A model generated the notes under the pieces. It was not told the origin of the DNA, searched no databases, and saw only the letters and a program-made list of their open reading frames with translations. The position numbers and the translations under genes are program-made. A DNA stretch of 64,000 nucleotides. Source: Nakamurella alba (GTDB taxonomy: Bacteria > Actinomycetota > Actinomycetes > Mycobacteriales > Nakamurellaceae). The stretch spans positions 310,001 through 374,000 of the forward strand of contig NZ_WLYK01000001.1 in the NCBI RefSeq assembly GCF_009707545.1, written 5' to 3'. This document shows positions 1 through 64,000 of this stretch, one piece after another (the stretch's first letter is position 1; each line of letters begins with the position of its first letter).

Positions 1-738
1 ATGGTGCTGTCCGGCGGGAAGGTCACGGCCGTCGCGATCGCGGTGTTCGCAGCGGGGGTCACTCCACGTGGCTACCGCCCGGAGCGACAGGTGCTGCCCG
101 ACAACCCCTCTCTGGCCCAGGGGGAGTGGGGCGTCGTCGGCCCCGCCGGATCGGCGACCGAGGAGGGCCACGCCACGCAGAACGTCTTCCTGGACGCGCC
201 GGACGGCAGCACGGTGGTGGTGTCGCCGCCGAGTGACAGTGCGGTCTCCCGGGCCAGGGCAGCAGCCGTGGTGCAGGATCTGCTGCTGGGCCGGTCACGG
301 ACCAGCCCGGTGCCGTTCGACCTCGTCCCGGCGGACGGCGCCAGGATGGTGTCCGTCTTCGGCTCGGACGTCCCGAGGGCAGATCCCGACGGGAACCTGT
401 GGATCGACGTCCAGGCCGGGGTGTCGATCGACGGGGCGGACCCGGTGTCGGTGATGATCAGCGGCCCGATCCTGCACTCCTGGGACGGACAACCCATCGA
501 TCGCACCGGGCTCGCCGAGGCCCGGGGCGATCGCGCGGTCACGATCGACGGCGCGCAGTGGTACTTCAACCAGGACTTCTGCGAACTCTCCCGCGCGGAA
601 CCGGATTCCTTGGTCCTCATCCACGGCGGCCAGGACGACTCCTTGCCGGATCTGGTGGCAGCGGCCGAGCGGGTCGTGGTGGCCGACGATCTCGCCGACG
701 TGGCCACCTGGACCGACCCTCGCACTCTCACCGGCTGA
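1..738 (+). CDS. Hypothetical protein with N-terminal hydrophobic segment, possibly 5'-truncated
   Basis: I do not recognise this family. The reading frame begins with an ATG at the very first base of the window, so the true start may lie upstream. Residues 8-20 form a short hydrophobic stretch that could be a membrane anchor or the end of one. The rest (about 220 residues) is soluble-looking, Asp/Val-rich and of normal actinobacterial codon use. A GC-rich hairpin at 862-891 follows in the gap before the next gene. No catalytic motif is visible, so I assign no function. Confidence 0.6.
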   Translation: MVLSGGKVTAVAIAVFAAGVTPRGYRPERQVLPDNPSLAQGEWGVVGPAGSATEEGHATQNVFLDAPDGSTVVVSPPSDSAVSRARAAAVVQDLLLGRSRTSPVPFDLVPADGARMVSVFGSDVPRADPDGNLWIDVQAGVSIDGADPVSVMISGPILHSWDGQPIDRTGLAEARGDRAVTIDGAQWYFNQDFCELSRAEPDSLVLIHGGQDDSLPDLVAAAERVVVADDLADVATWTDPRTLTG

Positions 739-776
739 CACCGCACCGGAGTTCACCGAGGCCTGGTCGGTCCGGC

Positions 777-793
777 GTCGTGATGATCACGAC
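777..793. promoter_or_regulatory. 17-bp odd palindrome upstream of VKOR-like gene
   Basis: GTCGTGAT-g-ATCACGAC is a perfect 8+8 inverted repeat around one central base, in the 258-bp gap between the first gene and the VKOR-like gene. It has the size of a dimeric repressor site, but no regulator gene is adjacent, so its role is unknown. Confidence 0.3.
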
Positions 794-861
794 CGACGCG
801 GCCGGGGCACCGACCTCACCTGTCGCAGACCCGGCACACCGGAGAATGAGGGTCCACCGCG

Positions 862-891
862 GCGCGCTGCCGTGGTGACGGGGCAGCGCGC
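862..891. terminator. GC-rich hairpin, possible terminator
   Basis: Perfect 10-bp arms GCGCGCTGCC and GGCAGCGCGC are separated by a 10-nt loop. It lies 124 bp after the stop of the first gene and has no T-run. Actinobacterial terminators often lack the T-tract, so termination is plausible but not shown. Confidence 0.4.
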
Positions 892-996
892 TGCCACTGC
901 GATCGGACGGAGCAGCACCACCATGGCCGACACATCCGCCGGCGGGGCGTCTCCCGCCGGGACCCTGCGTGCGCCCCGGCGAGACGGGTCGGATCG

Positions 997-1623
997 ATGA
1001 CCGCCGCCGCTGGACAGGACCGGGGTGAGGACCTGGCCGACGACCTGGACCACGAACAGTACGACGACGAGAATGTCGGCGGAGGCATCGGTCTCGCAGC
1101 GTGGCAACTCATCGGCGGGGCGATCGGGCTGCTCGCCGCATTGGTGCTGACGGTCGAGAAGATCGCCACCCTGCGGGATCCGAACTACGTCCCCAGTTGC
1201 TCGATCGACGAGGTGCTGTCCTGCGGGTCGATCATGTCGAGCGACCAGGCGGAGCTGCTCGGGTTCCCCAACCCGCTGCTCGGGTTGATCGGCTTCCCGA
1301 TGGTGATGATGGTCGGTGCTGCCGCACTCGCCGGGTTCTACCCGCCGCGCTGGTACCGGTGGGCCGTGCTGGCCGGCATGTCGGTGGCCTTGGTGTTCGT
1401 GCACTGGCTGATCTGGGTCAGCCTCTACGAGGTCGGTGCGCTGTGCCCGTACTGCATGGTGGTGTGGGCCGTCATGGCGCCGCTGTGGTGGTACACGCTG
1501 CTGGACACCGTGGACCTGCCCCGGCTGCGCCGGTTCCATGCACCGGTCCTCATCGCCTGGTACCTGGTGGTCGCCGCCCTGGTCTTCTTCCGCTTCCAGG
1601 AGCACTGGACCTCACTGTTCTGA
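997..1623 (+). CDS. Vitamin K epoxide reductase (VKOR) family membrane protein
   Basis: This 208-residue membrane protein probably acts in extracytoplasmic disulfide formation, oxidising a DsbA-like thioredoxin and passing electrons to quinone. The VKOR signature is present: a loop cysteine pair (Cys68 and Cys76), then a CPYC active site (Cys150, Cys153) at the start of a transmembrane helix. About four or five hydrophobic helices are visible (around 32-53, 95-113, 122-142, 150-168 and 182-198). The N-terminal 30 residues are acidic and cytoplasmic-looking. There is no C-terminal thioredoxin fusion, and no DsbA partner gene lies nearby, so the partner must be encoded elsewhere. The family assignment is firm; the substrate is inferred. 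Confidence 0.88.
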   Translation: MTAAAGQDRGEDLADDLDHEQYDDENVGGGIGLAAWQLIGGAIGLLAALVLTVEKIATLRDPNYVPSCSIDEVLSCGSIMSSDQAELLGFPNPLLGLIGFPMVMMVGAAALAGFYPPRWYRWAVLAGMSVALVFVHWLIWVSLYEVGALCPYCMVVWAVMAPLWWYTLLDTVDLPRLRRFHAPVLIAWYLVVAALVFFRFQEHWTSLF

Positions 1624-1674
1624 CCCGCCTCGTCCGCCCGGGAACCTGTCGGTGACGGGTCCTACCATCGGCCC

Positions 1675-2433
1675 ATGGACATCTCGACACGACTGGCCCG
1701 GGCACAGCGGCTCGGCAAATTGCATGCCACCCGGAAGCCGCTGGTGCTGCCGACGGTGTGGGACGTCTGGTCGGCCCGGACCGCCGTCGCCGCCGGGTTC
1801 GAGGCGTTGACGATCGGCAGCCATCCGCTGGCCGATTCGCGCGGCGCCGAGGATCACGAGGGGCAGACCTTCGCCGAGGTGATCTCCGCCGTCGGGCCGA
1901 TCATCGACGCGGTCGACGTGCCGGTCTCGGTGGACCTCGAGTCCGGCTACGGCCAGACGCCGGCCGACCTGATCGCCGGGTTGCTGGAGGCCGGTGGTGT
2001 CGGCCTGAATCTCGAGGACACCGTCCACTCGGAGGGCGGCCGGGTCCGGACCACCGAGGAACATGCCACCTACATCGCCGGGCTGCGCGCGGCGGCCGAC
2101 GCCGCCGGGGTGCCGGTCTGGATCAACGGGCGCACTGATCTCTTCCTGCACGCCGACGACAAGGACGCGGTGGCCGACGAGGCGATCGCCCGGTTGCAGG
2201 CACTCGTCGAGGCGGGCGCGAACAGCGTGTACCCGGTGCGGATCCAGGACGACGACGCACTGATCACCCGGGTGGTCGGCGCGCTGCCGGTACCGGTGAA
2301 CTGCACGGCGCACCCGGTGAAGCACGACCTGCCGCGGTTCACCCGGCTCGGCGTCGGCCGGATCACCTACGGGCCGTTGCTGCAGGGCGCGCTGACCGAG
2401 TCGATGACCGAGATGATCTCGCGCTGGCGCTGA
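1675..2433 (+). CDS. Isocitrate lyase/PEP mutase superfamily protein
   Basis: This 252-residue protein has the single-domain TIM-barrel of the ICL/PEPM superfamily, whose members form or cleave C-C or C-P bonds next to a carboxylate. Visible motifs are the strand with IGSHPLADSRGAED, the metal-binding VSVDLESGYG, and NLEDTVHS. The KKCGH-type loop of true isocitrate and methylisocitrate lyases is absent, so those exact activities are unlikely. The ATG at 1675 is followed at once by a coherent N-terminus. Its stop codon (2431-2433) is the first element of a 17-bp-spaced series of CTGA repeats running to about 2560. It converges on the CGNR gene. The substrate is unknown. Confidence 0.85.
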   Translation: MDISTRLARAQRLGKLHATRKPLVLPTVWDVWSARTAVAAGFEALTIGSHPLADSRGAEDHEGQTFAEVISAVGPIIDAVDVPVSVDLESGYGQTPADLIAGLLEAGGVGLNLEDTVHSEGGRVRTTEEHATYIAGLRAAADAAGVPVWINGRTDLFLHADDKDAVADEAIARLQALVEAGANSVYPVRIQDDDALITRVVGALPVPVNCTAHPVKHDLPRFTRLGVGRITYGPLLQGALTESMTEMISRWR

Positions 2434-2560
2434 CCGCTACGGAGTGCTGATCCCGGCAGACAGCTGACCCTTCGGACGCTGCTGACCTTTCGGACTGCTG
2501 ACGATCCGGACGCTGCTGACCCTCCGGACGCTGCTGACCCTTCGGACTGCTGACCCTGAC
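2431..2560. repeat. Tandem array of ~17-bp CTGA units beginning at the stop codon of the preceding gene
   Basis: TGA triplets in near-identical CTGA contexts occur at 2431 (the true stop), 2448, 2465, 2483, 2499, 2517, 2535 and 2551. The spacings are 17, 17, 18, 16, 18, 18 and 16 bp. The best conserved unit is close to CGGACGCTGCTGACCCTT. There are no unique spacers between units, so this is not CRISPR. The array fills the space between two convergent genes. Confidence 0.85.
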
Positions 2561-2595
2561 GGCCGCCCCGGGCGGCGACGGCGGCGTCCGCCGGG

Positions 2596-3258
2596 TCACG
2601 GGGTCGTGGTGCTCCGGTGCTTCCGGACCTTGAGCAGGTTCCCGCAGCGCTCCATCGAGCACCAGCGGCGGGTGCCCGGGCGGGAGGCGTCGACGAACAG
2701 GAAGGCGCAACCGTCGGCCTCGCACTCGCGGATCCGGTGCGCCAGCGGTCCGGTGAACAGGTCGACCGCGTCCCGGGCCAGCACCGACAACGCCTGCGGC
2801 ACCGTGGCTGTGGTCGCAGCGGCGGTCCCGTCGACGGCCATCCGGGGCGCCGGCGGGGGAGACGCGGCGTAGCGGTTGACGGTCTCCACGTCCACACCCG
2901 GCAGGTCGTCGACATCGTTGTCACGGGACAGGATGCGGGCCAGCCGCAGGATCGCGCCGCGCAGTTCGTGCGCGGCCGTGACCTCGTCGGTCGGTCGGGC
3001 GCTGGTGGTCAGGTCTGCGATGGTGGTGAGGTCGGCACTGGTGGTCGGGTCGTCGTTGTCTCTCGTGCCGGCCGGGGTGGCGGTGGTGATCCGCATCGGC
3101 CGCAGCACGTGTCCCAGCCACCGTTCAAGGCCCGCCGCGTCACCGATCAGTTCCGGTTCGATCCACTCGTCTGTGGCAGCGGTGTGCGCGAAGTCCAGGC
3201 TGACCCGGCCGGAGCGGAACCGCTTGGCCAGGGACGGGGCCATCCGCGGCGTGGTCAT
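2596..3258 (-). CDS. CGNR zinc-finger (ABATE-type) transcriptional regulator
   Basis: This is a putative DNA-binding regulator of the ABATE/CGNR family: an N-terminal ABATE-like domain (FRSGRVSLDFAHT near the start) and a C-terminal zinc finger with Cys pairs CEADGC and CSMERC. In the signature motif the usual CGNR reads CGNL, so the final Arg is replaced, although KVRKHR follows normally. Residues around 65-90 form an unusual Thr/Asp/Ala-rich repetitive insert. I chose the ATG at 3258; a GTG three codons upstream (3267) is possible. It is divergent from the MFS gene with an inverted repeat between them, which suggests it controls that exporter. Confidence 0.82.
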   Translation of the reverse strand: MTTPRMAPSLAKRFRSGRVSLDFAHTAATDEWIEPELIGDAAGLERWLGHVLRPMRITTATPAGTRDNDDPTTSADLTTIADLTTSARPTDEVTAAHELRGAILRLARILSRDNDVDDLPGVDVETVNRYAASPPPAPRMAVDGTAAATTATVPQALSVLARDAVDLFTGPLAHRIRECEADGCAFLFVDASRPGTRRWCSMERCGNLLKVRKHRSTTTP

Positions 3259-3290
3259 ACCGTCCACCGTACCGGACCGACACCGGTCTG

Positions 3291-3318
3291 ACCGGTTGAA
3301 GACACCGGTTCAACCAGT
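3291..3318. promoter_or_regulatory. Inverted repeat between CGNR regulator and MFS gene (candidate operator)
   Basis: ACCGGTTGAA (3291-3300) and TTCAACCAGT (3309-3318) form 10-bp arms with one mismatch and an 8-bp spacer, 13 bp before the MFS GTG start. The position between divergent genes and the symmetry suit a dimeric regulator site, most simply for the adjacent CGNR protein. Confidence 0.5.
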
Positions 3319-3330
3319 TACGGTGCCGGG

Positions 3331-4536
3331 GTGACCGCAACCACCGCACCCGCCGCCGGAGTGCGCACGAGGCCCGGCCCCGCTCTCTTCGCGATGGCGC
3401 TCGGCGGAGTGGCGCTGGGCACGGCCGAGTTCGCGACCATGGGTGTGCTGCCGGCCGTCGCCACCGATCTCGGCGTCTCGGAGCCGACCGCCGGCGTGCT
3501 GATCTCGGCCTATGCGGTCGGCGTGGTGATCGGGGCGCCGCTGCTCGCCGTGCTCGGCGCACGGATCCCGCGCCGCACCCTGTTGCTCGCCCTGGTCGGC
3601 CTCTTCGTGGTGGCGCACATCGGGTCGGCGCTCGCCCCGGGCTTCGGGTTCCTGGTCGGCACCCGCTTCGTGGCCGGACTGCCGCACGGTGCCTATCTCG
3701 GGGTGGCCGCGCTGGTCGCCGCCTCGCTCGTGCCGGAGGAACGCCGTGGCCGGGCGATCGCCTCGGTGATCCTGGGCCTGACCGTCGCCAACATCGCCGG
3801 AGTGCCGGTGTCGACCGCCATCGGGCAGTGGTGGGGTTGGCGGGCCACCTTCGCCGTCGTCGCCGTGCTCGGGTTGTTCACCCTGGTCGCGGTCCGCCTG
3901 CGGGTGCCCTGGCAGCCCGCCGGTCGGGTCGGGCGGGTGCTCGGCGAGCTGCATGCCCTGCGTCACGGTCAGCTCTGGGTCGCACTGCTGATCTGCGTGG
4001 TGGGGCTGGGCGGCATGTTCGCCGTCTTCACCTACATCTCCTCGACCCTGACCGAGGTGTCCGGGATCCCGCGGGCGTGGGTGCCGGCTGTGCTGGCGCT
4101 GTTCGGGCTCGGGATGACCGTCGGCACGGTGATCGGTGGACGGTTGGCCGACCTGTCGGTGGACCGCACCGTCCGCTTCGGCCTGTTCGCGATCGCCGCG
4201 GTGATGGCGGTCTTCACCCTCCTGGTGCACACCCCGGTCACCGCCGCGATCGGCGTGTTCCTGATCGGGATGACCTGCCTGACGCCGATGCCCGCGATCC
4301 AGGCGCGGCTGCTCGACGTCGCGCCCGACGCGCCGACACTCGCAGCGTCACTGCTGCACTCGGCGACGAACACCGCGAATGCGGTCGGCGCGTGGGCCGG
4401 CGGGGTGGTGCTGACCGCCGGTGCCGGATACGCCGCGATCGGTTGGGTCGGTGCTGCGCTCGCTCTGGCCGGCGCGATGATCGGGGTGCTGTGTGTCCGG
4501 AGCCGAACGACCGAGGAGAAAGCCGTGGTGGCATGA
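3331..4536 (+). CDS. MFS transporter, DHA1/AraJ-like exporter
   Basis: This 401-residue inner-membrane proton-coupled transporter has about 12 hydrophobic segments. The N-terminus (ALGGVALGTAEFATMGVLP) and the first loop (ISAYAVGVVIGAPLL) resemble the AraJ/Cml drug or sugar efflux group. The GTG at 3331 is chosen because it sits just after the candidate operator; longer frames are not available. It ends in an ATGA overlap with the epoxide hydrolase gene, so the two are translationally coupled. Pairing with a hydrolase and a divergent regulator suggests a detoxification or efflux unit. The substrate cannot be read from sequence. Confidence 0.85.
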   Translation: MTATTAPAAGVRTRPGPALFAMALGGVALGTAEFATMGVLPAVATDLGVSEPTAGVLISAYAVGVVIGAPLLAVLGARIPRRTLLLALVGLFVVAHIGSALAPGFGFLVGTRFVAGLPHGAYLGVAALVAASLVPEERRGRAIASVILGLTVANIAGVPVSTAIGQWWGWRATFAVVAVLGLFTLVAVRLRVPWQPAGRVGRVLGELHALRHGQLWVALLICVVGLGGMFAVFTYISSTLTEVSGIPRAWVPAVLALFGLGMTVGTVIGGRLADLSVDRTVRFGLFAIAAVMAVFTLLVHTPVTAAIGVFLIGMTCLTPMPAIQARLLDVAPDAPTLAASLLHSATNTANAVGAWAGGVVLTAGAGYAAIGWVGAALALAGAMIGVLCVRSRTTEEKAVVA

Positions 4537-5678
4537 CATCCCCCGATCCCATCAGCCCGATCCGCTCGTTCCGGCTCGACGTGCCGGAGTCCGAACTCGA
4601 GCACCTGCGGGATCGGCTGCGCCGGACCCGGTGGCCGGAGCCGGAAACGACGACGGGTAAGGACATCTGGGACCAGGGTCCGCCGCTGGAGACGGTGCGC
4701 GAGCTCGTCGAGTACTGGGCGACCGGGTACGACTGGCGGCGGCTCGAGTCCGAGCTGAACTCGCACGGACAGGCGATGACCGAGATCGACGGGCTCGACA
4801 TCCATCTGCTGCACGTCCGGTCCCCGCGCCCGGACGCCCGGCCGCTGGTGATCACCCACGGCTGGCCCAGCTCGGTGGTCGAGCCGCTCGAGATCATCGA
4901 CGCCCTGGTCGATCCCGCCGACCCCGATGCGCCGGCTTTCCACGTCGTCGCGCCGTCGCTGCCCGGATTCGGGTTCGGAGCGCGGCCCTCCGGGACCGGG
5001 TGGACGGTGGAACGAACGGCCGATGCCTGGGTCGAGTTGATGCGACGTCTCGGCTACGACCGGTTCCTCGCGGCGGGCGGCGACTGGGGCGGCCGGGTCA
5101 CCGCGCGGCTGGCCCACGCGCACCCGGACCACGTCATCGGCATGCACACGTTCACCCCCTACGTGAGCGAACCTGCCGGCGGTCCAGGCCCTCTCACCGA
5201 GCTCGAGTCGCAGTGGGTCGCCGACACCCGCTGGTTCCACACCTACGGCGGCGGGTACTCCCTGCAGCAGTCGACCCGTCCGCAGACCCTGGCCTACGCG
5301 CTCGTCGACTCCCCGCTCGCGCTGCTCACCTGGATCCTGGACAAGTTCCACCTGTGGACCGACCGGCGGTCACCGGTGTCCCGGGACCGCATCCTCGACA
5401 CCGTGATGCTGTACTGGCTCTCCGGGACCGGGGGCTCGGCGGTCCGGTTCTACTGGGAGAACTTCCCGCCCCGGGGCAACGACGAGCGGGTCGGCGTGCC
5501 GGCTTCGGTCACCGTGTTCCCGGCCGACATCGAGAAGTTCCCGCGGTTCTGGGTGGAGCAGCGGTTCCGGGATCTCCGCTCCTTCTCCGTCGCCGAGCGG
5601 GGTGGGCACTTCCCGATGCTGGAGGTCCCGGCCGGGTACGCCGGCGCCCTGCGCAGGTCGCTCGGGTCGATGACCTGA
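4533..5678 (+). CDS. Epoxide hydrolase (alpha/beta hydrolase, EH N-terminal domain)
   Basis: This 381-residue enzyme is predicted to open epoxides to diols in the cytoplasm. Residues from about 8-110 match the EH N-terminal domain (FRLDVPESELEHLRDRL, then WEP/DW segments). The alpha/beta core carries the oxyanion motif HGWPSS, nucleophile Asp in GGDWGG, the FPADIEKFP region near the acid residue, and the catalytic His in AERGGHFP. The ATG at 4533 overlaps the MFS stop by 4 bp, indicating one transcript. The P450 cassette 160 bp downstream could generate epoxides, but the palindrome between them marks a separate regulatory unit. Confidence 0.88.
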   Translation: MTSPDPISPIRSFRLDVPESELEHLRDRLRRTRWPEPETTTGKDIWDQGPPLETVRELVEYWATGYDWRRLESELNSHGQAMTEIDGLDIHLLHVRSPRPDARPLVITHGWPSSVVEPLEIIDALVDPADPDAPAFHVVAPSLPGFGFGARPSGTGWTVERTADAWVELMRRLGYDRFLAAGGDWGGRVTARLAHAHPDHVIGMHTFTPYVSEPAGGPGPLTELESQWVADTRWFHTYGGGYSLQQSTRPQTLAYALVDSPLALLTWILDKFHLWTDRRSPVSRDRILDTVMLYWLSGTGGSAVRFYWENFPPRGNDERVGVPASVTVFPADIEKFPRFWVEQRFRDLRSFSVAERGGHFPMLEVPAGYAGALRRSLGSMT

Positions 5679-5775
5679 CGACGGTCGGTCACCGACACCC
5701 CATTCAGAGTCGCGTGTATCTCGGGGCCGGGCGGCCGTAGTGCTGTCCTGCGAACAGCGGGAACAGTGCCAACCA

Positions 5776-5804
5776 TTGTCTACCAGACGGCCGTCTGATA
5801 ACTT
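5776..5804 (+). promoter_or_regulatory. Candidate promoter and TetR operator of the P450 cassette
   Basis: CAGACGGCCGTCTG (5784-5797) is a perfect 14-bp palindrome. Extended to 20 bp (5781-5800) it has only one mismatched pair. It lies between a possible -35 (TTGTCT, 5776-5781) and -10 (TAACTT, 5799-5804) with 17-bp spacing, about 35 bp before the P450 start. This is the expected geometry for repression by the TetR protein encoded at the end of the cassette. The promoter hexamers are inferred; the palindrome is directly visible. Confidence 0.65.
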
Positions 5805-5839
5805 CGCCGGCAGACCTCCGCCGCCGAAGGATGTGTTCG

Positions 5840-7081
5840 ATGACGACCTCCACGCTGCCGCCGACCGACCTGCTCGCGCCGGGCCCGACCGCCGACCCCT
5901 ACGACATCTACGCCAACCTGCGCCGGGACGACCCGGTGCACTGGAATCCGTTCCAGAAGGCCTGGTTGATCACCCGGTACCAGGACGTCTGCGAGGCCTA
6001 CCTGGATCCGCGGCTGTCCTCCGACCGGATCCGGCCGATGCTCGGCATGGTGGCGGGGGACCGGCAGGACGAGATGGGCCGGATGCTGGCGATCATGGCC
6101 GAGTGGATGGTGGTGACCGACGGTCCGGCGCACCACCGGCTGCGCAAGCTCGCCAACACCGCGTTCCGGCAGCAGCGGGTGGCGGCGATGGGGGAGTGGA
6201 TCGGCGAGATCGTCGACGGCCTCGTCGACCGGTTCGTCGCGAGCGGCTCCGAGGACTTCTATCAGGACATCGCCTTCCCGATGCCCGCGACGGTGATCGC
6301 CACCATGATGGGTGCGCCGGCGGAGGACGCGTTGCGGTTCCAGAAGTGGTCCGACGAACTGGCTCTCGTCGCGTTCGGGACCGGCGGTGCGGAGCGGGCC
6401 GACCGCTACCGGCGGGCGCTCGCCGGGATCACCGAGATGCAGTCCTACCTCTCCGATCTCATCGACAAGGCGCGGTCGGCGCCGGGGTCGGACATGATCG
6501 GTGTGCTGCTCACCTCGCAGGACGCCGAGGGGGACCGGCTCGACGACGACGAGCTGATCGCGCTATGCTCGCTGATCCTGTTCGCCGGGCACGAGACCAC
6601 CACGAACCTGTTGTGCAACGGCGTCGTGTCCTTGCTGCAGCACCCGGAGCAGCTCGAGAAGCTGCGCGCGGACCGTGGTCTCGTGCCGACCGCGGTGGAG
6701 GAGATGCTGCGGTTCGACGGCCCGATCAAGACCATCCAGCGCTGGGTGGTCGAGGACCACGAGCGGGACGGGCGGCAGCTGAAGGCCGGCCAGCGGGTGT
6801 TTCTGATGAACAGCGCGGCCAACCGGGACGGTGGCACCTTCGACCGGCCGGACGACTTCGACATCACCCGACCCACCCAGCCGCTGCACGTCGCTTTCGG
6901 ACGGGGTGTGCACTCGTGCCTGGGAGCCCAGCTGGCCCGGCTGGAGACCCGCACGGCGATCCCGATCATCCTGGACCGGTTGCCCGGTCTCCGGCTCGCC
7001 GGTCCGGTGTCGTACCGGTCGACCACGGCATCCCGAGCGGTGACATCCCTGCTGGTGCAGCACGATGCGGGGGTTCGGTGA
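5840..7081 (+). CDS. Cytochrome P450
   Basis: This 413-residue soluble bacterial P450 monooxygenase takes electrons from the ferredoxin encoded next. The I-helix oxygen-binding motif FAGHETTTN, the K-helix EEMLR (ExxR) and the haem-binding loop FGRGVHSCLGAQLA, with thiolate ligand Cys360, are all intact. I chose ATG 5840 over 5831 because GAAGGA at 5826-5831 is then correctly spaced as a ribosome-binding site. Its stop overlaps the ferredoxin GTG by 4 bp. The palindrome upstream suggests control by the cassette's TetR protein. The substrate and CYP subfamily are not predictable; an inducible xenobiotic or terpenoid oxidation is one inference. Confidence 0.93.
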   Translation: MTTSTLPPTDLLAPGPTADPYDIYANLRRDDPVHWNPFQKAWLITRYQDVCEAYLDPRLSSDRIRPMLGMVAGDRQDEMGRMLAIMAEWMVVTDGPAHHRLRKLANTAFRQQRVAAMGEWIGEIVDGLVDRFVASGSEDFYQDIAFPMPATVIATMMGAPAEDALRFQKWSDELALVAFGTGGAERADRYRRALAGITEMQSYLSDLIDKARSAPGSDMIGVLLTSQDAEGDRLDDDELIALCSLILFAGHETTTNLLCNGVVSLLQHPEQLEKLRADRGLVPTAVEEMLRFDGPIKTIQRWVVEDHERDGRQLKAGQRVFLMNSAANRDGGTFDRPDDFDITRPTQPLHVAFGRGVHSCLGAQLARLETRTAIPIILDRLPGLRLAGPVSYRSTTASRAVTSLLVQHDAGVR

Positions 7082-7407
7082 CCGTGCCGACGGTGGAGTT
7101 CGTCTCGGACGGCGGCACGGTCACAGCGGTGACGGCTGCGCCGGGGACGACCGCGATGCGGGCTGCGACCGGGGCCGGGGTGCAGGGCATCGTCGGCGAG
7201 TGCGGGGGCCAGATGATGTGCTCGACCTGCCATGTCTACGTGCAGCCGGACCGGCTCGAGGAGCTGCCGGAGATGGAGCCGGACGAGGACGAGATGCTGG
7301 ATCTCACCGCGGCTCCGCGCCGGCCGGAGAGCCGGTTGTCCTGCCAGATCGTGCTCGACGAACAGCTCGACGGGTTGCGACTGACGATGCCGTCGCACCA
7401 GGTGTGA
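7078..7407 (+). CDS. 2Fe-2S ferredoxin (putidaredoxin/adrenodoxin type)
   Basis: This 109-residue electron carrier links the downstream reductase to the P450. Cluster ligands follow the vertebrate/bacterial P450-ferredoxin spacing: GECGGQMMCSTC (C-x5-C-x2-C) and a fourth Cys in RLSCQI about 37 residues later. An acidic patch (EMEPDEDEMLD) matches the partner-docking region of this class. The GTG at 7078 overlaps the P450 stop by 4 bp; a second GTG at 7084 is also possible. Its stop overlaps the reductase GTG, so the three redox genes form one coupled translational unit. Confidence 0.93.
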   Translation: MTVPTVEFVSDGGTVTAVTAAPGTTAMRAATGAGVQGIVGECGGQMMCSTCHVYVQPDRLEELPEMEPDEDEMLDLTAAPRRPESRLSCQIVLDEQLDGLRLTMPSHQV

Positions 7408-8645
7408 TCGTGGATCCGATCGTCGTCGTCGGGGCCGGGCACGCCGGTGCACAGCTCGCGGTGTCCTTGCGCGAGAGCGGGTACGACGGGCCGGTGCTGC
7501 TGCTGGGTGGCGAGGGCGAGGTGCCCTACCAACGGCCGCCGCTGTCCAAGGCCTACTTGCACGGCGGGAACGCGTCGGAGCTCCCGTTCCGGCCGGCCGA
7601 GGCCTACGCCGCGCTGGGTGTCGACCTCGAGACCGGTGTAGACGTCACCGCTCTCGACCAGGAGGCGGCCGCTGTCGTGCTGGCTGACGGGCGACGTCTG
7701 CGGTACTCCACGGTGGTGCTGGCCACCGGTGCCGAGGCGGCGGTGCCACCGCTGCCCGGTACGGCGCTGCCCGGGGTGCACACGCTGGTGACCCGGGCGG
7801 ACGCCGATGCCCTGTCCGCCGATCTCGCCGCGACCGATCGGCTGGTGGTGATCGGCGGCGGGGTGGTCGGTCTCGAGGTGGCGACCACTGCCCGGAAACG
7901 CGGCCTCGACGTGGTGGTGATCGAGGCCACCGACCGACTGATGGGCAGGATGCTCGGGGCGGACCTGTCCCGGGTCCTGCTGGACCGGCACCGTGCGGGG
8001 GGCGTCGACATCCGGCTCGACCTGCAGGCGGCGGAGATCGTGGCCGGCGCTGACGGCCGGGTGGCGGGTGTGCGGCTGGTCGACGGCGTGGTGCTACCGG
8101 CCGGCGCGGTGCTGATCGGTATCGGTGCCCGGCCTCGCGTCGAGGTGGCAGCAGCAGCCGGTCTGGCGGTGGATGGCGGGGTGTTGGTGGACCAGGAGTT
8201 CCGCACCGCCGACCCGCGGGTCCGGGCCATCGGCGACTGTGCGGCGGTGGTCGGACCGGACGGTGTGCAGCGGTACCGGTCGGTGCAGAACGCGACGGAC
8301 CAGGCGCGGCGGCTGGCCGCTCTGCTGACCGGGGCCCTACCGGTTCCCGCTGCGGTGCCGTGGTTCTGGTCGGAACAGGCGGGCTGCCGGATCCAGATCG
8401 CCGGCGACCTGGCGTCCGCGGACCGGTACCTGGTGCGGGCAGGGCGGCGTGGTGGCACCACGGTGTTCGGCTTCCGCGACGGGGTGCTGGTGGGTGCGGA
8501 GTCAGTGGACGACGCCGCCTCGCACCTGGCGGTCAGAACCCTGCTGGCACACGTGCCGCCGACTTTCGACGACTTCCTGGATCCGGACGTCGACCTCCGA
8601 GATCTGGTCGCCCGCAGTCGGTCCGCGACATCCCTCAGCGGCTGA
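7404..8645 (+). CDS. FAD-dependent ferredoxin reductase (putidaredoxin reductase/rhodocoxin reductase type)
   Basis: This 413-residue NAD(P)H:ferredoxin reductase supplies electrons to the 2Fe-2S ferredoxin. The N-terminal FAD site reads VVVGAGHAGAQLA, followed by the family motif PYQRPPLSKAYL. The NAD(P)H site VVIGGGVVGLEVA, the ATGA segment and the second FAD motif (IGDCA) are in the expected order, with a C-terminal dimer domain. GTG 7404 overlaps the ferredoxin stop by 4 bp (another GTG is at 7410). With the P450 and ferredoxin it completes a class I electron-transfer chain. Confidence 0.93.
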   Translation: MIVDPIVVVGAGHAGAQLAVSLRESGYDGPVLLLGGEGEVPYQRPPLSKAYLHGGNASELPFRPAEAYAALGVDLETGVDVTALDQEAAAVVLADGRRLRYSTVVLATGAEAAVPPLPGTALPGVHTLVTRADADALSADLAATDRLVVIGGGVVGLEVATTARKRGLDVVVIEATDRLMGRMLGADLSRVLLDRHRAGGVDIRLDLQAAEIVAGADGRVAGVRLVDGVVLPAGAVLIGIGARPRVEVAAAAGLAVDGGVLVDQEFRTADPRVRAIGDCAAVVGPDGVQRYRSVQNATDQARRLAALLTGALPVPAAVPWFWSEQAGCRIQIAGDLASADRYLVRAGRRGGTTVFGFRDGVLVGAESVDDAASHLAVRTLLAHVPPTFDDFLDPDVDLRDLVARSRSATSLSG

Positions 8646-8695
8646 GTGGGCCGCGGTATGCTCGCCGTCCGTCTGCAGCGAGCCAGGAGAGGAAC

Positions 8696-9331
8696 GTGAC
8701 CGGGGTGGCCGAGCCGCGACGCGCGCCGGCCCGCAGGGGTCGCGCCGATCGGAAGCCGCGGGACGAGCGGTGGAACGACCTGGTCGACGTCGCCACCCAG
8801 GCCTTCCACGACAACGGCTACGACGCCACCAGTCTGCAGCAGATCGCCGATGAGGTCGGCATGCTCAAGGGCAGCCTGTACTACTACTTCCAGTCCAAGG
8901 AGGACCTCCTCTTCGAGGTGATTTCCCGGGTGCACCTGGACGGGTTGGTGAACCTGCAGCGGCTGGTCGCCGGGCCGGGGACGGTCGCGCAGATCCTGGA
9001 GGCCGCGGTGATCGGCCACATGCAGTTCATGTCGGGGCATCTCACGGGGACATCGGTGTTCCTGCGTGACCTGTCCGCCCTGCCGATGGCGCGCCAGGAG
9101 GAGATCACCACCAGGGACGGCGGCTACCAGGGGGTGTTCCGCGACCTGCTGGCCCGGGGCGTGGCGAGCGGCGAGTTCCGCGCGGACCTCGACGTCAAGG
9201 TCTCGGCGTTGTCCCTGCTGGGCAGCCTGAACTGGTTCCACCGCTGGTACCGGGCCGACGGTGCCCTCAGCCCCGAGCAGATCGGCCGTGAGGTGGCCGG
9301 GATCTTCGTCCGGGGTTTCGTTGCCGATTGA
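8696..9331 (+). CDS. TetR family transcriptional regulator
   Basis: This 211-residue regulator has a short basic N-terminal tail (RRAPARRGRADRK) and the TetR helix-turn-helix: AFHDNGYDATSLQQIADEVG, then KGSLYYYFQSKEDLL. The C-terminal ligand domain is helical and hydrophobic. The GTG at 8696 has an AGGAGAGG ribosome-binding site just upstream. It is the last gene of the P450 cassette, 50 bp after the reductase, and most simply binds the palindrome at 5784-5797, giving feedback control with induction by the P450 substrate. That assignment is inference from position. Confidence 0.9.
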   Translation: MTGVAEPRRAPARRGRADRKPRDERWNDLVDVATQAFHDNGYDATSLQQIADEVGMLKGSLYYYFQSKEDLLFEVISRVHLDGLVNLQRLVAGPGTVAQILEAAVIGHMQFMSGHLTGTSVFLRDLSALPMARQEEITTRDGGYQGVFRDLLARGVASGEFRADLDVKVSALSLLGSLNWFHRWYRADGALSPEQIGREVAGIFVRGFVAD

Positions 9332-9363
9332 AGCAGTCGCCGATCGACGCGGTGGTGTCGCGG

Positions 9364-9729
9364 TCACGCCCTCGGTGTCCGCCGGGCGGTTTCCCGGATC
9401 AGTTCGCGGATCCCGGGCCGGTCGAGATCGTCCGTCTCGCGGAAGACGATGTGCCGCGCCTTCTTGCCGGTGCCGACCAGCAGGCCGTGCTCGTCGAGTT
9501 CGAGGAGATCGGCGCCCTTGGACAACATCAGATTGACGTGCGCGCCGTGGACGGCAATCGCTGCGACGAGGCCCTTGTAGGTGCCGGGCAGGTAGGTGTA
9601 ACCGATCAGACTCCGGCCGGGATCGTGCTCGACCGTCGCATCAGGGAGTTCCTCGCCAAGGATCTGCTGCAGTCCGCGGACCAGGCCGGCCAGGGGTGCG
9701 CGGAGATCGTCGATGTCCACCTCTCCCAT
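9364..9729 (-). CDS. DUF1801-like small protein
   Basis: This protein of about 121 residues starts from ATG 9729; a longer frame to 9813 adds a poorly coding N-terminus. The pattern LGEELPDATVEHDPGRSLIGYTY, then LVAAIAVHGAHVNLMLSKG and GKKARHIVFRETDDLDRP, resembles DUF1801/YdhG-type proteins of unknown function. The gene converges on the tetR gene, with 32 bp between their ends, and is divergent from the DUF222 gene. Family recognition is by pattern only. Confidence 0.65.
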   Translation of the reverse strand: MGEVDIDDLRAPLAGLVRGLQQILGEELPDATVEHDPGRSLIGYTYLPGTYKGLVAAIAVHGAHVNLMLSKGADLLELDEHGLLVGTGKKARHIVFRETDDLDRPGIRELIRETARRTPRA

Positions 9730-9866
9730 CTGTGCAGGGTACGTCCAGGCGGACGTCGGCGGACCGGCCCGCGGCGGCAGTCCTGAGTTGTCCACATCGG
9801 CGAGGTTGTCCACATCGGAAGATCACAGATCCCACGGTTCGTTTGTCGGGTCGTAGCGTCGGCCTC

Positions 9867-11207
9867 ATGTCGGAAGAGGGTGTGATCGCCTGCGATCTCG
9901 ACCAGGTCGTGCACCTGGTCGACTCGGTGGCCGATGCCCTGGCCCGGCTCGGGCGGGTCGCGATCTGGAAGCTGGCTCCCGAGGGGCTGGACGAGGTGTC
10001 GCGCCGGCTGGAGACCGCGACCCGCCTGGGCTGGGCGGCGCAGGTGAACCTGGCCGGCGAGTACGAGGCCCAGCACGTCGCGAAGACCCGTGGCTGTTCG
10101 TCCACGGCGGCCATGCTGGCCAAGCAGCTCGGCATCGGGCCGGGCGAGGCCTGGTTGCGGGTGCGGACCGCGGGTCAGGTACTCCCGCAGGACCTGCCGG
10201 ACGGTGGCGAGGCGCCACCGCAGCTCCCGCTGCTCGCGCAAGCCCTGGCCGCGGGGGAGATCTCGTCCGAGCACTGCCGGATCATCGAGCGCAGCTTCCG
10301 GGGGATGGCCGCCGAGGTCACGCCCGAGGCCCGAGCCGGGTTCGAGAAGTCGGTGGTGGAGCACGCGAAGGTCGCGGACCCGACGTCGCTGGACACGCTG
10401 GCGACGAACCTGCGGAACAGGCTCGAGCAGGAGCTCGAGCCCAAGGATCGCCCCGATCCCAAGGACCGCGCCGAGCTGACCGTCGGTCGGCGCGACCATG
10501 CGACCGGCCTGACCCCGTTCCACGGTCGGCTGGAGGACTACGGGATCGAGTTGCTCACCGCGCTCTTCGACAAGCATGCAGGTCCGAAACCGGCGGGCGA
10601 CATCCCCGATCTCCGCCCGGCTCCGACCCGACAGGCGCACGCGCTGACCGACGCGCTGGAGCACCTGCTGGGCTGCCGCGAGGACCACGAGGGTGGCCAC
10701 GGACGGCCGACCATCGACTTCACCCTGGACTGGGATGTGTTGCAGCAGCAGGCCGGAGCCCTGGCGATGTCCGGACGCGGCCGCACCCTGTCGGCCACCG
10801 AGACACGGCGGTTGCTGTGCGAGGCGGAGATCCTGCCGGTCGTGATGAACGGCGACGGCGTCCCGCTGGACCTGGGTCGCTCGCAGCGCACGGCCAACCG
10901 GGCGCTCCGCCGTGCGCTGGCGCACCGGGACCGCGGGTGTGCCTTCCCCGGCTGCGACCGCCCGCCCGCCTGGTGCCATGCACACCACATCGATTTCTGG
11001 GGACGGGATCTCGGCCCGACCAGCCTGCACAACGGCGCTCTGCTCTGCGGGTTCCACCACCAGCTGATCCACCGGGAGGCCTGGCGGATCCGGATGAACC
11101 CGGTCGACCAGCTCCCGGACTTCATCCCGCCCGCCTGGCTGGACCCCGGGCAGAGACCCAGGCGCAACACCTCGCACCCACCCTGGCCACGCACCGGCGC
11201 CGGGTGA
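9867..11207 (+). CDS. DUF222 domain protein with C-terminal HNH endonuclease domain
   Basis: This 446-residue protein belongs to the abundant actinobacterial DUF222-HNH group. Residues about 1-300 are the helical DUF222 region. The C-terminus (around 370-420) carries the HNH nuclease: CAFPGCDRPPAWCHAHHI with its metal-binding Cys residues, His-His in CHAHHIDFW, and CGFHHQLIH. The last 20 residues are Pro/Arg-rich. These proteins usually occur in many scattered copies per genome, often called 13E12-like. I see no terminal repeats or transposase nearby, so there is no direct sign of recent mobility. The physiological role is unknown. Confidence 0.88.
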   Translation: MSEEGVIACDLDQVVHLVDSVADALARLGRVAIWKLAPEGLDEVSRRLETATRLGWAAQVNLAGEYEAQHVAKTRGCSSTAAMLAKQLGIGPGEAWLRVRTAGQVLPQDLPDGGEAPPQLPLLAQALAAGEISSEHCRIIERSFRGMAAEVTPEARAGFEKSVVEHAKVADPTSLDTLATNLRNRLEQELEPKDRPDPKDRAELTVGRRDHATGLTPFHGRLEDYGIELLTALFDKHAGPKPAGDIPDLRPAPTRQAHALTDALEHLLGCREDHEGGHGRPTIDFTLDWDVLQQQAGALAMSGRGRTLSATETRRLLCEAEILPVVMNGDGVPLDLGRSQRTANRALRRALAHRDRGCAFPGCDRPPAWCHAHHIDFWGRDLGPTSLHNGALLCGFHHQLIHREAWRIRMNPVDQLPDFIPPAWLDPGQRPRRNTSHPPWPRTGAG

Positions 11208-11581
11208 CATCCGCTCGACGCCAAGCGTATTCGGTGCCGACCTCACATCGCGACACCGGCACGACTCCAGGCGCCGACAGGAGGTGTTCCGGAGACCGTC
11301 GCCGGCCGGAGACAGTGGCGGGCCGGCAACAGTGGTCGGCCGTCGACCCGTGGACCGCCCTCGACCTCTGTGGGCGTACAGCCCTGGACTTCATCGGCCC
11401 ACGACCGGGACGGTCGGCGGGGGTCCCGCGGTGTTCGGTCGGCGCGATCACTCAGGCGACTGCCGGCCTCGGCGCCCTGGCGCGTGGCCGATGCGCTGTG
11501 GGTTGCGCGCGCCATCGCGGACGTCCTGATGAGTCGTCGGCACGGGGTTGCGAGTCGGGACGGCGCTGCCCCCGTGGCAGC
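11208..11581. other. 374-bp GC-rich intergenic region without recognisable gene
   Basis: No open frame here has a convincing start, ribosome-binding site or family pattern. It contains short imperfect direct repeats built on GGCCGG, CAACAGTGG and GTCGGCC elements between about 11305 and 11440. The promoter of the methyltransferase gene must lie within it, but I cannot place it. Confidence 0.5.
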
Positions 11582-12505
11582 ATGACGGTCATGAGCGATC
11601 CGGCCGAGATCTTCTGGCGCGCACACGAGGGCCTCCCGCGTGAGGCCCCGGGATCGGATGCGACCACCCGGCTCCTGCTCCGACTGGCCGGAGTGATACC
11701 CGGTCTGTCACCCACAGAGTTGGCAGCGGCCGATGTGGCAGCGGCCGATGTGGTAGCGACCGATGTGGCGGCGACCGGGCCGACGGGGACCGATCTCACG
11801 ACGACCGGGTCGGCGCCCGATCGTTCAGTGACCGGGTCGGCGGCATCGATGATGGCACAGGATGAACAGGTTGCGATGCCTGCGTTCTCGGTGCTCGACA
11901 TGGGATGCGGCACCGGGCCCGCGACGTTGCTGCTCGCCGAGCTGTCCGGCGGTCATGTCACGGCCATCGACCTGCACGCACCGTTTCTCGCCGAACTGGA
12001 CCGCCGCGCAGCTGAGGCCGGACTGGCCGATCGGGTGACCACCGTGCAGACCTCGATGGACACGGTGCCGGTGGCCGACGGTTCGGCGGACCTGATCTGG
12101 GCGGAGGGGTCCGCGTACATCATCGGCGTGGACACCGCGCTCGAGACCTGGCGTCCCTTGCTGTCATCGAGAGGCTGTGTCGTCCTCACCGAGGCGGAGT
12201 GGCTCACCGACCACCCGGCACCGGAAGCCCAGGCGTTCTGGACCCCCGGCTATCCCGGAATGCGCACCACAGCAGGGAATGTCGCCGCTTTCCAGGCAGC
12301 CGGCTGGGAGATCCGCGCCAGCTACGTGCTTCCCGACAGCGACTGGGAGAACTACTACGGTCCGCTGGCGCGCCGGCTGCAGGAACTTCGCCAGGAGGGC
12401 ATCCCGGACACGGATCTCGCACCGGTCCGCGAGGAGATCGACATCCGCGCCGCGCACGGGTCCGACTACTCGTACACGGCCTACGTGCTGCGTCCCAGGG
12501 GCTGA
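11582..12505 (+). CDS. Class I SAM-dependent methyltransferase with repetitive N-terminal insert
   Basis: This 307-residue methyltransferase has motif I as VLDMGCGTGPATLLLAEL, the acidic loop end VTAIDLHAPFL, and the downstream DLIWAEGSAYIIG (motif IV position). It resembles small-molecule methyltransferases with a Tyr-rich C-terminus (WENYYGPL). Between an N-terminal helix region and motif I, residues about 50-95 are a low-complexity Ala/Asp/Val/Thr segment made of degenerate 15-bp repeats (from about 11725). Such an insert is not typical of the family. Start is ATG 11582 or 11591. The substrate is unknown. Confidence 0.82.
   Translation: MTVMSDPAEIFWRAHEGLPREAPGSDATTRLLLRLAGVIPGLSPTELAAADVAAADVVATDVAATGPTGTDLTTTGSAPDRSVTGSAASMMAQDEQVAMPAFSVLDMGCGTGPATLLLAELSGGHVTAIDLHAPFLAELDRRAAEAGLADRVTTVQTSMDTVPVADGSADLIWAEGSAYIIGVDTALETWRPLLSSRGCVVLTEAEWLTDHPAPEAQAFWTPGYPGMRTTAGNVAAFQAAGWEIRASYVLPDSDWENYYGPLARRLQELRQEGIPDTDLAPVREEIDIRAAHGSDYSYTAYVLRPRG
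11725..11850 (+). repeat. In-frame degenerate 15-bp repeats inside the methyltransferase gene
   Basis: Units like GCAGCGGCCGATGTG occur twice exactly, then drift (GTAGCGACCGATGTG, GCGGCGACCGGGCCG and shorter GACCGGGTCGG elements). The period is a multiple of three, so the frame is preserved and a segment of about 40 residues rich in Ala, Asp, Val and Thr is inserted before the SAM-binding motif. Confidence 0.75.
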
Positions 12506-12553
12506 CACCGCCACCGCCGAATCCTGAACCCGCCCCACAGCCGCACACGGTGC

Positions 12554-12573
12554 ACTCGCCGGTGGTGGCGAGT
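12554..12573. terminator. Small hairpin after methyltransferase gene
   Basis: ACTCGCC and GGCGAGT are perfect 7-bp arms around a 6-nt loop, 48 bp past the methyltransferase stop. It may act as a terminator between the convergent methyltransferase and DUF4287 genes; support is positional only. Confidence 0.3.
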
Positions 12574-12718
12574 CGGTGGTCCGCTCCGGGGCGCAGCGCG
12601 CATGCGGGAGAGACCGCGTCGCGTGTCGAATCCGCGCCCTGCCCGGCTGCAGTGCGACCGCAGGTCGTGTGTCCGGCCCGACCCAGGGGTGGGCGGTTCG
12701 TGCCTGTGGACCCGCCGC

Positions 12719-13012
12719 TCAGGGAGCGGAGTCCAAGCCCTCCAACCACAGTCGTCCGATCGACCCGGGCGGAGGTGGGGTGGTGCCCTCGTTGCGGATG
12801 TCGATCGACTCCCGGTGCCGGGACACCTGGGCCATCGTCATCGCGTGCCCGTGTCCCAGGCCGAACTCGGTCTTGAGGAACCCGGCGATGTCAGCGGCCT
12901 TCGTGTCCGGACCGCCGAGGCCGGCGGCGTCGATACGCTCGAGCAACTGTCGGGGCGTCAGGCCGGTGTTCTTCTCGATCGTCGTCAGGTACGACTGTGC
13001 AGATGCGGGCAC
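12719..13012 (-). CDS. DUF4287 domain protein
   Basis: This 97-residue protein fits DUF4287 in length and pattern: SYLTTIEKNTGLTPRQLLE near the start, KAADIAGFLKTEFGLGHGHAMTM in the middle. The last 25 residues are Pro-rich and less conserved. It probably acts in the cytoplasm, and the family has no known function. It stands alone, convergent with the methyltransferase gene. Confidence 0.8.
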   Translation of the reverse strand: MPASAQSYLTTIEKNTGLTPRQLLERIDAAGLGGPDTKAADIAGFLKTEFGLGHGHAMTMAQVSRHRESIDIRNEGTTPPPPGSIGRLWLEGLDSAP

Positions 13013-13198
13013 GGTGTCCTCCGGGTCCGGTCGGGTCGGGTCGGTCTCCTCCGATCGTGCCAGAGCCGGCTTCGGTCAGGACTCGCTGTCGGACGGGTCG
13101 CCCCACGATCGTTGCGGTCGGGTCCGCCTGCGGCACCCCTGCGCCGCTCGGAAGGGACCACGCCTACGGGCCCCGATCCACCGCTGCCGACGCAGGCG

Positions 13199-14425
13199 TC
13201 AGGACGTGGCGAGCCGGTCCTGGAGCCAGTCGAACATCCGGTTCTCGGTGAGCAGCCGGCCCATCGGCTGGCAGTGGAACTCCGCCCCTTCCTCGGCCGA
13301 GAACGGCGCCAGGGTCGCGATGTCGCCGAGCATACCGGCCAGCTGCGCCGATTGTCCGGGCCAGAACTGCTCCTTCTCCGGATCGGTCAGCAGCAGTGGC
13401 GTGGTGATCCGCGCGGCGATCTCGGGATCGATCCGGTACTCGCTGACGGCGGAGAACAGGTCGTACCAGTCCTCGTGCCGGTAGGGCCGGCCGCGGAACC
13501 GCAGCGTCCGTCCGAGTCCCGGCAGCTTGACCGCGAGGTTCATGTTCCGGTCGAACTTCCTGCGGGCGCCGTCGGCCAGCAGTTCGGTCATGCTCCTGCC
13601 GAGCGGCCCGGTCCATGACGTGGACACGTCGACCACGCCGGGATCGGCGACGGCGGCGACGAAGCGCTGTTCGAAAGCGAGCGCCCGGGGCAGCCAGTAC
13701 CCGGCCTGGCTGATGCCATAGGCGGTCAGCGCGGTGGCGTCGACGTCGTCGCGAGCCACCAATGCGTCCACGACCGGGGTCAGCACCGCCTCCCAGTCGG
13801 GCCGGAAATAGGTGTGCCGCTCGAACAGCATCGACTGCTGGCCCGGACCGTCGTAGACGAATGCGTTCCACCCCCGCTCCAGCGCTCCGGCGATCGCGCT
13901 GGTCCACATGTCGCTGACGGCGCCGTCGCTGCCGTTGGTGATGACGAGGGTGGGTCGGCGGGCGCCCGAAGAATCAGGCCGTAGCAGGTAGCCCGGCAGC
14001 GTCGTGCCCTCGTACGGCACGGCGACGGCCAGGTGCGCGCCGTCGGAGCAGTCGATGAACGCGTCCCACGCCTCCCGGTGCCGGCGGAAAGCGTCGCCCA
14101 GCCGATCGGAATCCTCCTCGACGGTGAGCCCGTCGACCACACAGGCCCAGTAGGTCGCCGCTCTCAGGTACCCGGAGCGGGCACTGACGAGATGACCGCC
14201 GGCCCGGCTGCGGTCCGCCTCGGCGGCAACGTGTTCCGCTGTGACCTGCCACTGTTCGGCCCAGGTGGCATAGTTCTTGACCCGGGCGATGGTGGCCAGG
14301 ACCTCGCCGATCTCGCCTGCGCCGCGCACGCACCGCCCGAGGGCGATCCGTGCGGCGAAGTCCAGGCCTTCGTCGGAGAAGAAGCCCTGTTCGATGACCT
14401 TGTGACCCGAGGCGTGCAGATTCAC
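13199..14425 (-). CDS. Alpha/beta hydrolase of the DUF1100/dihydropseudooxynicotine hydrolase-like group
   Basis: This 408-residue serine hydrolase has an N-terminal helical domain (about 1-140) ahead of the alpha/beta core, as in the DUF1100/2,6-dihydropseudooxynicotine hydrolase group that cleaves C-C or ester bonds. Visible parts are the TLVITNGSDG oxyanion region, nucleophile elbow GISQAG, an Asp in LLLTDPEKEQFWPG, and the His in EGAEFHCQPMG. I chose GTG 14425 because GGAAGG lies 9 bases upstream; the open frame continues far upstream only as antisense of the phospholipase D gene. It is divergent from the NYN gene. Its substrate is unknown. Confidence 0.82.
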   Translation of the reverse strand: MNLHASGHKVIEQGFFSDEGLDFAARIALGRCVRGAGEIGEVLATIARVKNYATWAEQWQVTAEHVAAEADRSRAGGHLVSARSGYLRAATYWACVVDGLTVEEDSDRLGDAFRRHREAWDAFIDCSDGAHLAVAVPYEGTTLPGYLLRPDSSGARRPTLVITNGSDGAVSDMWTSAIAGALERGWNAFVYDGPGQQSMLFERHTYFRPDWEAVLTPVVDALVARDDVDATALTAYGISQAGYWLPRALAFEQRFVAAVADPGVVDVSTSWTGPLGRSMTELLADGARRKFDRNMNLAVKLPGLGRTLRFRGRPYRHEDWYDLFSAVSEYRIDPEIAARITTPLLLTDPEKEQFWPGQSAQLAGMLGDIATLAPFSAEEGAEFHCQPMGRLLTENRMFDWLQDRLATS

Positions 14426-14566
14426 GGGGTGCCTTCCGGACGGTGCTGCGACGACAACGGTGGGAGTGCCCGTTCTACCAGGTCGCTCACCACAGGTCGT
14501 CAACCGATCACCCACAGCAACCCGATGGTGATTGCGGTCGGCCCCGGCGGATGTCACCGTGGTGGC

Positions 14567-15148
14567 ATGGAACAGGCTGCTGCGCCCGTGTTCGTCGTGG
14601 TCGACGGCGAGAACATCGACGCGACCCTGGGCACCAGCATCCTGCTCCGCCGCCCGGAACCGAAGGAACGCCCGCGCTGGGACCGGGTTGCCGACTTCGC
14701 CCGCAGCACGTGGGGCCCGGAGGCCCGCTGCCTGTTCTACTTCAACGCCACCAACCTGAAGTTCCCGAACCCGTTCGTCCAGGCACTGACCGCACTGAAC
14801 TACCGGCCGGTGCTGCTGCAGGGACCACCCGAGGTCAAGATCGTCGACGTCGCGATCCTGCGCACCCTGGAGACGCTGCGGGAGATCCCCGGCGACGTCG
14901 TTCTCGTGTCCAACGACGGCGACTTCCTCACCGGGCTGGAGCCGTTGCTCGACGGCACCCGGCGGGTCGGGATCCTCGGATTCCGCGAACATCTCAGCTC
15001 CTCCTACCTCGAACTGGAGCAGCGCGGCCTGGAGATCTACGACCTGGAGCACGACGTCGGTGCCTTCAACGTGGTGCTGCCCCGGCTGCGGATCATCCCG
15101 ATCGAGGAGTTCGACCCGCTGCTGTTCCTCGGGCCGGACCCGTCCTGA
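14567..15148 (+). CDS. NYN domain (PIN-like) ribonuclease family protein
   Basis: This 193-residue protein has the NYN fold of RNA-processing nucleases. The first acidic motif is VVVDGENIDATLG, followed by FYFNATN, VKIVDVAI and VLVSNDGDFLTGLEPL, which together place the expected Asp residues for metal binding. The C-terminus (IIPIEEFDPLLFL) may be a linker. The ATG at 14567 is preceded by a short spacer after the divergent hydrolase gene. A small DUF1905 gene follows 3 bp after the stop, so the two are likely co-transcribed. A role in RNA cleavage is inferred from the fold. Confidence 0.85.
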   Translation: MEQAAAPVFVVVDGENIDATLGTSILLRRPEPKERPRWDRVADFARSTWGPEARCLFYFNATNLKFPNPFVQALTALNYRPVLLQGPPEVKIVDVAILRTLETLREIPGDVVLVSNDGDFLTGLEPLLDGTRRVGILGFREHLSSSYLELEQRGLEIYDLEHDVGAFNVVLPRLRIIPIEEFDPLLFLGPDPS

Positions 15149-15151
15149 GCC

Positions 15152-15439
15152 ATGGATCTGGAGTTCACGGGCGAGATCTGGTTCTGGCGCGGCCCTTCGC
15201 CGTTCCACTTCGTGTCCGTGCCCGACGAGCAGTCGGCGGCACTGGAGTCCGTCTCGCCGCAGGTCAGTTACGGCTGGGGGATGATCCCGGTGCAGGTGCG
15301 GATCGGTGCCACAACTTTCGCGACGGCTCTGTGGCCGAAGGACGGCGGGTACATCGTCCCGGTCAAAGCGGCCGTCCGACGTGCGGAGAAGATCGACCTG
15401 GGCGACACCGTTGCCGTCCGGCTGGCGGTCGACGTCTGA
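15152..15439 (+). CDS. DUF1905 domain protein
   Basis: This 95-residue protein matches the DUF1905 pattern: FTGEIWFWRGPSPFHFVSVP at the start, GWGMIPVQVRIG in the middle, and TALWPKDGGYIVPVKAAVRR then GDTVAVRLAVDV at the end. DUF1905 forms a small beta-barrel, often fused to or beside YdeI-type proteins; the function is unknown. It starts 3 bp after the NYN stop and is probably in the same operon. Confidence 0.87.
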   Translation: MDLEFTGEIWFWRGPSPFHFVSVPDEQSAALESVSPQVSYGWGMIPVQVRIGATTFATALWPKDGGYIVPVKAAVRRAEKIDLGDTVAVRLAVDV

Positions 15440-15453
15440 GTACGGCGGTCGGA

Positions 15454-15518
15454 CCAGCACCGGCACCGGCACCGGCACCGGCAACAGCAACCGCAACGGC
15501 AACGGCAACGGCAGCGGA
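15454..15518 (+). repeat. Hexanucleotide tandem repeat
   Basis: GGCACC-type hexamers repeat about four times and then shift to GGCAAC-type hexamers, about ten units in all. The array sits in the 141-bp gap between the DUF1905 and phospholipase D genes, about 60 bp before the latter's start. Confidence 0.8.
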
Positions 15519-15580
15519 CCGTTGCCGATGCCGCATAGTCCCGGACTGCGACGGGCGTGCCTGCCTGGCACGATCGCCGG

Positions 15581-17026
15581 ATGCGTAACGGACTGGACGC
15601 AGCCGTCGGCAACGCGCTGGAACATCTGGTGCGGGTCCACCACCGGCGGCGGATGCAGCGACTCGGTCACGGCGGGGTGCTGGCGCCTGAGGTCCCCGAG
15701 GATCTCTGGGTCCCGGGTCCGCGGCCGCCCCGGCCGGGGAACGATGTCCGGGTGCTCATCGACGGGCGCGAGGCGTTCTCGGAGATCGCAACGGCGATCC
15801 GCGGTGCTCGTTCGCACGTGCACGTGACGGGTTGGCATCTCAGCCCCGGGCTGCGCCTGACCCGGGCCCACGGTGACGGGCCCACGGTGGGCGGGCTGCT
15901 GGCGGAGGTCGCCGAACGTGCCGATGTCCGGGTGCTGCTCTGGGCCGGTCCCCCGATCCCGGCCTTCCAGCCCACCCGACGCATGATGAAGGACGTCCGC
16001 AACAACCTCACGGCCGCCGGGAGGATCCGCTGTGTGCTCGACGCCCGCGAGCGGACCCTGCACTGTCACCACGAGAAGGTCGTCGTCGTCGACGACCGCG
16101 TCGCCTTCGTGGGCGGCCTGGACATGTCGGACCTCAGCGGGGATCGATGGGACAGCAACGACCATCCGCCACGGGATCCGACCGGCTGGCACGACGTGAC
16201 CCTCGCCCTCCGCGGTCCGGTTGTCGCAGACGTGGCGCACCACTTCCGGGACCGCTGGCAGGAGGTCGCCGAGGAGCAACTGCCGATGCCGGGGATCCCG
16301 GACGAACTGGTGGGTGGGGTGCCGGCGCAGTTCCTCCGGACGGTTCCGGAGAGCACCTACGGGTTCGCCCCGCGAGGTGAGTTCTCCATCCTCGACGCCT
16401 ACCACCGCGCCCTCCGGTCGGCGCGCCGGTTCGTCTACCTGGAGAACCAGTTCCTGTGGTCCGCCGAGATCACGCAGGTGCTCGGGGATCTGCTCCGCGA
16501 ACCGCCGGCCGACGACTTCCGGGTGGTGCTCGTGCTGCCCGCCCGACCCAGCAGCGGACGCGACACCACCCGCGGCCAACTGGGTCTGCTGATGGACGCC
16601 GACGACGGGCACGGTCGGCTGTCGGCCGCGACGATCCGGGCGCCCAGGTCGGGGGACAGCGCGTCGCTCTACGTGCACGCGAAGGTCGGCATCATCGACG
16701 ACGAGTGGTTGACCGTCGGGTCCGCGAACCTCAACGAACACTCCCTGTTCAACGACACCGAGGCGAACGTGCTGGTGCGCGATCCGGATCTGGCGCGGTC
16801 GACGAGGATCAGGTTGTGGTCGGAACACCTGGAGTGCGACCCGGCCGAGCTCGAAGGGCCCGTCTCCCCGGTGATCGACGGCCGGTGGCGACCGCGCCTC
16901 GCGGAACAGGGCAGGCGCGACGAGCAGGGCCTGCCGGCGACCCGACGGCTCACCGCGCTGACCGCCGTGTCCAGGCGGACGGAGCGGTTGCTCGGCCCGA
17001 CCAGAGGTCTGCTGGTCGACGCCTGA
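15581..17026 (+). CDS. Phospholipase D family protein (two HKD motifs)
   Basis: This 481-residue enzyme of the PLD superfamily has two catalytic HKD motifs: HCHHEKVVVVDDRVAFVGG in the first half and VHAKVGIIDDEWLTVGSANL in the second, each with the expected GG or GS-N continuation. The domain order and the YLENQFLWS segment before the second motif resemble PLD-type phosphodiesterases and cardiolipin synthase-like proteins. No signal peptide or membrane helix is obvious, so it may be cytoplasmic. ATG 15581 gives a start at MRNGLDAA; an upstream ATG at 15557 looks non-coding. The substrate (phospholipid or other phosphodiester) is not determined. Confidence 0.9.
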   Translation: MRNGLDAAVGNALEHLVRVHHRRRMQRLGHGGVLAPEVPEDLWVPGPRPPRPGNDVRVLIDGREAFSEIATAIRGARSHVHVTGWHLSPGLRLTRAHGDGPTVGGLLAEVAERADVRVLLWAGPPIPAFQPTRRMMKDVRNNLTAAGRIRCVLDARERTLHCHHEKVVVVDDRVAFVGGLDMSDLSGDRWDSNDHPPRDPTGWHDVTLALRGPVVADVAHHFRDRWQEVAEEQLPMPGIPDELVGGVPAQFLRTVPESTYGFAPRGEFSILDAYHRALRSARRFVYLENQFLWSAEITQVLGDLLREPPADDFRVVLVLPARPSSGRDTTRGQLGLLMDADDGHGRLSAATIRAPRSGDSASLYVHAKVGIIDDEWLTVGSANLNEHSLFNDTEANVLVRDPDLARSTRIRLWSEHLECDPAELEGPVSPVIDGRWRPRLAEQGRRDEQGLPATRRLTALTAVSRRTERLLGPTRGLLVDA

Positions 17027-17150
17027 ACGACCGCGAGTGGATCTTGGTCACATCCGGGGACGAATGCGACGGACCGGGCGTTGCTACGGCGTCAACGACC
17101 AGACCCCGAACGGGCCCAGCAGCGGCGCCCGCATCAGGCCAGGAGTTCCC

Positions 17151-17675
17151 ATGCGACGTGCCCTGATCACTGTCGGCACGATGGCCATCGCCGTCGTGCT
17201 CACCGCTTGTGGCGGAGGGACGGCGTCGAACCCGACCCCGACCGCGGTCGGCGGCGGTGCACAGAACGACATGTCCGTGGTGGCGGGCGACGAGGATGCG
17301 GTCGCCGGTGACGGCCTGGAGCTGAGCTCGCGCGAACTGCGGACCTGCAGCGAGTTCGTCACGCAGCAGAACGTGCTGGTCCCCAGGCTGAAGGAGGCCG
17401 CGGCCGGCAGCGTCGGGGAGGGGTGGACCTCGAACCTGGCGGGTCTGCCCCGCACCCTGCAGCAACTCCAGCTGGAGGTCCAGGCCGCGACCACACCGGA
17501 GTTCGCCGCCGCGCTCACCGCGTCGGCCACCGCCGGCGCGCCGGTCTTCGACGCCGTCTCCGCCGGTCGGGCGCCTGCCGAGGAGGACTACGATCCTGCG
17601 GGCATCCTGGCCGGTTTCGAAGTCGCGGCGGCGCTCTGCGAGCGCGCCGGGGTCAACATCGTCTGGTTCGAGTAG
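17151..17675 (+). CDS. Hypothetical lipoprotein
   Basis: This 174-residue protein has a clear lipoprotein signal: basic MRRA, hydrophobic core, and lipobox LTAC with Cys about 20. The mature part begins with a Gly/Thr/Pro-rich linker, followed by a helical domain (RELRTCSEFVTQQNVLVPRLKEA to the C-terminus) with two further Cys residues that could pair. An AGGAG ribosome-binding site precedes ATG 17151. I do not recognise the domain. It would be anchored to the outer face of the membrane. A strong hairpin follows. Confidence 0.75.
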   Translation: MRRALITVGTMAIAVVLTACGGGTASNPTPTAVGGGAQNDMSVVAGDEDAVAGDGLELSSRELRTCSEFVTQQNVLVPRLKEAAAGSVGEGWTSNLAGLPRTLQQLQLEVQAATTPEFAAALTASATAGAPVFDAVSAGRAPAEEDYDPAGILAGFEVAAALCERAGVNIVWFE

Positions 17676-17830
17676 AAGACATCGGTCGGGACGGGACGGG
17701 ACCGGCGACAGCAGGTTCGCGGGCGCCCGATCCAGGTTCGCAGGCGTCCGACACCGATCCGCTCCCGGGCCGCAACTTCCGGGCCGCAACACGGTCGCCG
17801 CAAGGCACCGCCCGGTTGTCCCGGTGACTC

Positions 17831-17871
17831 ACCACCCGCGCCCGACACCCCTCGGCCCGGGCGCGGGTGGT
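17831..17871. terminator. Bidirectional hairpin terminator between convergent genes
   Basis: ACCACCCGCGCCCG (17831-17844) and its perfect reverse complement (17858-17871) form a 14-bp stem with a 13-nt loop. It lies in the gap between the convergent lipoprotein and PPOX genes, 14 bp from the PPOX stop, and could serve both. Confidence 0.65.
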
Positions 17872-17884
17872 CGATCCGGGGCGG

Positions 17885-18292
17885 TCAGTCCTTGACCACG
17901 CCGCCGTTCTCCACCTTGATGTACTTCTCCGGACGCACGCTCAGGATCACCCGCACATCGGCGTCGTGGATCGGGTAGACGTTGCCGTAGCGCTCCTGCA
18001 GCGACCGGTAGAAGGCGCCCTCCGGGTCGGCCTCGGTGCTCTCCACGACACCGCGGACCTCCAGGAACCGGTAGCCGTTATCGGGGTCGACGATCGAGAT
18101 CGCGACGTGCGGCTCGTGCTTGAGGTTGGCGAACTTCTGCCGGTTGCTGGTGTGGGTGAACCGCAGCACCTCACCGTTCCAGTCGAACCACATGACGCTG
18201 CTCTGCGGGCTGCCGTCCGGTCGGACGGTGGCCAGGTGCGCGAAGAGCGGACGCTCGAGCAGATCTGCGTGGGAGCCGGGGGAGAGGGACAT
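17885..18292 (-). CDS. PPOX-class (pyridoxamine 5'-phosphate oxidase-like) flavin/F420-dependent protein
   Basis: This 135-residue split-barrel protein is of the pyridoxamine oxidase-like superfamily, whose actinobacterial members bind FMN or F420. The pattern fits: LATVRPDGSPQSSVMWF, then VLRFTHTSNRQKFANLKHEP, AISIVDPDNGYRFLEVRG, and a C-terminal RPEKYIKVENGG. I chose ATG 18292 because a GGAAGG site precedes it; the frame extends 12 codons further without support. It follows the GH15 gene on the same strand with an 88-bp gap. Confidence 0.87.
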   Translation of the reverse strand: MSLSPGSHADLLERPLFAHLATVRPDGSPQSSVMWFDWNGEVLRFTHTSNRQKFANLKHEPHVAISIVDPDNGYRFLEVRGVVESTEADPEGAFYRSLQERYGNVYPIHDADVRVILSVRPEKYIKVENGGVVKD

Positions 18293-18380
18293 GGACTGCC
18301 TTCCTGACGGGCCCGGGTGACCGGGCAACTGGTGTCGCTACCGTGGGGTGCAACGTGTGCCCCGCAGGAGCGCATTCCGG

Positions 18381-20165
18381 TCATCTCTGATGCGTGTGCC
18401 CTCCGGCCAACGTGCGGGCGGTGTTGATCAGCGGGACGTGGCTGAACGCCTGCGGGAAGTTGCCCAGCATGCGGTGCCCGACCGGGTCGTACTCCTCGGA
18501 CAGCAGCCCGAGGTCGTTGCAGAGTTCGGTCAGCCGGTCGAAGATCTGCCGGGCCTCGTCGGTCCGGCCCATCAGCACGTAGTTGTCGGCCAGCCAGAAC
18601 GTGCAGGCGAGGAAGGCGCCTTCGCCCGGCGGCAACCCGTCGGTGTCGATGTCGTGCCGCTGCGTGTAGCGGCGGACGAAACCGTCGATCAGCAGGCCCT
18701 TCTCGATCGCCGCGACGGTGCCGCGGACCCGGTCGTCGTCGGCCGGGAGGAAACCCACCAGCGGGATCATCAGCAGCGCGGCGTCCAGTTCCTCGGAGCC
18801 GTAGTACTGGGTGAAGGTGCTCCGGTCGGAGTCCCACCCCTTCTGCAGGATGTCCTCCCTGATCTCCTCGCGCAGCGCCCGCCAGTCGTCGACAGGTCCT
18901 TCCACGCCGAACTTCTCGACGGACTTGACCGCCCGGTCGGCGGCGACCCAGGCCATCAGCTTGGAGTGGGTGAAGTGCTGCGGGTCGCCGCGCACCTCCC
19001 AGATGCCCTCGTCCGGCTCCTGCCACCGCTGCGCGACGATGCCCATCAGTGCGCGTTGCAGCGCCCAGGTCGACTCACCGGTGCCGCTGCCCATCAGCCG
19101 CGCCTGGTAGAGCGCGTCCATCACCTCGCCGTACACGTCCAGCTGGAACTGGTCGACGGCCGCGTTTCCGATGCGGACCGGGTGCCCGTCGAACCCGGGC
19201 AGCCAGTCGGCGACGTACTCCGACAGCCGCCGTTCACCGGCCACGCCGTACATGATCTGGATCTTCGCCGGGTCCCCCGCGATCGCCCGGAGCAACCAGT
19301 GGTGCCAGTCCTCGGCCTCCTGCGCGAACCCGGCGTACATCAACGCCTGCAGGGTCATCGTCGCGTCGCGGAGCCAGCAGAACCGGTAGTCCCAGTTCCG
19401 CACCCCGCCGGGTTGCTCGGGCAGCGAGGTGGTCGGCGCGGCGACGATGCCGCCGGTGGGGGCGTAGGTGAGCGCCTTGAGGGTGATCAGCGACCGGCGG
19501 ATCAGCGGCGCCCAGGGGGAGTCCGGGACGGTGCCGCGGGAGAGCCACTTCGCCCACCAGGCGGTGGTGTCGCGGAGCGCTCGCTCCGGGTCGACGGGCT
19601 TCGGCGGCGACTTGTGCGACTCCCGCCAGGTCAGCACGAACGGGATCCGGTCGCCTTCCTCGACGGTGAAATCCGCGACGGTGGAGAAGTTCTCGCCGCG
19701 GGTCTGCACCGGTGTCCGCAGCCAGACGGCGGTCGGGCCGGCGATGGCGACCAGGGCGTTGCCGTCCTGCCGGACCCACGGCAGCACCGATCCGTACTCG
19801 AACCGGAGTGTCATGTCCATCCGCATCGGCACCGCGCCGTGCACACCCTCGACGATCCGCACGATGTCCGGGGACTGGCCGCGCACCGGCATGAAGTCGA
19901 TGATGCGGACCGTGCCGTCCGCGGTGTGGAAGGTGGTCTCGAGTACCAGGTCGTCGCCCTGGTAACGGCGCTCGGTACGGGTGACCTCACCGGCCGGGGC
20001 CAGCCGCCACCGACCGTGATCCTCTGTCCCGAGCAGCGCGGCGAAGATCGCCGCGCTGTCGAACCTCGGCAGGCACAGCCAGTCGATCGAGCCGTCCCGC
20101 CCGACCAGCGCCGCCGTCTGCGTGTCGCCGATCAGGCCGTAGTCCTCGATCCGCCGATCCATCAC
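18381..20165 (-). CDS. Glycoside hydrolase family 15 protein (trehalase/glucoamylase-like)
   Basis: This 594-residue GH15 enzyme has an N-terminal beta-sandwich (MDRRIEDYGLIGDTQTAALVG, RDGSIDWLCLPRFDS) and a C-terminal (alpha/alpha)6 barrel with RNWDYRFCWLRDATMTLQAL. Catalytic regions are visible: the general-acid loop EPDEGIWEVRG followed by HFTHSKLMAWVAADRA, and the general-base region SEEYDPVGHRMLGNFPQAFSH. Actinobacterial proteins of this architecture include trehalases and glucodextranase-like enzymes. There is no signal peptide, so it is cytoplasmic. It lies 84 bp downstream of the sugar isomerase gene on the same strand, possibly in the same transcript. Confidence 0.92.
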   Translation of the reverse strand: MMDRRIEDYGLIGDTQTAALVGRDGSIDWLCLPRFDSAAIFAALLGTEDHGRWRLAPAGEVTRTERRYQGDDLVLETTFHTADGTVRIIDFMPVRGQSPDIVRIVEGVHGAVPMRMDMTLRFEYGSVLPWVRQDGNALVAIAGPTAVWLRTPVQTRGENFSTVADFTVEEGDRIPFVLTWRESHKSPPKPVDPERALRDTTAWWAKWLSRGTVPDSPWAPLIRRSLITLKALTYAPTGGIVAAPTTSLPEQPGGVRNWDYRFCWLRDATMTLQALMYAGFAQEAEDWHHWLLRAIAGDPAKIQIMYGVAGERRLSEYVADWLPGFDGHPVRIGNAAVDQFQLDVYGEVMDALYQARLMGSGTGESTWALQRALMGIVAQRWQEPDEGIWEVRGDPQHFTHSKLMAWVAADRAVKSVEKFGVEGPVDDWRALREEIREDILQKGWDSDRSTFTQYYGSEELDAALLMIPLVGFLPADDDRVRGTVAAIEKGLLIDGFVRRYTQRHDIDTDGLPPGEGAFLACTFWLADNYVLMGRTDEARQIFDRLTELCNDLGLLSEEYDPVGHRMLGNFPQAFSHVPLINTARTLAGGHTHQR

Positions 20166-20249
20166 CGGGTTCCTTCCACTCGCCCATGGGAGTGCCCTTG
20201 AGGCGGGTGCCGAAACGAGCGGTGGTCCTGGTGGGTGAGGGCCGCGGGC

Positions 20250-21884
20250 TCAGAGCTTCACATCACCGCACAGGTGCACCTTCACGCCGAGCGCCTCGAA
20301 CATCGCGGCCTTGACGGCGAGTGCGGCGTCGGCTGCTGCGGCATCCGGGGCGTAGACGACGTTGGCGTGGTTGGCCTTGTGCCGGGCCATCAGCTGGTCC
20401 CGCCCCACGCCGTGCAGCACCGCGTGCATGATCGGCCATTCCGGGTTGGTCGCGTCCAGCCGCCGCTGCGTCTCCTCCTCGGGCAGTTCGACGACGGTGC
20501 CGCGGCCGAGGTCCACGTGCAGCGCACCGTCCATCACGAACACCCGGGACCAGACGATCTCGCCGGGTTTCGACGTGCCGGCCAGGGTGCCGCCGCCGAG
20601 CGGGAAGAACATCGGGGGCTGCCGCATGCTGTGCGACCGGTCGTACCCGCCGTTGTGCGAGGCCGGCACCGAACCCGAGATCTCGAAGACCCAGACGAAC
20701 TCGCCCTCCCAGGCGTCGCCCCAGCGCACGTCGTGCAGCGTGGTGGCCGGGTCGAAGCCCATCGCGGTCCAGATCCGGTTGGTCACCAGCGAATCCACCG
20801 CCACCCCCTCGTCCACCTCGTTGAAGTGGGGGAGGGCGACGCCCGGGTACAGCTCCCGGGATCCGTCCCGGGAGAGCACCGGCGGGCGTTCGACGTTGTT
20901 GAGCAGACCCTCGGCGAGGTCGCTCGCCGGCACCACGTCCTTGAGCCCCTGCTGGTACTGGATGCCGATGGCGTCCAGCCCGAAGTCGTCGGCGATGCGC
21001 AGGGCTGCGATGTACATCCGGAACTGGCTGAGCAGCTGGGCGTCGGTGAGCTCGGTGGCCTCGTCGGTCCCGGTGCGGAAGGTCATGCCGGCCGCGTCGA
21101 GCCAGTCCCGCACGCCTTGCGCCTCGGCGTCGGTGACCCGGCCCATCTCGACCACCAGCGCGCTCTGCGAGAGCCGCTCCTTGTAGATGCCGAGCGGGTT
21201 CATCAGCTCGTCGTCGATGATCGCGTTGTACATCCCCATGCAGCCCTCGTCGAGCACCCCGATGATCGCCTTGTCGTCGATCAGCTGGTGTGCCAGCGCC
21301 CGGCCGAGCTCGGTCTCCGGCGAGTCCGGCAGCGGGCCGAGATCCCTGACGTGCGAGAGGTCGTGGGAGATCGTGCCGGTGCGCAGCCATTCCTCCAGTC
21401 CCGCCCGGGCCCAGTCGTCGGTGAAGTCGGGGCTCCACAGGGTGGAGTGCGCGACCCCGGCCTTGGTCAGGCTGCCCGCCAGGTTGAGCAGACCGACCAG
21501 GCCCGGGAAGTCGCCGCTGAAGTTGGCCACCAGCAGGATCGGGCCGCGGTGGCTGCGCAGCCCGGCCAGCACATGGTGGCTGTACTGCCACACCGCCTCG
21601 ACCACGATCAGCGGGGCGTCGCGCGGGATCGTGCGGAAGATCTCGATGCCGGCGCGTTGGCTGTCGATGAACCCGTGGCCTTTGGCCTCGTCGAACGGGT
21701 GACCGCGCTGCACGGTGCGGCCCAGGGACTCCAGGGCCGCGGTCAGGTCGGCTTCCAGCTGCGCCTGGGTCGGCCAGCAGGTCACGTTCGCCGGCAACCG
21801 GAGGTCGCCGCTGGCAACGGTGTACACGACGTTCTCAGCGGCCGCCGGCTTCTCGCGGAGGGTGGGCAGTGCATAGACGGACAC
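20250..21884 (-). CDS. L-fucose/L-arabinose isomerase family protein
   Basis: This 544-residue protein appears to be a metal-dependent ketol-isomerase of the FucI/AraA superfamily, converting an aldose to a ketose in the cytoplasm. Supporting features are the length, acidic segments such as VLDEGCMGMYNAIIDDELMN, and the QYQQGLKDVVPASD and HFNEVDEGVAVDSLV regions with Glu/Asp/His residues suited to metal binding. The GTG at 21884 has a GAAGGAG site 6 bases upstream. Context is strong: a FucU-type mutarotase, LacI repressor and RbsABC importer lie next to it and share an operator motif. The exact sugar is not certain. Confidence 0.75.
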   Translation of the reverse strand: MSVYALPTLREKPAAAENVVYTVASGDLRLPANVTCWPTQAQLEADLTAALESLGRTVQRGHPFDEAKGHGFIDSQRAGIEIFRTIPRDAPLIVVEAVWQYSHHVLAGLRSHRGPILLVANFSGDFPGLVGLLNLAGSLTKAGVAHSTLWSPDFTDDWARAGLEEWLRTGTISHDLSHVRDLGPLPDSPETELGRALAHQLIDDKAIIGVLDEGCMGMYNAIIDDELMNPLGIYKERLSQSALVVEMGRVTDAEAQGVRDWLDAAGMTFRTGTDEATELTDAQLLSQFRMYIAALRIADDFGLDAIGIQYQQGLKDVVPASDLAEGLLNNVERPPVLSRDGSRELYPGVALPHFNEVDEGVAVDSLVTNRIWTAMGFDPATTLHDVRWGDAWEGEFVWVFEISGSVPASHNGGYDRSHSMRQPPMFFPLGGGTLAGTSKPGEIVWSRVFVMDGALHVDLGRGTVVELPEEETQRRLDATNPEWPIMHAVLHGVGRDQLMARHKANHANVVYAPDAAAADAALAVKAAMFEALGVKVHLCGDVKL

Positions 21885-21902
21885 GACAGGCTCCTTCGGC
21901 TG

Positions 21903-21970
21903 TGCGGTGTGGATCGTCGGGGTGCGGTGTGGATCGTCGGGGTGCGGGGTGCGGGGTGCGGGGTGCGGGG
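21903..21970. repeat. Compound tandem repeat (2 x 20 bp + 4 x 7 bp)
   Basis: A 20-bp unit beginning TGCGGTGTGGATC occurs twice in perfect tandem (21903-21942), followed directly by four TGCGGGG heptamers (21943-21970). The heptamer is a shortened version of the start of the long unit. It lies just upstream of the isomerase ribosome-binding site. Confidence 0.85.
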
Positions 21971-22086
21971 TGCGTTCGTCGGGAGGACGGGTCGTCGAGC
22001 AGTGCAAGTTGTCGAGCAGTTCAGGTCGTCGGTGAGGGCGGGCCTCGACGGCAGCCCATGGCTGGGCAGGCCGCCGATGATCGTTC

Positions 22087-22123
22087 CGACATCCCGGATA
22101 GCTCAGGGCATGCCGGGATGTCG
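22087..22123. terminator. Hairpin with 11-bp perfect arms between lacI and isomerase genes
   Basis: CGACATCCCGG (22087-22097) and CCGGGATGTCG (22113-22123) flank a 15-nt loop. It could terminate lacI transcription or form a structure in the isomerase leader. There is no T-run. Confidence 0.45.
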
Positions 22124-22301
22124 AGCGGGGACCGGTGCCCCGGCCATGGTCGTCCGGGGATGTCCGCTCCCGCGGATCGATCAGTGGTGTGGTGGCATCG
22201 GGGGTCGTGCGAGGACATCAGGGTTGTGCGAGGGCATCACGGCAGGTGCCCGTCGGGTCGTCCGGGACGCCGGCGAGCACCGACCGCGTCGTGTCGCCAC
22301 G

Positions 22302-22323
22302 GTCTCAGAAAACGATTTCTCGG
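22302..22323. promoter_or_regulatory. LacI-type operator 1 (isomerase side)
   Basis: The core reads GAAA-A-CG-A-TTTC with central CG, as in LacI-family sites. The 22-bp block matches the one at 23678-23699 at 20 of 22 positions. It lies 418 bp upstream of the isomerase start and 189 bp past the lacI stop. Confidence 0.7.
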
Positions 22324-22513
22324 TCAAGGCTCCGTCGGTGTTCAGCGACGCAGACCCGGCCTCGAGCGGACGGTGGACCCGTCAGGGCCAGGGGTCCTGG
22401 CCGAACGTCGTGCGGGCGCTGCAACCGTCAGCACAGGACCTGCCTGCTCGGCGGGCAACGACCAGCGGGCCGTGGACCTGCAGGTCGGATGTCCCTGCCC
22501 GGGCGGGAACGAT

Positions 22514-23473
22514 TCAGACCGGCATGACGACGCGCTGCGGTGGGCCGGTCTCCCCGGCGATCCGGGCGAGCAGCAGGTCCGCGGCGGCGGTGCCGAGCGC
22601 GCGCGCCGGCAGCGGCAGCACTTCCACCCCGGACCGCTGGAGCACCGAGTAGGGCAGGTCGCCGACGCAGGCCATGCCGAGCTCGGCGGGGGAGATGTCG
22701 CGCTCCTGCAAGACTTCCAGTGCGCCGACGGTCATCGAGTTGTTGGCCACCACCACCGCGTCCGGCGGCGTGCGCAGCGACAGCAGTGCGGTCATCGCCG
22801 CCCGGCCGCCGCCGACCCGGTAGTCCCCGTGCTCCAGATAGCGGTCCGGATCCACCCGCCGGTGCCGCCGGGTGAACTCTGCCTGCCAACCCGCCGCCCG
22901 CTGCTGCGCCGTCTCAGTCCCGTGCGGCCCGGTGATGCAGGCGACGCGGCGGAAACCCCGGGCGTACAACCGTTCCGTGGCCTGCCTGCCGATGGTCTCG
23001 TTGTCCAGCAGCACCGCGTCGACCGGGTGTCCGGGCACCGAACGGTCGACCGCGACCGCCGGAGTGCCCTGTCCGAGCAGTCGGTCGAGTTGCGGGTGGT
23101 CCGTGGCCGGCACCAGGATGACACCGGCCATGTGTTCCGCGTGCACCACGTCGAGGTAGGTCGCCTCCTTGTCGTGGTGCTCGTCGCTGTCGCAGAGCAC
23201 GACGCTGTAGCCGGCCTGCTGGGCCCGGTCCTCCACACCGCGCGCGAGTGAGGTGAAGAACGGGTTCTCGATGTCCGGGATGATCAGCGCGATCACCTCG
23301 GAACTCCGACGGCGGAGCCGGCGTGCCGTCCGGTTGGGGGTGAACCGCAGCTCCGCCGCGGCGGCCCGCACCCGGTCGGCGTAGTCCGGGTTCACCGAGA
23401 CCCCGTTGAACACACGGGAAACGGTCGCCGGAGAGACGCCCGCGAGTCGGGCGACCTCGTAGATGGTCGGCAT
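22514..23473 (-). CDS. LacI family transcriptional repressor of the sugar locus
   Basis: This 319-residue LacI/GalR regulator has the N-terminal helix-turn-helix TIYEVARLAGVSPATVSRVF and hinge (FTPNRTARRLRRR), then a periplasmic-binding-like effector domain (VIALIIPDIENPFF, DAVVVANNSMTVGALEVL). ATG 23473 starts directly at the DNA-binding domain; the frame extends upstream without coding character. It lies between the two matching operators at 22302 and 23678, upstream of the isomerase and mutarotase arms, so it probably represses both until the sugar or a derivative binds. Confidence 0.92.
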   Translation of the reverse strand: MPTIYEVARLAGVSPATVSRVFNGVSVNPDYADRVRAAAAELRFTPNRTARRLRRRSSEVIALIIPDIENPFFTSLARGVEDRAQQAGYSVVLCDSDEHHDKEATYLDVVHAEHMAGVILVPATDHPQLDRLLGQGTPAVAVDRSVPGHPVDAVLLDNETIGRQATERLYARGFRRVACITGPHGTETAQQRAAGWQAEFTRRHRRVDPDRYLEHGDYRVGGGRAAMTALLSLRTPPDAVVVANNSMTVGALEVLQERDISPAELGMACVGDLPYSVLQRSGVEVLPLPARALGTAAADLLLARIAGETGPPQRVVMPV

Positions 23474-23677
23474 GCCCGACAGCGTAGGCGCAGGACCGGC
23501 ACGGTCCGCCACCGGTGCCCCGGCGCAATGGTTTGCCGGTCGAAACATGTTCCGGCCACGGCCATGTGCGGCCGTCCGTGTGACGATCCGGGCACGATCG
23601 CCGGTGATGCGTCACGATGCCATCACGACCGGGATTCCGGGCGGCCGGACTGTTGACTGGTGGAATGTGTGGCCCTA

Positions 23678-23699
23678 GTCTCGGAAACCGATTTCTCGG
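23678..23699. promoter_or_regulatory. LacI-type operator 2 (mutarotase/transporter side)
   Basis: The core GAAA-C-CG-A-TTTC is nearly identical over 22 bp to the site at 22302-22323. It ends 13 bp before the mutarotase ATG and abuts its AGGAAGG ribosome-binding site, so a bound repressor would block expression of the transport operon. Confidence 0.75.
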
Positions 23700-23712
23700 C
23701 AGGAAGGCAAAG

Positions 23713-24120
23713 ATGCTGACCGGTATCGATCCGGCTCTCACGGGGGAGCTGCTGGCCCATCTCGACGCGATGGGTCACTCCGATGCGCTGGTGCTGGCCG
23801 ATGCGCATTTCCCGGCCACCCGCATCGGGCGGCGGGTGCTCGACCTGCCGTTGATCGGCACCCCGCGGCTGTTGGCCGCCGTGCGCTCGGTGGTGCCGCT
23901 GGACGACGACCCGGCGGTCGACCTGATGCGGTCGGCCGACGGGGAGCTGTTGCCGGTGCAGCAGGAACTGATGGAGGCCGCCGGTGTCACCGCCGACGGC
24001 ACCCGGTTCGTCGACAGGTTCGACTTCTACGACGTCGCGCAGGAGGCGTTCCTGGTGGTCCGGACCGGCGAGACCCGCATCTACGGCAACGTCGCTCTGC
24101 GCAAGGGCGTGGTCGTATGA
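23713..24120 (+). CDS. RbsD/FucU family sugar mutarotase (FucU-like)
   Basis: This 135-residue enzyme interconverts sugar anomers so that the imported form suits the isomerase. The N-terminal MGHSDALVLADAHFPATRIG carries the catalytic His and the DAHFP form typical of FucU rather than RbsD, and the C-terminus ends IYGNVALRKGVVV, again FucU-like. The AGGAAGG site at 23701 fixes ATG 23713. It is the first gene of the transporter operon and is directly preceded by operator 2. Together with the isomerase it suggests fucose or a related deoxy- or pentose sugar. Confidence 0.88.
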   Translation: MLTGIDPALTGELLAHLDAMGHSDALVLADAHFPATRIGRRVLDLPLIGTPRLLAAVRSVVPLDDDPAVDLMRSADGELLPVQQELMEAAGVTADGTRFVDRFDFYDVAQEAFLVVRTGETRIYGNVALRKGVVV

Positions 24121-24253
24121 CCGGCCGGCCGCCGCGGGGGCGCTCCTCGCGGACGGTCCGCCGCGTGTCACCAGGTGGCACGGTGACATCTCTGTCGCCG
24201 GCCGGTCGCTGCCGGTTCGCGGACCGGCCCTGGCGAGCCCGGACGGTGGTCGC

Positions 24254-25861
24254 ATGACCTCGCCGTTGCTGCAGAAGCCGTCCTCCGACGCGGCTGCCGA
24301 CCTGCTGCTCGAGGTCCGCGGGGTGGCGAAGAGCTTCCCCGGGGTCAAGGCGCTGCAGGACATGCACCTCACGCTGCGGGCCGGCGAGGTACTCGCGCTG
24401 GTCGGCGAGAACGGTGCCGGCAAGTCGACGCTGATGAAGTTGCTCTCCGGCATCTACACGCCGGACGAGGGAGAGTTCTTCGTGCGGGGTGAGCGTTACC
24501 TGCCGTCGGGTCCGAGACATGCCCAGGCGATGGGGATCTCGATCATCCATCAGGAGTTCAACCTGATGCCGGACCTGACGGTCGCGCAGAACATCTTCAT
24601 CGGCCGCGAGCCGCGCAGCGCCGGCTTCTTCACCGGCGACCGGGAGCTGAACCGGCGGGCCGCCGAGTTGATCGACCGGCTCGACCTGCCTCTGCGCCCC
24701 CGGCAGGTGGTGGGTTCGCTGACCGTCGCCAAGCAGCAGATGGTGGAGATCGCCAAGGCGCTGTCGTTCGAGACGACCCGGGTGCTGATCATGGACGAGC
24801 CGACCGCGGCGCTGAACGACGCGGAGGTCGCGACGCTGCACCAGCTGATCCGCCGTTTCGTCACGCCGGAGACCGCTGCCATCTACATCTCGCACAAGAT
24901 GGACGAGCTCAAGGTGATCAGCGACCGGATCACGGTGATCCGGGACGGCCGCTACATCGACACCCTGCAGACCTCGACATCGACCATGAAGGACGTCATC
25001 TCGCGGATGGTCGGGCGGGAGCTGACCACCGACGCCCGACCGGAGAACGTCCGGACCGACCGGCCGGTGCTGCTCTCGGTGCGCGGGCTGTCGACCAAGG
25101 CACTGCTCAAGGACGTCTCGTTCGACCTCCGGGAGGGCGAGATCCTCGGCTTCGCCGGACTGATGGGCGCCGGGCGGACCGAGGTGGCCCGCGCGATCGT
25201 CGGCGCGGACCCGATCATCGGCGGTGCGGTCACACTGCGCGGTGCGCCGATCTCCGTCCGGTCACCGGCCGAGGCGGCCGCCCACCGGATCGGCTACCTG
25301 TCCGAGGACCGCAAGCAGTTCGGCCTGCTGCTGAGCCAGGACGTCAATGCCAACATCGGGATCAGCTCGCTGGCCGAGAGGTTCAGCAGCGCAGGGTTCG
25401 TCAAGGACCGGCCGATGAAGGTGAAGTCCCGCGAGTACGTGGAGAAGTTGCGGATCCGGACCCCGTCGATCCTGCAGACGGCGAAGAACCTGTCGGGCGG
25501 CAACCAGCAGAAGGTGGTCATCGCCAAGTGGTTGCTCAAGGACTGCGACGTGCTGATCTTCGACGAGCCCACCCGCGGTATTGACGTCGGTGTGAAGGAG
25601 GAGATCTACCGGCTGCTCAATGAGCTCGCCGAATCCGGGAAGTCAATCATCATGATCTCCTCGGAACTGCCCGAGGTGCTGCGGATGTCGCACCGGATCG
25701 TGGTGATGAGCGAGGGCCGGGTCACCGGGGAGCTGACCGCGGCAGAGGCGGACCAGGAGAGCGTGATGCACCTGGCCACCCTCCGGCCTGACGAGAACCC
25801 GGCGGACGCAGAGGAACTCGGCCTCGAGCCACCACCCACCGAACCGGACGAGGTGCCCTGA
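24254..25861 (+). CDS. Sugar ABC transporter ATP-binding protein (RbsA/MglA type, two ATPase domains)
   Basis: This 535-residue duplicated ATPase powers monosaccharide import. Domain 1 has Walker A GENGAGKST, Walker B VLIMDEPTAAL and the degenerate signature LTVAKQQMVEIA normal for this family. Domain 2 has the atypical nucleotide site expected in RbsA proteins, with a full signature LSGGNQQKVVIAKW and Walker B VLIFDEPTRGIDVG. ATG 24254 lies 133 bp after the mutarotase stop; the open frame runs further upstream but without a good start. It works with the permease and lipoprotein encoded next. Confidence 0.92.
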   Translation: MTSPLLQKPSSDAAADLLLEVRGVAKSFPGVKALQDMHLTLRAGEVLALVGENGAGKSTLMKLLSGIYTPDEGEFFVRGERYLPSGPRHAQAMGISIIHQEFNLMPDLTVAQNIFIGREPRSAGFFTGDRELNRRAAELIDRLDLPLRPRQVVGSLTVAKQQMVEIAKALSFETTRVLIMDEPTAALNDAEVATLHQLIRRFVTPETAAIYISHKMDELKVISDRITVIRDGRYIDTLQTSTSTMKDVISRMVGRELTTDARPENVRTDRPVLLSVRGLSTKALLKDVSFDLREGEILGFAGLMGAGRTEVARAIVGADPIIGGAVTLRGAPISVRSPAEAAAHRIGYLSEDRKQFGLLLSQDVNANIGISSLAERFSSAGFVKDRPMKVKSREYVEKLRIRTPSILQTAKNLSGGNQQKVVIAKWLLKDCDVLIFDEPTRGIDVGVKEEIYRLLNELAESGKSIIMISSELPEVLRMSHRIVVMSEGRVTGELTAAEADQESVMHLATLRPDENPADAEELGLEPPPTEPDEVP

Positions 25862-25945
25862 CGTGAACCCTGGAACGACTCCCGCGATCCATCGCGACAC
25901 CGTCAACCCCCCGGTCGACCGGACCCAGCTGAAAGGCGTCCAGGA

Positions 25946-26932
25946 ATGAGCACCGCCATCGCCCCCGTCGACGCGGGCCCCCGCAAGTCCTCCGACCTGC
26001 GGGGCCGCCTCGAGCAATTGCTCGCCTTCGCCGGCCTGATCGTGATCGTGGTGTTCTTCGCGATCGCGAACGAGAACTTCCGGACGTTCAGCAACATCAC
26101 CGCGATCCTGTTCTCCACCGTGGTCATCGGGATCCTGGCCCTGGGCACCACGTTCGTCATCATCACCGGCGGCATCGACCTGTCGATCGGTACCGGCATG
26201 ACGCTGTGCGCGGTCATGTCCGGCGTCTTCCTGATCAACTGGAACCTGCCACTCGGCCTCGGTCTGCTGTTGACGGTGCTGTTCGGCGGGCTGATCGGCC
26301 TGGTCAACGGGTTCAACGTGGCGATCCTCGGGCTGCCGCCGTTCATCGCCACCCTGGCCATGATGCTGGTGGCCCAGGGACTGGCGCTGGTGCTGTCGAA
26401 CAGTGCCCCGATCTACTTCAGCGTCCTGCCCGCGTTCAGCGAGATCTCCACCGGGGAGATCATCCCGAAGGTGCCGAACGCGGTCCTGGTGCTGCTGGTA
26501 CTGGCGGTCCTGGCGGCGATCCTGCTGGGGCGCACCCTGTTCGGCCGCTACACGTTCTCCATCGGCAGCAACGAGGAGGCGACCGAGCTCTCCGGCATCA
26601 ACACCCGCAAGTGGAAGCTCATCATCTACACGGTCGCCGGCCTCTTCACCGGCATCGCCGGCATCATGATCTCCGCCAGGCTCGGTTCGGCCCAGCCCGC
26701 CACCGGGCAGGGCTACGAGCTGCAGGCCATCGCCGCGGTCGTCATCGGGGGGACCTCGCTGACCGGCGGCAAGGGATCCATCGTGGGCACGGTGATCGGC
26801 GCGCTGATCATCTCCGTGCTCAACAACGGCCTGCGGATCATGTCGATCCCGCAGGAGTGGCAGAACGTGATCCTCGGACTGGTCATCCTGGGTGCCGTCT
26901 ACGCCGACATGGCCCGCAAACGCACCACCTGA
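25946..26932 (+). CDS. Sugar ABC transporter permease (RbsC type)
   Basis: This 328-residue inner-membrane permease has about eight to ten hydrophobic helices. Family motifs include LGTTFVIITGGIDLSIGTGM near the first third, GLVNGFNVAILGLPPFIATLA, and the cytoplasmic ATPase-coupling loop GSNEEATELSGINTRK. An AGGA site precedes ATG 25946. Its stop codon is followed by a long CTGA-repeat array that separates it from the binding-protein gene, an unusual feature inside a transport operon. Confidence 0.93.
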   Translation: MSTAIAPVDAGPRKSSDLRGRLEQLLAFAGLIVIVVFFAIANENFRTFSNITAILFSTVVIGILALGTTFVIITGGIDLSIGTGMTLCAVMSGVFLINWNLPLGLGLLLTVLFGGLIGLVNGFNVAILGLPPFIATLAMMLVAQGLALVLSNSAPIYFSVLPAFSEISTGEIIPKVPNAVLVLLVLAVLAAILLGRTLFGRYTFSIGSNEEATELSGINTRKWKLIIYTVAGLFTGIAGIMISARLGSAQPATGQGYELQAIAAVVIGGTSLTGGKGSIVGTVIGALIISVLNNGLRIMSIPQEWQNVILGLVILGAVYADMARKRTT

Positions 26933-27098
26933 GAAACCGGACCACCACGAGCACCTGACGCACACGGCACCTGAAGTCCGCAGTATCTGACGCACGCACT
27001 ACCTGACGCGCTGCAACACCTGAGGCAGCACAGCACCTGACGCACCGCACCGCCTGACGCACCGCACCACCTGAAGCACCGCACCACCTGAAGCACCG
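26930..27098 (+). repeat. Tandem array of 16-17-bp CTGA units following the permease stop codon
   Basis: After the permease stop at 26930, further TGA triplets in A/C-CCTGA-type contexts occur at 26956, 26972, 26988, 27004, 27021, 27038, 27055, 27072 and 27089. The spacings after the first are 16, 16, 16, 17, 17, 17, 17 and 17 bp. The last units (GCACCACCTGAAGCACC) match the true gene end, which reads CGCACCACCTGA. The array lies between two genes of one operon and ends about 45 bp before the next start. Confidence 0.88.
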
Positions 27099-27144
27099 CC
27101 CACGGTCGCCGTCCGGCGCACCGCAACGAGAGGACACACCCACC

Positions 27145-28284
27145 ATGCAACGTCGCAGGTTCACCACCGGTGCGATCTCCGCACTGGCCGTTCTCGGACT
27201 CGTCGTGTCCGGCTGTGCCCAGGCCAGCGACTCGGCGAGCCAGACCACCGCCACCCCGCCACCCACCACAGCTGCTGAGACCAGTTCCGCTGCCGGGTCC
27301 TCCGACGCCCCGACCTCGTCGAGCGAGGCGACCGGCGGCAGCGGTGGTTCCTCGGAGACCACGGAGTCGTCCGCCGGCGGCGACGGCCTGTCGCCGACGT
27401 CGATGTCGGACGATCCGAAGCCGCTGATCGCCATCGTCTCCAAGGGCTTCCAGCACCAGTTCTGGCAGGCGGTGAAGTCCGGCGCCGAGTCCGAGGCGGC
27501 CAAGCTCGGTGTCGAGATCACCTTCGAGGGTCCGGCGTCCGAGTCGGAGGTCGAGGCGCAGATCGACCAGCTCACCCAGGCGATCGCCAAGAAGCCGGCG
27601 GCGCTCGGGTTCGCCGCGCTCGACTCCAAGGCGGCGGCACCGCTGCTGCAACAGGCCGCCGACGCGGACATCCCGGTGATCGCCTTCGACTCCGGCGTGG
27701 ACAGCGACATCCCGCTGACCACCGCGTCCACCGACAACAAGGCCGCCGCCGCCGAGGCCGCCAAGCACATGTCGGAGCTCATCGGCGGGTCCGGCAAGGT
27801 CGCCCTGGTGGTGCACGACCAGACCTCTGCCTCCGGCACAGAGCGTCGGGACGGCTTCATCGAGTGGATGGAGGCCAACGCCCCCGACATCGAGCTGCTC
27901 GAGCCGCAGTACGGCGGCGGCGACCAGGCGAAGTCGGCGGACATCACCAAGTCGATCATCGCGGCCAACCCCGACATCAAGGGCATCTACGGCTCGAACG
28001 AGGGCTCCGCGATCGGTGTGGTCAAGGGTGTCGAGGAGAGCGGTGCCACCGGCATCACGGTGATCGGGTTCGACTCCGGCAAGGCCCAGATCGACGCGAT
28101 CAACAGCGGCATCATGGCCGGCGCCATCACCCAGAACCCGGTCGGCATCGGTGAGAAGACGGTCCAGGCCGCGGTCGCCGCACTGCAGGGCGAGACCCTG
28201 CCGAAGATCATCGACACCGGGTTCTACTGGTACGACAAGACCAACATCAACGAGCCGCAGATCCAGGCGGTGCTGTACCAGTAG
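27145..28284 (+). CDS. Sugar ABC transporter substrate-binding lipoprotein (RbsB type)
   Basis: This 379-residue extracellular sugar receptor is anchored by a lipid: signal peptide with twin Arg-like MQRRRF start, lipobox VSGC (Cys about 23), then a Ser/Thr/Pro-rich linker of some 60 residues. The periplasmic-binding domain (from about 95) starts IAIVSKGFQHQFWQAVKSGA and includes VIAFDSGVDSDIPL, IYGSNEGSAIGVVKG and TVIGFDSGKAQIDAI, typical of ribose/galactose binding proteins. A GAGAGG site precedes the ATG. It completes the RbsABC-type importer; a very strong hairpin follows. Confidence 0.93.
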   Translation: MQRRRFTTGAISALAVLGLVVSGCAQASDSASQTTATPPPTTAAETSSAAGSSDAPTSSSEATGGSGGSSETTESSAGGDGLSPTSMSDDPKPLIAIVSKGFQHQFWQAVKSGAESEAAKLGVEITFEGPASESEVEAQIDQLTQAIAKKPAALGFAALDSKAAAPLLQQAADADIPVIAFDSGVDSDIPLTTASTDNKAAAAEAAKHMSELIGGSGKVALVVHDQTSASGTERRDGFIEWMEANAPDIELLEPQYGGGDQAKSADITKSIIAANPDIKGIYGSNEGSAIGVVKGVEESGATGITVIGFDSGKAQIDAINSGIMAGAITQNPVGIGEKTVQAAVAALQGETLPKIIDTGFYWYDKTNINEPQIQAVLYQ

Positions 28285-28319
28285 CGCTCGCAGGAACCGC
28301 GGTACTGTCGAGAACCGCT

Positions 28320-28370
28320 GCGACGTCCTGCATCCCGTGTGCACGTTGCGCACGGGATGCAGGACGTCGC
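28320..28370. terminator. Very long perfect hairpin after sugar transport operon
   Basis: GCGACGTCCTGCATCCCGTG (28320-28339) pairs perfectly with 28351-28370 over 20 bp. The stem can continue inward by four more pairs (one wobble), leaving a 3-nt loop. It begins 36 bp after the binding-protein stop. There is no T-run; it fits a T-less actinobacterial terminator. Confidence 0.75.
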
Positions 28371-28552
28371 GCTGCCTGCCTCGCGATCCACGGCGCGGCG
28401 GGTGGACCGGCTGCCCCGTTGCCCTGCTCGCCCGGAGCTGGGCCCGGGCTCCACGCCGCTGTGCCGCCGCCCGCTGGGTGGCCGGCGCCGGCTGGACACA
28501 TGCGTGGCCCGGGCCTCCGGTTGGCGCGGGCGCTCCGTGCCACGATGATCTG

Positions 28553-29818
28553 GTGTCGCCGGTCCGTACGCTCCTGCCCTGGACCGCCTTCGGCGGCTTC
28601 TGGGGCGTCTGGGGAGCTTCCCTGCCGTCGATCCGTGATCAGGCCGGCGTCGACGACGCGCAGCTCGGCATCGCCCTGCTGTTCGTCGGGCTGGGCGCGC
28701 TGCCCGCGATGGCGTTCATCGGGCGGGCCGTCGACCGCTGGGAGATCCGCTCGACGGCGTGCTGCATCGGGGTGTTCGGTCTTGCGGCCATGCTGCTGGC
28801 GGTGATCGCCCGCGGCCCGGTCTCCCTCTCGATCGGTCTGTTGGTGATCGGGGCTGCCTCCGGCGCGGCAGATGTGGCGATCAATGCGCTGTCCGCGTCG
28901 GCCGAGCGTCGCGCCGGGCGGCCGTGGATCTCCCGCTCGCACGGCGTCTTCTCTGCTTCCGTGGTGCTCGGGACCGGTCTGGTGGCCGTGGTCTCGATCG
29001 CCGGTGGGCCGGTGATTCTGCCGTTCGTCGTGGTGACCGCCCTCGCACTGGTGGCCATGGCGATGCTGCTGCAGGCAGCGCATGGCCGGACACCCGCTGC
29101 GAACGAGCGGAAGCAGCGGACGGATCGGGATGACAGTGCGCCTGATGGCGGCGCGGGTGATGCCGGTTCGGCTGACGGCAGTGCAACCGATGCCGGTGGT
29201 TCCGGCGGCCGGTTGGCGAAGGAAAGCACCCTGCCCGGGGCGCTGCTGCTGATCGGCGCCGTCGCCGCGTTGGCGTTCGCGGTCGAGAACGCCCACCAGA
29301 GTTGGTCGGCGGTGTTCCTGAACGACGTCCTGCACAGCACCGGCGGTCTCGTGGCGGCTGCCCCCGCAGTGTTCGCCGCAACCGCGGCGGTGGTCAGGTT
29401 CGCCGCCGCCGGCGCGACCCGCCGGTATCCGATGGCGCTGCTGCTCGGGGGTTCTGCCGTGGCGGTCTGCGGATCGTTGCTCGTCGCAGGTGCGCAGTCC
29501 GCCGGCATCGCGCTGTGCGGGTTCGCCGTGGCAGCGGCGGGGACCGCCGTGCTGTACCCGACGCTGATCAGCGCCGGACTGCGGCACGTGCCCGACCGGC
29601 GCCGCGGCCGGGCCACCTCCCGGATCGCGACCACCGCCTACGTGGGGTTCCTGCTCGGACCGGTCTATGTCGGGCAGGTCGCCGGCCAGCTCGGTCTGCG
29701 CGCCGCACTGGTCGCGGTCGCGATCCTGGCCGGAGTGCTGTTGGTCGCCGCGGTCCCCGTCCTGCGGATCGCAGACCACCGCATCGGCCGGTTCCCGGGC
29801 GAGGTCCGGCAGCGCTGA
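28553..29818 (+). CDS. MFS transporter
   Basis: This 421-residue membrane transporter has about 12 hydrophobic helices (first WTAFGGFWGVWGASLPSIRD; last AALVAVAILAGVLLVAAVP). The pattern of the first helices and the DVAINALSASAERRAGRPW segment resemble the YbjJ/FucP-like solute exporters and sugar transporters. The central cytoplasmic loop (around 180-225) is unusually long and built of Asp/Gly/Ala/Ser repeats. GTG 28553 is chosen as the first start before helix 1. It stands alone between the hairpin terminator and a convergent regulator gene. The substrate is unknown. Confidence 0.82.
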   Translation: MSPVRTLLPWTAFGGFWGVWGASLPSIRDQAGVDDAQLGIALLFVGLGALPAMAFIGRAVDRWEIRSTACCIGVFGLAAMLLAVIARGPVSLSIGLLVIGAASGAADVAINALSASAERRAGRPWISRSHGVFSASVVLGTGLVAVVSIAGGPVILPFVVVTALALVAMAMLLQAAHGRTPAANERKQRTDRDDSAPDGGAGDAGSADGSATDAGGSGGRLAKESTLPGALLLIGAVAALAFAVENAHQSWSAVFLNDVLHSTGGLVAAAPAVFAATAAVVRFAAAGATRRYPMALLLGGSAVAVCGSLLVAGAQSAGIALCGFAVAAAGTAVLYPTLISAGLRHVPDRRRGRATSRIATTAYVGFLLGPVYVGQVAGQLGLRAALVAVAILAGVLLVAAVPVLRIADHRIGRFPGEVRQR

Positions 29819-29954
29819 TCGCGAGGACCCGCTGGACAACGGCGAACACCGGCCTGGAGAACATCCGGGTCGGTGCCGAGCGGATCGGCGGCGCGCGGCT
29901 GTTCGTTCTCCATGGTGGGTGGCTGGTCACAGGCGCTGGTCGCCACGGAGTCGT

Positions 29955-32900
29955 TCAGCGGGAATCGGCCATCGACAGATCCTCGAGCTCGGCGGCCAGA
30001 GACCGGCAGCGGGCGAGCGACACCGGGCCACCGCCGTTCTCGGCCAGCACGGTCGCCACCGCGAGCGGTTCGGCGGCCGCCTCGGGATCCCCGCGCAGCA
30101 GGTGCAGGCGCGCGACGGCCAATCCGATCGGCCCGAACACGCCCACATGGCCCATGGTGGCGATGCAGTGCTGCAGCGGGACCAGTCGGTCGAGCAGGGC
30201 GTTGACGTGATGGTGCAGACCGAGATCGGCCGTGAGGTGTGCCATCAGCGTCCACCGGCCGTGCGAGGTCCAGACCAGCGGACCGTCGGCGGCCAGCTCC
30301 TCGCCGATCACCCGGTCGGCGGCGGCGGCCTCACCGCGCGCGGCGTGCAAGGCGGCGAGAGCCCAGGTGGCGACGTCCTTGTCGACATCCGGCGGGCCCA
30401 GTTCGCCGATCCGGCCGGAGTCCCAGAGCAGCGCGAGCAGTGCGTGGTAGTACACCCCGCTGAAGTACAGCTCGGTCTGCTGGTGCATCTCGTAGGTCTG
30501 GTCGTAGATCGCCCGGGTGGTCACGAAATCGCCGTGCCACTGGGCCAGTTCGCCCTCCATCCAGCGCAGCTGCACCCGGCCGACCGGCAACCGCAGGAGA
30601 TCGGCCGCCTCGGCTCCGCGACGTCGGTGCTCCTCCGCGGCGGTGACGTCGCCCAGGGTCATCGTGGCCATGGCGAGCAGGCTGTGCCGGAGCACGTCGT
30701 CGAGCCGCTGCTGCCGGTGCGGCACCTCCGCCAGTCGTTCCAGCAGCCGGACGGACTCCTCGGCGCGGGCGGCCACCCCGGAGAAGGTGAGCGCCCGGCC
30801 GAGCAGCGCGTCGGCGAGCACCTCGGGATCGCCCAGCTGCTCGGCGATCTCGAGCGCGTGGGCACTGAGTCGGTCCGGCACCGCCCCGTCCGGGTCGTAA
30901 CAGCTCCCGACGGCGAGGGCGGCGAGCACCTGGACGTGGGCGGCCGGGTCGGTGCTGACCATCCGCTCCACGCCGGCCAGTCGGGTGAGCAGCGGCGCCG
31001 GGTCCGCGCCGTAGGTCGTCCACGGCCAGGCGCCGGCGGTGCGCAGCAGCGTCGACGCGAGACGGCCGACGGACCCCGTTCGTCCCTGGCGCGCGGCGTC
31101 CAGCAGCGCCGCGTCGACCACGTCCAGCACGGTCTGCCCGCGCCCGGCCCGGGCCAGGGCGTCGACCCGGGCGATCACCAGGTCGTCCCGTTCGGTATCG
31201 GTCAGCGCGTCCCGGCCGGACAGCGAGAGTTGGTCCGCCACCTGCAGTGCGATCTCCCACCAGTCGGCCGCGGCCTCGGACAGCCAGCGCCGGTCGGCGT
31301 CCACCGCCGCCGCGCGGCAGGCATCGAGAGCGGTGGCTGGGTCGGCCAACGGCAGCGCGGCGACCAGGTGCGCCGCCCGACGCACCAGCCGCTCGGTCGG
31401 TCCGCCCGGACCCAGGCTGTCGGCGACCCGGGCGTGCAGCCGCTGCCGGCGCACGGCGGACATCCCGGCCATCACCTCGTCGCGCAGCAGCGCATGGGCG
31501 AAGGTGTACCTGCCGTCGGCGGCGGCGACGATGATCCGTTCGTCGGAGGCCTCGTCGAGCAGGTCGGCCAGTTCCTCCGGGTCGATCCGGGTCACGGAGC
31601 GGAGCAGTGCAGGATCCATCGGGTCGCCGATGATCGCAGCGGTCCGCAGCACCTGGAGCACCGCCGGGTCCAGCGCCGACAACCGCCGCCCCAGTACCGA
31701 TCTGATGGACGGGGGCAGGTCGCCGGCGGCCCGCTCCTCCTCGGGGAGCCGGGCGTACTCGGCGACGAAGAAGGGATTGCCACCGGTGCGGGCGGTGAGC
31801 GCGGCGGCCTCCCCGGGGTCGACGGCGCGGCCGCCGACCAGCTCCGACAACCGGCCCACCTCCGCCACCGACAGCGGTGGCACGGTGACCTGACGGGTAC
31901 CGGCCCGGCGCACCGCAGATTCGAGCAGCCGCTGCAGGTCCGGTGCCCGCAGCCCGTCGCGGGCGGTGAGCAGGACCGCGAGCCGGTTCGCCCCGGGCGC
32001 GGCGGCCAGGTGGGTCAGGAAGCGCAAGGTCGCCGGGTCCGCCCACTGCACGTCGTCGACGAGCAGCAGCAACCCGCCCGCGTCGGCCGACACCTCGGCC
32101 AACAGGCCCAGCACCCGCTCGTAGATCGCGAACCGGGCCGCGTCGGCGTCGCTGCCCTCGGGCGGGGTGAGCACCGCGTCGTCGTCGGATCCCAACCCGC
32201 GCAGCACGCGGCGGACCGGCCACCACGGCGGGACGCCGTCGTCGTCCGGACAGGTCGTCCGGACCGCCCGGCCGCCGGTGGACTCCCAGCGGCGCACGAT
32301 CTCCTCGGCCAGCCGGGTCTTGCCGATCCCGGCCGGGCCGCCGAGCAGCAGCCAGCGATCCCCGCCGGTCCGTACCTCGGCGAAGAGCCCGGCCGCGATG
32401 TCCAACTCCCGCCCCCGGCCGACGAGACCCTCGGCCGGGACGGTGATGTCGGGCGTGTGCGGGGCCGGTATCGCGGGTGCGGTCGGGGTCGCGGCCGGCT
32501 GCGCAGCGGGACCCGGCCAGGCCATCAGCGACGGGTCCTGCCGCAGGATCGCGCCCTGCAGCTCCCGCAGGTCCGGTCCGGTCTCCAGACCCAGTTCCTC
32601 GTCGAGCCGCCGGGTGTGGGCGCGGTGGACGTCCAGCGCCTCACCCGATCGACCCGCCCGGTGCAGCGCGAGAACGTACAACCAGCAGGCCTTGTCGCGC
32701 AAGGGCTGCAGCTCGTGCAGCAACCGGGCCGGGTGCAGCGACTCTGTCTCCCGACCGGATCCGAGCAGTCCGGTCACCAGGAGTTCGAGGGCCTCGGCCC
32801 GCCGCTCGTCGACACCGGCGGCCGGGATGCGGACCCACTCCTCGTCCTGCCAGTCGGCGAGAAGGGTTCCGCGCCAACGGTGCAGGGCGGCCTCCGCGGC

Positions 32901-33275
32901 CTGCACCGTCAGCCCCCAGTCGCGGTGGGCGGCCGCGGTCCGGGCGCGCTCCACGTCCGCGGTGAACAGCGACAGGTCGATGGACTCCGCCGGAACGGAG
33001 AGCGAGTACCCCGGTGCCCGTCGGACGATCGGGGAGGTCGCGGTGCTGCTGTCCCGCAGCAGTCGTCGCAGGTTCGAGATGTGCGCCTGCAGACTGCCTG
33101 TCACGCTCGGTGGCGCATCCTCGCCCCACACCGCGTCGATGATCGAGTCCGTCGGCACGACCCGCCCGGCGGACAGCAGCAGCACGGCGAGCACGGCCCG
33201 CTGCTTCGGCCCGCCCAGGTCCACGGCATGGTCGTCGCGGACCACCTCCAGTGGCCCGAGTACGCGGTACTGCAC
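29955..33275 (-). CDS. AfsR/SARP-type regulator with BTAD and AAA ATPase domains
   Basis: This 1106-residue regulator has an N-terminal OmpR/SARP DNA-binding domain (residues 1-95: MQYRVLGPLEVV, PKQRAVLAVLLL, HISNLRRLLRD), a bacterial transcriptional activation domain (96-245, ending LDEELGLETGPDL), then a STAND/AAA ATPase core with Walker A GGPAGIGKTRLAEE (Lys319) and acidic LLLLVDDVQWADP. The long C-terminal half is helical, TPR-like. Such proteins activate secondary-metabolite or specialised pathways. Start is GTG 33275. The only neighbour on the same strand is the FAD oxidase gene upstream, a plausible target. The length is normal for large SARPs. Confidence 0.92.
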   Translation of the reverse strand: MQYRVLGPLEVVRDDHAVDLGGPKQRAVLAVLLLSAGRVVPTDSIIDAVWGEDAPPSVTGSLQAHISNLRRLLRDSSTATSPIVRRAPGYSLSVPAESIDLSLFTADVERARTAAAHRDWGLTVQAAEAALHRWRGTLLADWQDEEWVRIPAAGVDERRAEALELLVTGLLGSGRETESLHPARLLHELQPLRDKACWLYVLALHRAGRSGEALDVHRAHTRRLDEELGLETGPDLRELQGAILRQDPSLMAWPGPAAQPAATPTAPAIPAPHTPDITVPAEGLVGRGRELDIAAGLFAEVRTGGDRWLLLGGPAGIGKTRLAEEIVRRWESTGGRAVRTTCPDDDGVPPWWPVRRVLRGLGSDDDAVLTPPEGSDADAARFAIYERVLGLLAEVSADAGGLLLLVDDVQWADPATLRFLTHLAAAPGANRLAVLLTARDGLRAPDLQRLLESAVRRAGTRQVTVPPLSVAEVGRLSELVGGRAVDPGEAAALTARTGGNPFFVAEYARLPEEERAAGDLPPSIRSVLGRRLSALDPAVLQVLRTAAIIGDPMDPALLRSVTRIDPEELADLLDEASDERIIVAAADGRYTFAHALLRDEVMAGMSAVRRQRLHARVADSLGPGGPTERLVRRAAHLVAALPLADPATALDACRAAAVDADRRWLSEAAADWWEIALQVADQLSLSGRDALTDTERDDLVIARVDALARAGRGQTVLDVVDAALLDAARQGRTGSVGRLASTLLRTAGAWPWTTYGADPAPLLTRLAGVERMVSTDPAAHVQVLAALAVGSCYDPDGAVPDRLSAHALEIAEQLGDPEVLADALLGRALTFSGVAARAEESVRLLERLAEVPHRQQRLDDVLRHSLLAMATMTLGDVTAAEEHRRRGAEAADLLRLPVGRVQLRWMEGELAQWHGDFVTTRAIYDQTYEMHQQTELYFSGVYYHALLALLWDSGRIGELGPPDVDKDVATWALAALHAARGEAAAADRVIGEELAADGPLVWTSHGRWTLMAHLTADLGLHHHVNALLDRLVPLQHCIATMGHVGVFGPIGLAVARLHLLRGDPEAAAEPLAVATVLAENGGGPVSLARCRSLAAELEDLSMADSR

Positions 33276-33380
33276 GATCCCCTCCGGTGTGCTCGACGTG
33301 CGGTGTTCGGTGGTGTCCGGCGGACCGCGGGTCTGCGCTGGAAGCCGGTGCCGGATGTCCCGGTCGCACCGTATCCCTCC

Positions 33381-33440
33381 AGGTCCCGCCAGGTCCCGCC
33401 AGGTCCCGCCAGGTCCCGCCAGGTCCGGACAGGTGCCGGC
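33381..33440. repeat. 10-bp tandem repeat upstream of the SARP gene
   Basis: AGGTCCCGCC occurs four times exactly (33381-33420), followed by two degenerate copies (33421-33440). It lies 106 bp upstream of the regulator's GTG start, so it might contain regulator-binding direct repeats; SARP sites are typically short direct repeats with about 11-bp spacing. Confidence 0.7.
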
Positions 33441-33514
33441 CTGACGGTCGGGTCCCTGGATTCAGGGAAGGCCTGCCGACCCGCGGCGGCCGGTGCCCGC
33501 CCGGGATTGCAGAC

Positions 33515-33747
33515 CTTAGGAGTCGGGCAGGACTGCCGGATCGGAGCGGTAGGTCCGGCTCCCGTCGTGGTGGGCCAACCTCAGGAGTCGGGGCAGGCCT
33601 GCCGGATCGCGGTGATCCGCCGGCTCCCGCGGTGGTGGGCCGACCTCAGGAGTCGGGGCAGGCCTGCCGGATCGGAGCGGTGGGGCCGGCTCCCACTGTG
33701 CGGTGTGCGACCCTCAGGTGTCGAGGCAGGCCTGCCGGATCGGAGCC
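33515..33747 (-). repeat. 65-68-bp tandem repeat copying the 3' end of the FAD oxidase gene
   Basis: Units start at 33515, 33580, 33645 and 33713 (plus coordinates). The last is the real gene end. Read on the minus strand, the copy at 33645 would encode APIRQACPDS then stop, nearly the gene's own APIRQACLDT then stop. The remaining part of each unit, with a CGGGAGCCGGC-type block, is also shared. Confidence 0.85.
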
Positions 33748-35213
33748 GCATCGGCCAGCACCCCGGCCGGGTCGTAGGTCGCGGCAAGTGTGGCCAGCCG
33801 GCGCAGCGTCTCGGGGGAGTAGGTGCGGCGCACCTCGGCCGGTGCCGTCGAGGGCGCGAAGTTCGGCAGCCGACCGCACGATCGGGGCGCCAGAGCGGCG
33901 ATCAGTCCGTCGGCGTGATCGGCGACCGCCTGCATCAGTGGTGGCACCCCCAGCCCGATCAACGACACCAGGTACCGGGCGTCCCGGTGCGAGAAGGCGT
34001 CCGGGTGGGCCGGTGTCCGGGCGAGAGCGCCACCCAGGTGCCGGATCTCGACGAGCACCTGCGGGCAGTCGGCCTCCGGCCCGGCGGACCGGAGCACGGT
34101 CTCGACGTCGTCGGCGGTCAACTCGCGCAGGACCGAGGAGGCCTCGTGTCCCGGCATCGGGTCCACCGGGTCGGCGTGGATCAGTTCGAGCGCACCGTAG
34201 GGGAGCACGTCCATCCCGCCGAGCAGAACAGGTGCCAGGTCGAGCATCGGTGCGATGACCCGCCGCCCCTCGTCCGGATCGCCGAGCCACCCGAAGCGCA
34301 CCGCGACGGTGAGCCGGCCGGCCAGTTCGGCCGGGACGCCCGGCATCGGTGGGAGCCGGACCAGGGCGACGGAACTGGTGCCCTGCTCCGGCAGTCCGGC
34401 GGTCCAGTCGCGCCAGGCGTGCAGCACGCGTGCCGCGTGCGAGCCGTCCAGGTGGATCGCACCGCCGAAGAAGGTGCTGACCCTGGGCAACCGGAGCTCC
34501 ACGGCGACGACGATGCCCGCGACGCCCTTGCCGCCGCGCAAGGCCCAGAACAGGGCCGGGTTCTCGACCGTCGAGGCCCGGCGCATCTCGCCGTCACCGG
34601 TCACCACGTCGAAGGCGAGGACGTGGTCGGACCCGAGGCCGAGGGTGCGGACGAACGGCCCGATCCCACCACCGGTGAGGAATCCGACGACGCCCACGTG
34701 CGGGGAGGACCCGGCGGGGGCCGCAAGCCCGAGCGGTGAGGCGGCGGCCATCACCTCGTTCCACCGCACGCCGGCTCCCACCCGGGCGGTGCCGTCCGGG
34801 CGCACCTCCAGCTCGTCGAGCCGGCCGGTGTGGATCAGCAGGGTGGGTGCGCTCCCCGGGACGGCGCCGTGTCCGGTGAGGCGGACCGCGACGGACAGGG
34901 CATGCACGCCGGCGAAGCGGACGGCCGCGGCGATGTCCGCCGGACCGTCGACCACGGCCACTGCGGCCGCATCGGCCGGCACCGCCAGATTCCAGGGGGT
35001 GGCCATCGCCGCGAAATCGGGGTCGCCGGGCATCAGCAGGTCCCCGTCGAGCATCGATCGGAGCTCGCCGAACGGGATCGGGCCCGACGTGGGTACGACG
35101 TCGTTCCGGGACGCGGGGGTCGGTGCGATCCCGACCGGCGCGGCCGGCTCGGTGGATCGGGGACGGCCGGGTCCGGGCAGTTCGGGTGAGGCGTGGGTGG
35201 GGAAGGTGGTCAC
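33714..35213 (-). CDS. FAD-linked oxidase (BBE/berberine-bridge-like, PCMH-type FAD domain)
   Basis: This 499-residue flavoprotein oxidase/dehydrogenase has an N-terminal FAD domain with IAAAVRFAGVHALSVAVRLTGHG (flavin-binding and attachment region; the usual His is seen in TGHG), VGAGVRWNEVMAAA and GGGIGPFVRTLGLGSDHVLA. A substrate domain and a C-terminal FAD contact follow (APSTAPAEVRRTYSPETLRRLATLAATYDP, a BBE-like tail with Asp-Pro but no NxN motif). GTG 35213 has a GGAG site upstream. Its 3' end is copied in the downstream tandem repeat. It is divergent from the 43-codon gene and near the SARP gene, so a specialised-metabolism role is possible. Confidence 0.87.
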   Translation of the reverse strand: MTTFPTHASPELPGPGRPRSTEPAAPVGIAPTPASRNDVVPTSGPIPFGELRSMLDGDLLMPGDPDFAAMATPWNLAVPADAAAVAVVDGPADIAAAVRFAGVHALSVAVRLTGHGAVPGSAPTLLIHTGRLDELEVRPDGTARVGAGVRWNEVMAAASPLGLAAPAGSSPHVGVVGFLTGGGIGPFVRTLGLGSDHVLAFDVVTGDGEMRRASTVENPALFWALRGGKGVAGIVVAVELRLPRVSTFFGGAIHLDGSHAARVLHAWRDWTAGLPEQGTSSVALVRLPPMPGVPAELAGRLTVAVRFGWLGDPDEGRRVIAPMLDLAPVLLGGMDVLPYGALELIHADPVDPMPGHEASSVLRELTADDVETVLRSAGPEADCPQVLVEIRHLGGALARTPAHPDAFSHRDARYLVSLIGLGVPPLMQAVADHADGLIAALAPRSCGRLPNFAPSTAPAEVRRTYSPETLRRLATLAATYDPAGVLADAAPIRQACLDT

Positions 35214-35608
35214 GAGGTGCTCCGGGTGGGTCGGTGGCGGGCCCGGCGGCTCCCGTCGGACCGACGCCGCTGGGCGTCCTGCAGAGCATCCGGCTCGTCC
35301 CTTGGGCCGTACTTGGAAGCAGCTTGTGCGCGAGCGGATACGCAGCGTGCGGCCGAACGGAGTTTGCTTCACTCGTTCGGAGGAAGCTGGCGAGGAATGT
35401 CGGATTCGGCGTGATGCCATCGGCAACCGGCCGTCACCATTGCAGTACGCCGGAGAACCGGACAGGCCACACCGGCCCGACGAGCTCCTCGTACCGGCCG
35501 GACATCACGGTCGACCACCCGGTCGATCCACCGGCCGCACGACCACCGGCACGTACGACCACCGGCATCCCGCCGACCACCAGCACTCCGCCACGAGAGG
35601 ACACGACG
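35214..35608. other. 395-bp divergent control region
   Basis: No gene is seen. It separates the FAD oxidase (minus) from the 43-codon gene (plus). An inverted repeat, CCGAACG-g-AGT at 35353-35363 and ACTCGTTCGG at 35371-35380, has one bulged base and a 7-nt loop; it could be an operator or RNA hairpin. Two CGACCACCGGCA-type direct repeats lie at about 35548-35571. Confidence 0.45.
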
Positions 35609-35740
35609 ATGGCGACCATCCTCGAGCAGACCCCCGCCCGCACCGGACTCGGCCGCGCCCTGGCGAAGATCGTCCAGAACCGCCGCGATCGCCAGGAAGC
35701 CGCAATCCGCAGCGCGGTCCAGGCGATCCGCGTCCGCTGA
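35609..35740 (+). CDS. Small basic 43-residue protein
   Basis: The frame MATILEQTPARTGLGRALAK and onward encodes 43 residues with nine Arg and one Lys, and a likely amphipathic helix (RALAKIVQNRRDRQEAAIRSAVQAI). A GAGAGG site lies about 9 bases before the ATG and the stop is followed by a tandem array. I recognise no family. It is divergent from the FAD oxidase gene with a large control region between. It could be a regulatory peptide or small DNA/RNA-binding protein, but this is speculation. Confidence 0.5.
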   Translation: MATILEQTPARTGLGRALAKIVQNRRDRQEAAIRSAVQAIRVR

Positions 35741-35769
35741 TTCCCTCGTGCCGACCATTCTCGGCTCAC

Positions 35770-35960
35770 CCCGGCCGGGGTCCCAGCAGAGCCTCCGGTG
35801 CCGCTGACCTCCCGGCCTTGCCTGGCCGGGGACCCCAGCCGGCCCTCCGGTGCCGCTGACCTTCGGGCCCTTCCCGGCCGGGATGCCGGCAGACCCTCCG
35901 TGCCGCTGTCCTTTCGGCCCTCCGTGCCGTTGGCCTTCCGGCCGGCCGGGGTGCGGCCGG
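35770..35960. repeat. Imperfect ~50-bp tandem repeat after the small gene
   Basis: Three to four degenerate units share CCGGCCGGG...CCTCCGGTGCCGCTGACCTTCGG. The GCTGA elements at about 35803 and 35855 resemble the end of the small gene (CGTCCGCTGATTCCCTCG). The core CTCCGG-n4-GCTGACC-TTCGG is also the core of the 2431-2560 array (CTCCGG-n5-GCTGACCC-TTCGG). Confidence 0.7.
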
Positions 35961-35990
35961 CTCGAGCCGGGGCCTGACCGGGCCGACCCG

Positions 35991-36410
35991 TCAGCTGGGC
36001 CAGGTCGCCAGGCAGAAGGGATGCCCGGCCGGGTCCAGCAGGACCGTCCACTTCCCCTCTCCGGGCTGGAACTCCGGCTCGGTGGCCCCGAGCTCCAGTG
36101 CTCGTGCCGTGGCCGCCGGGATGTCGGCGACGTTGAGGTCGAGGTGGAACTGCTTGCCACCGTCCGGGTCCGGCCACGCCGGCGGACGATGTCCTTCCAC
36201 CCGGCCGAACCCCAGTGCCGGTCCGCTCTCCCCGGCGAGCATCACGGCGTCGTCGTCCTGGTAGCTCACGGTCAGGCCGAGCAACTCGGCATAGAAAGTG
36301 GCGGTCGGTCCCGGATCCGCACAGTCGATGGTGAACATGGCGAGCGTCGGCGTCGCCGGTCCTGCCTTCGCTGTGGTGGTTGCCTTCTCGGACTTCTCTG
36401 ATGCGGTCAT
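35991..36410 (-). CDS. VOC family (glyoxalase/bleomycin-resistance-like) protein
   Basis: This 139-residue protein has one vicinal-oxygen-chelate domain. After a Lys/Thr-rich N-terminal tail of about 25 residues, the fold reads LAMFTIDCADPGPTATFYAELLGL, then QFHLDLNVADIPAATARALELGA and GKWTVLLDPAGHPFCLATWP, typical of actinobacterial VOC proteins of the Glyoxalase_6 group. Potential metal ligands (His in HLDL) are present. ATG 36410 begins MTASEKSEK. Enzymatic role unknown. It is divergent from the DUF3817 gene. Confidence 0.87.
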   Translation of the reverse strand: MTASEKSEKATTTAKAGPATPTLAMFTIDCADPGPTATFYAELLGLTVSYQDDDAVMLAGESGPALGFGRVEGHRPPAWPDPDGGKQFHLDLNVADIPAATARALELGATEPEFQPGEGKWTVLLDPAGHPFCLATWPS

Positions 36411-36539
36411 GGCTCCGACGGTAGGTCCGGCCCCGCCCGGCGGTCTTGAACAAACGCGACAAGTTCCCGGATCCGGGGCGACGATGCTCACCCTCCGGGA
36501 GTGCCGGAGCAGGTCCCGGCCCTGGATAGCGTGAGCCGT

Positions 36540-36992
36540 ATGGGTCCGTTGATGCTGTTCCGCCGGGTGGCCGTGGCCGAGGCGATCACCTGGGTGCTGC
36601 TGCTGATCGGGATGTTCCTCAAGTACGTGACCCGGACGACCGACCTCGGTGTCTCGATCTTCGGCATGGTGCACGGCATCGTCTTCGTCGCCTACTGCGT
36701 GGTCACCGTGCTCGTCTGGGTCGACCAGCGCTGGCCGGCCGGCCGCGGGCTCCTCGCCCTCTTCTGCGCGATCCCACCCCTGCTCACCCTCTGGTTCGAC
36801 CGGCGGGCCGAACGCCGCGGCCACCTCGCTCGGACCTGGCGTCTACGTGAGGACGGCACCGCGGTCCGCGCGCCGGAGCGTGTCGTCCGCTGGCTGCTGG
36901 TCCGCCCGCTGCGTGGTGCGCTGGTCGGGGTGCTGACCGTCGCCGCCCTGACCGGTGTCGCCCTCGTCGTCGGCCCGCCCGCCTCTTCCTGA
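36540..36992 (+). CDS. DUF3817 family membrane protein
   Basis: This 150-residue integral membrane protein has three N-terminal helices in the DUF3817 pattern (MGPLMLFRRVAVAEAITWVLLL, GVSIFGMVHGIVFVAYCVV, GRGLLALFCAIPPLLTLWF), followed by a charged cytoplasmic segment (RRAERRGHLARTWRL) and a fourth hydrophobic segment (RGALVGVLTVAALTGVALVV). ATG 36540 begins at MGPLM, as is usual for the family. Function unknown. Confidence 0.82.
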   Translation: MGPLMLFRRVAVAEAITWVLLLIGMFLKYVTRTTDLGVSIFGMVHGIVFVAYCVVTVLVWVDQRWPAGRGLLALFCAIPPLLTLWFDRRAERRGHLARTWRLREDGTAVRAPERVVRWLLVRPLRGALVGVLTVAALTGVALVVGPPASS

Positions 36993-37105
36993 CACCGGCC
37001 CGGGTCACCCCGGTGCGCTCCTCGTTCCGGTCCGTCCCGGGCACTCCGGGGGATCCGCGCGAGTGGCTCCGGCCGACCAGCGCCGCACCCGCGCACAACC
37101 ACGGG

Positions 37106-39163
37106 TCAGTGCGGTTCGGGCAGTACCTCGTCCACCACCGGCCGCGTCCGGCGCCTGCCGGCCATCAGCCCGGAATCGGCGAGCAGCACCAGATCCCAGA
37201 GGTCACCTGCTCGCCCATGGGCGACCCCGTGCGACACGGTGATCGGCGCCGGCAGGGCGTCGAGGTCGACGGCCACCTCCGTCATCAGCCCGTCGGGCAG
37301 CGGCTCCCTGGACACCACGACGAACTCGTCGCCGCCGACCCGCGCGATCACCGCGCCGGGCGGCACACTCCGGCGAAGGATGAGAGCCAGGCCGGCCAGG
37401 CACCGGTCCCCACCGTGGTGGCCGTTGCGGTCGTTGACCAGCTTGAAGTTGTCGACGTCCAGGATCATCACGTCGACCGGGGCCGAGGGATCCCAGCCGG
37501 ACACGGTGGCGTCCAGTCCCCGCCGGTTCGACATGCCGGTCAGCGGGTCGGTCACCGCGAGCTCGGCGAGGATCCGCCGGCTCCGGGCGTCCGACCGGCA
37601 CAGTCGTCCGAACCACGCCCCGGTCGCGATCACGGCGGCGGCCTGGACCAGGTGCAGCACCACGATCATCGACTGCGTCGGCGGCCGCACGATGTCGACG
37701 CCGATCTGCAGCAGGACCAGGTAGGCGTAGATCGCGATGTTGGTCCGTGGACCCAGGTACCGCGCGATCAACAGCACCGGCAGCACCCAGATCGCGGTCC
37801 CCACGGATGCGTCCGCGGTCGTCTCCCGGGTGGCCGAGATCAGCGACAGGATCACCAGCGACACCCAGACCGCGGGGGTGATCGTCGTGCGCACCGGTCC
37901 GGGCCGCAGCAGGAAGCCGACCAGCAGTGCATCGAACAACAGCGCGACACCGATCACCACCGGGGAGGTGCCCTGCACCTGGCCGTCCGGCCGCACCAGG
38001 GTGCCGACGATGCCGATGGCGCCGAACCACGCGGCCAGTCCGGCGTAGCGCACCCGATCACCGAGCGGGGTCACGTGCCGGGGCGGCAGCGGTTCGGTGG
38101 TACCGGGGACCGGGTCCGGCTCCCCGATCTCCTGCGCGTCCGGCCGGGAGTGGTCCGTGCCGGCCGGTGCCGACGGCGCCGGGGCAGCGGCGTCCCCGGC
38201 GGTGAAGGGGGTCCCGCCCGGCTCTGTCGGAGCGCCGGTCGATGCCCTCGCAGCGCCTGCCGATGCCGCCTCGACGCGCCCGCGGCGCTCGGACTTGATC
38301 CGGTAGAGATCGGCATCGGCCGCGACGATCAGCGCGTGCAGGTCCATCAGGCTGCTGCAGTCGGTGGCGGTGGCCGCGCCGACACTGGCCGCGAGGGGTG
38401 GTGTCTCCGCCAGCGCGGCGGACACGGTCGCGAACGGCGCGGTCGCACCGGCGACCACCGCGATCATCTCGTCGCCGCCGATCCGGGCGACCAACCCGTC
38501 CGGCCCGACCGCGCCCCGCATCCGGGTCACCGTCTCCACGATCGCCCGGTCGCCCGCGGCGTGGCCGTGCCGGTCGTTGATCGACTTCAACCCGTCGAGG
38601 TCGACGGCGATCAGCGCTACCGACCCGTCCGACCGGTCCGCGAGCCGGAGGAAGGCCTCCTCGAGGCCCCGCCGGTTGAGCGCACCGGTCAGCCGGTCCG
38701 TGCGCGCGGCCGTCCGGAGCGCCGCCAGGCCCACCTCCGTGTCCCGGCTCAGTCGCCGGGCGATCACCGCGGCGCCGACCACCGCGCCGGCGACGGTGGC
38801 GAAGGCGATCGACGCCGAGATCGCGGTCGCCCCGTGCCGGGCGGCACCGAGCACGCAGGTCGTCGCCGTCGCCAGCACGGCGAGCGCGGCCTGGATGACG
38901 AACAGTCGGCGGTGCGCCGCGGCGGCGACGACCGTCGGCAGCACCCAGAGCACGCTCCAGCCGACCGGTGACAGCGTCTGGCGGGTCAGGAATGCGCAGA
39001 TCAGCGGCAGCAGGTCGAGCAGGACCAGCAGCGTGACCGCCCCGGTCCGGCGGAACGGGCGCGAGTACACGGCGGTCGGTGCCGTGCTCGCGGCGAGCGA
39101 CCGGCGGAGGACGACCGGACGGATGCGGTGCAGGAGTGCGGCACCGGCAGGCCGTCGGCCCAT
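37106..39163 (-). CDS. Membrane-bound double-GGDEF diguanylate cyclase-like protein
   Basis: This 685-residue protein contains two complete modules in series: membrane helices (about 40-135) plus GGDEF domain 1 (about 155-300), then a Pro/Ala-rich linker, a second membrane region (about 365-520) plus GGDEF domain 2 (about 535-680). Domain 1 has DRLTGALNRRGLE and signature RIGGDEM; domain 2 has DPLTGMSNRRGLD and RVGGDEF. Domain 2 looks active for cyclic di-GMP synthesis; domain 1 has Met for Phe. The RxxD inhibitory site is not evident in either. Two MASE-like sensor regions in one chain is uncommon and suggests an internal duplication or gene fusion. Confidence 0.88.
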   Translation of the reverse strand: MGRRPAGAALLHRIRPVVLRRSLAASTAPTAVYSRPFRRTGAVTLLVLLDLLPLICAFLTRQTLSPVGWSVLWVLPTVVAAAAHRRLFVIQAALAVLATATTCVLGAARHGATAISASIAFATVAGAVVGAAVIARRLSRDTEVGLAALRTAARTDRLTGALNRRGLEEAFLRLADRSDGSVALIAVDLDGLKSINDRHGHAAGDRAIVETVTRMRGAVGPDGLVARIGGDEMIAVVAGATAPFATVSAALAETPPLAASVGAATATDCSSLMDLHALIVAADADLYRIKSERRGRVEAASAGAARASTGAPTEPGGTPFTAGDAAAPAPSAPAGTDHSRPDAQEIGEPDPVPGTTEPLPPRHVTPLGDRVRYAGLAAWFGAIGIVGTLVRPDGQVQGTSPVVIGVALLFDALLVGFLLRPGPVRTTITPAVWVSLVILSLISATRETTADASVGTAIWVLPVLLIARYLGPRTNIAIYAYLVLLQIGVDIVRPPTQSMIVVLHLVQAAAVIATGAWFGRLCRSDARSRRILAELAVTDPLTGMSNRRGLDATVSGWDPSAPVDVMILDVDNFKLVNDRNGHHGGDRCLAGLALILRRSVPPGAVIARVGGDEFVVVSREPLPDGLMTEVAVDLDALPAPITVSHGVAHGRAGDLWDLVLLADSGLMAGRRRTRPVVDEVLPEPH

Positions 39164-39453
39164 CCGTCCTCCTCACGCGTGCGCCCCGGAAGCCTTTCCG
39201 ACGCTCCCTGCTGGGGCACCGGATGGTCCGCGCCGACCCCGGATGGCCGACCGTCCCGGCCGACGATGCTACCAACGGGTGACCGCATCGCTCCTGATGG
39301 TGTGCCGTGCTCGGCCGGCTGTCGCACCGGACGCCGGGTCGTCACCGTGAGTGCGGTTCACCACAGCCCCCGGCGGAACCAGCTCACTTAGCTTTGCGCA
39401 ACAAGGAACTCACGTGATATCGCTGGAGCGTCCGGCCAGGAGAGGGGGAGTCG
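39164..39453. other. Divergent promoter region between double-GGDEF and MFS genes
   Basis: No gene is seen in these 290 bp. Near the MFS gene an 8-bp palindrome TTGCGCAA (39394-39401) lies in an A/T-richer patch (TTAGCTTTGCGCAACAAGG) about 55 bp before the start, a likely promoter/operator area. An AGAGGGGGAG ribosome-binding site precedes ATG 39454. Confidence 0.4.
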
Positions 39454-40941
39454 ATGGTGCTCAGCGCCCGACGCCCCGACGCCGTCGACATTCTCGGACC
39501 GGGCGGATCAGTCCCGACCACCGGCTCCCCGTCAGGCCGCGGACCCGGCCGCTTCACCGTCGCCGTCCTTGCCTTCGCCGGAATGTCGGCGGCATTCATG
39601 CAGACCTTGGTGGTCCCGATCCAGGCCGAGCTGCCGGCACTGCTCGGAACCAGCCGGGACGGCACCGCCTGGGTCATCACGGCCACCCTGCTGGTGGGTG
39701 CCGTGGTGATGCCGGTCGCCGGACGGCTGGGCGACATGTACGGCAAGCGCAAGGTCGTGGTCGGGCTGCTCGCCGTGCTGACCGTCGGGTCGGTGATCGC
39801 CGCACTGTCCACCTCGCTGGGCGTGCTGGTGGTCGGCCGTGGGCTGCAGGGCTGTGGCATCGCCGTCATCCCGCTCGGCATCTCCATCCTGCGCGACCTG
39901 CTGCCGCCCGACCGGCTGCCCGGTTCGGTGGCGCTGATCAGCGCCACACTCGGTGTCGGCGGCGCGCTCGGACTCCCGGTCAGCGCGTTCGTGGTCGGTC
40001 ACGCCGACTGGCACACCCTGTTCTGGGTGGCCGCCTGCCTGGCCACGCTCAACATCGCCCTTGTGCTGACCCTGGTCCCGGACAGCGGGGTCCGCTCACC
40101 GGCCCGGTTCGACGCGGTGGGCGCCGTCGGCCTGATGATCGGGTTGTCCGGTGTGCTGCTCGCCGTGTCGCAGGGCCGGGTCTGGGGCTGGCTCGGCCCG
40201 GCCACGCTCGGGGCCGGTGCCGGTGGTGTCGCGGTGCTGCTGCTCTGGGGCTGGTACGAGTTGCGCCGGTCGGCACCGATGGTGGACCTGCGGGTGGTCG
40301 CGCGGCGCCCGGTGCTGCTGACCAACCTCGCCTCGATCGCCATGGGCTTCGCCCTCTTCGCCAACCACGTCGGCCTGCCGCAGCTGCTGGAGCAGCCGCG
40401 CGACACCGGCGTCGGACTGGGGCTCTCGCTGATGTCGGCCAGCCTGGTGATGATGCCGTCCGGCGTCATGATGATCGCCATGTCGCCGGTGGCAGGGCGG
40501 CTGACCCGGGTCGTCGGTGCCCGGGTGCTGCTGATCGCCGGTGCCCTGGCCATCGCCGTCGCCTACGCGCTGCTGCTGGTGCTGGACCATTCGGTGGCGT
40601 CGCTGCTGGCGGCGAACCTGGTGGTGGGCATCGGGATCGGCCTCGGGTACGCAGCGATGCCGACGCTGATCATGCAGGCCGTGCCGGCCTCGGAGACGGC
40701 CGCCGCCAACGGCATCAACGCGCTGATGCGGTCCACCGGCACCGGGAGTGCGGCAGCGGTGATCGGCGCGGTGCTCGCCGCATGGTCCGTCGACCACGGC
40801 GGTCACCCGACGCCGACGGCGACCGCGTTCCAGGTCACCTTCGCCGCCGGTCTGGTGGCGGCAGTGCTCAGCGCCCTGCTGGCATGGGCAGTGCCGCGGC
40901 GGGAACGGAACTTCGACCGGGATCCCGCACTGCCCGGTTGA
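39454..40941 (+). CDS. MFS transporter, DHA2-like drug exporter
   Basis: This 495-residue transporter has about 14 hydrophobic segments. The first helix region AGMSAAFMQTLVVPIQAELP, motif A GRLGDMYGKRKVVV and motif C-like GVGGALGLPVSAFVVGHADW are typical of the DHA2 family of proton antiporters exporting drugs or dyes. Its 3' end overlaps the convergent GH2 gene by 74 bp. It has no adjacent regulator, and the substrate cannot be inferred. Confidence 0.87.
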   Translation: MVLSARRPDAVDILGPGGSVPTTGSPSGRGPGRFTVAVLAFAGMSAAFMQTLVVPIQAELPALLGTSRDGTAWVITATLLVGAVVMPVAGRLGDMYGKRKVVVGLLAVLTVGSVIAALSTSLGVLVVGRGLQGCGIAVIPLGISILRDLLPPDRLPGSVALISATLGVGGALGLPVSAFVVGHADWHTLFWVAACLATLNIALVLTLVPDSGVRSPARFDAVGAVGLMIGLSGVLLAVSQGRVWGWLGPATLGAGAGGVAVLLLWGWYELRRSAPMVDLRVVARRPVLLTNLASIAMGFALFANHVGLPQLLEQPRDTGVGLGLSLMSASLVMMPSGVMMIAMSPVAGRLTRVVGARVLLIAGALAIAVAYALLLVLDHSVASLLAANLVVGIGIGLGYAAMPTLIMQAVPASETAAANGINALMRSTGTGSAAAVIGAVLAAWSVDHGGHPTPTATAFQVTFAAGLVAAVLSALLAWAVPRRERNFDRDPALPG

Positions 40942-43417
40942 TCCCGGCCAGGTGGCGCAGGACCGGCGCTCCGGTGACGGCCTCCCGGACCCCGGCGGCG
41001 CCGCGGATCCGTACGGTCCGGCGCTCGCCAGGGACCAGGTCGAACAGCGCCGAGTCGGCGACCGCCCCCGGTGCCAACCGGTCGGCGAACACGGCGACGT
41101 GCCGGGCGTACCGCCGGGCGGCGACCCGCAGCACCAGGTCGTCGCCGTCCCGTCCGGTCTGCACGGTGATCCCCGGGTCCGGCAGCCGCAGATCCTTGTC
41201 CGGGACGAAGAAGTGGGCCGCGCGATGCCCGGCGGTCCGGACGAGCAGCACCTCCCGCTCCGCATCGCCGGGTGTGATCAGCTCCTCCGGCAGCGCCAGC
41301 TCGTGCCCGGACAGCGCGGGAACGGTCACCCGCGCCGTCCACCTCGCCTGCAGGTTCCCGATCAGATCCGTGCGCTGGACGACGATCTCGTCGGACCATT
41401 CGGCGCGGCTCTCGTTGACGGCCACGGCAGCGAGCGCACCCGCTCGTGGTTGCACGGTGAGCAACCGCGGGGCGCAGGTGTCCCGCAGCGCGTACCAGAG
41501 CAGCTTGCGCCGCCCGTCCCCGTCGATCGCCGACCACGACGTCACCGGCCAGCAGTCGTTCAACTGCCAGACGATCGCGCCGCCGCAGACGTCCCGGTGC
41601 GAGCGGAGGTGCTCGATGCCGAACCGGATCGCCTCCGCCTGCTGCACCTGCATGAGATACAGCCAGGCGTCGGCATCGTCGACCGCCTCCGGCAGGTGCG
41701 GCTCGGCGCCGCGGGCCAGCTTGAGGTTCCCGTCGATCGCCTTCTGGTGGGCGATCATGCCGGGGGAGTCGGGCAGCAACGGGTCGCCGGGCAGTGCCCG
41801 GTGCAGTGTCGTCGCCGTCGGCGGTGCCTGGTAACCGAACTCGGCCGCGAACCGCGGCACCACGTCCCGGTAGGCGGTGTAGTCCTTCTCGTTCCACACG
41901 TCCCAGATGTGGCGCGGGCCGTGGCTGTCGGCGTTGGCCGGGACGCCGGCCGGTGACCACGGACTGCCCGGGCAGTACGGCCGAGCAGGATCAAGCTCGG
42001 CGACGACCGCCGGCAGCAGCTCGTGGTAGTAGCCCGCGCCCCAGGTCCGGTCACCGAGATCGTCCTGCCAGCCCCACTCCTCGTGCCCCCACAGGTTCTC
42101 GTTGTTGCCGTTCCACAGCGCCAGCGAGGGGTGCGGCATCAGCCGGGTGACGTTGTCCCGGGCCTCGGCGAGCACCTCGCTGCGCAGCGGCTCCTCCTCC
42201 GGGTAGGCGGCGCAGGCGAACAGGAAGTCCTGCCACACCAGCACGCCCTTCTCGTCGCACAGCCGGTAGAACTCGTCGGACTCGTAGAGCCCGCCGCCCC
42301 ACACGCGCAGCAGGTTCAGGTGGGCGCCGACCGCCTGGTCGATCCGGGACTCCAGCCGATCCGTGGTCATCCGGGACGGGAAGCAGTCGTCCGGGATCCA
42401 GTTGGCCCCCCGGATCCACACCGGGACGCCGTTGACGACGAACCGGAATGCCGCGCCGATCGCATCCGGCGTGGTGTCGAGCTCGACCGTCCGGAAACCG
42501 ATCCGGTGGCGCGCGGTGTCGAGTACCGCACCGCGGTGCAGCAGCTCGACGCTGAGCGGGTACAGCGGTTGCCCGCCCAGGTCGTGCGGCCACCACAGCT
42601 CGACATCCTCGGCCGTCACGCTGATCTCGGCTCTGCTGCCGGCGACCGGAGTGACTGTGGTGTGGCGGTCGAGGGTGACGCGCAGCTGCAGGTCGTTGGA
42701 CGGTGCCTGTGGATCCGCGTGCTCGACCGACACGTGGACGAGCACGGTGCCGGTCGCCCCGTGGACGGTGGCCACCGGCCGGACGGCGGACAGCCTTGCG
42801 GTGGACCAGGTCTCGAGGGCGACCGGCCGCCAGATGCCGGCCGTCACCACATCCGGGCCCCAGTCCCAGCCGAAGTTGCAGGCGGACTTGCGCAGGTACT
42901 GGTACGGCGCGGTGTAGGCGCCCGGTCGGTGGCCGAGTCGCTCCCGCTCCGCCTCCCCGTGCGCCCGGGCGGAGGAGAACCGGACCTGCAGCGTGTGCGG
43001 GCCGGGAGCCAGATCGTCCACCGGCAGCCGGTAGCGGCGGTGCTGGTTCGCCGTGCCGGCGAGATGCTCTCCGTCCACGGAGATCTCGGCGATGGTGTCG
43101 AGTCCGTCGAAGACCAGGTCGCGTCGTGGCGGGACGGTCTCGGCGGCGCCCGCTCCTCGTCCTCGCCCGTGCGCCTGATCGCTGTCGAAGCCGTGCCGGG
43201 CCGGTGAGTGGTGCGAGGGGACGTCGAACACCCTGCGGTAGGTCCAGTCCCGGTCCCCGATCCAGGTGAGCGCCGTCTCGTTGGTCCCGAGGTACGGGTC
43301 CGGGATGCGGCCCGCTGCCAGCAGGTCGGTGTGCACGCAGCCGGGCACGGTCGCCGGCACCGGGCCGCCGGGGGCGTCGACCAGCTCCCAGCCGGTGTGG
43401 AGTGCGCGGTGGTCCAT
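40868..43417 (-). CDS. Glycoside hydrolase family 2, beta-mannosidase-like
   Basis: This 849-residue GH2 enzyme has an N-terminal sugar-binding domain (GWELVDAPGG; CNFGWDWGPDV), an immunoglobulin-like domain, a TIM barrel and C-terminal domains, matching beta-mannosidases in order and length. Proposed acid/base is Glu440 in WNGNNENLWG and nucleophile Glu526 in FAAEFGYQ. There is no signal peptide, so it acts on imported oligosaccharides. The start is well supported by AGGAGGAG before ATG 43417. It is divergent from the LacI gene of the oligosaccharide locus. Release of terminal beta-mannose is the best prediction. Confidence 0.9.
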   Translation of the reverse strand: MDHRALHTGWELVDAPGGPVPATVPGCVHTDLLAAGRIPDPYLGTNETALTWIGDRDWTYRRVFDVPSHHSPARHGFDSDQAHGRGRGAGAAETVPPRRDLVFDGLDTIAEISVDGEHLAGTANQHRRYRLPVDDLAPGPHTLQVRFSSARAHGEAERERLGHRPGAYTAPYQYLRKSACNFGWDWGPDVVTAGIWRPVALETWSTARLSAVRPVATVHGATGTVLVHVSVEHADPQAPSNDLQLRVTLDRHTTVTPVAGSRAEISVTAEDVELWWPHDLGGQPLYPLSVELLHRGAVLDTARHRIGFRTVELDTTPDAIGAAFRFVVNGVPVWIRGANWIPDDCFPSRMTTDRLESRIDQAVGAHLNLLRVWGGGLYESDEFYRLCDEKGVLVWQDFLFACAAYPEEEPLRSEVLAEARDNVTRLMPHPSLALWNGNNENLWGHEEWGWQDDLGDRTWGAGYYHELLPAVVAELDPARPYCPGSPWSPAGVPANADSHGPRHIWDVWNEKDYTAYRDVVPRFAAEFGYQAPPTATTLHRALPGDPLLPDSPGMIAHQKAIDGNLKLARGAEPHLPEAVDDADAWLYLMQVQQAEAIRFGIEHLRSHRDVCGGAIVWQLNDCWPVTSWSAIDGDGRRKLLWYALRDTCAPRLLTVQPRAGALAAVAVNESRAEWSDEIVVQRTDLIGNLQARWTARVTVPALSGHELALPEELITPGDAEREVLLVRTAGHRAAHFFVPDKDLRLPDPGITVQTGRDGDDLVLRVAARRYARHVAVFADRLAPGAVADSALFDLVPGERRTVRIRGAAGVREAVTGAPVLRHLAGINRAVRDPGRSSVPAAALPMPAGR

Positions 43418-43696
43418 GCCTCCTCCTGGCCTGCCTGCGATCCGGCCCGCCCGTCCGGCGAACCGCCCCGACCGACCCGGGTCGGGATCCGTCCGAGGTC
43501 GGATCGGCGGACGGTCACCGGCCGGGTGCACGCAGGCTAGTGCCGTCGGAACGGCACCGCACGTCGGCGCACTCCCGGCGGTCGCGTGTGGTCGACCGGT
43601 CCCGTCCGCGACCCGGCGAGTCGTCCTGTCGGGTGGCGTCGGGGACGGCCGCGGAGGTCGGCGCAGCCGGCCGGTCGTCGGTGGGTCCCTCTGCAT

Positions 43697-43840
43697 CCGG
43701 TCGCGTGGTATCGGCTCGGTGCACACCTGGGCGCAGTCGGCCGCTGATCGGTGGGTGCTGACCGGTCCGGTCGCGTGGTGTCGACACTCCCGCGCACCTG
43801 GGCGCAGCAGGCCGGCGATCGGTCGGTGTCGACCGGTCCG
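43697..43840. repeat. Two ~70-bp direct repeats
   Basis: Units at 43697 and 43767 both begin CCGGTCGCGTGGT and share CACCTGGGCGCAG, a GATCGGT element and a GACCGGTCCG end. A weaker third relative may lie upstream near 43594-43612. They lie between the divergent GH2 and lacI genes. Confidence 0.7.
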
Positions 43841-44034
43841 TCCGCCGGCGTGACCGGACACGGACAGCAACTCCGGCCGTCCTGCGGCGGCGTGAGATCA
43901 GTGAGGCGAAGCCCTGTACCTGCTCCGGAAAGGGATGCTGTGGCATCGGATGTCCGATTGGTCCCCGGATTTCGCCGCCGACGGCATGACTCGGGCCCGG
44001 CCGGGTATTGCCAGCCCGAGCAGGTCGTGGCTAG

Positions 44035-44052
44035 CGTGTAAGCGCTTACACG
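44035..44052. promoter_or_regulatory. Perfect 18-bp LacI-family operator
   Basis: CGTGTAAGCGCTTACACG is a perfect palindrome with the central CG expected for LacI/GalR-family sites. It lies 107 bp before the chosen start of the adjacent lacI gene, suggesting autoregulation and control of the downstream enzyme and transporter genes. I found no second copy in the locus by eye. Confidence 0.75.
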
Positions 44053-44159
44053 AGCCGCAGCCGTACTCGCGGAGAGCGATGCCGACGACGACATCGCCGA
44101 CGACCGCCGACGCCGGAGGAATCCGGCGCAGGCGCCGACACGACGGAGTGGAGGCAGGA

Positions 44160-45236
44160 ATGGCGCGCACCAGGTCCGGGCCCCACGACGGATCCGGGGG
44201 ACACGACGGTCCCGGGATGCCCGGCAGGTCCGGCAAAAACCGCCAGCCGACGATCTACGCGGTCGCCGAGCGGGCCGGTGTCTCCATTGCGACGGTGTCC
44301 CGGGTGCTGGGCGGGTCCTCCCGTACCTCCGAACGATCCCGCTCCGTCGTCCTTGCCGCCGCCTCCGACCTGGGCTGGGAGCCCGCCTCGGCGGCCCGGT
44401 CGCTGGCCGCTCGCACCTACCAGGCGCACGGCCTGCTGCTCGGCGGGCTGTCCGGGCCGTACTACGCCGACATCCTCATCGGGTACGAGGCCGCCGCAGC
44501 CCGGTACGGGCAGTCGTTGGTCGTCACGGTTGCCGATGGCACGGACCAGGGCATCGCGGTCCGCCGGCTCGCCGCCCGGACCGACGGCATCGCGGTGCTC
44601 GCGTCCGCGGTCGCCGACGAGGTGCTGGTCGAGCTGACCCGTACCCACCCGGTGGTGGTGCTCGGCGGGGCCGCGCCCGCCGGCTGCGACGCGGTGGTGA
44701 CCGAGAGCACCGGCGCCGCAGCGGAACTCACCACCCATCTGCTCGGACACGGCCGGCGGGCGCTGCGGTTCGTCGGCGATCCGGCCGGTTCCTTCGACGG
44801 TGCCCGCCGGCACGAGGGGTTCCGGCAGGCCGTCCGAGTCGCCGGGCTGCGGCCGGCGGCCCCGCTGCGCACCGGCACCATGACCGAGCAGGACGGCCGT
44901 GCGGTGGCCGACCGGGTGGCGCGTTCATCCGCCCCGATCGACGCCCTGGTCTGCGCGAACGACGAACTGGCGCTGGCGGTCGTGCGCCGGCTGGAGACCC
45001 TCGGCGTCCGGGTGCCCGACGACGTGGCGGTGGTCGGCTGGGACGACGTCACCGCCGCCCGCTACCTCCGTCCCGGCCTGACCACCGTCCGGCAGCCGGT
45101 CTTCGAACTCGGCGAACTGGGCTGCACCGTGCTGCACGACCGGATCGGCGGCGCACCGGTTGCGCCGGATCCCCGTGAGCTCCCCACCACCCTGGTGATC
45201 CGCGGCAGCTGCGGCTGCCGGGAACCACCGTGGTGA
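44160..45236 (+). CDS. LacI family transcriptional regulator of the oligosaccharide locus
   Basis: This 358-residue LacI/GalR protein has a Gly/Ser-rich N-terminal tail of about 27 residues, then the helix-turn-helix TIYAVAERAGVSIATVSRVL and hinge (SAARSLAARTYQAHG), followed by the effector-binding domain (DALVCANDELALAVVRRL, VAVVGWDDVTAARYLRPGL). ATG 44160 has an AGGCAGGA site; upstream ATGs (44079, 43935) would give a non-family extension, and the latter would place the operator inside the gene. It probably binds the palindrome at 44035 and responds to a sugar released by the local glycosidases. Confidence 0.9.
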   Translation: MARTRSGPHDGSGGHDGPGMPGRSGKNRQPTIYAVAERAGVSIATVSRVLGGSSRTSERSRSVVLAAASDLGWEPASAARSLAARTYQAHGLLLGGLSGPYYADILIGYEAAAARYGQSLVVTVADGTDQGIAVRRLAARTDGIAVLASAVADEVLVELTRTHPVVVLGGAAPAGCDAVVTESTGAAAELTTHLLGHGRRALRFVGDPAGSFDGARRHEGFRQAVRVAGLRPAAPLRTGTMTEQDGRAVADRVARSSAPIDALVCANDELALAVVRRLETLGVRVPDDVAVVGWDDVTAARYLRPGLTTVRQPVFELGELGCTVLHDRIGGAPVAPDPRELPTTLVIRGSCGCREPPW

Positions 45237-45340
45237 CGCCGTTCCCGGCTGCGTTCATGCCCGCAGACCGACCACGCACGCAGACCGACCGCCACCGACG
45301 ACCCGGCACGGAACCACTGCCCACACCGGAAAGGACGGAC

Positions 45341-46795
45341 ATGACCCACGGGGACCAGGAGGCCCTCCTGCGACGATGGGCCGCCGACACCTGGCGCAGC
45401 CTCGTCGCGATGACCGACGGGCGCACCGCCCTCGTCGCGGACAACATCGACGCCGACCTGCGACCGGAGACCTGCGGCCGGTACACCTCGCCGACCAACA
45501 TCGGCGGCCTGCTGTGGAGTGCGATCTGCGCCGAACGGCTCGGCATCATCGGCGCCGCCGAACGTTCCGGGCTGACCGGGTTGCTGCTCGCCACCCTCGA
45601 CGGCATGCGCCGGCACGACCCGAGCGGCATGTTCTTCAACTGGTACGACCCTGCCGACGGCTCGGTGGTCGTCACCGACCCCGACCGGGGCACCACCATC
45701 CACCCGTTCCTGTCCAGCGTCGACAACGGCTGGCTGATGGCCGGTCTGGTCGCCGTCGCCGCGCACGACCCCGCTCAGGCCGCCCTGGCGCACCGCACCC
45801 TCGACCGGATGGACCTGACCGCCTTCCACGACCCGGCCGCCGTCCCCGGCGTCACCGGCGGACTGTTGCGCGGAGGGTTCTGGACCGGCCGCCCGGACGA
45901 CCACGCGATCGAGACCGTCGACGGTGCCGGTGATCCCGTCTTCACCACCGCTCACCACTACGGCATCCTGAACTCCGAGCCGCGCATCGCCACCTATCTC
46001 GGCATCGCGCTGGGGCAGCTACCGGCCGAGCACTACTTCGCTCTCGGCCGCCCGTTCCCGGCCGCCGGTACCGACGGCGACCGCGGGGTGCCGGGACTGG
46101 TGCCGCCCGTCCGGGCAGAGCACCTCGGCGTGCCTGTCGACGAGTCCGCCCGCCGCTACCGCGATCTCCAGCTGCTGCCCACCTTCGGCGGCAGCATGTT
46201 CGAGGAGCTGATGCCCGACCTGTTCGTGCCGGAGTCGGCGTGGGGTCCGGACTCGTGGGGACGCAACCACCCGCTCGCCGTCCGTGCCCAACGGGAGTTC
46301 GGCCTCGACGACACCGGCTACGGCTACTGGGGTTTCTCGCCCGCCAGCCGCCCGGGCGGCGGCTACGACGCCTGGGGTGCCGAGCCGATCTCCGCCCACC
46401 GCGGTGGCTACCCGTCGGATCTGGAGCACACCCCGCTCGCCGTCGACGGTGCCACGTCCTGGGGCGACGGTGTCGTCACCCCGCACGCCGCGTTCCTCGC
46501 CGTCGGGTACGAGACCGACGCCGTGGTCGACAACCTCGCGCGGATCGAGACCGACCTGCACGCCTACGGTCCCGGCGGCTTCCACGACGCCGTCGCTGTC
46601 AGGTCCGGGCTGCGCGCCGAGCGGCACCTCTCGCTGGACCAGGCGATGATCATGGGCGCACTCGGCAACCACCTCGCCGACGGGGTCCTGCACGAACTGC
46701 TCGCCCCGCTCCTGGAACCCGCCGTCCGGCCGCTGCTCGCCCAGGAGAAGTTCGCCGTCGGCCCCGTCCTGGCCACCACCGGAGGTGCCCGATGA
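45341..46795 (+). CDS. Glucoamylase-like/GH144-type (alpha/alpha)6 barrel protein
   Basis: This 484-residue protein resembles the COG5368 glucoamylase-like group that includes GH144 endo-beta-1,2-glucanases. Telling patterns are RYTSPTNIGGLLWSAICAE, GMFFNWYDPADGSV (the usual YNWYD), PFLSSVDNGWLMAGL, GGSMFEELMPDLF, YGYWGFSPASRPGGGYDAWG and GDGVVTPHAAFLAV. There is no signal peptide, so it would act in the cytoplasm, although characterised GH144 enzymes are secreted. It is the first enzyme gene after lacI and overlaps the GH39 gene by 4 bp. Exact linkage specificity is uncertain. Confidence 0.65.
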   Translation: MTHGDQEALLRRWAADTWRSLVAMTDGRTALVADNIDADLRPETCGRYTSPTNIGGLLWSAICAERLGIIGAAERSGLTGLLLATLDGMRRHDPSGMFFNWYDPADGSVVVTDPDRGTTIHPFLSSVDNGWLMAGLVAVAAHDPAQAALAHRTLDRMDLTAFHDPAAVPGVTGGLLRGGFWTGRPDDHAIETVDGAGDPVFTTAHHYGILNSEPRIATYLGIALGQLPAEHYFALGRPFPAAGTDGDRGVPGLVPPVRAEHLGVPVDESARRYRDLQLLPTFGGSMFEELMPDLFVPESAWGPDSWGRNHPLAVRAQREFGLDDTGYGYWGFSPASRPGGGYDAWGAEPISAHRGGYPSDLEHTPLAVDGATSWGDGVVTPHAAFLAVGYETDAVVDNLARIETDLHAYGPGGFHDAVAVRSGLRAERHLSLDQAMIMGALGNHLADGVLHELLAPLLEPAVRPLLAQEKFAVGPVLATTGGAR

Positions 46796-48609
46796 GTACC
46801 GCTCAGCCCGACGCCCGCACCGACTGGGACAACCGGATCTCCATCCGGTCCGGCACGGGCAACGACTCCGGTGCCGCCCTCCCGGACCTGCCGCCGCCCA
46901 CCGGGCTCGTCGCCACCGGCGGCATCGGCCAGGTCACGCTGAGCTGGGACCCGGTCGACGGTGCCGTCGGCTACCTGCTGCACCGGGGCCCGTCGGCCGA
47001 CGGCCCGTTCGAGGTGGTCGATCACCACGGCCGCGACGTGTTGTCCGTCCCGCACCCGCCCTACGTGGACACCACGGGCCCGGTGGGGGAGCGGGTCTTC
47101 TACGCGGTGTCGGCGATCCCCGAGGTCACGATCACGAACGCCCGGCACAGCGCACCGGTGCCGGCCACCGCCGCCGTCGCGACCGGTGCTGCTCCGGAGG
47201 TCACCGCGACGATCGGTGACGGACCGGGTGTCCCGCTGGACCGGCCGTGGATCCCGATGATCGGCAGCGAACGGCTCTCGCAACTGCTGTGCACCGACAC
47301 GACCGGCGGCCGGGAGATCGGCACCGAACTGCTGGAGGCGCTGCGCCGCATGCACGACGAGATCGGCGTGCGCACCGTGCGGGCGCACGCGGTCTTCCAT
47401 GACGACACCGGTGTCTACCGGGAGGTGGACGGCGAGCCGGTGCACGACTTCTCCACCGTCGACCGGATGTACGATCTGCTGATCGGGATCGGTCTCCGTC
47501 CGGTGGTCGAGATCGGTTTCATGCCGACCGATCTGGCCTCCGATCCGGAGAAGAAGGTCTTCGCCTACGGTGCCGTCATCTCCCCGCCGAAGGACCACGG
47601 CCGCTGGGCCGACCTGGTGTCGGCGCTGGTCCGCCATTTGCAGGACCGCTACGGCGCCGACGAGGTCGCGGTGTGGGACTTCGAGGTCTGGAACGAGGCC
47701 AACCTCGAGGTCTTCTGGTCCGGGACGCAACAGGAGTGGCTGCACCTCTACGACGTCACCGCCGCCGCGGTGAAGCAGGTGGATCCGCGGATCCAGGTCG
47801 GCGGGCCGTCGTCGGCCGCCGCCGGCTGGGTGGATCACCTGCTCGCCCACTGCGCACGCAGCGGGTCACCGGTGGACTTCGTCTCCACCCACACCTACGG
47901 CAGCCCGCCGCTGGACGTGCGGGCGAGCCTGATGCGCCACGGGTTCCCGGACGCCCGGGTGCTCTGGACCGAGTGGGGCGTCACGCCCACCCACTTCAAC
48001 CCGGTCAACGACAGCGTCTTCTCCGCGGTGTTCCTGCTGCGCGGGATGCGCTCGGCGGCCGGCCGCATCGACGCCCTGTCGTACTGGGTGGCCAGCGACC
48101 ACTTCGAGGAACTCGGCCGCCCGCCGCGGCTGTTGCACGGCGGATTCGGCCTGCTCTCCGTCGGCAACCTGCCCAAACCGCGATTCCACGCGATGACCCT
48201 GCTGTCCCGGCTCGGGCCGACCGCGCTGCCGCTCGAACTCTCCGGCGACGGCGCCGGATCGCTGGTCGAGGGCTGGGCGACCCGCCGCGCCGACGGCGGC
48301 CTGACGGTGCTGCTGTGGAATCTCACGCTGGACCAGGACAAGGCCGATGGTGACCCGGCCCTGGACCGGCAGGTCGCGCTGCGGGCACCGGGTGATGCCG
48401 GCACTGTCCGCATCACCCGCCTCGCGATCGGCGAGGGTGACCTGGCTGCCGCGGCCGCCGATCTCAGCATCGGGGACTGGCCGGACGAGGCCGGATGGAC
48501 GGCGCTGGGGGATGCCGCCGCGATGCCGCAGCAGGACGTCGCCGTCACCGACGGCGTCGTGCGCTTCGCCCTGCCGATGCCGTCGGCGGTGCTGCTCGAG
48601 TTCCCGTAG
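46792..48609 (+). CDS. Glycoside hydrolase family 39-like enzyme with N-terminal fibronectin III-like domain
   Basis: This 605-residue protein has a fibronectin III-like domain at about 35-130 (PPTGLVATGGIGQVTLSWDP, GYLLHRGP, ERVFYAVSAI), then a GH39-type TIM barrel (xylosidase/iduronidase group). Proposed acid/base is Glu302 in FEVWNEANLEVFW and nucleophile Glu394 in VLWTEWGVT; a C-terminal beta-sandwich follows. There is no signal peptide. The ATG overlaps the previous stop by 4 bp. It is likely to cut beta-xyloside, uronide or related linkages in imported oligosaccharides. The family call rests on motif placement. Confidence 0.82.
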   Translation: MSTAQPDARTDWDNRISIRSGTGNDSGAALPDLPPPTGLVATGGIGQVTLSWDPVDGAVGYLLHRGPSADGPFEVVDHHGRDVLSVPHPPYVDTTGPVGERVFYAVSAIPEVTITNARHSAPVPATAAVATGAAPEVTATIGDGPGVPLDRPWIPMIGSERLSQLLCTDTTGGREIGTELLEALRRMHDEIGVRTVRAHAVFHDDTGVYREVDGEPVHDFSTVDRMYDLLIGIGLRPVVEIGFMPTDLASDPEKKVFAYGAVISPPKDHGRWADLVSALVRHLQDRYGADEVAVWDFEVWNEANLEVFWSGTQQEWLHLYDVTAAAVKQVDPRIQVGGPSSAAAGWVDHLLAHCARSGSPVDFVSTHTYGSPPLDVRASLMRHGFPDARVLWTEWGVTPTHFNPVNDSVFSAVFLLRGMRSAAGRIDALSYWVASDHFEELGRPPRLLHGGFGLLSVGNLPKPRFHAMTLLSRLGPTALPLELSGDGAGSLVEGWATRRADGGLTVLLWNLTLDQDKADGDPALDRQVALRAPGDAGTVRITRLAIGEGDLAAAAADLSIGDWPDEAGWTALGDAAAMPQQDVAVTDGVVRFALPMPSAVLLEFP

Positions 48610-48756
48610 CACCGCGCCGACCGTGCCGGACCGCCTGCCGCACAGGTGATCCGGGGGAGTACCAGGGGGAGACCGCACGCCGCACGGACACCACCCACAG
48701 CGCCACGCACGGCGCATCCCGGACACGACCGGGACGACGAGGACGACGAGGTCCAG

Positions 48757-50406
48757 ATGAGACGACGACTACCCGCGCTGCTCGCCGCGGGACTGATCAC
48801 CCTGACCGGGTGCGCGAACATCGGCCGCGAGCCCGCGCCGCCCGCCGAGCCCGGTTACATCTCCGAACTCGTGCTGCCGGCCGAGAACGGCAACGCCGTA
48901 CAGAGTCTGGAGAACTACAACCCGTACGCGGTCAGTCCGCTGACCCGGCAGTACATCTACGAGCCGCTGATGGTGACCAACACCGACAGCTGCGAGATCA
49001 TGCCGTGGCTGGCCACCGGGTACGAGTGGGTGAACACCACCACCCTGCGGCTGGACATCCGCGAGGGCGTCCAGTGGTCGGACGGAACGCCCTTCACCCC
49101 GGCCGATGTCGCGTTCACCCTCAATGCCGGCAAGCAGTACCCGGGCATCGACAAGGCCGGCCTGTGGAGCGACAGCTTCGGCGCACCGGCGACCTCGGTC
49201 AAGGTCGACGGGCAATCGGTGGTCATCACCTTCTCAGGTGACGCCGCCTCGAAACTGGACGGACTGGTCAACGCCACACTCATCCTGCCCGAGCACGTCT
49301 ACGGCTCGGTCGGTGACATCACCACCTACATCGACGCGAACCCGGTCGGCACCGGACCCTTCGTCAAGGGCGCCTACAACGGCAGAAGGCTCACGCTGGA
49401 ACGGAATCCGAACTACTGGCAGGCCGACACCATCAAGATCGAGCAGCTCTCGCTGGAGGGCACCTACGACGCCAACTCGGGCGCGTTGAAACTGCGCTCC
49501 GGTGCCCTGGACCTCTACACCGGCGACATCCCGAACCCCAACAACTCGGTGCGCGGGGCCTCGTCCACCGACTACTACTACGCGCCGGCCGGCACCACGG
49601 TGCTGGCGCCGAACAACTCAAAGTTCCCGACCGACAACGCGCAGTTCCGCACCGCGATGGCCTACGCCATCGACAAGGAGCAACTGGCCCGCAAGGCCAG
49701 CTTCGGAGTGATGCAGCCGGCGAGCCAGACCATGCTCAAGCTGCCGCTGCAGCAGAACCAGCTCCCCGAGAAGTACCAGCAGGACGGCGGCTACATCGGC
49801 TACGACCCGACCAAGGCCGCGCAGATCCTGGACGAGGCCGGCTTCACGGTCGGTCCGGACGGGCTGCGCACCACGCCCGACGGCCAGCCGCTGCAGCTCA
49901 TCTTCTCCGTGCAGGCCGGCTTCATCGACTACCTCGCGATGGCCGACGTCATCGTCCGGAACTTCCAGGCCATCGGGCTGAACGTGAAGCTGATCGCCAC
50001 CGACCCGAACGCCGTCGACTCGCAGATCAAGACCGGCGACTTCGACATGGTGCTGGACTACGTCAACGGCGGCTGCGTCCGGGCCAAGGACCTCGGCGGG
50101 AAGCTGGCCAGCAACCAGATCTCGGACGACAAGACGCTCAAGATCAACGTCGAGCGGTACAACGACCCGGAGACCGACAAGCTGGTCGCCGACTTCGAGG
50201 CGACCATCGACCCGGAGCAGCAGAAGACCTACACCGACCAGATCATCGACATCTTCGTGCAGCAGGTCCCGGTGATCGCCCTGCAGTACGCGCCGCAGCG
50301 GCTGATCTACCGGACCGCCGGGATCACCGGCTGGCCGACGACGGCGAATCCCTATCCCACCAACAACATGGTCTACGTGCTCACGCACCTGCGGCCGACG
50401 TCCTGA
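48757..50406 (+). CDS. ABC transporter substrate-binding lipoprotein, family 5 (Opp/Dpp type)
   Basis: This 549-residue solute receptor has a lipoprotein signal MRRRLPALLAAGLITLTGC (Cys19) and a family 5 extracellular domain: YNPYAVSPLTRQYIYEPLM, DIREGVQWSDGTPFTPADVAF, NPVGTGPFVKGAYNGRRLTL and a C-terminal VPVIALQYAPQ region. Family 5 proteins are mostly peptide receptors, but some in plant-biomass loci bind oligosaccharides. Its location between glycosidase genes suggests the latter here. It is followed by matching permease and ATPase genes. Confidence 0.9.
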   Translation: MRRRLPALLAAGLITLTGCANIGREPAPPAEPGYISELVLPAENGNAVQSLENYNPYAVSPLTRQYIYEPLMVTNTDSCEIMPWLATGYEWVNTTTLRLDIREGVQWSDGTPFTPADVAFTLNAGKQYPGIDKAGLWSDSFGAPATSVKVDGQSVVITFSGDAASKLDGLVNATLILPEHVYGSVGDITTYIDANPVGTGPFVKGAYNGRRLTLERNPNYWQADTIKIEQLSLEGTYDANSGALKLRSGALDLYTGDIPNPNNSVRGASSTDYYYAPAGTTVLAPNNSKFPTDNAQFRTAMAYAIDKEQLARKASFGVMQPASQTMLKLPLQQNQLPEKYQQDGGYIGYDPTKAAQILDEAGFTVGPDGLRTTPDGQPLQLIFSVQAGFIDYLAMADVIVRNFQAIGLNVKLIATDPNAVDSQIKTGDFDMVLDYVNGGCVRAKDLGGKLASNQISDDKTLKINVERYNDPETDKLVADFEATIDPEQQKTYTDQIIDIFVQQVPVIALQYAPQRLIYRTAGITGWPTTANPYPTNNMVYVLTHLRPTS

Positions 50407-50427
50407 CCCGGAACAGGAGGAACTGAC

Positions 50428-51423
50428 ATGCGCTACTTCGCCGGCAAGATCGGCTACTTCCTGCTCACGGCGTGGGCGGCCATCACGTTGAACTTCCTCA
50501 TCCCGCGGCTGCAGCCGGGGGATCCGGCCGAGGTCATCGTCCGCAAGCTGAACAGCGCCGCGGGCGCCACCGGCGCCCTGGACCCGGTCCAGGTGCAGGC
50601 GATCCGGGCGATGATCGGCGAACCGGGCGGCAACCTCTGGACGCAGTACCTGGACTACCTCGGATCGCTCTTCCGCGGCCAGTTCGGACTGTCCTTCGCG
50701 TACTACCCGTTCCCGGTGACACAGGTGATCAGCCAAGCGGTCTGGTGGACCGTCGGCCTGATCGGCGTCACCCAGATCCTGTCCTTCGTGCTGGGCACCG
50801 TGCTCGGTGCCTGGGCGGCCTGGCGCCGCAACTCCCGGTTCGACTCGATCATCTCGATCGGCTCCACCTTCGTCGGCAACCTGCAGTCCTTCTGGATCGG
50901 CCTGCTGGTGCTGTACTTCTTCGCCTACACCCTCGGCTGGTTCCCGGCCTCCGGTGGCTACGAGTACACCAACCCCGGCTGGAACTGGAGTTTCGCCGCC
51001 GACGTGCTCTCGCACGCCGCGCTGCCGGCACTGACCTTGATGATCACCGCACCGATCGGCTTCATCCTCGGCATGCGGAACACCATGGTGCAGGTGCTCG
51101 GCGAGGACTTCATCCGGCTCGGCCAGGCGCAGGGCCTGCCGGAGCGGAAGATCGCCCTCGGCTACGCCGCCCGGAACGCGATGCTGCCCAGCGTCACCAA
51201 CTTCGCGCTCTCGCTCGGCGCGCTGCTCGGCGGCTCGGTGCTGGTCGAGCAACTCTTCGACTACCCCGGCATGGGACGGCTGCTCGCGGAGGCCACCGCG
51301 AACCGAGACTTCCCGCTGATGCAGGGCATCCTGCTCTTCATCATCCTGGCCGTGCTGGTCGCCAACCTGGTCGCCGACCTGCTCTACGGCGTCCTGGATC
51401 CCCGTGCCCGGAAGGAGCGCTGA
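50428..51423 (+). CDS. Opp/Dpp-type ABC transporter permease (DppB-like)
   Basis: This 331-residue inner-membrane permease starts with the typical single helix GKIGYFLLTAWAAITLNFLIPRLQPGDPAE, then five core helices. The ATPase-coupling motif is visible as EDFIRLGQAQGLPERKIALG, and the family end motif LFDYPGMGRLLAEA precedes the last helix. An AGGAGGA-like site precedes ATG 50428. Its stop is followed within a few bases by the second permease gene. Confidence 0.92.
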   Translation: MRYFAGKIGYFLLTAWAAITLNFLIPRLQPGDPAEVIVRKLNSAAGATGALDPVQVQAIRAMIGEPGGNLWTQYLDYLGSLFRGQFGLSFAYYPFPVTQVISQAVWWTVGLIGVTQILSFVLGTVLGAWAAWRRNSRFDSIISIGSTFVGNLQSFWIGLLVLYFFAYTLGWFPASGGYEYTNPGWNWSFAADVLSHAALPALTLMITAPIGFILGMRNTMVQVLGEDFIRLGQAQGLPERKIALGYAARNAMLPSVTNFALSLGALLGGSVLVEQLFDYPGMGRLLAEATANRDFPLMQGILLFIILAVLVANLVADLLYGVLDPRARKER

Positions 51424-51424
51424 C

Positions 51425-52414
51425 ATGTCGATCAACCCACCACCCCCGGCCGGCGAACCGGACGGCCTGATCTCCAGCACCTCCGCCGTCCGCCCCGACA
51501 TCTCACCGGCCGGCGCCCGGCCGACCCCGTCGCCGCAGGACACCCCGGTGGACCTGGACAGCGTGCTGCGCCCGCCGCGCTGGTACGCGATCCTCTGGTC
51601 GAACACCAAGGCGCGCATCGGGATCATCATGCTCGCGGTGTTCGTGCTGATGGCCGTCCTCGCCCCGGTGCTCGCGCCGTACAGCCCCACCGACGGCTCC
51701 TTCGCGCCGGTGCTGCCGCTCTCCTGGGACCACCCGCTGGGCACCACCGCCCAGGGCTACGACATCCTGTCGCAGTTCATCTACGGCGCCCGGCTGTCGT
51801 TGCTGATCGGGCTCTTCGGCGGGCTGTTCTCCACCGTCATCGCCGTGGTGATCGGCCTGGTGTCCGGCTACGCCGAGGGCACCTGGCTGGACAGCGTGCT
51901 GTCCTTCTTCACCAACCTCGCACTGGTGGTGCCGGTGCTGCCGCTGATGCTGGTCATCGTCGCCTACAGCGAGACCCGCGGCCTGTGGCTGCTGGTGTTC
52001 GTCATCGGCATCACGAGTTGGGCCGGCGCGGCACGGGCCAAACGCGCGCAGATCATCACCCTGCGGAACCGGGACTTCGTCACCGCGGCCACCTTCGCCG
52101 GGGAGAAGAGCACCCGCATCGTGTTCCGCGAGATCATGCCGAACATGACCTCGCTGATCGTGGCGAGCTTCATCGGCGCGGCCACCGGGGCGATCGTCGC
52201 CGAGGCGGGGCTGTCCTTCCTCGGCTTCGGCGACCCGACCTCGATCAGCTGGGGCCTGATGCTGACCCAGGCGAACGCGAACGGCGCGCTGGTGCAGGGA
52301 CTCTGGGTCTGGCTGTTCGTGCCGGGCATCGCGCTGGCGCTGCTGGTCACCTCGCTCACCTTCGTCAACTTCGGGGTGGACCTGCTGTCCAACCCGCACC
52401 TCCGGGAGGCCTGA
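51425..52414 (+). CDS. Opp/Dpp-type ABC transporter permease (DppC-like)
   Basis: This 329-residue second permease subunit has a Pro-rich cytoplasmic tail of some 50 residues, a first helix (ARIGIIMLAVFVLMAVLAPVLA), the DHPLGTTAQGYDILSQFIYGARLSLLIGL signature and the coupling loop RNRDFVTAATFAGEKSTRI. It ends NFGVDLLSNPHLREA as usual for DppC. ATG 51425 is only a few bases after the DppB-like stop. It pairs with that subunit in the membrane channel. Confidence 0.92.
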   Translation: MSINPPPPAGEPDGLISSTSAVRPDISPAGARPTPSPQDTPVDLDSVLRPPRWYAILWSNTKARIGIIMLAVFVLMAVLAPVLAPYSPTDGSFAPVLPLSWDHPLGTTAQGYDILSQFIYGARLSLLIGLFGGLFSTVIAVVIGLVSGYAEGTWLDSVLSFFTNLALVVPVLPLMLVIVAYSETRGLWLLVFVIGITSWAGAARAKRAQIITLRNRDFVTAATFAGEKSTRIVFREIMPNMTSLIVASFIGAATGAIVAEAGLSFLGFGDPTSISWGLMLTQANANGALVQGLWVWLFVPGIALALLVTSLTFVNFGVDLLSNPHLREA

Positions 52415-52415
52415 G

Positions 52416-54302
52416 ATGACCGGGAACCTGTTGCAGGTCCGTGATCTCACCGTGCGGTACACGCCCCGGCTGGGCCGGGCGCTGACCGCCGTCGACCACG
52501 TCAGCTTCGACCTGGCCGAGGGCGAGTTCGTCGGGCTGATCGGCGAGTCGGGGTGCGGCAAGTCGACGCTGGGCACCGCGCTGCTCCGGCTGCTGGAGCC
52601 GCCCGCACACCTCACCGACGGCGAGATCCTCTTCGAGGGCGAGGATCTGCTCGCGCTCTCCCCGGAGGAGCTGCGCACACGGCGATGGAGCGAGATCTCC
52701 ACCGTCTTCCAGTCCAGCATGAACTCGCTGAACCCGGTGATCCGGATCGGCGCCTCGTTCCGCAACGTGATCGAGGCGCACACCGACCTGGACCGGTCGG
52801 CGGCCGACGACCGGGCCGCCGAACTGCTGGACATGGTCTCGATCGACCGGAAGTTCCTGGACAGCTACCCGCACGAACTGTCCGGCGGCATGCGGCAGCG
52901 GATCAACCTCGCACTCGCACTGGCGCTGAAGCCGAAGTTCGTGCTGCTGGACGAGCCGACCACCGGCCTGGACGTGGTGGTGCAGCGCAGCATCCTGGAC
53001 AACGTGCGGCGGCTGCAGGCCGAGCAGGGTTTCACCGTGCTGTTCATCTCGCACGACATGGGCACGGTGCTGGAGACCTCGGACCGGATCATGGTGATGT
53101 ACGCCGGCCGGCTGGTCGAGGTCGCGACGTCGCGGCAGCTGCTCACCGAGCCGCTGCACCCGTACTCGAAGGCACTGCTGGCCTCCTACGGCGACCCGCG
53201 GGCCGAGACGGTGAGCATCTCCTACCTGCCGGGGCGGCCGCCGGACCTGTCCCGGCCGCGGCAGGGTTGCTCGTTCGCCGCCCGGTGCCCGGAGGTGATC
53301 GAGGCCTGCCGCACCATCGACCCGCCGCTGGAGGAGGTGGCGGGCGAGGAGGTCGCCTGCATCGTCGCGGCGGCCCAGCACGGGAAGTCCGAGCCCGGTG
53401 TGGACGAGGTGCCGGAGAAGGTCGACGAGTTCGTCGGGCCGTCGTTCACCAAGTCCATCCGCGAACCGGGTGACGCCGAGGCGGCGCCGATCATCGAGGT
53501 GCGTGACGTCACCCGGCAGTACAAGCGGCGGCGCGGGTTCCACACCACGGTGACCGACGCGGTGCAGGGTGTCAGTTTCACCCTGCGGGACGGCATGGTC
53601 ACCGCACTGGTCGGTGAGAGCGGCAGCGGGAAGAGCACTCTCGCCCGGATGATCACCGGGGTGGAGAAGCCGACGAGTGGTCAGGTGCTGTTCCACTCCG
53701 CCTCCGGCGAGCCGGCCGAGCCCACCTCGCTGTCCCGGTCGAAGCTCAAGGAGTTCCGGCGCACCGTGCAGTACGTGTTCCAGGATCCCTACGCGGCATT
53801 GAATCCGGCGCACACCATCGGGTACTCGCTGGCGGTGCCGGTCCGCAACTACGACGGCCTGCGCGGCAAGAAGCTGCGGGACCGGGTGCTGGAGCTGCTG
53901 GACACGGTCGGTCTGACCCCGGCCGCGTCCTTCGCCGGGCGGTACCCCTATCAGCTCTCCGGCGGGCAGCGGCAGCGGGTGGTGATCGCCCGGGCGCTGG
54001 CACCGCAGCCGCGGCTGCTGGTGGCGGACGAGCCGGTGGCCAGCCTGGACGTCTCCATCCGGGCCGAGATCCTCGAGCTGTTGCACGATCTCGTGCAGGA
54101 CCACGGCGTCGGGATCCTCTACATCACCCACGACCTGCTGTCGGCGCGGATGCTGGCCGACGAGGCGCTGGTGCTGAGCAAGGGCAAGGTGGTCGAGTCC
54201 GGCAACGCCCGCACCGTCATCACCGAGCCCAAGGACCCGTACACCCGCAAGCTGCTGGCGGCGATCCCGAACCCGGCGGCGGCGCGGGACCAGGTGGCCT
54301 GA
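52416..54302 (+). CDS. Fused Opp/Dpp-type ABC transporter ATPase (DppD-DppF fusion)
   Basis: This 628-residue protein has two full ATPase domains that are separate DppD and DppF proteins in many bacteria. Domain 1: Walker A GESGCGKST, signature LSGGMRQRINLAL, Walker B FVLLDEPTTGLD, and the oligopeptide-ABC C-terminal region with CSFAARCPEVIEAC (iron-sulphur-type Cys motif). Domain 2: Walker A GESGSGKST, signature LSGGQRQRVVIAR and Walker B LLVADEPVASLD. The ATG follows 1 bp after the permease stop. It energises the transporter encoded just before. Confidence 0.93.
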   Translation: MTGNLLQVRDLTVRYTPRLGRALTAVDHVSFDLAEGEFVGLIGESGCGKSTLGTALLRLLEPPAHLTDGEILFEGEDLLALSPEELRTRRWSEISTVFQSSMNSLNPVIRIGASFRNVIEAHTDLDRSAADDRAAELLDMVSIDRKFLDSYPHELSGGMRQRINLALALALKPKFVLLDEPTTGLDVVVQRSILDNVRRLQAEQGFTVLFISHDMGTVLETSDRIMVMYAGRLVEVATSRQLLTEPLHPYSKALLASYGDPRAETVSISYLPGRPPDLSRPRQGCSFAARCPEVIEACRTIDPPLEEVAGEEVACIVAAAQHGKSEPGVDEVPEKVDEFVGPSFTKSIREPGDAEAAPIIEVRDVTRQYKRRRGFHTTVTDAVQGVSFTLRDGMVTALVGESGSGKSTLARMITGVEKPTSGQVLFHSASGEPAEPTSLSRSKLKEFRRTVQYVFQDPYAALNPAHTIGYSLAVPVRNYDGLRGKKLRDRVLELLDTVGLTPAASFAGRYPYQLSGGQRQRVVIARALAPQPRLLVADEPVASLDVSIRAEILELLHDLVQDHGVGILYITHDLLSARMLADEALVLSKGKVVESGNARTVITEPKDPYTRKLLAAIPNPAAARDQVA

Positions 54303-54329
54303 CCGGGTTTCGGTTCGCGGATCGGAGCC

Positions 54330-56504
54330 CTACCCGATGACGTGGACGGTCCCGGTGCGCGGGGCGAGGACGAACTCCTCGCTGCCGCGCACCGGGCTGC
54401 CGTCCAGCGTCACGGTGACCCGCTGCGGGTGCCCCTCGACGTTGATCAGGTGCAGGAAGCGCTCTCCCTCCGGTGTCCGGGTGGTGGCGGAGTACAGGCC
54501 GGGCAGCGCACCGGTGAGCACCAGCCCAGGTGCGACCCCCAGCCGCCCGACGAGACGGCGCAGGGTGTCCTGTGCCGGCGCCCAGTCGGCCGCGATGACC
54601 GTGACGAAGCCGTCGCCGTAGGGGATCTCGAGCCCACAGGGACGGTCGGTGGTGGCCTCGACCAGCAGCGGGATACCGCGGTCGTGCTGCAGCGGGGTGA
54701 GCCGGCCGAGTGGCACCTCGGTGAGATCGGCGAGCGGTCCGACCGGCTGCACCGACGGGAAGCGGCCCGGTCCGCCGCGGACGAGCTCGCCCGGGCGCAG
54801 GCCGAGTGCATCGGCGAAGGCGGTGGCCGGCCGGTCCAACAGGTCCCGCACCGGCAGATCGCCGAGAAGCAGCAGCCGTCCGCCGCCGTGCACGTGGGCC
54901 AGCAGCCGTTCTTGGATCTCCTGCTGCAGCAGGCGACCGGTGCCGAGCACCACCAGCCGCGGCAACCGGGCCTGCGGATCCTGCAGATCGACGGCGCCGT
55001 AACGGAAGCCGGCGGCCAGCAGGCACCGGGGGAGTGCGGCCCGGGGGCCGGCGCCGCGGGCCCAGGTCAGCTCCCCGACCAGTTCGGCGGTCAGCGTGCT
55101 GCCGGGGTAGCGGTGCTCGGTCGCCCAGTGGTCCGGGACGAACCCGACGGCCAGATCGTCGTGCTCCGGCACCCACGCGGCGGCGAACCCGGCGAGATTC
55201 GCTGCCACGCCGATCGACTCGACGGTCGACGGGAACGCCGGGCCGCGGGTGCCCTCGGGGGTGACCGGAGCGGCGTGGCCGTGCCGTTCGCCGGTGATCC
55301 CAAAGCGGTGCGTCCCGTTGTCGTCGGGCCGGGGGTCGACGACGTTGGTGCCGCCGGCGAACAGGTACCAGTTGAGCATCCGCGCGCCCTGCGAGAGCAG
55401 CAGCCGGGTCTTCAGGATCACGGACGCCGGGTCGGTCAGATTGCCCAGATCACCGCCGTAGTCGCCGGTCCCGGCCTCGAACTCCAGGGAGGTGAGCGGC
55501 TGCTCCGGGGTCTGGGCGGCATCGAGGAAGGCGTGCACCAGGTGCAGTTCGGCGGCGCCCCGCCAGGTGAGGGTGCCGAGGTAGTGGTCGGAGCCGGCGG
55601 TGAAGCCGGGCCGGCCGCGGAAACTCCTTTGCAGCTGGGAGATCCCGATCGGGAACGACAGCGCGCTGCCGGCCTCGGTGCCGTGCACGTTGATCAGCTG
55701 CGGCAGGTCGCCGAGTCCGGCCTCGGTGACGAAGCCGTGCAGGATGCCGACGTAGGTGGCGTAGCTCTCGCGCAGGAACTCGGCGAGGTCCACCCGTAGT
55801 GCCGCCACCAGCCGCTCGTCCGGCGACCGCACCGCGTCCGTCCAATCCTGCTGTGCCACAGGATATCCCGCTGCGGCGAGCTGCTCCGTCGCCTCGGTGT
55901 CGAGCATCCGGGTGCGGAAGGCGTCGACGGCCCGGTCGGTGAGGTCGGGGGTGTTGGAGACCCAGGACAGCATGCCGATCTCGTTGTCGAGCTGCACGGC
56001 GATCACCGGACCACCGGACGCGGCCGAACGGGGGCGCAGGATCTCGCCGATCTCCAGGTACCAGCGTCGCACCTCCGCGAGGAAGGCCGGCGCCAGGTAG
56101 TCCACGGTGCTGGTCGTCGCGGGCGCACCGTCCCAGCCGACCGGGAGGATCTCGGGATGGTCGGTTCGCAGCCGACTCGGGATGCCCTCGTGCCGCAGTT
56201 CACCCATGGTGAACGGGCCGGGCCGGGCCAGCACGGTCAGGCCGCGCTCGGCGGCCAGGTCGACGAAGGCCCCGAGGTCCAGTTCCGGACGCACCCGGCC
56301 GGTGAGATCGATGCTGCCGTCGGCCTGTTCGTGCACCACCCACGGCATGTAGGTGGCCAGGCAGTTGGCCCCGGCCTCGACCAGCAGATCGAGCCGCTGC
56401 TCCCACTCGGGGCGGGGGATCCGGAAGTAGTGGATCTCGCCGGCCAGCACCAGGTGCGGGCGGCCGTCGAGGCGGAACTGCTTGTCGATCATCTCGATGC
56501 GCAT
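54330..56504 (-). CDS. Glycoside hydrolase family 35 beta-galactosidase-like
   Basis: This 724-residue GH35 protein begins with the classical FRLDGRPHLVLAGEIHYFRIPR, then WEQRLDLLVEAGANCLATYMPW and LTVLARPGPFTMGE. Proposed acid/base is Glu175 in QLDNEIGML; the nucleophile should lie in the SLEFEAGTGDYGGDL segment. A C-terminal beta-rich half follows. There is no signal peptide. Two starts are possible, ATG 56504 or 56492; a perfect palindrome covers the first. It is convergent with the ATPase gene and likely acts on galactosyl ends of oligosaccharides brought in by that transporter. Confidence 0.88.
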   Translation of the reverse strand: MRIEMIDKQFRLDGRPHLVLAGEIHYFRIPRPEWEQRLDLLVEAGANCLATYMPWVVHEQADGSIDLTGRVRPELDLGAFVDLAAERGLTVLARPGPFTMGELRHEGIPSRLRTDHPEILPVGWDGAPATTSTVDYLAPAFLAEVRRWYLEIGEILRPRSAASGGPVIAVQLDNEIGMLSWVSNTPDLTDRAVDAFRTRMLDTEATEQLAAAGYPVAQQDWTDAVRSPDERLVAALRVDLAEFLRESYATYVGILHGFVTEAGLGDLPQLINVHGTEAGSALSFPIGISQLQRSFRGRPGFTAGSDHYLGTLTWRGAAELHLVHAFLDAAQTPEQPLTSLEFEAGTGDYGGDLGNLTDPASVILKTRLLLSQGARMLNWYLFAGGTNVVDPRPDDNGTHRFGITGERHGHAAPVTPEGTRGPAFPSTVESIGVAANLAGFAAAWVPEHDDLAVGFVPDHWATEHRYPGSTLTAELVGELTWARGAGPRAALPRCLLAAGFRYGAVDLQDPQARLPRLVVLGTGRLLQQEIQERLLAHVHGGGRLLLLGDLPVRDLLDRPATAFADALGLRPGELVRGGPGRFPSVQPVGPLADLTEVPLGRLTPLQHDRGIPLLVEATTDRPCGLEIPYGDGFVTVIAADWAPAQDTLRRLVGRLGVAPGLVLTGALPGLYSATTRTPEGERFLHLINVEGHPQRVTVTLDGSPVRGSEEFVLAPRTGTVHVIG

Positions 56505-56516
56505 CGGTACCGATGC
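56501..56516. promoter_or_regulatory. 16-bp perfect palindrome at the GH35 start codon
   Basis: GCATCGGTACCGATGC overlaps the first possible ATG of the GH35 gene (56504) and lies 9-24 bp upstream of the second (56492). If the second start is used, this is a leader-positioned operator or hairpin. Its sequence differs from the LacI site at 44035. Confidence 0.45.
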
Positions 56517-56654
56517 TGCCAGAACGCCTGCGGCGGCGCCTGCCGGTACCCCGCGTCGGCCGCCGGGACGGGCTCGTTACGCTGGCCGTCCGGGCACCAC
56601 CGCGAGGTGGTGCCGCGTGGCAATCGCAGCCGAGAACGGGCCTGGAGGTACCGG

Positions 56655-57398
56655 ATGGCAGACGAGCAGACCGCGGTCCGCATCGGCGGGGTCGGCATCG
56701 ACCGTGCGCTGGCGTTGGACTCGGCCCGCAACTACCTCAGTCGACGGGACCGGTTCGCCTACCCCGCCTACGACGCCTTCGCCTCCAGCGGCGGGCCGTG
56801 GCGGATCAGCGACGCCGACCTGGTCGCGCCGGTGCTGCTGAACGCCGAGATGAACTCCCGGGTGTTCTACGCCCTGGAGGCGCTGCGCCCGCACATGGAG
56901 GACTGGCTGCGGCACATCCCGGTCGATGCCCGGCTGGTGGAGGCCGGCGAGCCGGAACTGGCCCAGCTGGGGGAGCTGTTCGCGGTGCTGGACGGCGGTG
57001 ACATCCCGCTGAAGGCCCGCGGCGCGATCCTGGCGAAGGTGATGCACCGCAAGCGGCCGTCGTTCGTTCCGCTGTACGACCGGTTCATCGACCACTGCTA
57101 CCGCCGCGCCCCGCAGGCACCTGTGCCGGTGGACATGCGGCGGACCTGGCGCGACTTCCTGCCGCTGCTCGGCGCCGCCATCACCCGCGACCTGCGGGAC
57201 TCCGCCGACTTCTTCGACGAGGTCGCCGCATTGGCCACCGAGCCGCTGATCACGCCGCTGCGCGCGCTGGACATCGTGGCCTGGTACGCCGGCCGCACCG
57301 AGGTGGGTGCGCCGATCTGGCGGGCCGGCTCCCCGGAGGCGCTGGCCGAGGACGAGGGCGACGAGATCTGGATCGACCCGGACGACGAGCGCCCCTGA
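56655..57398 (+). CDS. DUF6308-like hypothetical protein
   Basis: This 247-residue soluble protein shows RIGGVGIDRALALDSARNYLSR, DADLVAPVLLNAEMNSRVFYALEAL, LGELFAVLDGGDIP, KVMHRKRPSFVPLYDRFIDHCY and TPLRALDIVAWYAG, a pattern I associate with the actinobacterial DUF6308 family; the match is from memory. A GGAGG site lies 8 bases before ATG 56655. The C-terminus is acidic. No function is known. It is divergent from GH35 but probably unrelated to sugar use. Confidence 0.65.
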   Translation: MADEQTAVRIGGVGIDRALALDSARNYLSRRDRFAYPAYDAFASSGGPWRISDADLVAPVLLNAEMNSRVFYALEALRPHMEDWLRHIPVDARLVEAGEPELAQLGELFAVLDGGDIPLKARGAILAKVMHRKRPSFVPLYDRFIDHCYRRAPQAPVPVDMRRTWRDFLPLLGAAITRDLRDSADFFDEVAALATEPLITPLRALDIVAWYAGRTEVGAPIWRAGSPEALAEDEGDEIWIDPDDERP

Positions 57399-57523
57399 CA
57401 TCCGTGCACTGTGGTTGAAAGTGCCTGACTGCGCGGCCTTGTCGGGTTGTCGTTGACGGTGCGTCGGCGGTCGGACGGCGGCCCGGTCCGGTGCCGGCGA
57501 CCGATCTGCGGTTGACTGGATCC

Positions 57524-58468
57524 ATGACCGTGCTCCCGCTCGCCCTCGGGGCGATGAACTTCGGTACCCGGATCGACGAACCCACCTCCTTCGCCCTGCT
57601 CGACCGGTTCGTCGACGCGGGCGGCGGCTGGATCGACACCGCCGATTGCTACTCGTTCTGGAACGACCCGTCCGGGCACGGCGGCCAGTCGGAGGAGCTG
57701 CTCGGCCGGTGGCTCGCCGCCCGGCCCGGTGTCCGGGAGAAGGTGCTGCTGGCCACCAAGACGGGCGCCGAACCGGTCGAGCCGGGGTCGTTCCCGGGCC
57801 GGACCACCGGACTGTCGCCGTCGGCGGTCCGGGACAGCCTGCACGGCAGCCTTCGCCGGCTCGGGGTCGACGCCGTGGACCTGTTCTGGGCGCACAAGGA
57901 GGACCGGGACGTCCCGGTCGAGGACTCCGCGGTGGCGTTCGGCGAGCTGGTCCGGGACGGCCTGACCGGGAGGGTGGGGGTCTCGAACCATCCGGCCTGG
58001 CGGGTGGAGCGGGCCCGCCGGGCCGCTGCTGACGCCGAGGTGGCGCCGTTCTCGGCGATCCAGCTGCGCAAGAGCTACCTGAGCTCGCGGCCGGACATCA
58101 CCGTGCCGGGGGAGGACCACCGGTTCGGCGCGCTGTCCGACGAGCAACTCGACCACGCCGCCGCGCACGGCATGGACATCTGGGCCTACACGCCGCTGCT
58201 GCGCGGGTGGTTCGACCGCACCGACCGCATCCTGGCCGAGCCGTTCCGTCATCCCGGCACCGAGCGCCGGATGGACGCGCTGACCGAGGTGGCGGTCGAG
58301 CTCGGGGTGACCCGTGGGCAGGTGGTGCTGGCCTGGCTGATCGGCGGTACGCCGTCGATCGTGCCGATCCTGGGCGGCAGCTCGGTGGCGCAGCTGGACG
58401 CCGCACTGGTGGGTGCCCGGCTCGAGCTGCCGGCAGAGCTCCGGGCCCGGCTGGACGCGGCCGCCTGA
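57524..58468 (+). CDS. Aldo/keto reductase
   Basis: This 314-residue NADPH-dependent oxidoreductase has the (beta/alpha)8 AKR fold. Catalytic tetrad positions are seen as Asp and Tyr in IDTADCYSFW, Lys in LLATKTGAE and His in LFWAHKED. The C-terminal cofactor region is IVPILGGSSVAQL, in the place of the usual IPG-S motif. Start MTVLPLALGAMNFG at ATG 57524 places the AKR N-terminus correctly; an ATG 11 codons upstream is possible. It is probably monocistronic. The substrate is unknown. Confidence 0.9.
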   Translation: MTVLPLALGAMNFGTRIDEPTSFALLDRFVDAGGGWIDTADCYSFWNDPSGHGGQSEELLGRWLAARPGVREKVLLATKTGAEPVEPGSFPGRTTGLSPSAVRDSLHGSLRRLGVDAVDLFWAHKEDRDVPVEDSAVAFGELVRDGLTGRVGVSNHPAWRVERARRAAADAEVAPFSAIQLRKSYLSSRPDITVPGEDHRFGALSDEQLDHAAAHGMDIWAYTPLLRGWFDRTDRILAEPFRHPGTERRMDALTEVAVELGVTRGQVVLAWLIGGTPSIVPILGGSSVAQLDAALVGARLELPAELRARLDAAA

Positions 58469-58635
58469 CGGCTGGTGGCGGCGGGGGCGATCGGCTCCCG
58501 GGCACTGGAAGGCCCGTGTCGGGCCTGCACGGCCACGGAGCGGTGAGGTGCTGTTTCCCCGGCCCGGGCGGGTGGCGCTGCCACTGATCCTGATGTCGTT
58601 CCCCACCTGATCGCCACGGGGCGGGTAGATCAGGT

Positions 58636-59151
58636 GTGGGCACAGTGATTAGCGGGCAGGGGGAGGCCACCATCGGAGCCGGCGCACCGTCGTTCGCCGA
58701 GTGGCTGCAGCCGCACTGGCGGGGCATGGCGGTCCTGGCACGCCGGTTGGTGCCCGGGGGCGAGTGGGAGGACGTGCTGCAGGAGGCGGTCACCGCTGCC
58801 TGGGCGAAGTGGACCTCGTTCGACCCGGGGCGGGGATCGGCGCGGAACTGGCTGCTGGCGATCGTCGCCGACCGGGCGCACAAGCACCACCGCCGGCGGC
58901 GCCCGGAACCCGTGGCCGATCCGCCCGACTCCGCCGGCCCGGACAGCGACGGATCCGGCCGGCTCGACCTCGACAGCGCGTTCACCGGGCTGACCGAGCG
59001 GCAGCTGCTCGCCGTCACCCTGCACTACTTCGTCGGGCTGCCGCTCGCCGACATCGCCGTGGTGATGGCGTGCGGCGAAGGCACCGTGAAGTCGACCCTG
59101 CGCGATGCCCGCGCCAAGCTCCGCAAGGACCTCGGAGAGGATTACCGATGA
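58636..59151 (+). CDS. ECF-type RNA polymerase sigma factor
   Basis: This 171-residue extracytoplasmic-function sigma factor has region 2 at about 20-90 (EWEDVLQEAVTAAWAKWTSFDP, NWLLAIVADRAHKHHRRR) and region 4 at about 115-165 (LTERQLLAVTLHYFVGLPLADI, then CGEGTVKSTLRDARAKLR). A Pro/Asp-rich linker joins them. The frame starts at GTG 58636, though a start a few codons later is possible. Its stop overlaps the next gene by 4 bp (ATGA), the arrangement usual for a sigma factor and its membrane anti-sigma factor. Confidence 0.9.
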   Translation: MGTVISGQGEATIGAGAPSFAEWLQPHWRGMAVLARRLVPGGEWEDVLQEAVTAAWAKWTSFDPGRGSARNWLLAIVADRAHKHHRRRRPEPVADPPDSAGPDSDGSGRLDLDSAFTGLTERQLLAVTLHYFVGLPLADIAVVMACGEGTVKSTLRDARAKLRKDLGEDYR

Positions 59152-60545
59152 CCGACCAGGAGATGGACCTGCGCCTGCAGGAGCATGCGGCACACTGGCT
59201 CTCGGAATTCACCGAGCCGCCGGTTCCCGAGCCGACCGTCGTCCGCGGGGCATCCTGGTGGCGGCCGGTCGTGCTGGCCGGGGCGCTGGTCGCAGCGGCC
59301 GCCGTGACTCTCGTTGTCGTCCGCTCCGGCCCGCCGCAGGTCGCCACCCCGCCCGCCGCGCTGGCGGTGGCGACAACCAGCGCATCGGGTGCTACCACTG
59401 TCGCTCCAACTGCCGAGGTCGACGCCTTGCCGTCTTTCGTCATGGTCGGTCAGACCAGGTTGCCCTTCGACAAACTGGTCCCGATCGACTCGGTCGCCAT
59501 TGGCTCGCCTGGCGACACCACCGTGGACGTTGGATGGACTAGAGGCTGTGGTGACCATCGAGAGGTCTTCGTCACAGCCCAGGACTCCCACACGGTCACG
59601 CTCGCCACGGCGAGTTTCGGCCCGGTCACGACAACGTGCATCGCAAGCGGTTCGGAGGGCGCCTTCGAGATCGATCTGGGTATTCCGCTGAATGGGCGCA
59701 CGGTCATCGATGCTTCTGATGGCTCGGAGATCGAGGTCGTACAGAAGGCGGGAAGCCCGGGGTTGGGAACGGTAGGAGAGTCGGTCCGGCGCGTCGAAGT
59801 CGTTCCCGACCACGTCGTCGTCGACGACGAATACCTCCCGCTCTTCCACCTCCAGCCGATCGGTGGGGTCCGTGTCGATCCCGACGACAACACGGTGATC
59901 CTGCTGGACCGGATCCTGGAATGTCGTCTCTACGCAAGGGTTTTCGTCACCTCCCAGGACGACGGCACGGTGGGCCTCAGTGCCGCCCAGTTCGGGGAAC
60001 CGCTCCCGGTCGATGCGCTGTGCCGGACGTCCCTGACGTACCGGCCCGAGCGGATAGAGTTGGGCGCCCCGCTCGGCGATCGGCGCATCATCGACGACAC
60101 CACCCATGCGGAGGTTCTCCTCCAGGAGATCGATGGGACCACCCGTCCACCCGCCGAAGGGACCATCTCGCCACTGCAGGACGACGATCCCTTCGGCCGA
60201 CTGATCCCGCCCACGCTCGAGCACGACGGCGAAACTCTCGAGTGGGAACGCAACAGCACGGTGGCGTCCGTGACGACGGACCCCGCGAATCCGAGCGCCG
60301 TTCTCGTGTCGATGCCGTACGACTGCAACAGATTCCCGAGAGCCTTTGTGACAGCGCACGGCAGCGGGGCAGTCGTCATCACGGTGGCCCACTACATCAG
60401 GAACGCGGAGGACCGGGATTCGAGTTGCGGTGCCGAGATGATCGGCCTTTTCACCACCCAGAGCCTTGATCTCGGAGAACTGTTGGGTGAACGCCAGGTC
60501 ATCGACGGAATGACCGGCGAGGAGATCCGGGTCGGCGGGCGCTGA
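59148..60545 (+). CDS. Putative anti-sigma factor with single membrane helix and triplicated extracellular domain
   Basis: This 465-residue protein has a short cytoplasmic part (1-35), one membrane helix (about 38-60: WWRPVVLAGALVAAAAVTLVVV), a Ser/Thr/Ala linker, and three internal repeats of about 115 residues outside the cell. Each repeat contains C-x5/6-(V/A)FVT, a second Cys about 30-36 residues on, and an LG..L..R.(V/I)ID...EI ending. The two Cys per repeat could form disulfides. No HxxxCxxC zinc motif is visible in the short cytoplasmic part, so classic ZAS-type anti-sigma activity is unproven; coupling with the sigma gene is the main support. Confidence 0.72.
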   Translation: MTDQEMDLRLQEHAAHWLSEFTEPPVPEPTVVRGASWWRPVVLAGALVAAAAVTLVVVRSGPPQVATPPAALAVATTSASGATTVAPTAEVDALPSFVMVGQTRLPFDKLVPIDSVAIGSPGDTTVDVGWTRGCGDHREVFVTAQDSHTVTLATASFGPVTTTCIASGSEGAFEIDLGIPLNGRTVIDASDGSEIEVVQKAGSPGLGTVGESVRRVEVVPDHVVVDDEYLPLFHLQPIGGVRVDPDDNTVILLDRILECRLYARVFVTSQDDGTVGLSAAQFGEPLPVDALCRTSLTYRPERIELGAPLGDRRIIDDTTHAEVLLQEIDGTTRPPAEGTISPLQDDDPFGRLIPPTLEHDGETLEWERNSTVASVTTDPANPSAVLVSMPYDCNRFPRAFVTAHGSGAVVITVAHYIRNAEDRDSSCGAEMIGLFTTQSLDLGELLGERQVIDGMTGEEIRVGGR

Positions 60546-60594
60546 CCGCCCCGAGCGCAGCATCCGGACCCGCACTTGCCTCGCGGTAGCCTAC

Positions 60595-60613
60595 TGAGGT
60601 AAGCCTTACCTTC
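60595..60613 (+). promoter_or_regulatory. DtxR/IdeR-type iron box
   Basis: TGAGGTAAGCCTTACCTTC contains the perfect palindrome AGGTAAG-C-CTTACCT-like core and matches about 13 of 19 positions of the DtxR/IdeR consensus. It lies 22 bp before the siderophore-interacting protein start, so iron-dependent repression of that gene is likely. Confidence 0.75.
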
Positions 60614-60634
60614 TGGATCGATGGAAGGTGGCAG

Positions 60635-61366
60635 GTGGGTACGCGGTTCGAGAAGGTGGTGCTGAAGGCGCTGCGCGCGCCGGACTTCACGCTGACGGCG
60701 GTCGGGGTGACCGAGGTGACGCCTCGACTCCGGCGGGTGGTGTTCTCCGGCGAGAAGGCGTTGCTGCCAAGGATCTCGGCACCGACGAGCTGGTTACGGT
60801 TGTGGATCCCGTCCGGCGGCGCCGTGTACCAGCGGGCCTACACCGCGATCGACGTCGACCCGGACGCCGGCACCTTCGCCTGCGAGTTCGTGCTGCACGA
60901 ACCGGAGGGCCCGGCCAGCCGCTGGGCCCGGACCGTCGCACCCGGTGACACGGTGGAGGCGACGCTGTTCGGCAGCGACGCCTATGTCGACGATCCGGTC
61001 ACCCCTGCGCTCCTGTGCGGCGACCCCGCCTCGCTGCCCGCGATCAACAGCATCCTGTCCGCCGCTCCGGCCGACCGCCGGCTCACCGTGCTGCTCGAGG
61101 AATCACACGACGGCGACCGGGACATGCCGGTCCGCGATCATCCGGGCGCGACCGTCACCTGGGTGAAGGCCGATGACAACGGACAGGCGCTCGCCCGCGC
61201 GGTGGCCGGTGTCCCGGACCTGGCGGCGCACCGGTGCTGGGTGGCCGCCGAGACCGGGGTGATCAAGCGGCTGCGCGTCGACCTCAAGGCGGCCGGCATC
61301 GGCAAGCAATCGCTCACCGTCCGCGGCTACTGGATCAAGGGCAAGGCGATGGGTACCGCCGGCTGA
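60635..61366 (+). CDS. Siderophore-interacting protein (ferric-siderophore reductase, ViuB/SIP family)
   Basis: This 243-residue FAD-containing reductase releases iron from imported ferric siderophores in the cytoplasm. The family pattern is intact: TPRLRRVVFSGE, YQRAYTAIDVD (the R-x-Y-T flavin motif), EGPASRWARTVAPGDTVE, LCGDPASLPAINSIL, WVAAETGVIKRLRVDL and a terminal VRGYWIKGKA. GTG 60635 follows an AGGTGGCAG stretch. A DtxR-type box directly upstream indicates iron repression. No siderophore synthesis or receptor genes lie in the window. Confidence 0.93.
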   Translation: MGTRFEKVVLKALRAPDFTLTAVGVTEVTPRLRRVVFSGEKALLPRISAPTSWLRLWIPSGGAVYQRAYTAIDVDPDAGTFACEFVLHEPEGPASRWARTVAPGDTVEATLFGSDAYVDDPVTPALLCGDPASLPAINSILSAAPADRRLTVLLEESHDGDRDMPVRDHPGATVTWVKADDNGQALARAVAGVPDLAAHRCWVAAETGVIKRLRVDLKAAGIGKQSLTVRGYWIKGKAMGTAG

Positions 61367-61447
61367 CCTCCGGGGTTGCGAAGGCCGTCGCGCGCGGGCA
61401 TGGTCGGACAGGTCCGTCACGCCGTCACGACGACGAAGGAGACCCTG

Positions 61448-61966
61448 ATGACCGCGCCCGCGGGGGCCCTCGACGCCCGATTCAGCCAGCCCGAGGAGCC
61501 GGCGACCGAATGGTCCGCGGTCCAGGCCGCACTGGAGGACGCCGAGATCTTCTGGGTGAGCAGCCTGCAGCAGGACGGGGAACTGCACGTCACACCGCTG
61601 ATCGCGGTCTGGTCGGAGGGCGCGCTGCACTTCTGCACCGGACCGACGGAGCAGAAGGCGCGCAATCTGGAGCGGCACCCGCAGTGCGCGCTGACCACCG
61701 GGACGAACGCGTTCTCCGGTCTCGACGTCGTCGTGCACGGCGAGGCCGTCCCGCTCACCGACGACTCCGCCCTCACCTCGCTCGCCGCGTCCTACGTCCG
61801 GAAGTACGGCGAGGACTGGCGTTTCAGTGTCAAGGACGGCGCTTTCGACAGCGAGGACGGTGGCCGGGCAGTGGTGTTCCGGGTGGAACCGACCACGGTG
61901 ATGGCGTTCTCGAAGGAGCCGTTCACCCAGACCCGGTTCCGCTTCCGGGACGAGCGCCCGGCCTGA
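61448..61966 (+). CDS. PPOX-class pyridoxamine 5'-phosphate oxidase-like protein
   Basis: This 172-residue split-barrel flavin/F420-binding protein shows AEIFWVSSLQQDGELHVTPLI, GALHFCTGPTEQKARNLERHP, ALTTGTNAFSGLDVVVHGEA and a C-terminal VFRVEPTTVMAFSKEPFTQTRF, all typical of the PPOX family. A GAAGGAGA site precedes ATG 61448, so the longer frame starting near 61376 is not needed. It is the second such protein in the window (see 17885-18292); the two are not close relatives. Confidence 0.88.
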   Translation: MTAPAGALDARFSQPEEPATEWSAVQAALEDAEIFWVSSLQQDGELHVTPLIAVWSEGALHFCTGPTEQKARNLERHPQCALTTGTNAFSGLDVVVHGEAVPLTDDSALTSLAASYVRKYGEDWRFSVKDGAFDSEDGGRAVVFRVEPTTVMAFSKEPFTQTRFRFRDERPA

Positions 61967-61972
61967 TCCGGG

Positions 61973-62431
61973 TCAGTCGCCGGCGGGATCGACCGTCGGC
62001 ACGCCGGCCAGCTTCCGCAGCAGCCGGTGCAGTTGCGTGCGTTCGTCCGGCGCCAGCGGCGCGAGGAAGTCGTCCTGCACCTGCTGCACGATCTGCTCGA
62101 GGGTCTCCAGCTCTGTGCGACCTCGGGCGTTGACCAGCACCAGATTCCGGCGCCGGTCCGCCGGGTCCGGCGAACGGTCGAGCAGCCCACGCGCCTCGAG
62201 ATCGGCGATCACCGCAGTCACGTCACTGCGGTCCAGGCCGATGCGGCGGCCGAGCTCGGCCTGGCTCAGCGGACCGAACTCGTCGATCGCGGCGAGGGTG
62301 GAGAAGTGCGCGTGGCGCATGGACCGCGCGTCGAGGCGTGCGGCCAGCAACTGCCGGGCAGTCAGTGCGTTCCGGGTCAGCAGGAAGCTCGGCAGGTCCC
62401 GGGTCCGGGCCGGCGCCTCCAGGGGATCCAT
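61973..62431 (-). CDS. MarR family transcriptional regulator
   Basis: This 152-residue winged-helix regulator has the MarR core: HFSTLAAIDEFGPLSQAELGRR, GLDRSDVTAVIADLEARGLLDR and the wing SPDPADRRRNLVLVNARGR, followed by a dimerisation helix. Start MDPLEAPAR at ATG 62431 is favoured over a longer frame to 62497, which would run into the operator region. It is divergent from the SnoaL-like gene with a 30-bp inverted repeat between, so it probably regulates both. Confidence 0.92.
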   Translation of the reverse strand: MDPLEAPARTRDLPSFLLTRNALTARQLLAARLDARSMRHAHFSTLAAIDEFGPLSQAELGRRIGLDRSDVTAVIADLEARGLLDRSPDPADRRRNLVLVNARGRTELETLEQIVQQVQDDFLAPLAPDERTQLHRLLRKLAGVPTVDPAGD

Positions 62432-62480
62432 GGTGGCAGCGTAGTGCCGGCCCTTGCCCTTCTGACTGCGCGCGCTTATC

Positions 62481-62510
62481 GTTGGCACAACCAACATTGG
62501 TCACGCCAAC
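62481..62510. promoter_or_regulatory. MarR-type operator between divergent genes
   Basis: GTTGGC-N3-ACCAA, two bases, then TTGGT-N3-GCCAAC form a 30-bp inverted repeat with arms matching at 11 of 14 positions. It ends 15 bp before the SnoaL-like ATG and begins 50 bp from the marR start, a suitable place to control both. Confidence 0.75.
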
Positions 62511-62525
62511 AAAGGGAGTGGTGTC

Positions 62526-62939
62526 ATGACCGACCACCAGGAGATCGTCGCGGTACTCCGCCGGGTCTACGCGGCGATGGACGAGCACCGCTTCGAGGAC
62601 CTGCGGGAGCTGTTCACCGACGACGTGACCGCATTGACCCCGGGCGGCCGGATGACCGGCCTCGACCAGCTGGTGGCCCAGGCCCGCAGAAACCACCGGG
62701 ACTCGGACGGGCTGCAACACCTGATCGGTGCGGAGCTGGTCACCGTCACCGCTCCGGACACCGCCGAGCTTCGCGCCAACGTCGTCGCCGTGTTCGCCAC
62801 CCGCGGAGCAGCTCCGACCTTCGCCCTCGGCGAGGTCTACCGGGCCCGCCTGCGGCGTACGGGCAGCCGGTGGCGGATCTGCGAGTTCGGCATGGAGCCG
62901 CGCTGGAAGGTGGGGGAGCGGGCGCCGGTGCCGGCCTGA
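62526..62939 (+). CDS. SnoaL/NTF2-like (nuclear transport factor 2 fold) protein
   Basis: This 137-residue cone-shaped alpha+beta protein fits the SnoaL/SgcJ-like NTF2 superfamily: VLRRVYAAMDEHRFEDLRELFTDD, LVAQARRNHRDSDGLQHLIGAE, AELRANVVAVFATRG and a C-terminal SRWRICEFGMEPRWKVG. Family members include cyclases, isomerases and stress proteins. An AAAGGGAG site precedes ATG 62526. The divergent MarR protein likely represses it; the role may be in detoxification of a small molecule. Specific activity unknown. Confidence 0.85.
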   Translation: MTDHQEIVAVLRRVYAAMDEHRFEDLRELFTDDVTALTPGGRMTGLDQLVAQARRNHRDSDGLQHLIGAELVTVTAPDTAELRANVVAVFATRGAAPTFALGEVYRARLRRTGSRWRICEFGMEPRWKVGERAPVPA

Positions 62940-62953
62940 GTCCTGGGTGACCG

Positions 62954-63163
62954 TCAGGCCTTCCGTAGCGCCTCCGGCGTGTGCACGGCGGTCTCGCCGG
63001 ACTTCTCGCTGCGCACCAGGTACTGCGGTTCGTCCTCGGACGCGTCGACCGTCCGGCCCGCCGCCTCGGTCCGGCTGGTGATCTTCCGTTCGACCGTGCC
63101 GTGGGTGGTGGTGCCGTGGGTCTGCCAGGACACCCGGTCACCCTTCTTGAGATCCTTGGCCAT
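62954..63163 (-). CDS. DUF2945 (hypervirulence-associated TUDOR-like) small protein
   Basis: This 69-residue protein fits DUF2945: KKGDRVSWQTHGTTTHGTVERKIT at the start, then AAGRTVDASEDEPQYLVRSEKSG and a terminal HTPEALRKA. The fold is a small TUDOR-like beta barrel and the function is unknown. A GAGGAG site precedes ATG 63163. It converges on the SnoaL-like gene with a 14-bp gap and is divergent from recC. Confidence 0.9.
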   Translation of the reverse strand: MAKDLKKGDRVSWQTHGTTTHGTVERKITSRTEAAGRTVDASEDEPQYLVRSEKSGETAVHTPEALRKA

Positions 63164-63262
63164 CACGAGCTCCTCAGGCGTCGTTCGCGGTCCGATACGT
63201 GCCGGTGCCCACCGAGGACGTGCGGCCAAACGGTCGACTGTCGGACCCGTCGTGCAGTATGG

Positions 63263-63292
63263 GTTCCCGACAGCCGGGGGGCTGTCGGGAAC
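63263..63292. terminator. Strong hairpin in the recC leader (13-bp stem, GGGG loop)
   Basis: GTTCCCGACAGCC (63263-63275) and its perfect complement (63280-63292) enclose a 4-base GGGG loop, ending 31 bp before the recC start. There is no gene upstream on the plus strand for it to terminate except the SnoaL-like gene 320 bp away, so it could instead be an attenuator or leader structure of recC. Confidence 0.5.
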
Positions 63293-63323
63293 ACCCGGCG
63301 AGGCGGAGAGGGAGGGCGGGACG

Positions 63324-64000
63324 ATGGCGCTGCACGTGCACCGCTCCGAGCGGGCGGACGGCCTGGTCGACGGACTGGCGGGGGTGCTGGCGGAGCCGTT
63401 GCCCGACGTGTTCGCCGACGACGTCGTCGCGGTGCCGGCCCGGGGGATGGAACGCTGGCTGATGCAGCAGCTGTCCCACCGCCTGGGCGCGGTCACCGGG
63501 GAGCGCCGCGAGGCGGGGGTGTGCGCAGCGATCCGGTTCCCCTCGCCGGGAGCGGTGTTCGCCGGGTTGGTGCTCGGTACCGAGGACGATCCCTGGAGCC
63601 CGGAGCGCGCGGTGTGGCCGCTGCTGGAGGTCATCGACCTCGCGGCGACCGACCCGTGGTGTGCGGCCCTGGGGCGGCACATCGGCGCGGTCGACGCGCC
63701 TGACAGCAGTGCGCCCGGTGCCGTGATCCCGGTGTCCGAGGGGCCCGACGCGATCGAGGAGAGGCGCAGCCGGAGGTATTCCGTGGCCCTCCGGCTCGCC
63801 CGGTTGTTCTCGTCCTACGCGATGAACCGCCCCGCGGTGATCGAGGACTGGGCGAACGGCGGATCCGGGGACGGGCTCGGAGCGGCGCTGCCGGCGGATC
63901 TGGCGTGGCAGCCCCGGCTGTGGCGGTTGCTGGCCGACCGGATCGGCGCGCCCGATCCCGCCGCGCGCCTGGCTGCACCGCTGCGGATCGACCTGCCGCA
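63324..64000 (+). CDS. recC: RecBCD enzyme subunit RecC (exodeoxyribonuclease V gamma), 5' part only
   Basis: The open frame runs from ATG 63324 off the window end (225 full codons seen of a family length near 1,100). The start MALHVHRSERADGLVDGLAG, followed by LAEPLPDVFADDVVAVPARGMERWLMQQLSHRLG, matches the RecC N-terminal helicase-like domain. Further on, ICL-like AIRFPSPGAVFAGLVLG and RYSVALRLARLFSSYAMNRP fit. RecC recognises Chi and stabilises RecBCD during double-strand break repair. A GGGAGGGCGG stretch serves as the ribosome-binding site. recB and recD would be expected downstream, outside the window. Confidence 0.9.
   Translation, partial: MALHVHRSERADGLVDGLAGVLAEPLPDVFADDVVAVPARGMERWLMQQLSHRLGAVTGERREAGVCAAIRFPSPGAVFAGLVLGTEDDPWSPERAVWPLLEVIDLAATDPWCAALGRHIGAVDAPDSSAPGAVIPVSEGPDAIEERRSRRYSVALRLARLFSSYAMNRPAVIEDWANGGSGDGLGAALPADLAWQPRLWRLLADRIGAPDPAARLAAPLRIDLP

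Follow-up and report, generated by a model that had tools for sequence, protein, structure and literature searches.

Four tandem arrays in a 64-kb window of the Nakamurella alba chromosome (the window being that whole 64-kb stretch) are probably locus-specific intergenic minisatellites produced by near-neutral local tandem duplication. In the part of the genome that was sampled, non-coding DNA commonly contains tandem duplications of ~10–130 bp. These extend up to and across stop codons, are scarcer near start codons and, where they cross a stop, hold sense-strand copies of the gene end. The initial annotation had seen in the four arrays a possible new class derived from gene ends. Arrays built from gene ends do exist, but they do not clearly form a separate class, as duplication coverage does not spike at stops and simulated uniform duplications reproduce the observed positions.

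The four arrays and their gene ends

The arrays and the open reading frames preceding them are as follows.

1675..2433, plus strand: gene 5' of array A1, PEP phosphomutase family (PF13714)
2429..2557, plus strand: array A1, TRF periods 18 and 34, best score 127
25946..26932, plus strand: ABC permease gene 5' of array A2 (PF02653)
26950..27103, plus strand: array A2, TRF periods 17, 34 and 51, best score 150
33374..33438, minus strand: second array near A3, 10-bp period, 6.5 copies (TRF)
33513..33746, minus strand: array A3, TRF period 65, 3.6 copies, score 285
33714..35213, minus strand: FAD-binding oxidase gene (PF01565) copied at its end in A3, start codon uncertain
35609..35740, plus strand: 43-aa ORF 5' of array A4, doubtful gene, coding score 10.2 (threshold 8)
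35770..35943, plus strand: array A4, TRF period 52, score 192

All four arrays reported earlier are present (TRF scores 127–285), with periods as first described, about 16–18 bp in two and longer ones in the other two, and each contains TGA, sense-oriented relative to the ORF that precedes it. Their edges lie −5 (A1), 17 (A2), −33 (A3) and 29 nt (A4) from the stop. The units of A1 measure 16–18 bp (GCTGACCCTTCGGAC..), and the array starts around the stop of the PEP-mutase-family gene. A2 consists of ~17-bp units, CACCTGACGCACCGCAC, and sits inside an ABC operon, in the gap between the permease gene and the gene for the substrate-binding protein; it is very C-rich. A3 is made of degenerate 65-bp units that include a copy of the final ~33 nt of the oxidase gene with its stop, and shares its intergenic region with the 10-bp array, which is unrelated to it and not gene-end-like. 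The 52-bp units of A4 contain GCCGCTGACC and have only a putative gene-end origin. The preceding 43-aa ORF scores low, has no Pfam match and no relative in the 16 other genus genomes (E 0.01), which leaves it uncertain that a gene ends there.

The units had further been said to resemble the upstream gene end, and we ranked each such resemblance among those obtained with every gene end called in positions 1–1200000 of contig C1, 1047 in total. For A3 the own gene end ranks best of the 1047 (p 0.001): its last 24 nt are found again with 2 mismatches, and the anchored suffix test gives a match of length 33 and score 27. The antisense rank of A3 also reaches p 0.029 because its gene end contains a palindrome, a 12-bp one that belongs to the coding end and recurs in the units. 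Since the C-terminal RQACL of the oxidase is retained in the orthologue of G008, the nearest relative found, the copying went from the gene end to A3. A2 ranks at p 0.0105, with CGCACCACCTGA matched exactly. For A1 (p 0.11) and A4 (p 0.15), many other gene ends among the 1047 match equally well. Thus, while the repetitiveness of all four arrays is plain, resemblance to the own gene end, stop included, exceeds chance in two of them, A2 and A3.

Gene-end copies in the sampled genome

We sampled 1.7 of the 6.05 Mb of the genome as a discovery and a replicate part, calling genes with a home-made caller, whose predictions also define the gene starts, and scoring gene-end copies by the anchored suffix test with a permutation expectation. 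A first duplication score, which counted repeats lying wholly within intergenic DNA, was dropped when permutations nearly matched the data. In a scan of gene ends with permutation controls, of the sort proposed in the initial annotation, copies were found at 14 of 732 3' ends and at 2 of 976 5' ends (Fisher p 0.0004), where permutation predicted 0.7 and 0.85. The 3' copies divide into 8/510 in the discovery part (expected 0.45) and 6/222 in the replicate (expected 0.25), and the 5' copies into 2/660 and 0/316. These counts support the existence, in the 1.7 Mb, of arrays made of gene ends that are commoner at 3' than at 5' ends. Array density decreases from convergent to tandem to divergent regions, in discovery and replicate alike.

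The resemblance is confined to the sense strand and declines with distance from the stop. Among arrays overlapping a stop, 17 of 29 are similar to their own gene end at p ≤ 0.05 (antisense, 4/29); this falls to 3 of 25 for arrays 1–40 nt past the stop (KS p 0.001) and to 2 of 45, with a uniform distribution, beyond 40 nt. Stop-overlapping arrays resemble their own gene end in 6 of 14 cases in other members of the genus (antisense, 2) and likewise in 6 of 14 in other families (antisense, 1). The comparison loci were drawn from the best 80 named oxidase-family loci, none of them from this genus. We used 62, with masked N read as A: 42 from Mycobacterium sensu lato, 7 from Williamsia, 9 from Rhodococcus/Prescottella and 4 from Frankiaceae. 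The other 18 were excluded before counting, 15 belonging to other genera and three (L108, L129, L131) being repeat records of included species.

Occurrence in relatives and likeness to known systems

The units of the four arrays appear to be single-locus and lineage-specific, judging from searches (E 1e-5) in which at most 40 candidates were scored per genome and each species was represented by one genome, G008 being itself a different species. Within these limits A1, A3 and A4 each occur at a single place in their own genome and have no match in the 16 other genus genomes, and the sole match of A2 besides itself is one of 65 bp and 78% on a different contig of G016. A2 is missing after the orthologous permease of G008 (89% amino acid identity). 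The oxidase gene of G008 is followed by its own array of 22–24 bp units, unrelated to A3 and built on that genome's own gene end. Among 107 units from positions 1–1600000 of contig C1, six pairs are similar, and A1–A4 take part in none of them. Rfam gave no match at gathering scores.

With head-to-tail repeats of ~10–100 bp at one locus (TRF), a locus-specific unit and a presence that varies among relatives, the arrays share these properties with intergenic minisatellites or VNTRs. MIRU elements (Supply 1997, cited in PMC2734929) are similar in being intergenic units of 40–100 bp associated with gene junctions; they are one set of repeats at 41 locations, whereas the arrays here have no common unit and A1–A4 were each found at a single place rather than as one family over many loci (among the 40 or fewer candidates scored). 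MIRUs are modelled as inserting at stop/start sites. REP/BIME-type elements are dispersed palindromic units; A1–A4 are not dispersed, although the units of A3 do hold a palindrome. The tandem repeats of Borgs (PMC9879509) are also locus-specific, recent and quickly changing, but their units are perfect, A-rich and carried by archaeal extrachromosomal elements, whereas those of Nakamurella alba are degenerate, GC-rich and chromosomal. VNTR3239 of Mycobacterium tuberculosis (PMC2734929) is likewise an array between two genes, rnc and fpg1, which occurs in a single lineage and is replaced by a short gap in relatives; its copy number varies, but it begins 40 bp past the rnc stop and is not described there as gene-end-derived. 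The TAACTGA direct repeats of Beggiatoaceae (PMC4679880) contain stops, and some overlap the stop of the upstream gene; they are a single fixed heptamer used genome-wide, mostly facing downstream start codons. Our literature search, with most subscription journals outside its reach, found no description of gene-end-derived arrays in actinomycetes.

Origin of the arrays

Under the reading we prefer, short sequence matches would give rise to the duplications through slippage or misaligned repair. A duplication spanning a stop would be tolerated because the gene-proximal copy retains the whole gene and its stop, and the downstream copies may then drift ahead of a terminator-like hairpin. The gene-end resemblance would then be mainly a by-product of the positions at which duplications are tolerated, and units bearing TGA would require no function. 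In 35 exact two-copy non-coding duplications, junction homology averages 3.6 nt, a value that partial third copies may inflate, against ~0.8 expected by chance. This is compatible with the slippage put forward in the initial annotation, but none of the results links slippage to the ends of transcription or replication. Of the coding periods, 150 of 177 are divisible by three, versus 31 of 86 intergenic ones. A hairpin (stem ≥ 8) is present in 17 of 50 flanks with a nearby array; the strongest one lies past the array in 14, within it in 3 and never before it. The median distance from stop to hairpin is 91 nt with an array and 38 nt without (135/572 flanks), and 40 nt once the array length is subtracted. 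The arrays occupy the interval from stop to hairpin and lengthen it by their own size.

An end-linked mutational process, in which slippage or misrepair at the end of transcription (or translation) turns gene ends into mild hotspots of duplication, is in our view unlikely, though it is the strongest of the rivals. Over 12 groups, 64 of 141 array edges fall no more than 20 nt from a stop, against 48.9 expected under uniform placement (p 0.0004, ~1.3-fold). The discovery part contributes 23/42 (16.4 expected, p 0.004), the replicate 6/22 (4.6, p 0.26) and ten other groups 35/77 (27.9, p 0.02); the replicate and these ten groups together, which are independent of the discovery part, give 41/99 versus 32.5 (p 0.013). 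A null that avoids hairpins raises the overall expectation to 51.4 (p 0.0016; p 0.049 without the discovery part). Nine of the ten other groups exceed expectation, none individually at p < 0.05, but G017 falls below it (4/10 vs 5.6), and unmodelled constraint farther downstream could also yield such an excess. Coverage declines away from the stop in G002 (9.9, 9.3, 7.4 and 4.1%; 51 flanks) and runs at 16.7, 25.8, 20.8 and 18.6% in Frankiaceae (33 flanks) before falling to 2.8% at 180 nt. The G000 profile (flanking regions ≥ 100 nt; 296 3' and 468 5' flanks), by contrast, has no spike at stops: duplications cover 0.2–2.3% of positions over the final 120 nt of a gene, 6.6% over the 20 nt directly past the stop and 6.5–10.8% at 20–300 nt, compared with 1.0% in the 20 nt nearest to starts and 2.4–6.3% farther 5'. 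Simulated uniform duplications overlap the stop, lie 1–40 nt past it or lie beyond 40 nt in shares of 0.27, 0.25 and 0.48, as do 29, 25 and 45 of the 99 observed, and there is no gene-strand bias (33:20 vs 432:262). Stops are thus weakly supported as special among intergenic positions, the comparison the initial annotation had asked for. A marginally fainter chance attaches to gene ends being a true mild hotspot in some actinomycetes (Nakamurella, Frankia), where an end-linked process would repeatedly copy the last codons, the stop and the 3' flank into a reservoir of spare gene ends. If so, these fast-changing, sense-oriented spare ends could become new C-termini or 3' untranslated regions upon stop loss.

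The functional readings offered earlier fare worse than a hotspot. That the arrays bind RNA or protein past genes, whether for Rho loading, for RNA stability or as regulator sites, is very improbable. They do lie ahead of hairpins, in probably transcribed DNA, and some, such as A2, are rich in C; but few units are common to several arrays, they are not conserved in the relatives searched, and the C-over-G skew of Rho-utilisation-like sites is absent on average (sense-strand mean 0.060 for n = 99 and 0.034 for n = 1029; p 0.27). Slightly more improbable still is selection for extra stops in every frame as backup termination. Arrays with TGA outnumber those with TCA by 36:4 within 40 nt of stops and by 12:11 farther out (203 arrays, 12 groups pooled), but such a bias is expected wherever the stop itself gets duplicated. 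The frames of TGA show no preference (42:45:51), the periods of TGA arrays modulo 3 (0, 1, 2) are distributed 8:11:17, and the first in-frame stop is reached no sooner than at ends that lack an array (p 0.52), contrary to the proposed multi-frame selection. Of the 25 arrays lying 1–40 nt past stops, 12 carry TGA against 1 with TCA, more than neutral simulation yields (62:54 of 350), a surplus for which drifted gene-end copies account in part only; over all intergenic DNA the asymmetry is weak in tandem regions (505:413, p 0.003), convergent ones giving 80:85. Least credible of all is insertion at stop codons of a mobile repeat dispersed in the manner of MIRU or REP elements. Arrays elsewhere in the genome do contain dispersed families, one of 125 bp with at least 31 matches (among the 40 of 89 candidates scored) and one of 97 bp with 5, but A1–A4 were each found at one place in their own genome (E 1e-5, at most 40 candidates scored), and two of them are built from local gene-end sequence.

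If the arrays are minisatellites of near-neutral origin, those that contain stops past genes need no function, because stop-crossing duplications are harmless and automatically carry a sense-oriented gene end. The intergenic load of tandem duplications varies strongly among the sampled actinomycetes, from 0.15 arrays per kb of intergenic DNA in the 42 Mycobacterium-type loci through ~0.7 in the genome studied here to 1.6 in the four Frankiaceae loci.

Four arrays and the genes that precede them

The initial annotation had described four tandem arrays beginning near stop codons, with stop-containing units resembling the end of the upstream gene, and had raised the possibility that they form a new class. 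The genome of Nakamurella alba comprises 6.05 Mb in 29 contigs, with a G+C content of about 71% (measured on 1.2 Mb), and all four arrays were recovered by TRF at the following window coordinates.

A1, 2429-2557, plus strand: tandem array preceded by a PEP-mutase-family enzyme gene
A2, 26950-27103, plus strand: tandem array preceded by an ABC permease gene
A3, 33513-33746, minus strand: tandem array preceded by a FAD-binding oxidase gene
A4, 35770-35943, plus strand: tandem array preceded by a 43-amino-acid ORF without Pfam hit, whose status as a gene is doubtful

The last 24 nt of each gene were locally aligned to the following DNA and the result was ranked among the 1047 called gene ends of C1:1-1200000 (contig C1). 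A2 (p 0.0105) and A3 (p 0.001) are therefore built from their own gene end beyond the level of other gene ends, and the claimed resemblance holds for these two, not for A1 (p 0.11) and A4 (p 0.15). The C-terminal RQACL of the oxidase, as read from the sequences, is retained in the orthologue of the relative G008 (60% identity). The direction of copying is therefore clear in this case, with the coding end as the older element and the A3 copies downstream as derived.

A degenerate array of 16-18 bp (CCACCGGCACGCACGA) lies directly upstream of the 43-amino-acid ORF (window 35508-35592), so that arrays flank it on both sides. Two other intergenic arrays of the window have no tie to a gene end, one within a divergent region at 43696-43840 (2.1 copies of 71 bp) and one at 21902-21983 (4 copies of 20 bp, with 5.3 copies of CGGGGTG).

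Gene-end copies and their stop codons

Genes were predicted with a caller written for this analysis (89.6% coding in C1:1-1200000, the 1.2 Mb discovery set); C1:1200001-1600000 and C5:1-100000 served as replicate, with identical tests and thresholds. Intergenic arrays with a TRF score of at least 50 numbered 86 and 34, respectively. Their density per kb of intergenic DNA was 1.12 in convergent, 0.75 in tandem and 0.42 in divergent regions of the discovery set (1.39, 0.63 and 0.23 in the replicate). Divergent regions held 21 of the 120 arrays vs 32% of intergenic DNA (p 0.0004), and 2 of the 41 scoring at least 100 (p 3e-5).

Copies of gene ends were sought by aligning the stop-anchored suffix of each gene to at most 250 nt of the DNA that follows it and to swapped regions (20 permutations in discovery), with mirrored 5' ends as control, a control that could be blurred since gene starts are the caller's own predictions. 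At a score of at least 10, copies were found at 8/510 3' ends in discovery (permutation mean 0.45, maximum 2) and 6/222 in the replicate (mean 0.25, maximum 1), compared with 2/660 (mean 0.40, maximum 1) and 0/316 (mean 0.45, maximum 2) 5' ends. The enrichment of 3' over 5' ends that the initial annotation had named as a control was thus borne out (pooled 14/732 vs 2/976, p 0.0004), and gene-end copying is real in this genome, at about 2% of gene ends. At the same score the other groups gave small counts, 0-2 per group at 3' ends (9/1004 in total) and 0-1 at 5' ends (4/1161).

Across 203 arrays from 12 groups, TGA-rich arrays (the stop in the sense of the upstream gene) outnumbered TCA-rich ones 36:4 within 40 nt of stops and 12:11 farther away. 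Selection for stop codons in several frames had been suggested for such units; TGA frames were evenly used (42:45:51) and the first in-frame stop came no earlier (p 0.52), which speaks against it. We attribute the excess instead to copying of the gene end, because similarity to the own end is confined to the sense strand and decays with distance: it reached p 0.05 in 17/29 stop-overlapping arrays (antisense 4/29) and in 3/25 arrays 1-40 nt past the stop (KS p 0.001), and ranks were uniform at 41-100 nt and beyond. The similarity of the stop-overlapping class recurs in other genus members (6/14) and other families (6/14); that of the 1-40 nt class does not (0/11 and 1/19). The 1-40 nt class of N. 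alba also has a TGA:TCA ratio of 12:1 among 25 arrays, above the 62:54 of 350 in a neutral simulation, which counts against the neutral model; drifted old gene-end copies explain only part of this surplus.

Periods were divisible by three in 150/177 coding and 31/86 intergenic arrays, a contrast that makes one process with different filters likely. Mean junction homology was 3.6 nt in 35 exact two-copy non-coding duplications vs about 0.8 by chance, a value that partial third copies may inflate, and 2.5 in 58 coding ones; gene-strand bias was absent (33:20 vs 432:262, C1:1-1600000). Slippage between short matching stretches would be the natural generator of such duplications.

Probable tolerance and a weak preference at gene ends

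Tandem duplications cover 0.2-2.3% of the last 120 nt of genes in N. alba, 6.6% of the first 20 nt past the stop and then 6.5-10.8% up to 300 nt; upstream of starts the values are 1.0%, then 2.4-6.3%. Coverage peaks near the stop and then declines in G002, another member of the genus (51 flanks), and in Frankiaceae (33 flanks). Random duplications set uniformly across array-free 3' flanks of N. alba gave shares of 0.27, 0.25 and 0.48 overlapping the stop, at 1-40 nt and beyond, matching the observed 29, 25 and 45 of 99 arrays. We also re-placed each array within its own region, keeping 60 nt beside starts free, and counted those up to 20 nt from the stop: discovery gave 23/42 vs 16.4 expected (p 0.004), the replicate 6/22 vs 4.6 (p 0.26), the ten other groups together 35/77 vs 27.9 (p 0.02) and the whole set 64/141 vs 48.9 (p 0.0004). 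With placements on hairpins outside the array barred, the overall expectation was 51.4 (p 0.0016), and 41/99 vs 34.8 without discovery (p 0.049). The placement tests therefore indicate a weak, approximately 1.3-fold excess at stops over other intergenic positions across all groups, which is not significant in the replicate alone; the uniform simulation reproduces the observed shares. Either a mild hotspot at stops or constraint farther downstream could be its source.

A hairpin (stem of at least 8) occurs in 17/50 near-array flanks, the strongest lying beyond the array in 14, within it in 3 and before it in 0. Stop and hairpin lie a median of 91 nt apart where an array is present and 38 nt apart where none is; subtracting array length brings the former to 40 nt. 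Arrays are thus inserted into the space that separates the stop from the hairpin. Overall, the coverage, simulation, placement and hairpin results indicate that tolerance explains most of the pattern. The gene-end arrays are real, were found again in the replicate and are a by-product of tandem duplication; a weak preference for gene ends is left over.

Relatives and dispersed repeats

Each of A1-A4 occurs at a single place in N. alba and is without match in 16 other genomes of the genus at E 1e-5 (up to 40 candidates scored per genome), save one match to A2 (65 bp, 78%) on another contig of G016. Different sequences follow the permease homologues of G008, G015, G016, G005 and G014 (89, 87, 70, 67 and 61% identity); G015 shows a minor triplication of CCTGA at its stop. 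The G008 oxidase has its own 22-24 bp array (3.2-3.8 copies), beginning in its own, different gene end, and by eye no array of the A1 kind is seen after the PEP-mutase homologues of G014, G006 and G012, which are more distant (50-53%). Arrays therefore come and go among relatives, and gene-end arrays arise independently.

Arrays per kb of all intergenic DNA amount to 0.69 and 0.62 in N. alba, 0.40-0.73 in four other genus members, 0.64 in G017, 0.65 in G027, 0.80 in Williamsia, 1.57 in Frankiaceae, 0.15 in Mycobacterium sensu lato and 0.08 in Rhodococcus/Prescottella. The groups are limited in size (85-793 kb), and every named group samples loci around a single gene family (62/80 loci used). 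The Frankiaceae loci (L078, L079, L081, L082), with the top density of the groups compared, contain 19 arrays over 12 kb of intergenic sequence, including 7 within 1.7 kb of convergent DNA; at 20-40 nt past their stops, tandem duplications cover as much as 26% of positions (33 flanks).

VNTRs of M. tuberculosis (PMC2734929) and TAACTGA repeats (PMC4679880) are neighbours in kind of these arrays. At L053:15757-16003 (C1:715757-716003) stands a dispersed repeat, roughly 125 bp long and containing inverted segments (GGTCGCTCGTC / GACGAGCGACC). With 40 of 89 candidates scored, it has at least 31 matches in N. alba at E 1e-5, some in tandem, and none in the 16 other genus genomes (up to 40 candidates scored each). 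The family appears to be REP- or MITE-like and specific to the species. A second, local family with a 97-bp unit (L063:18613-18849, that is C1:918613-918849; C1:906425-906563; C1:922189-922251) has 5 matches, all inside 16 kb of C1. The arrays at C1:1351377 and C1:1484027 have GC-rich units of roughly 72 bp that resemble each other and may represent a third dispersed family.
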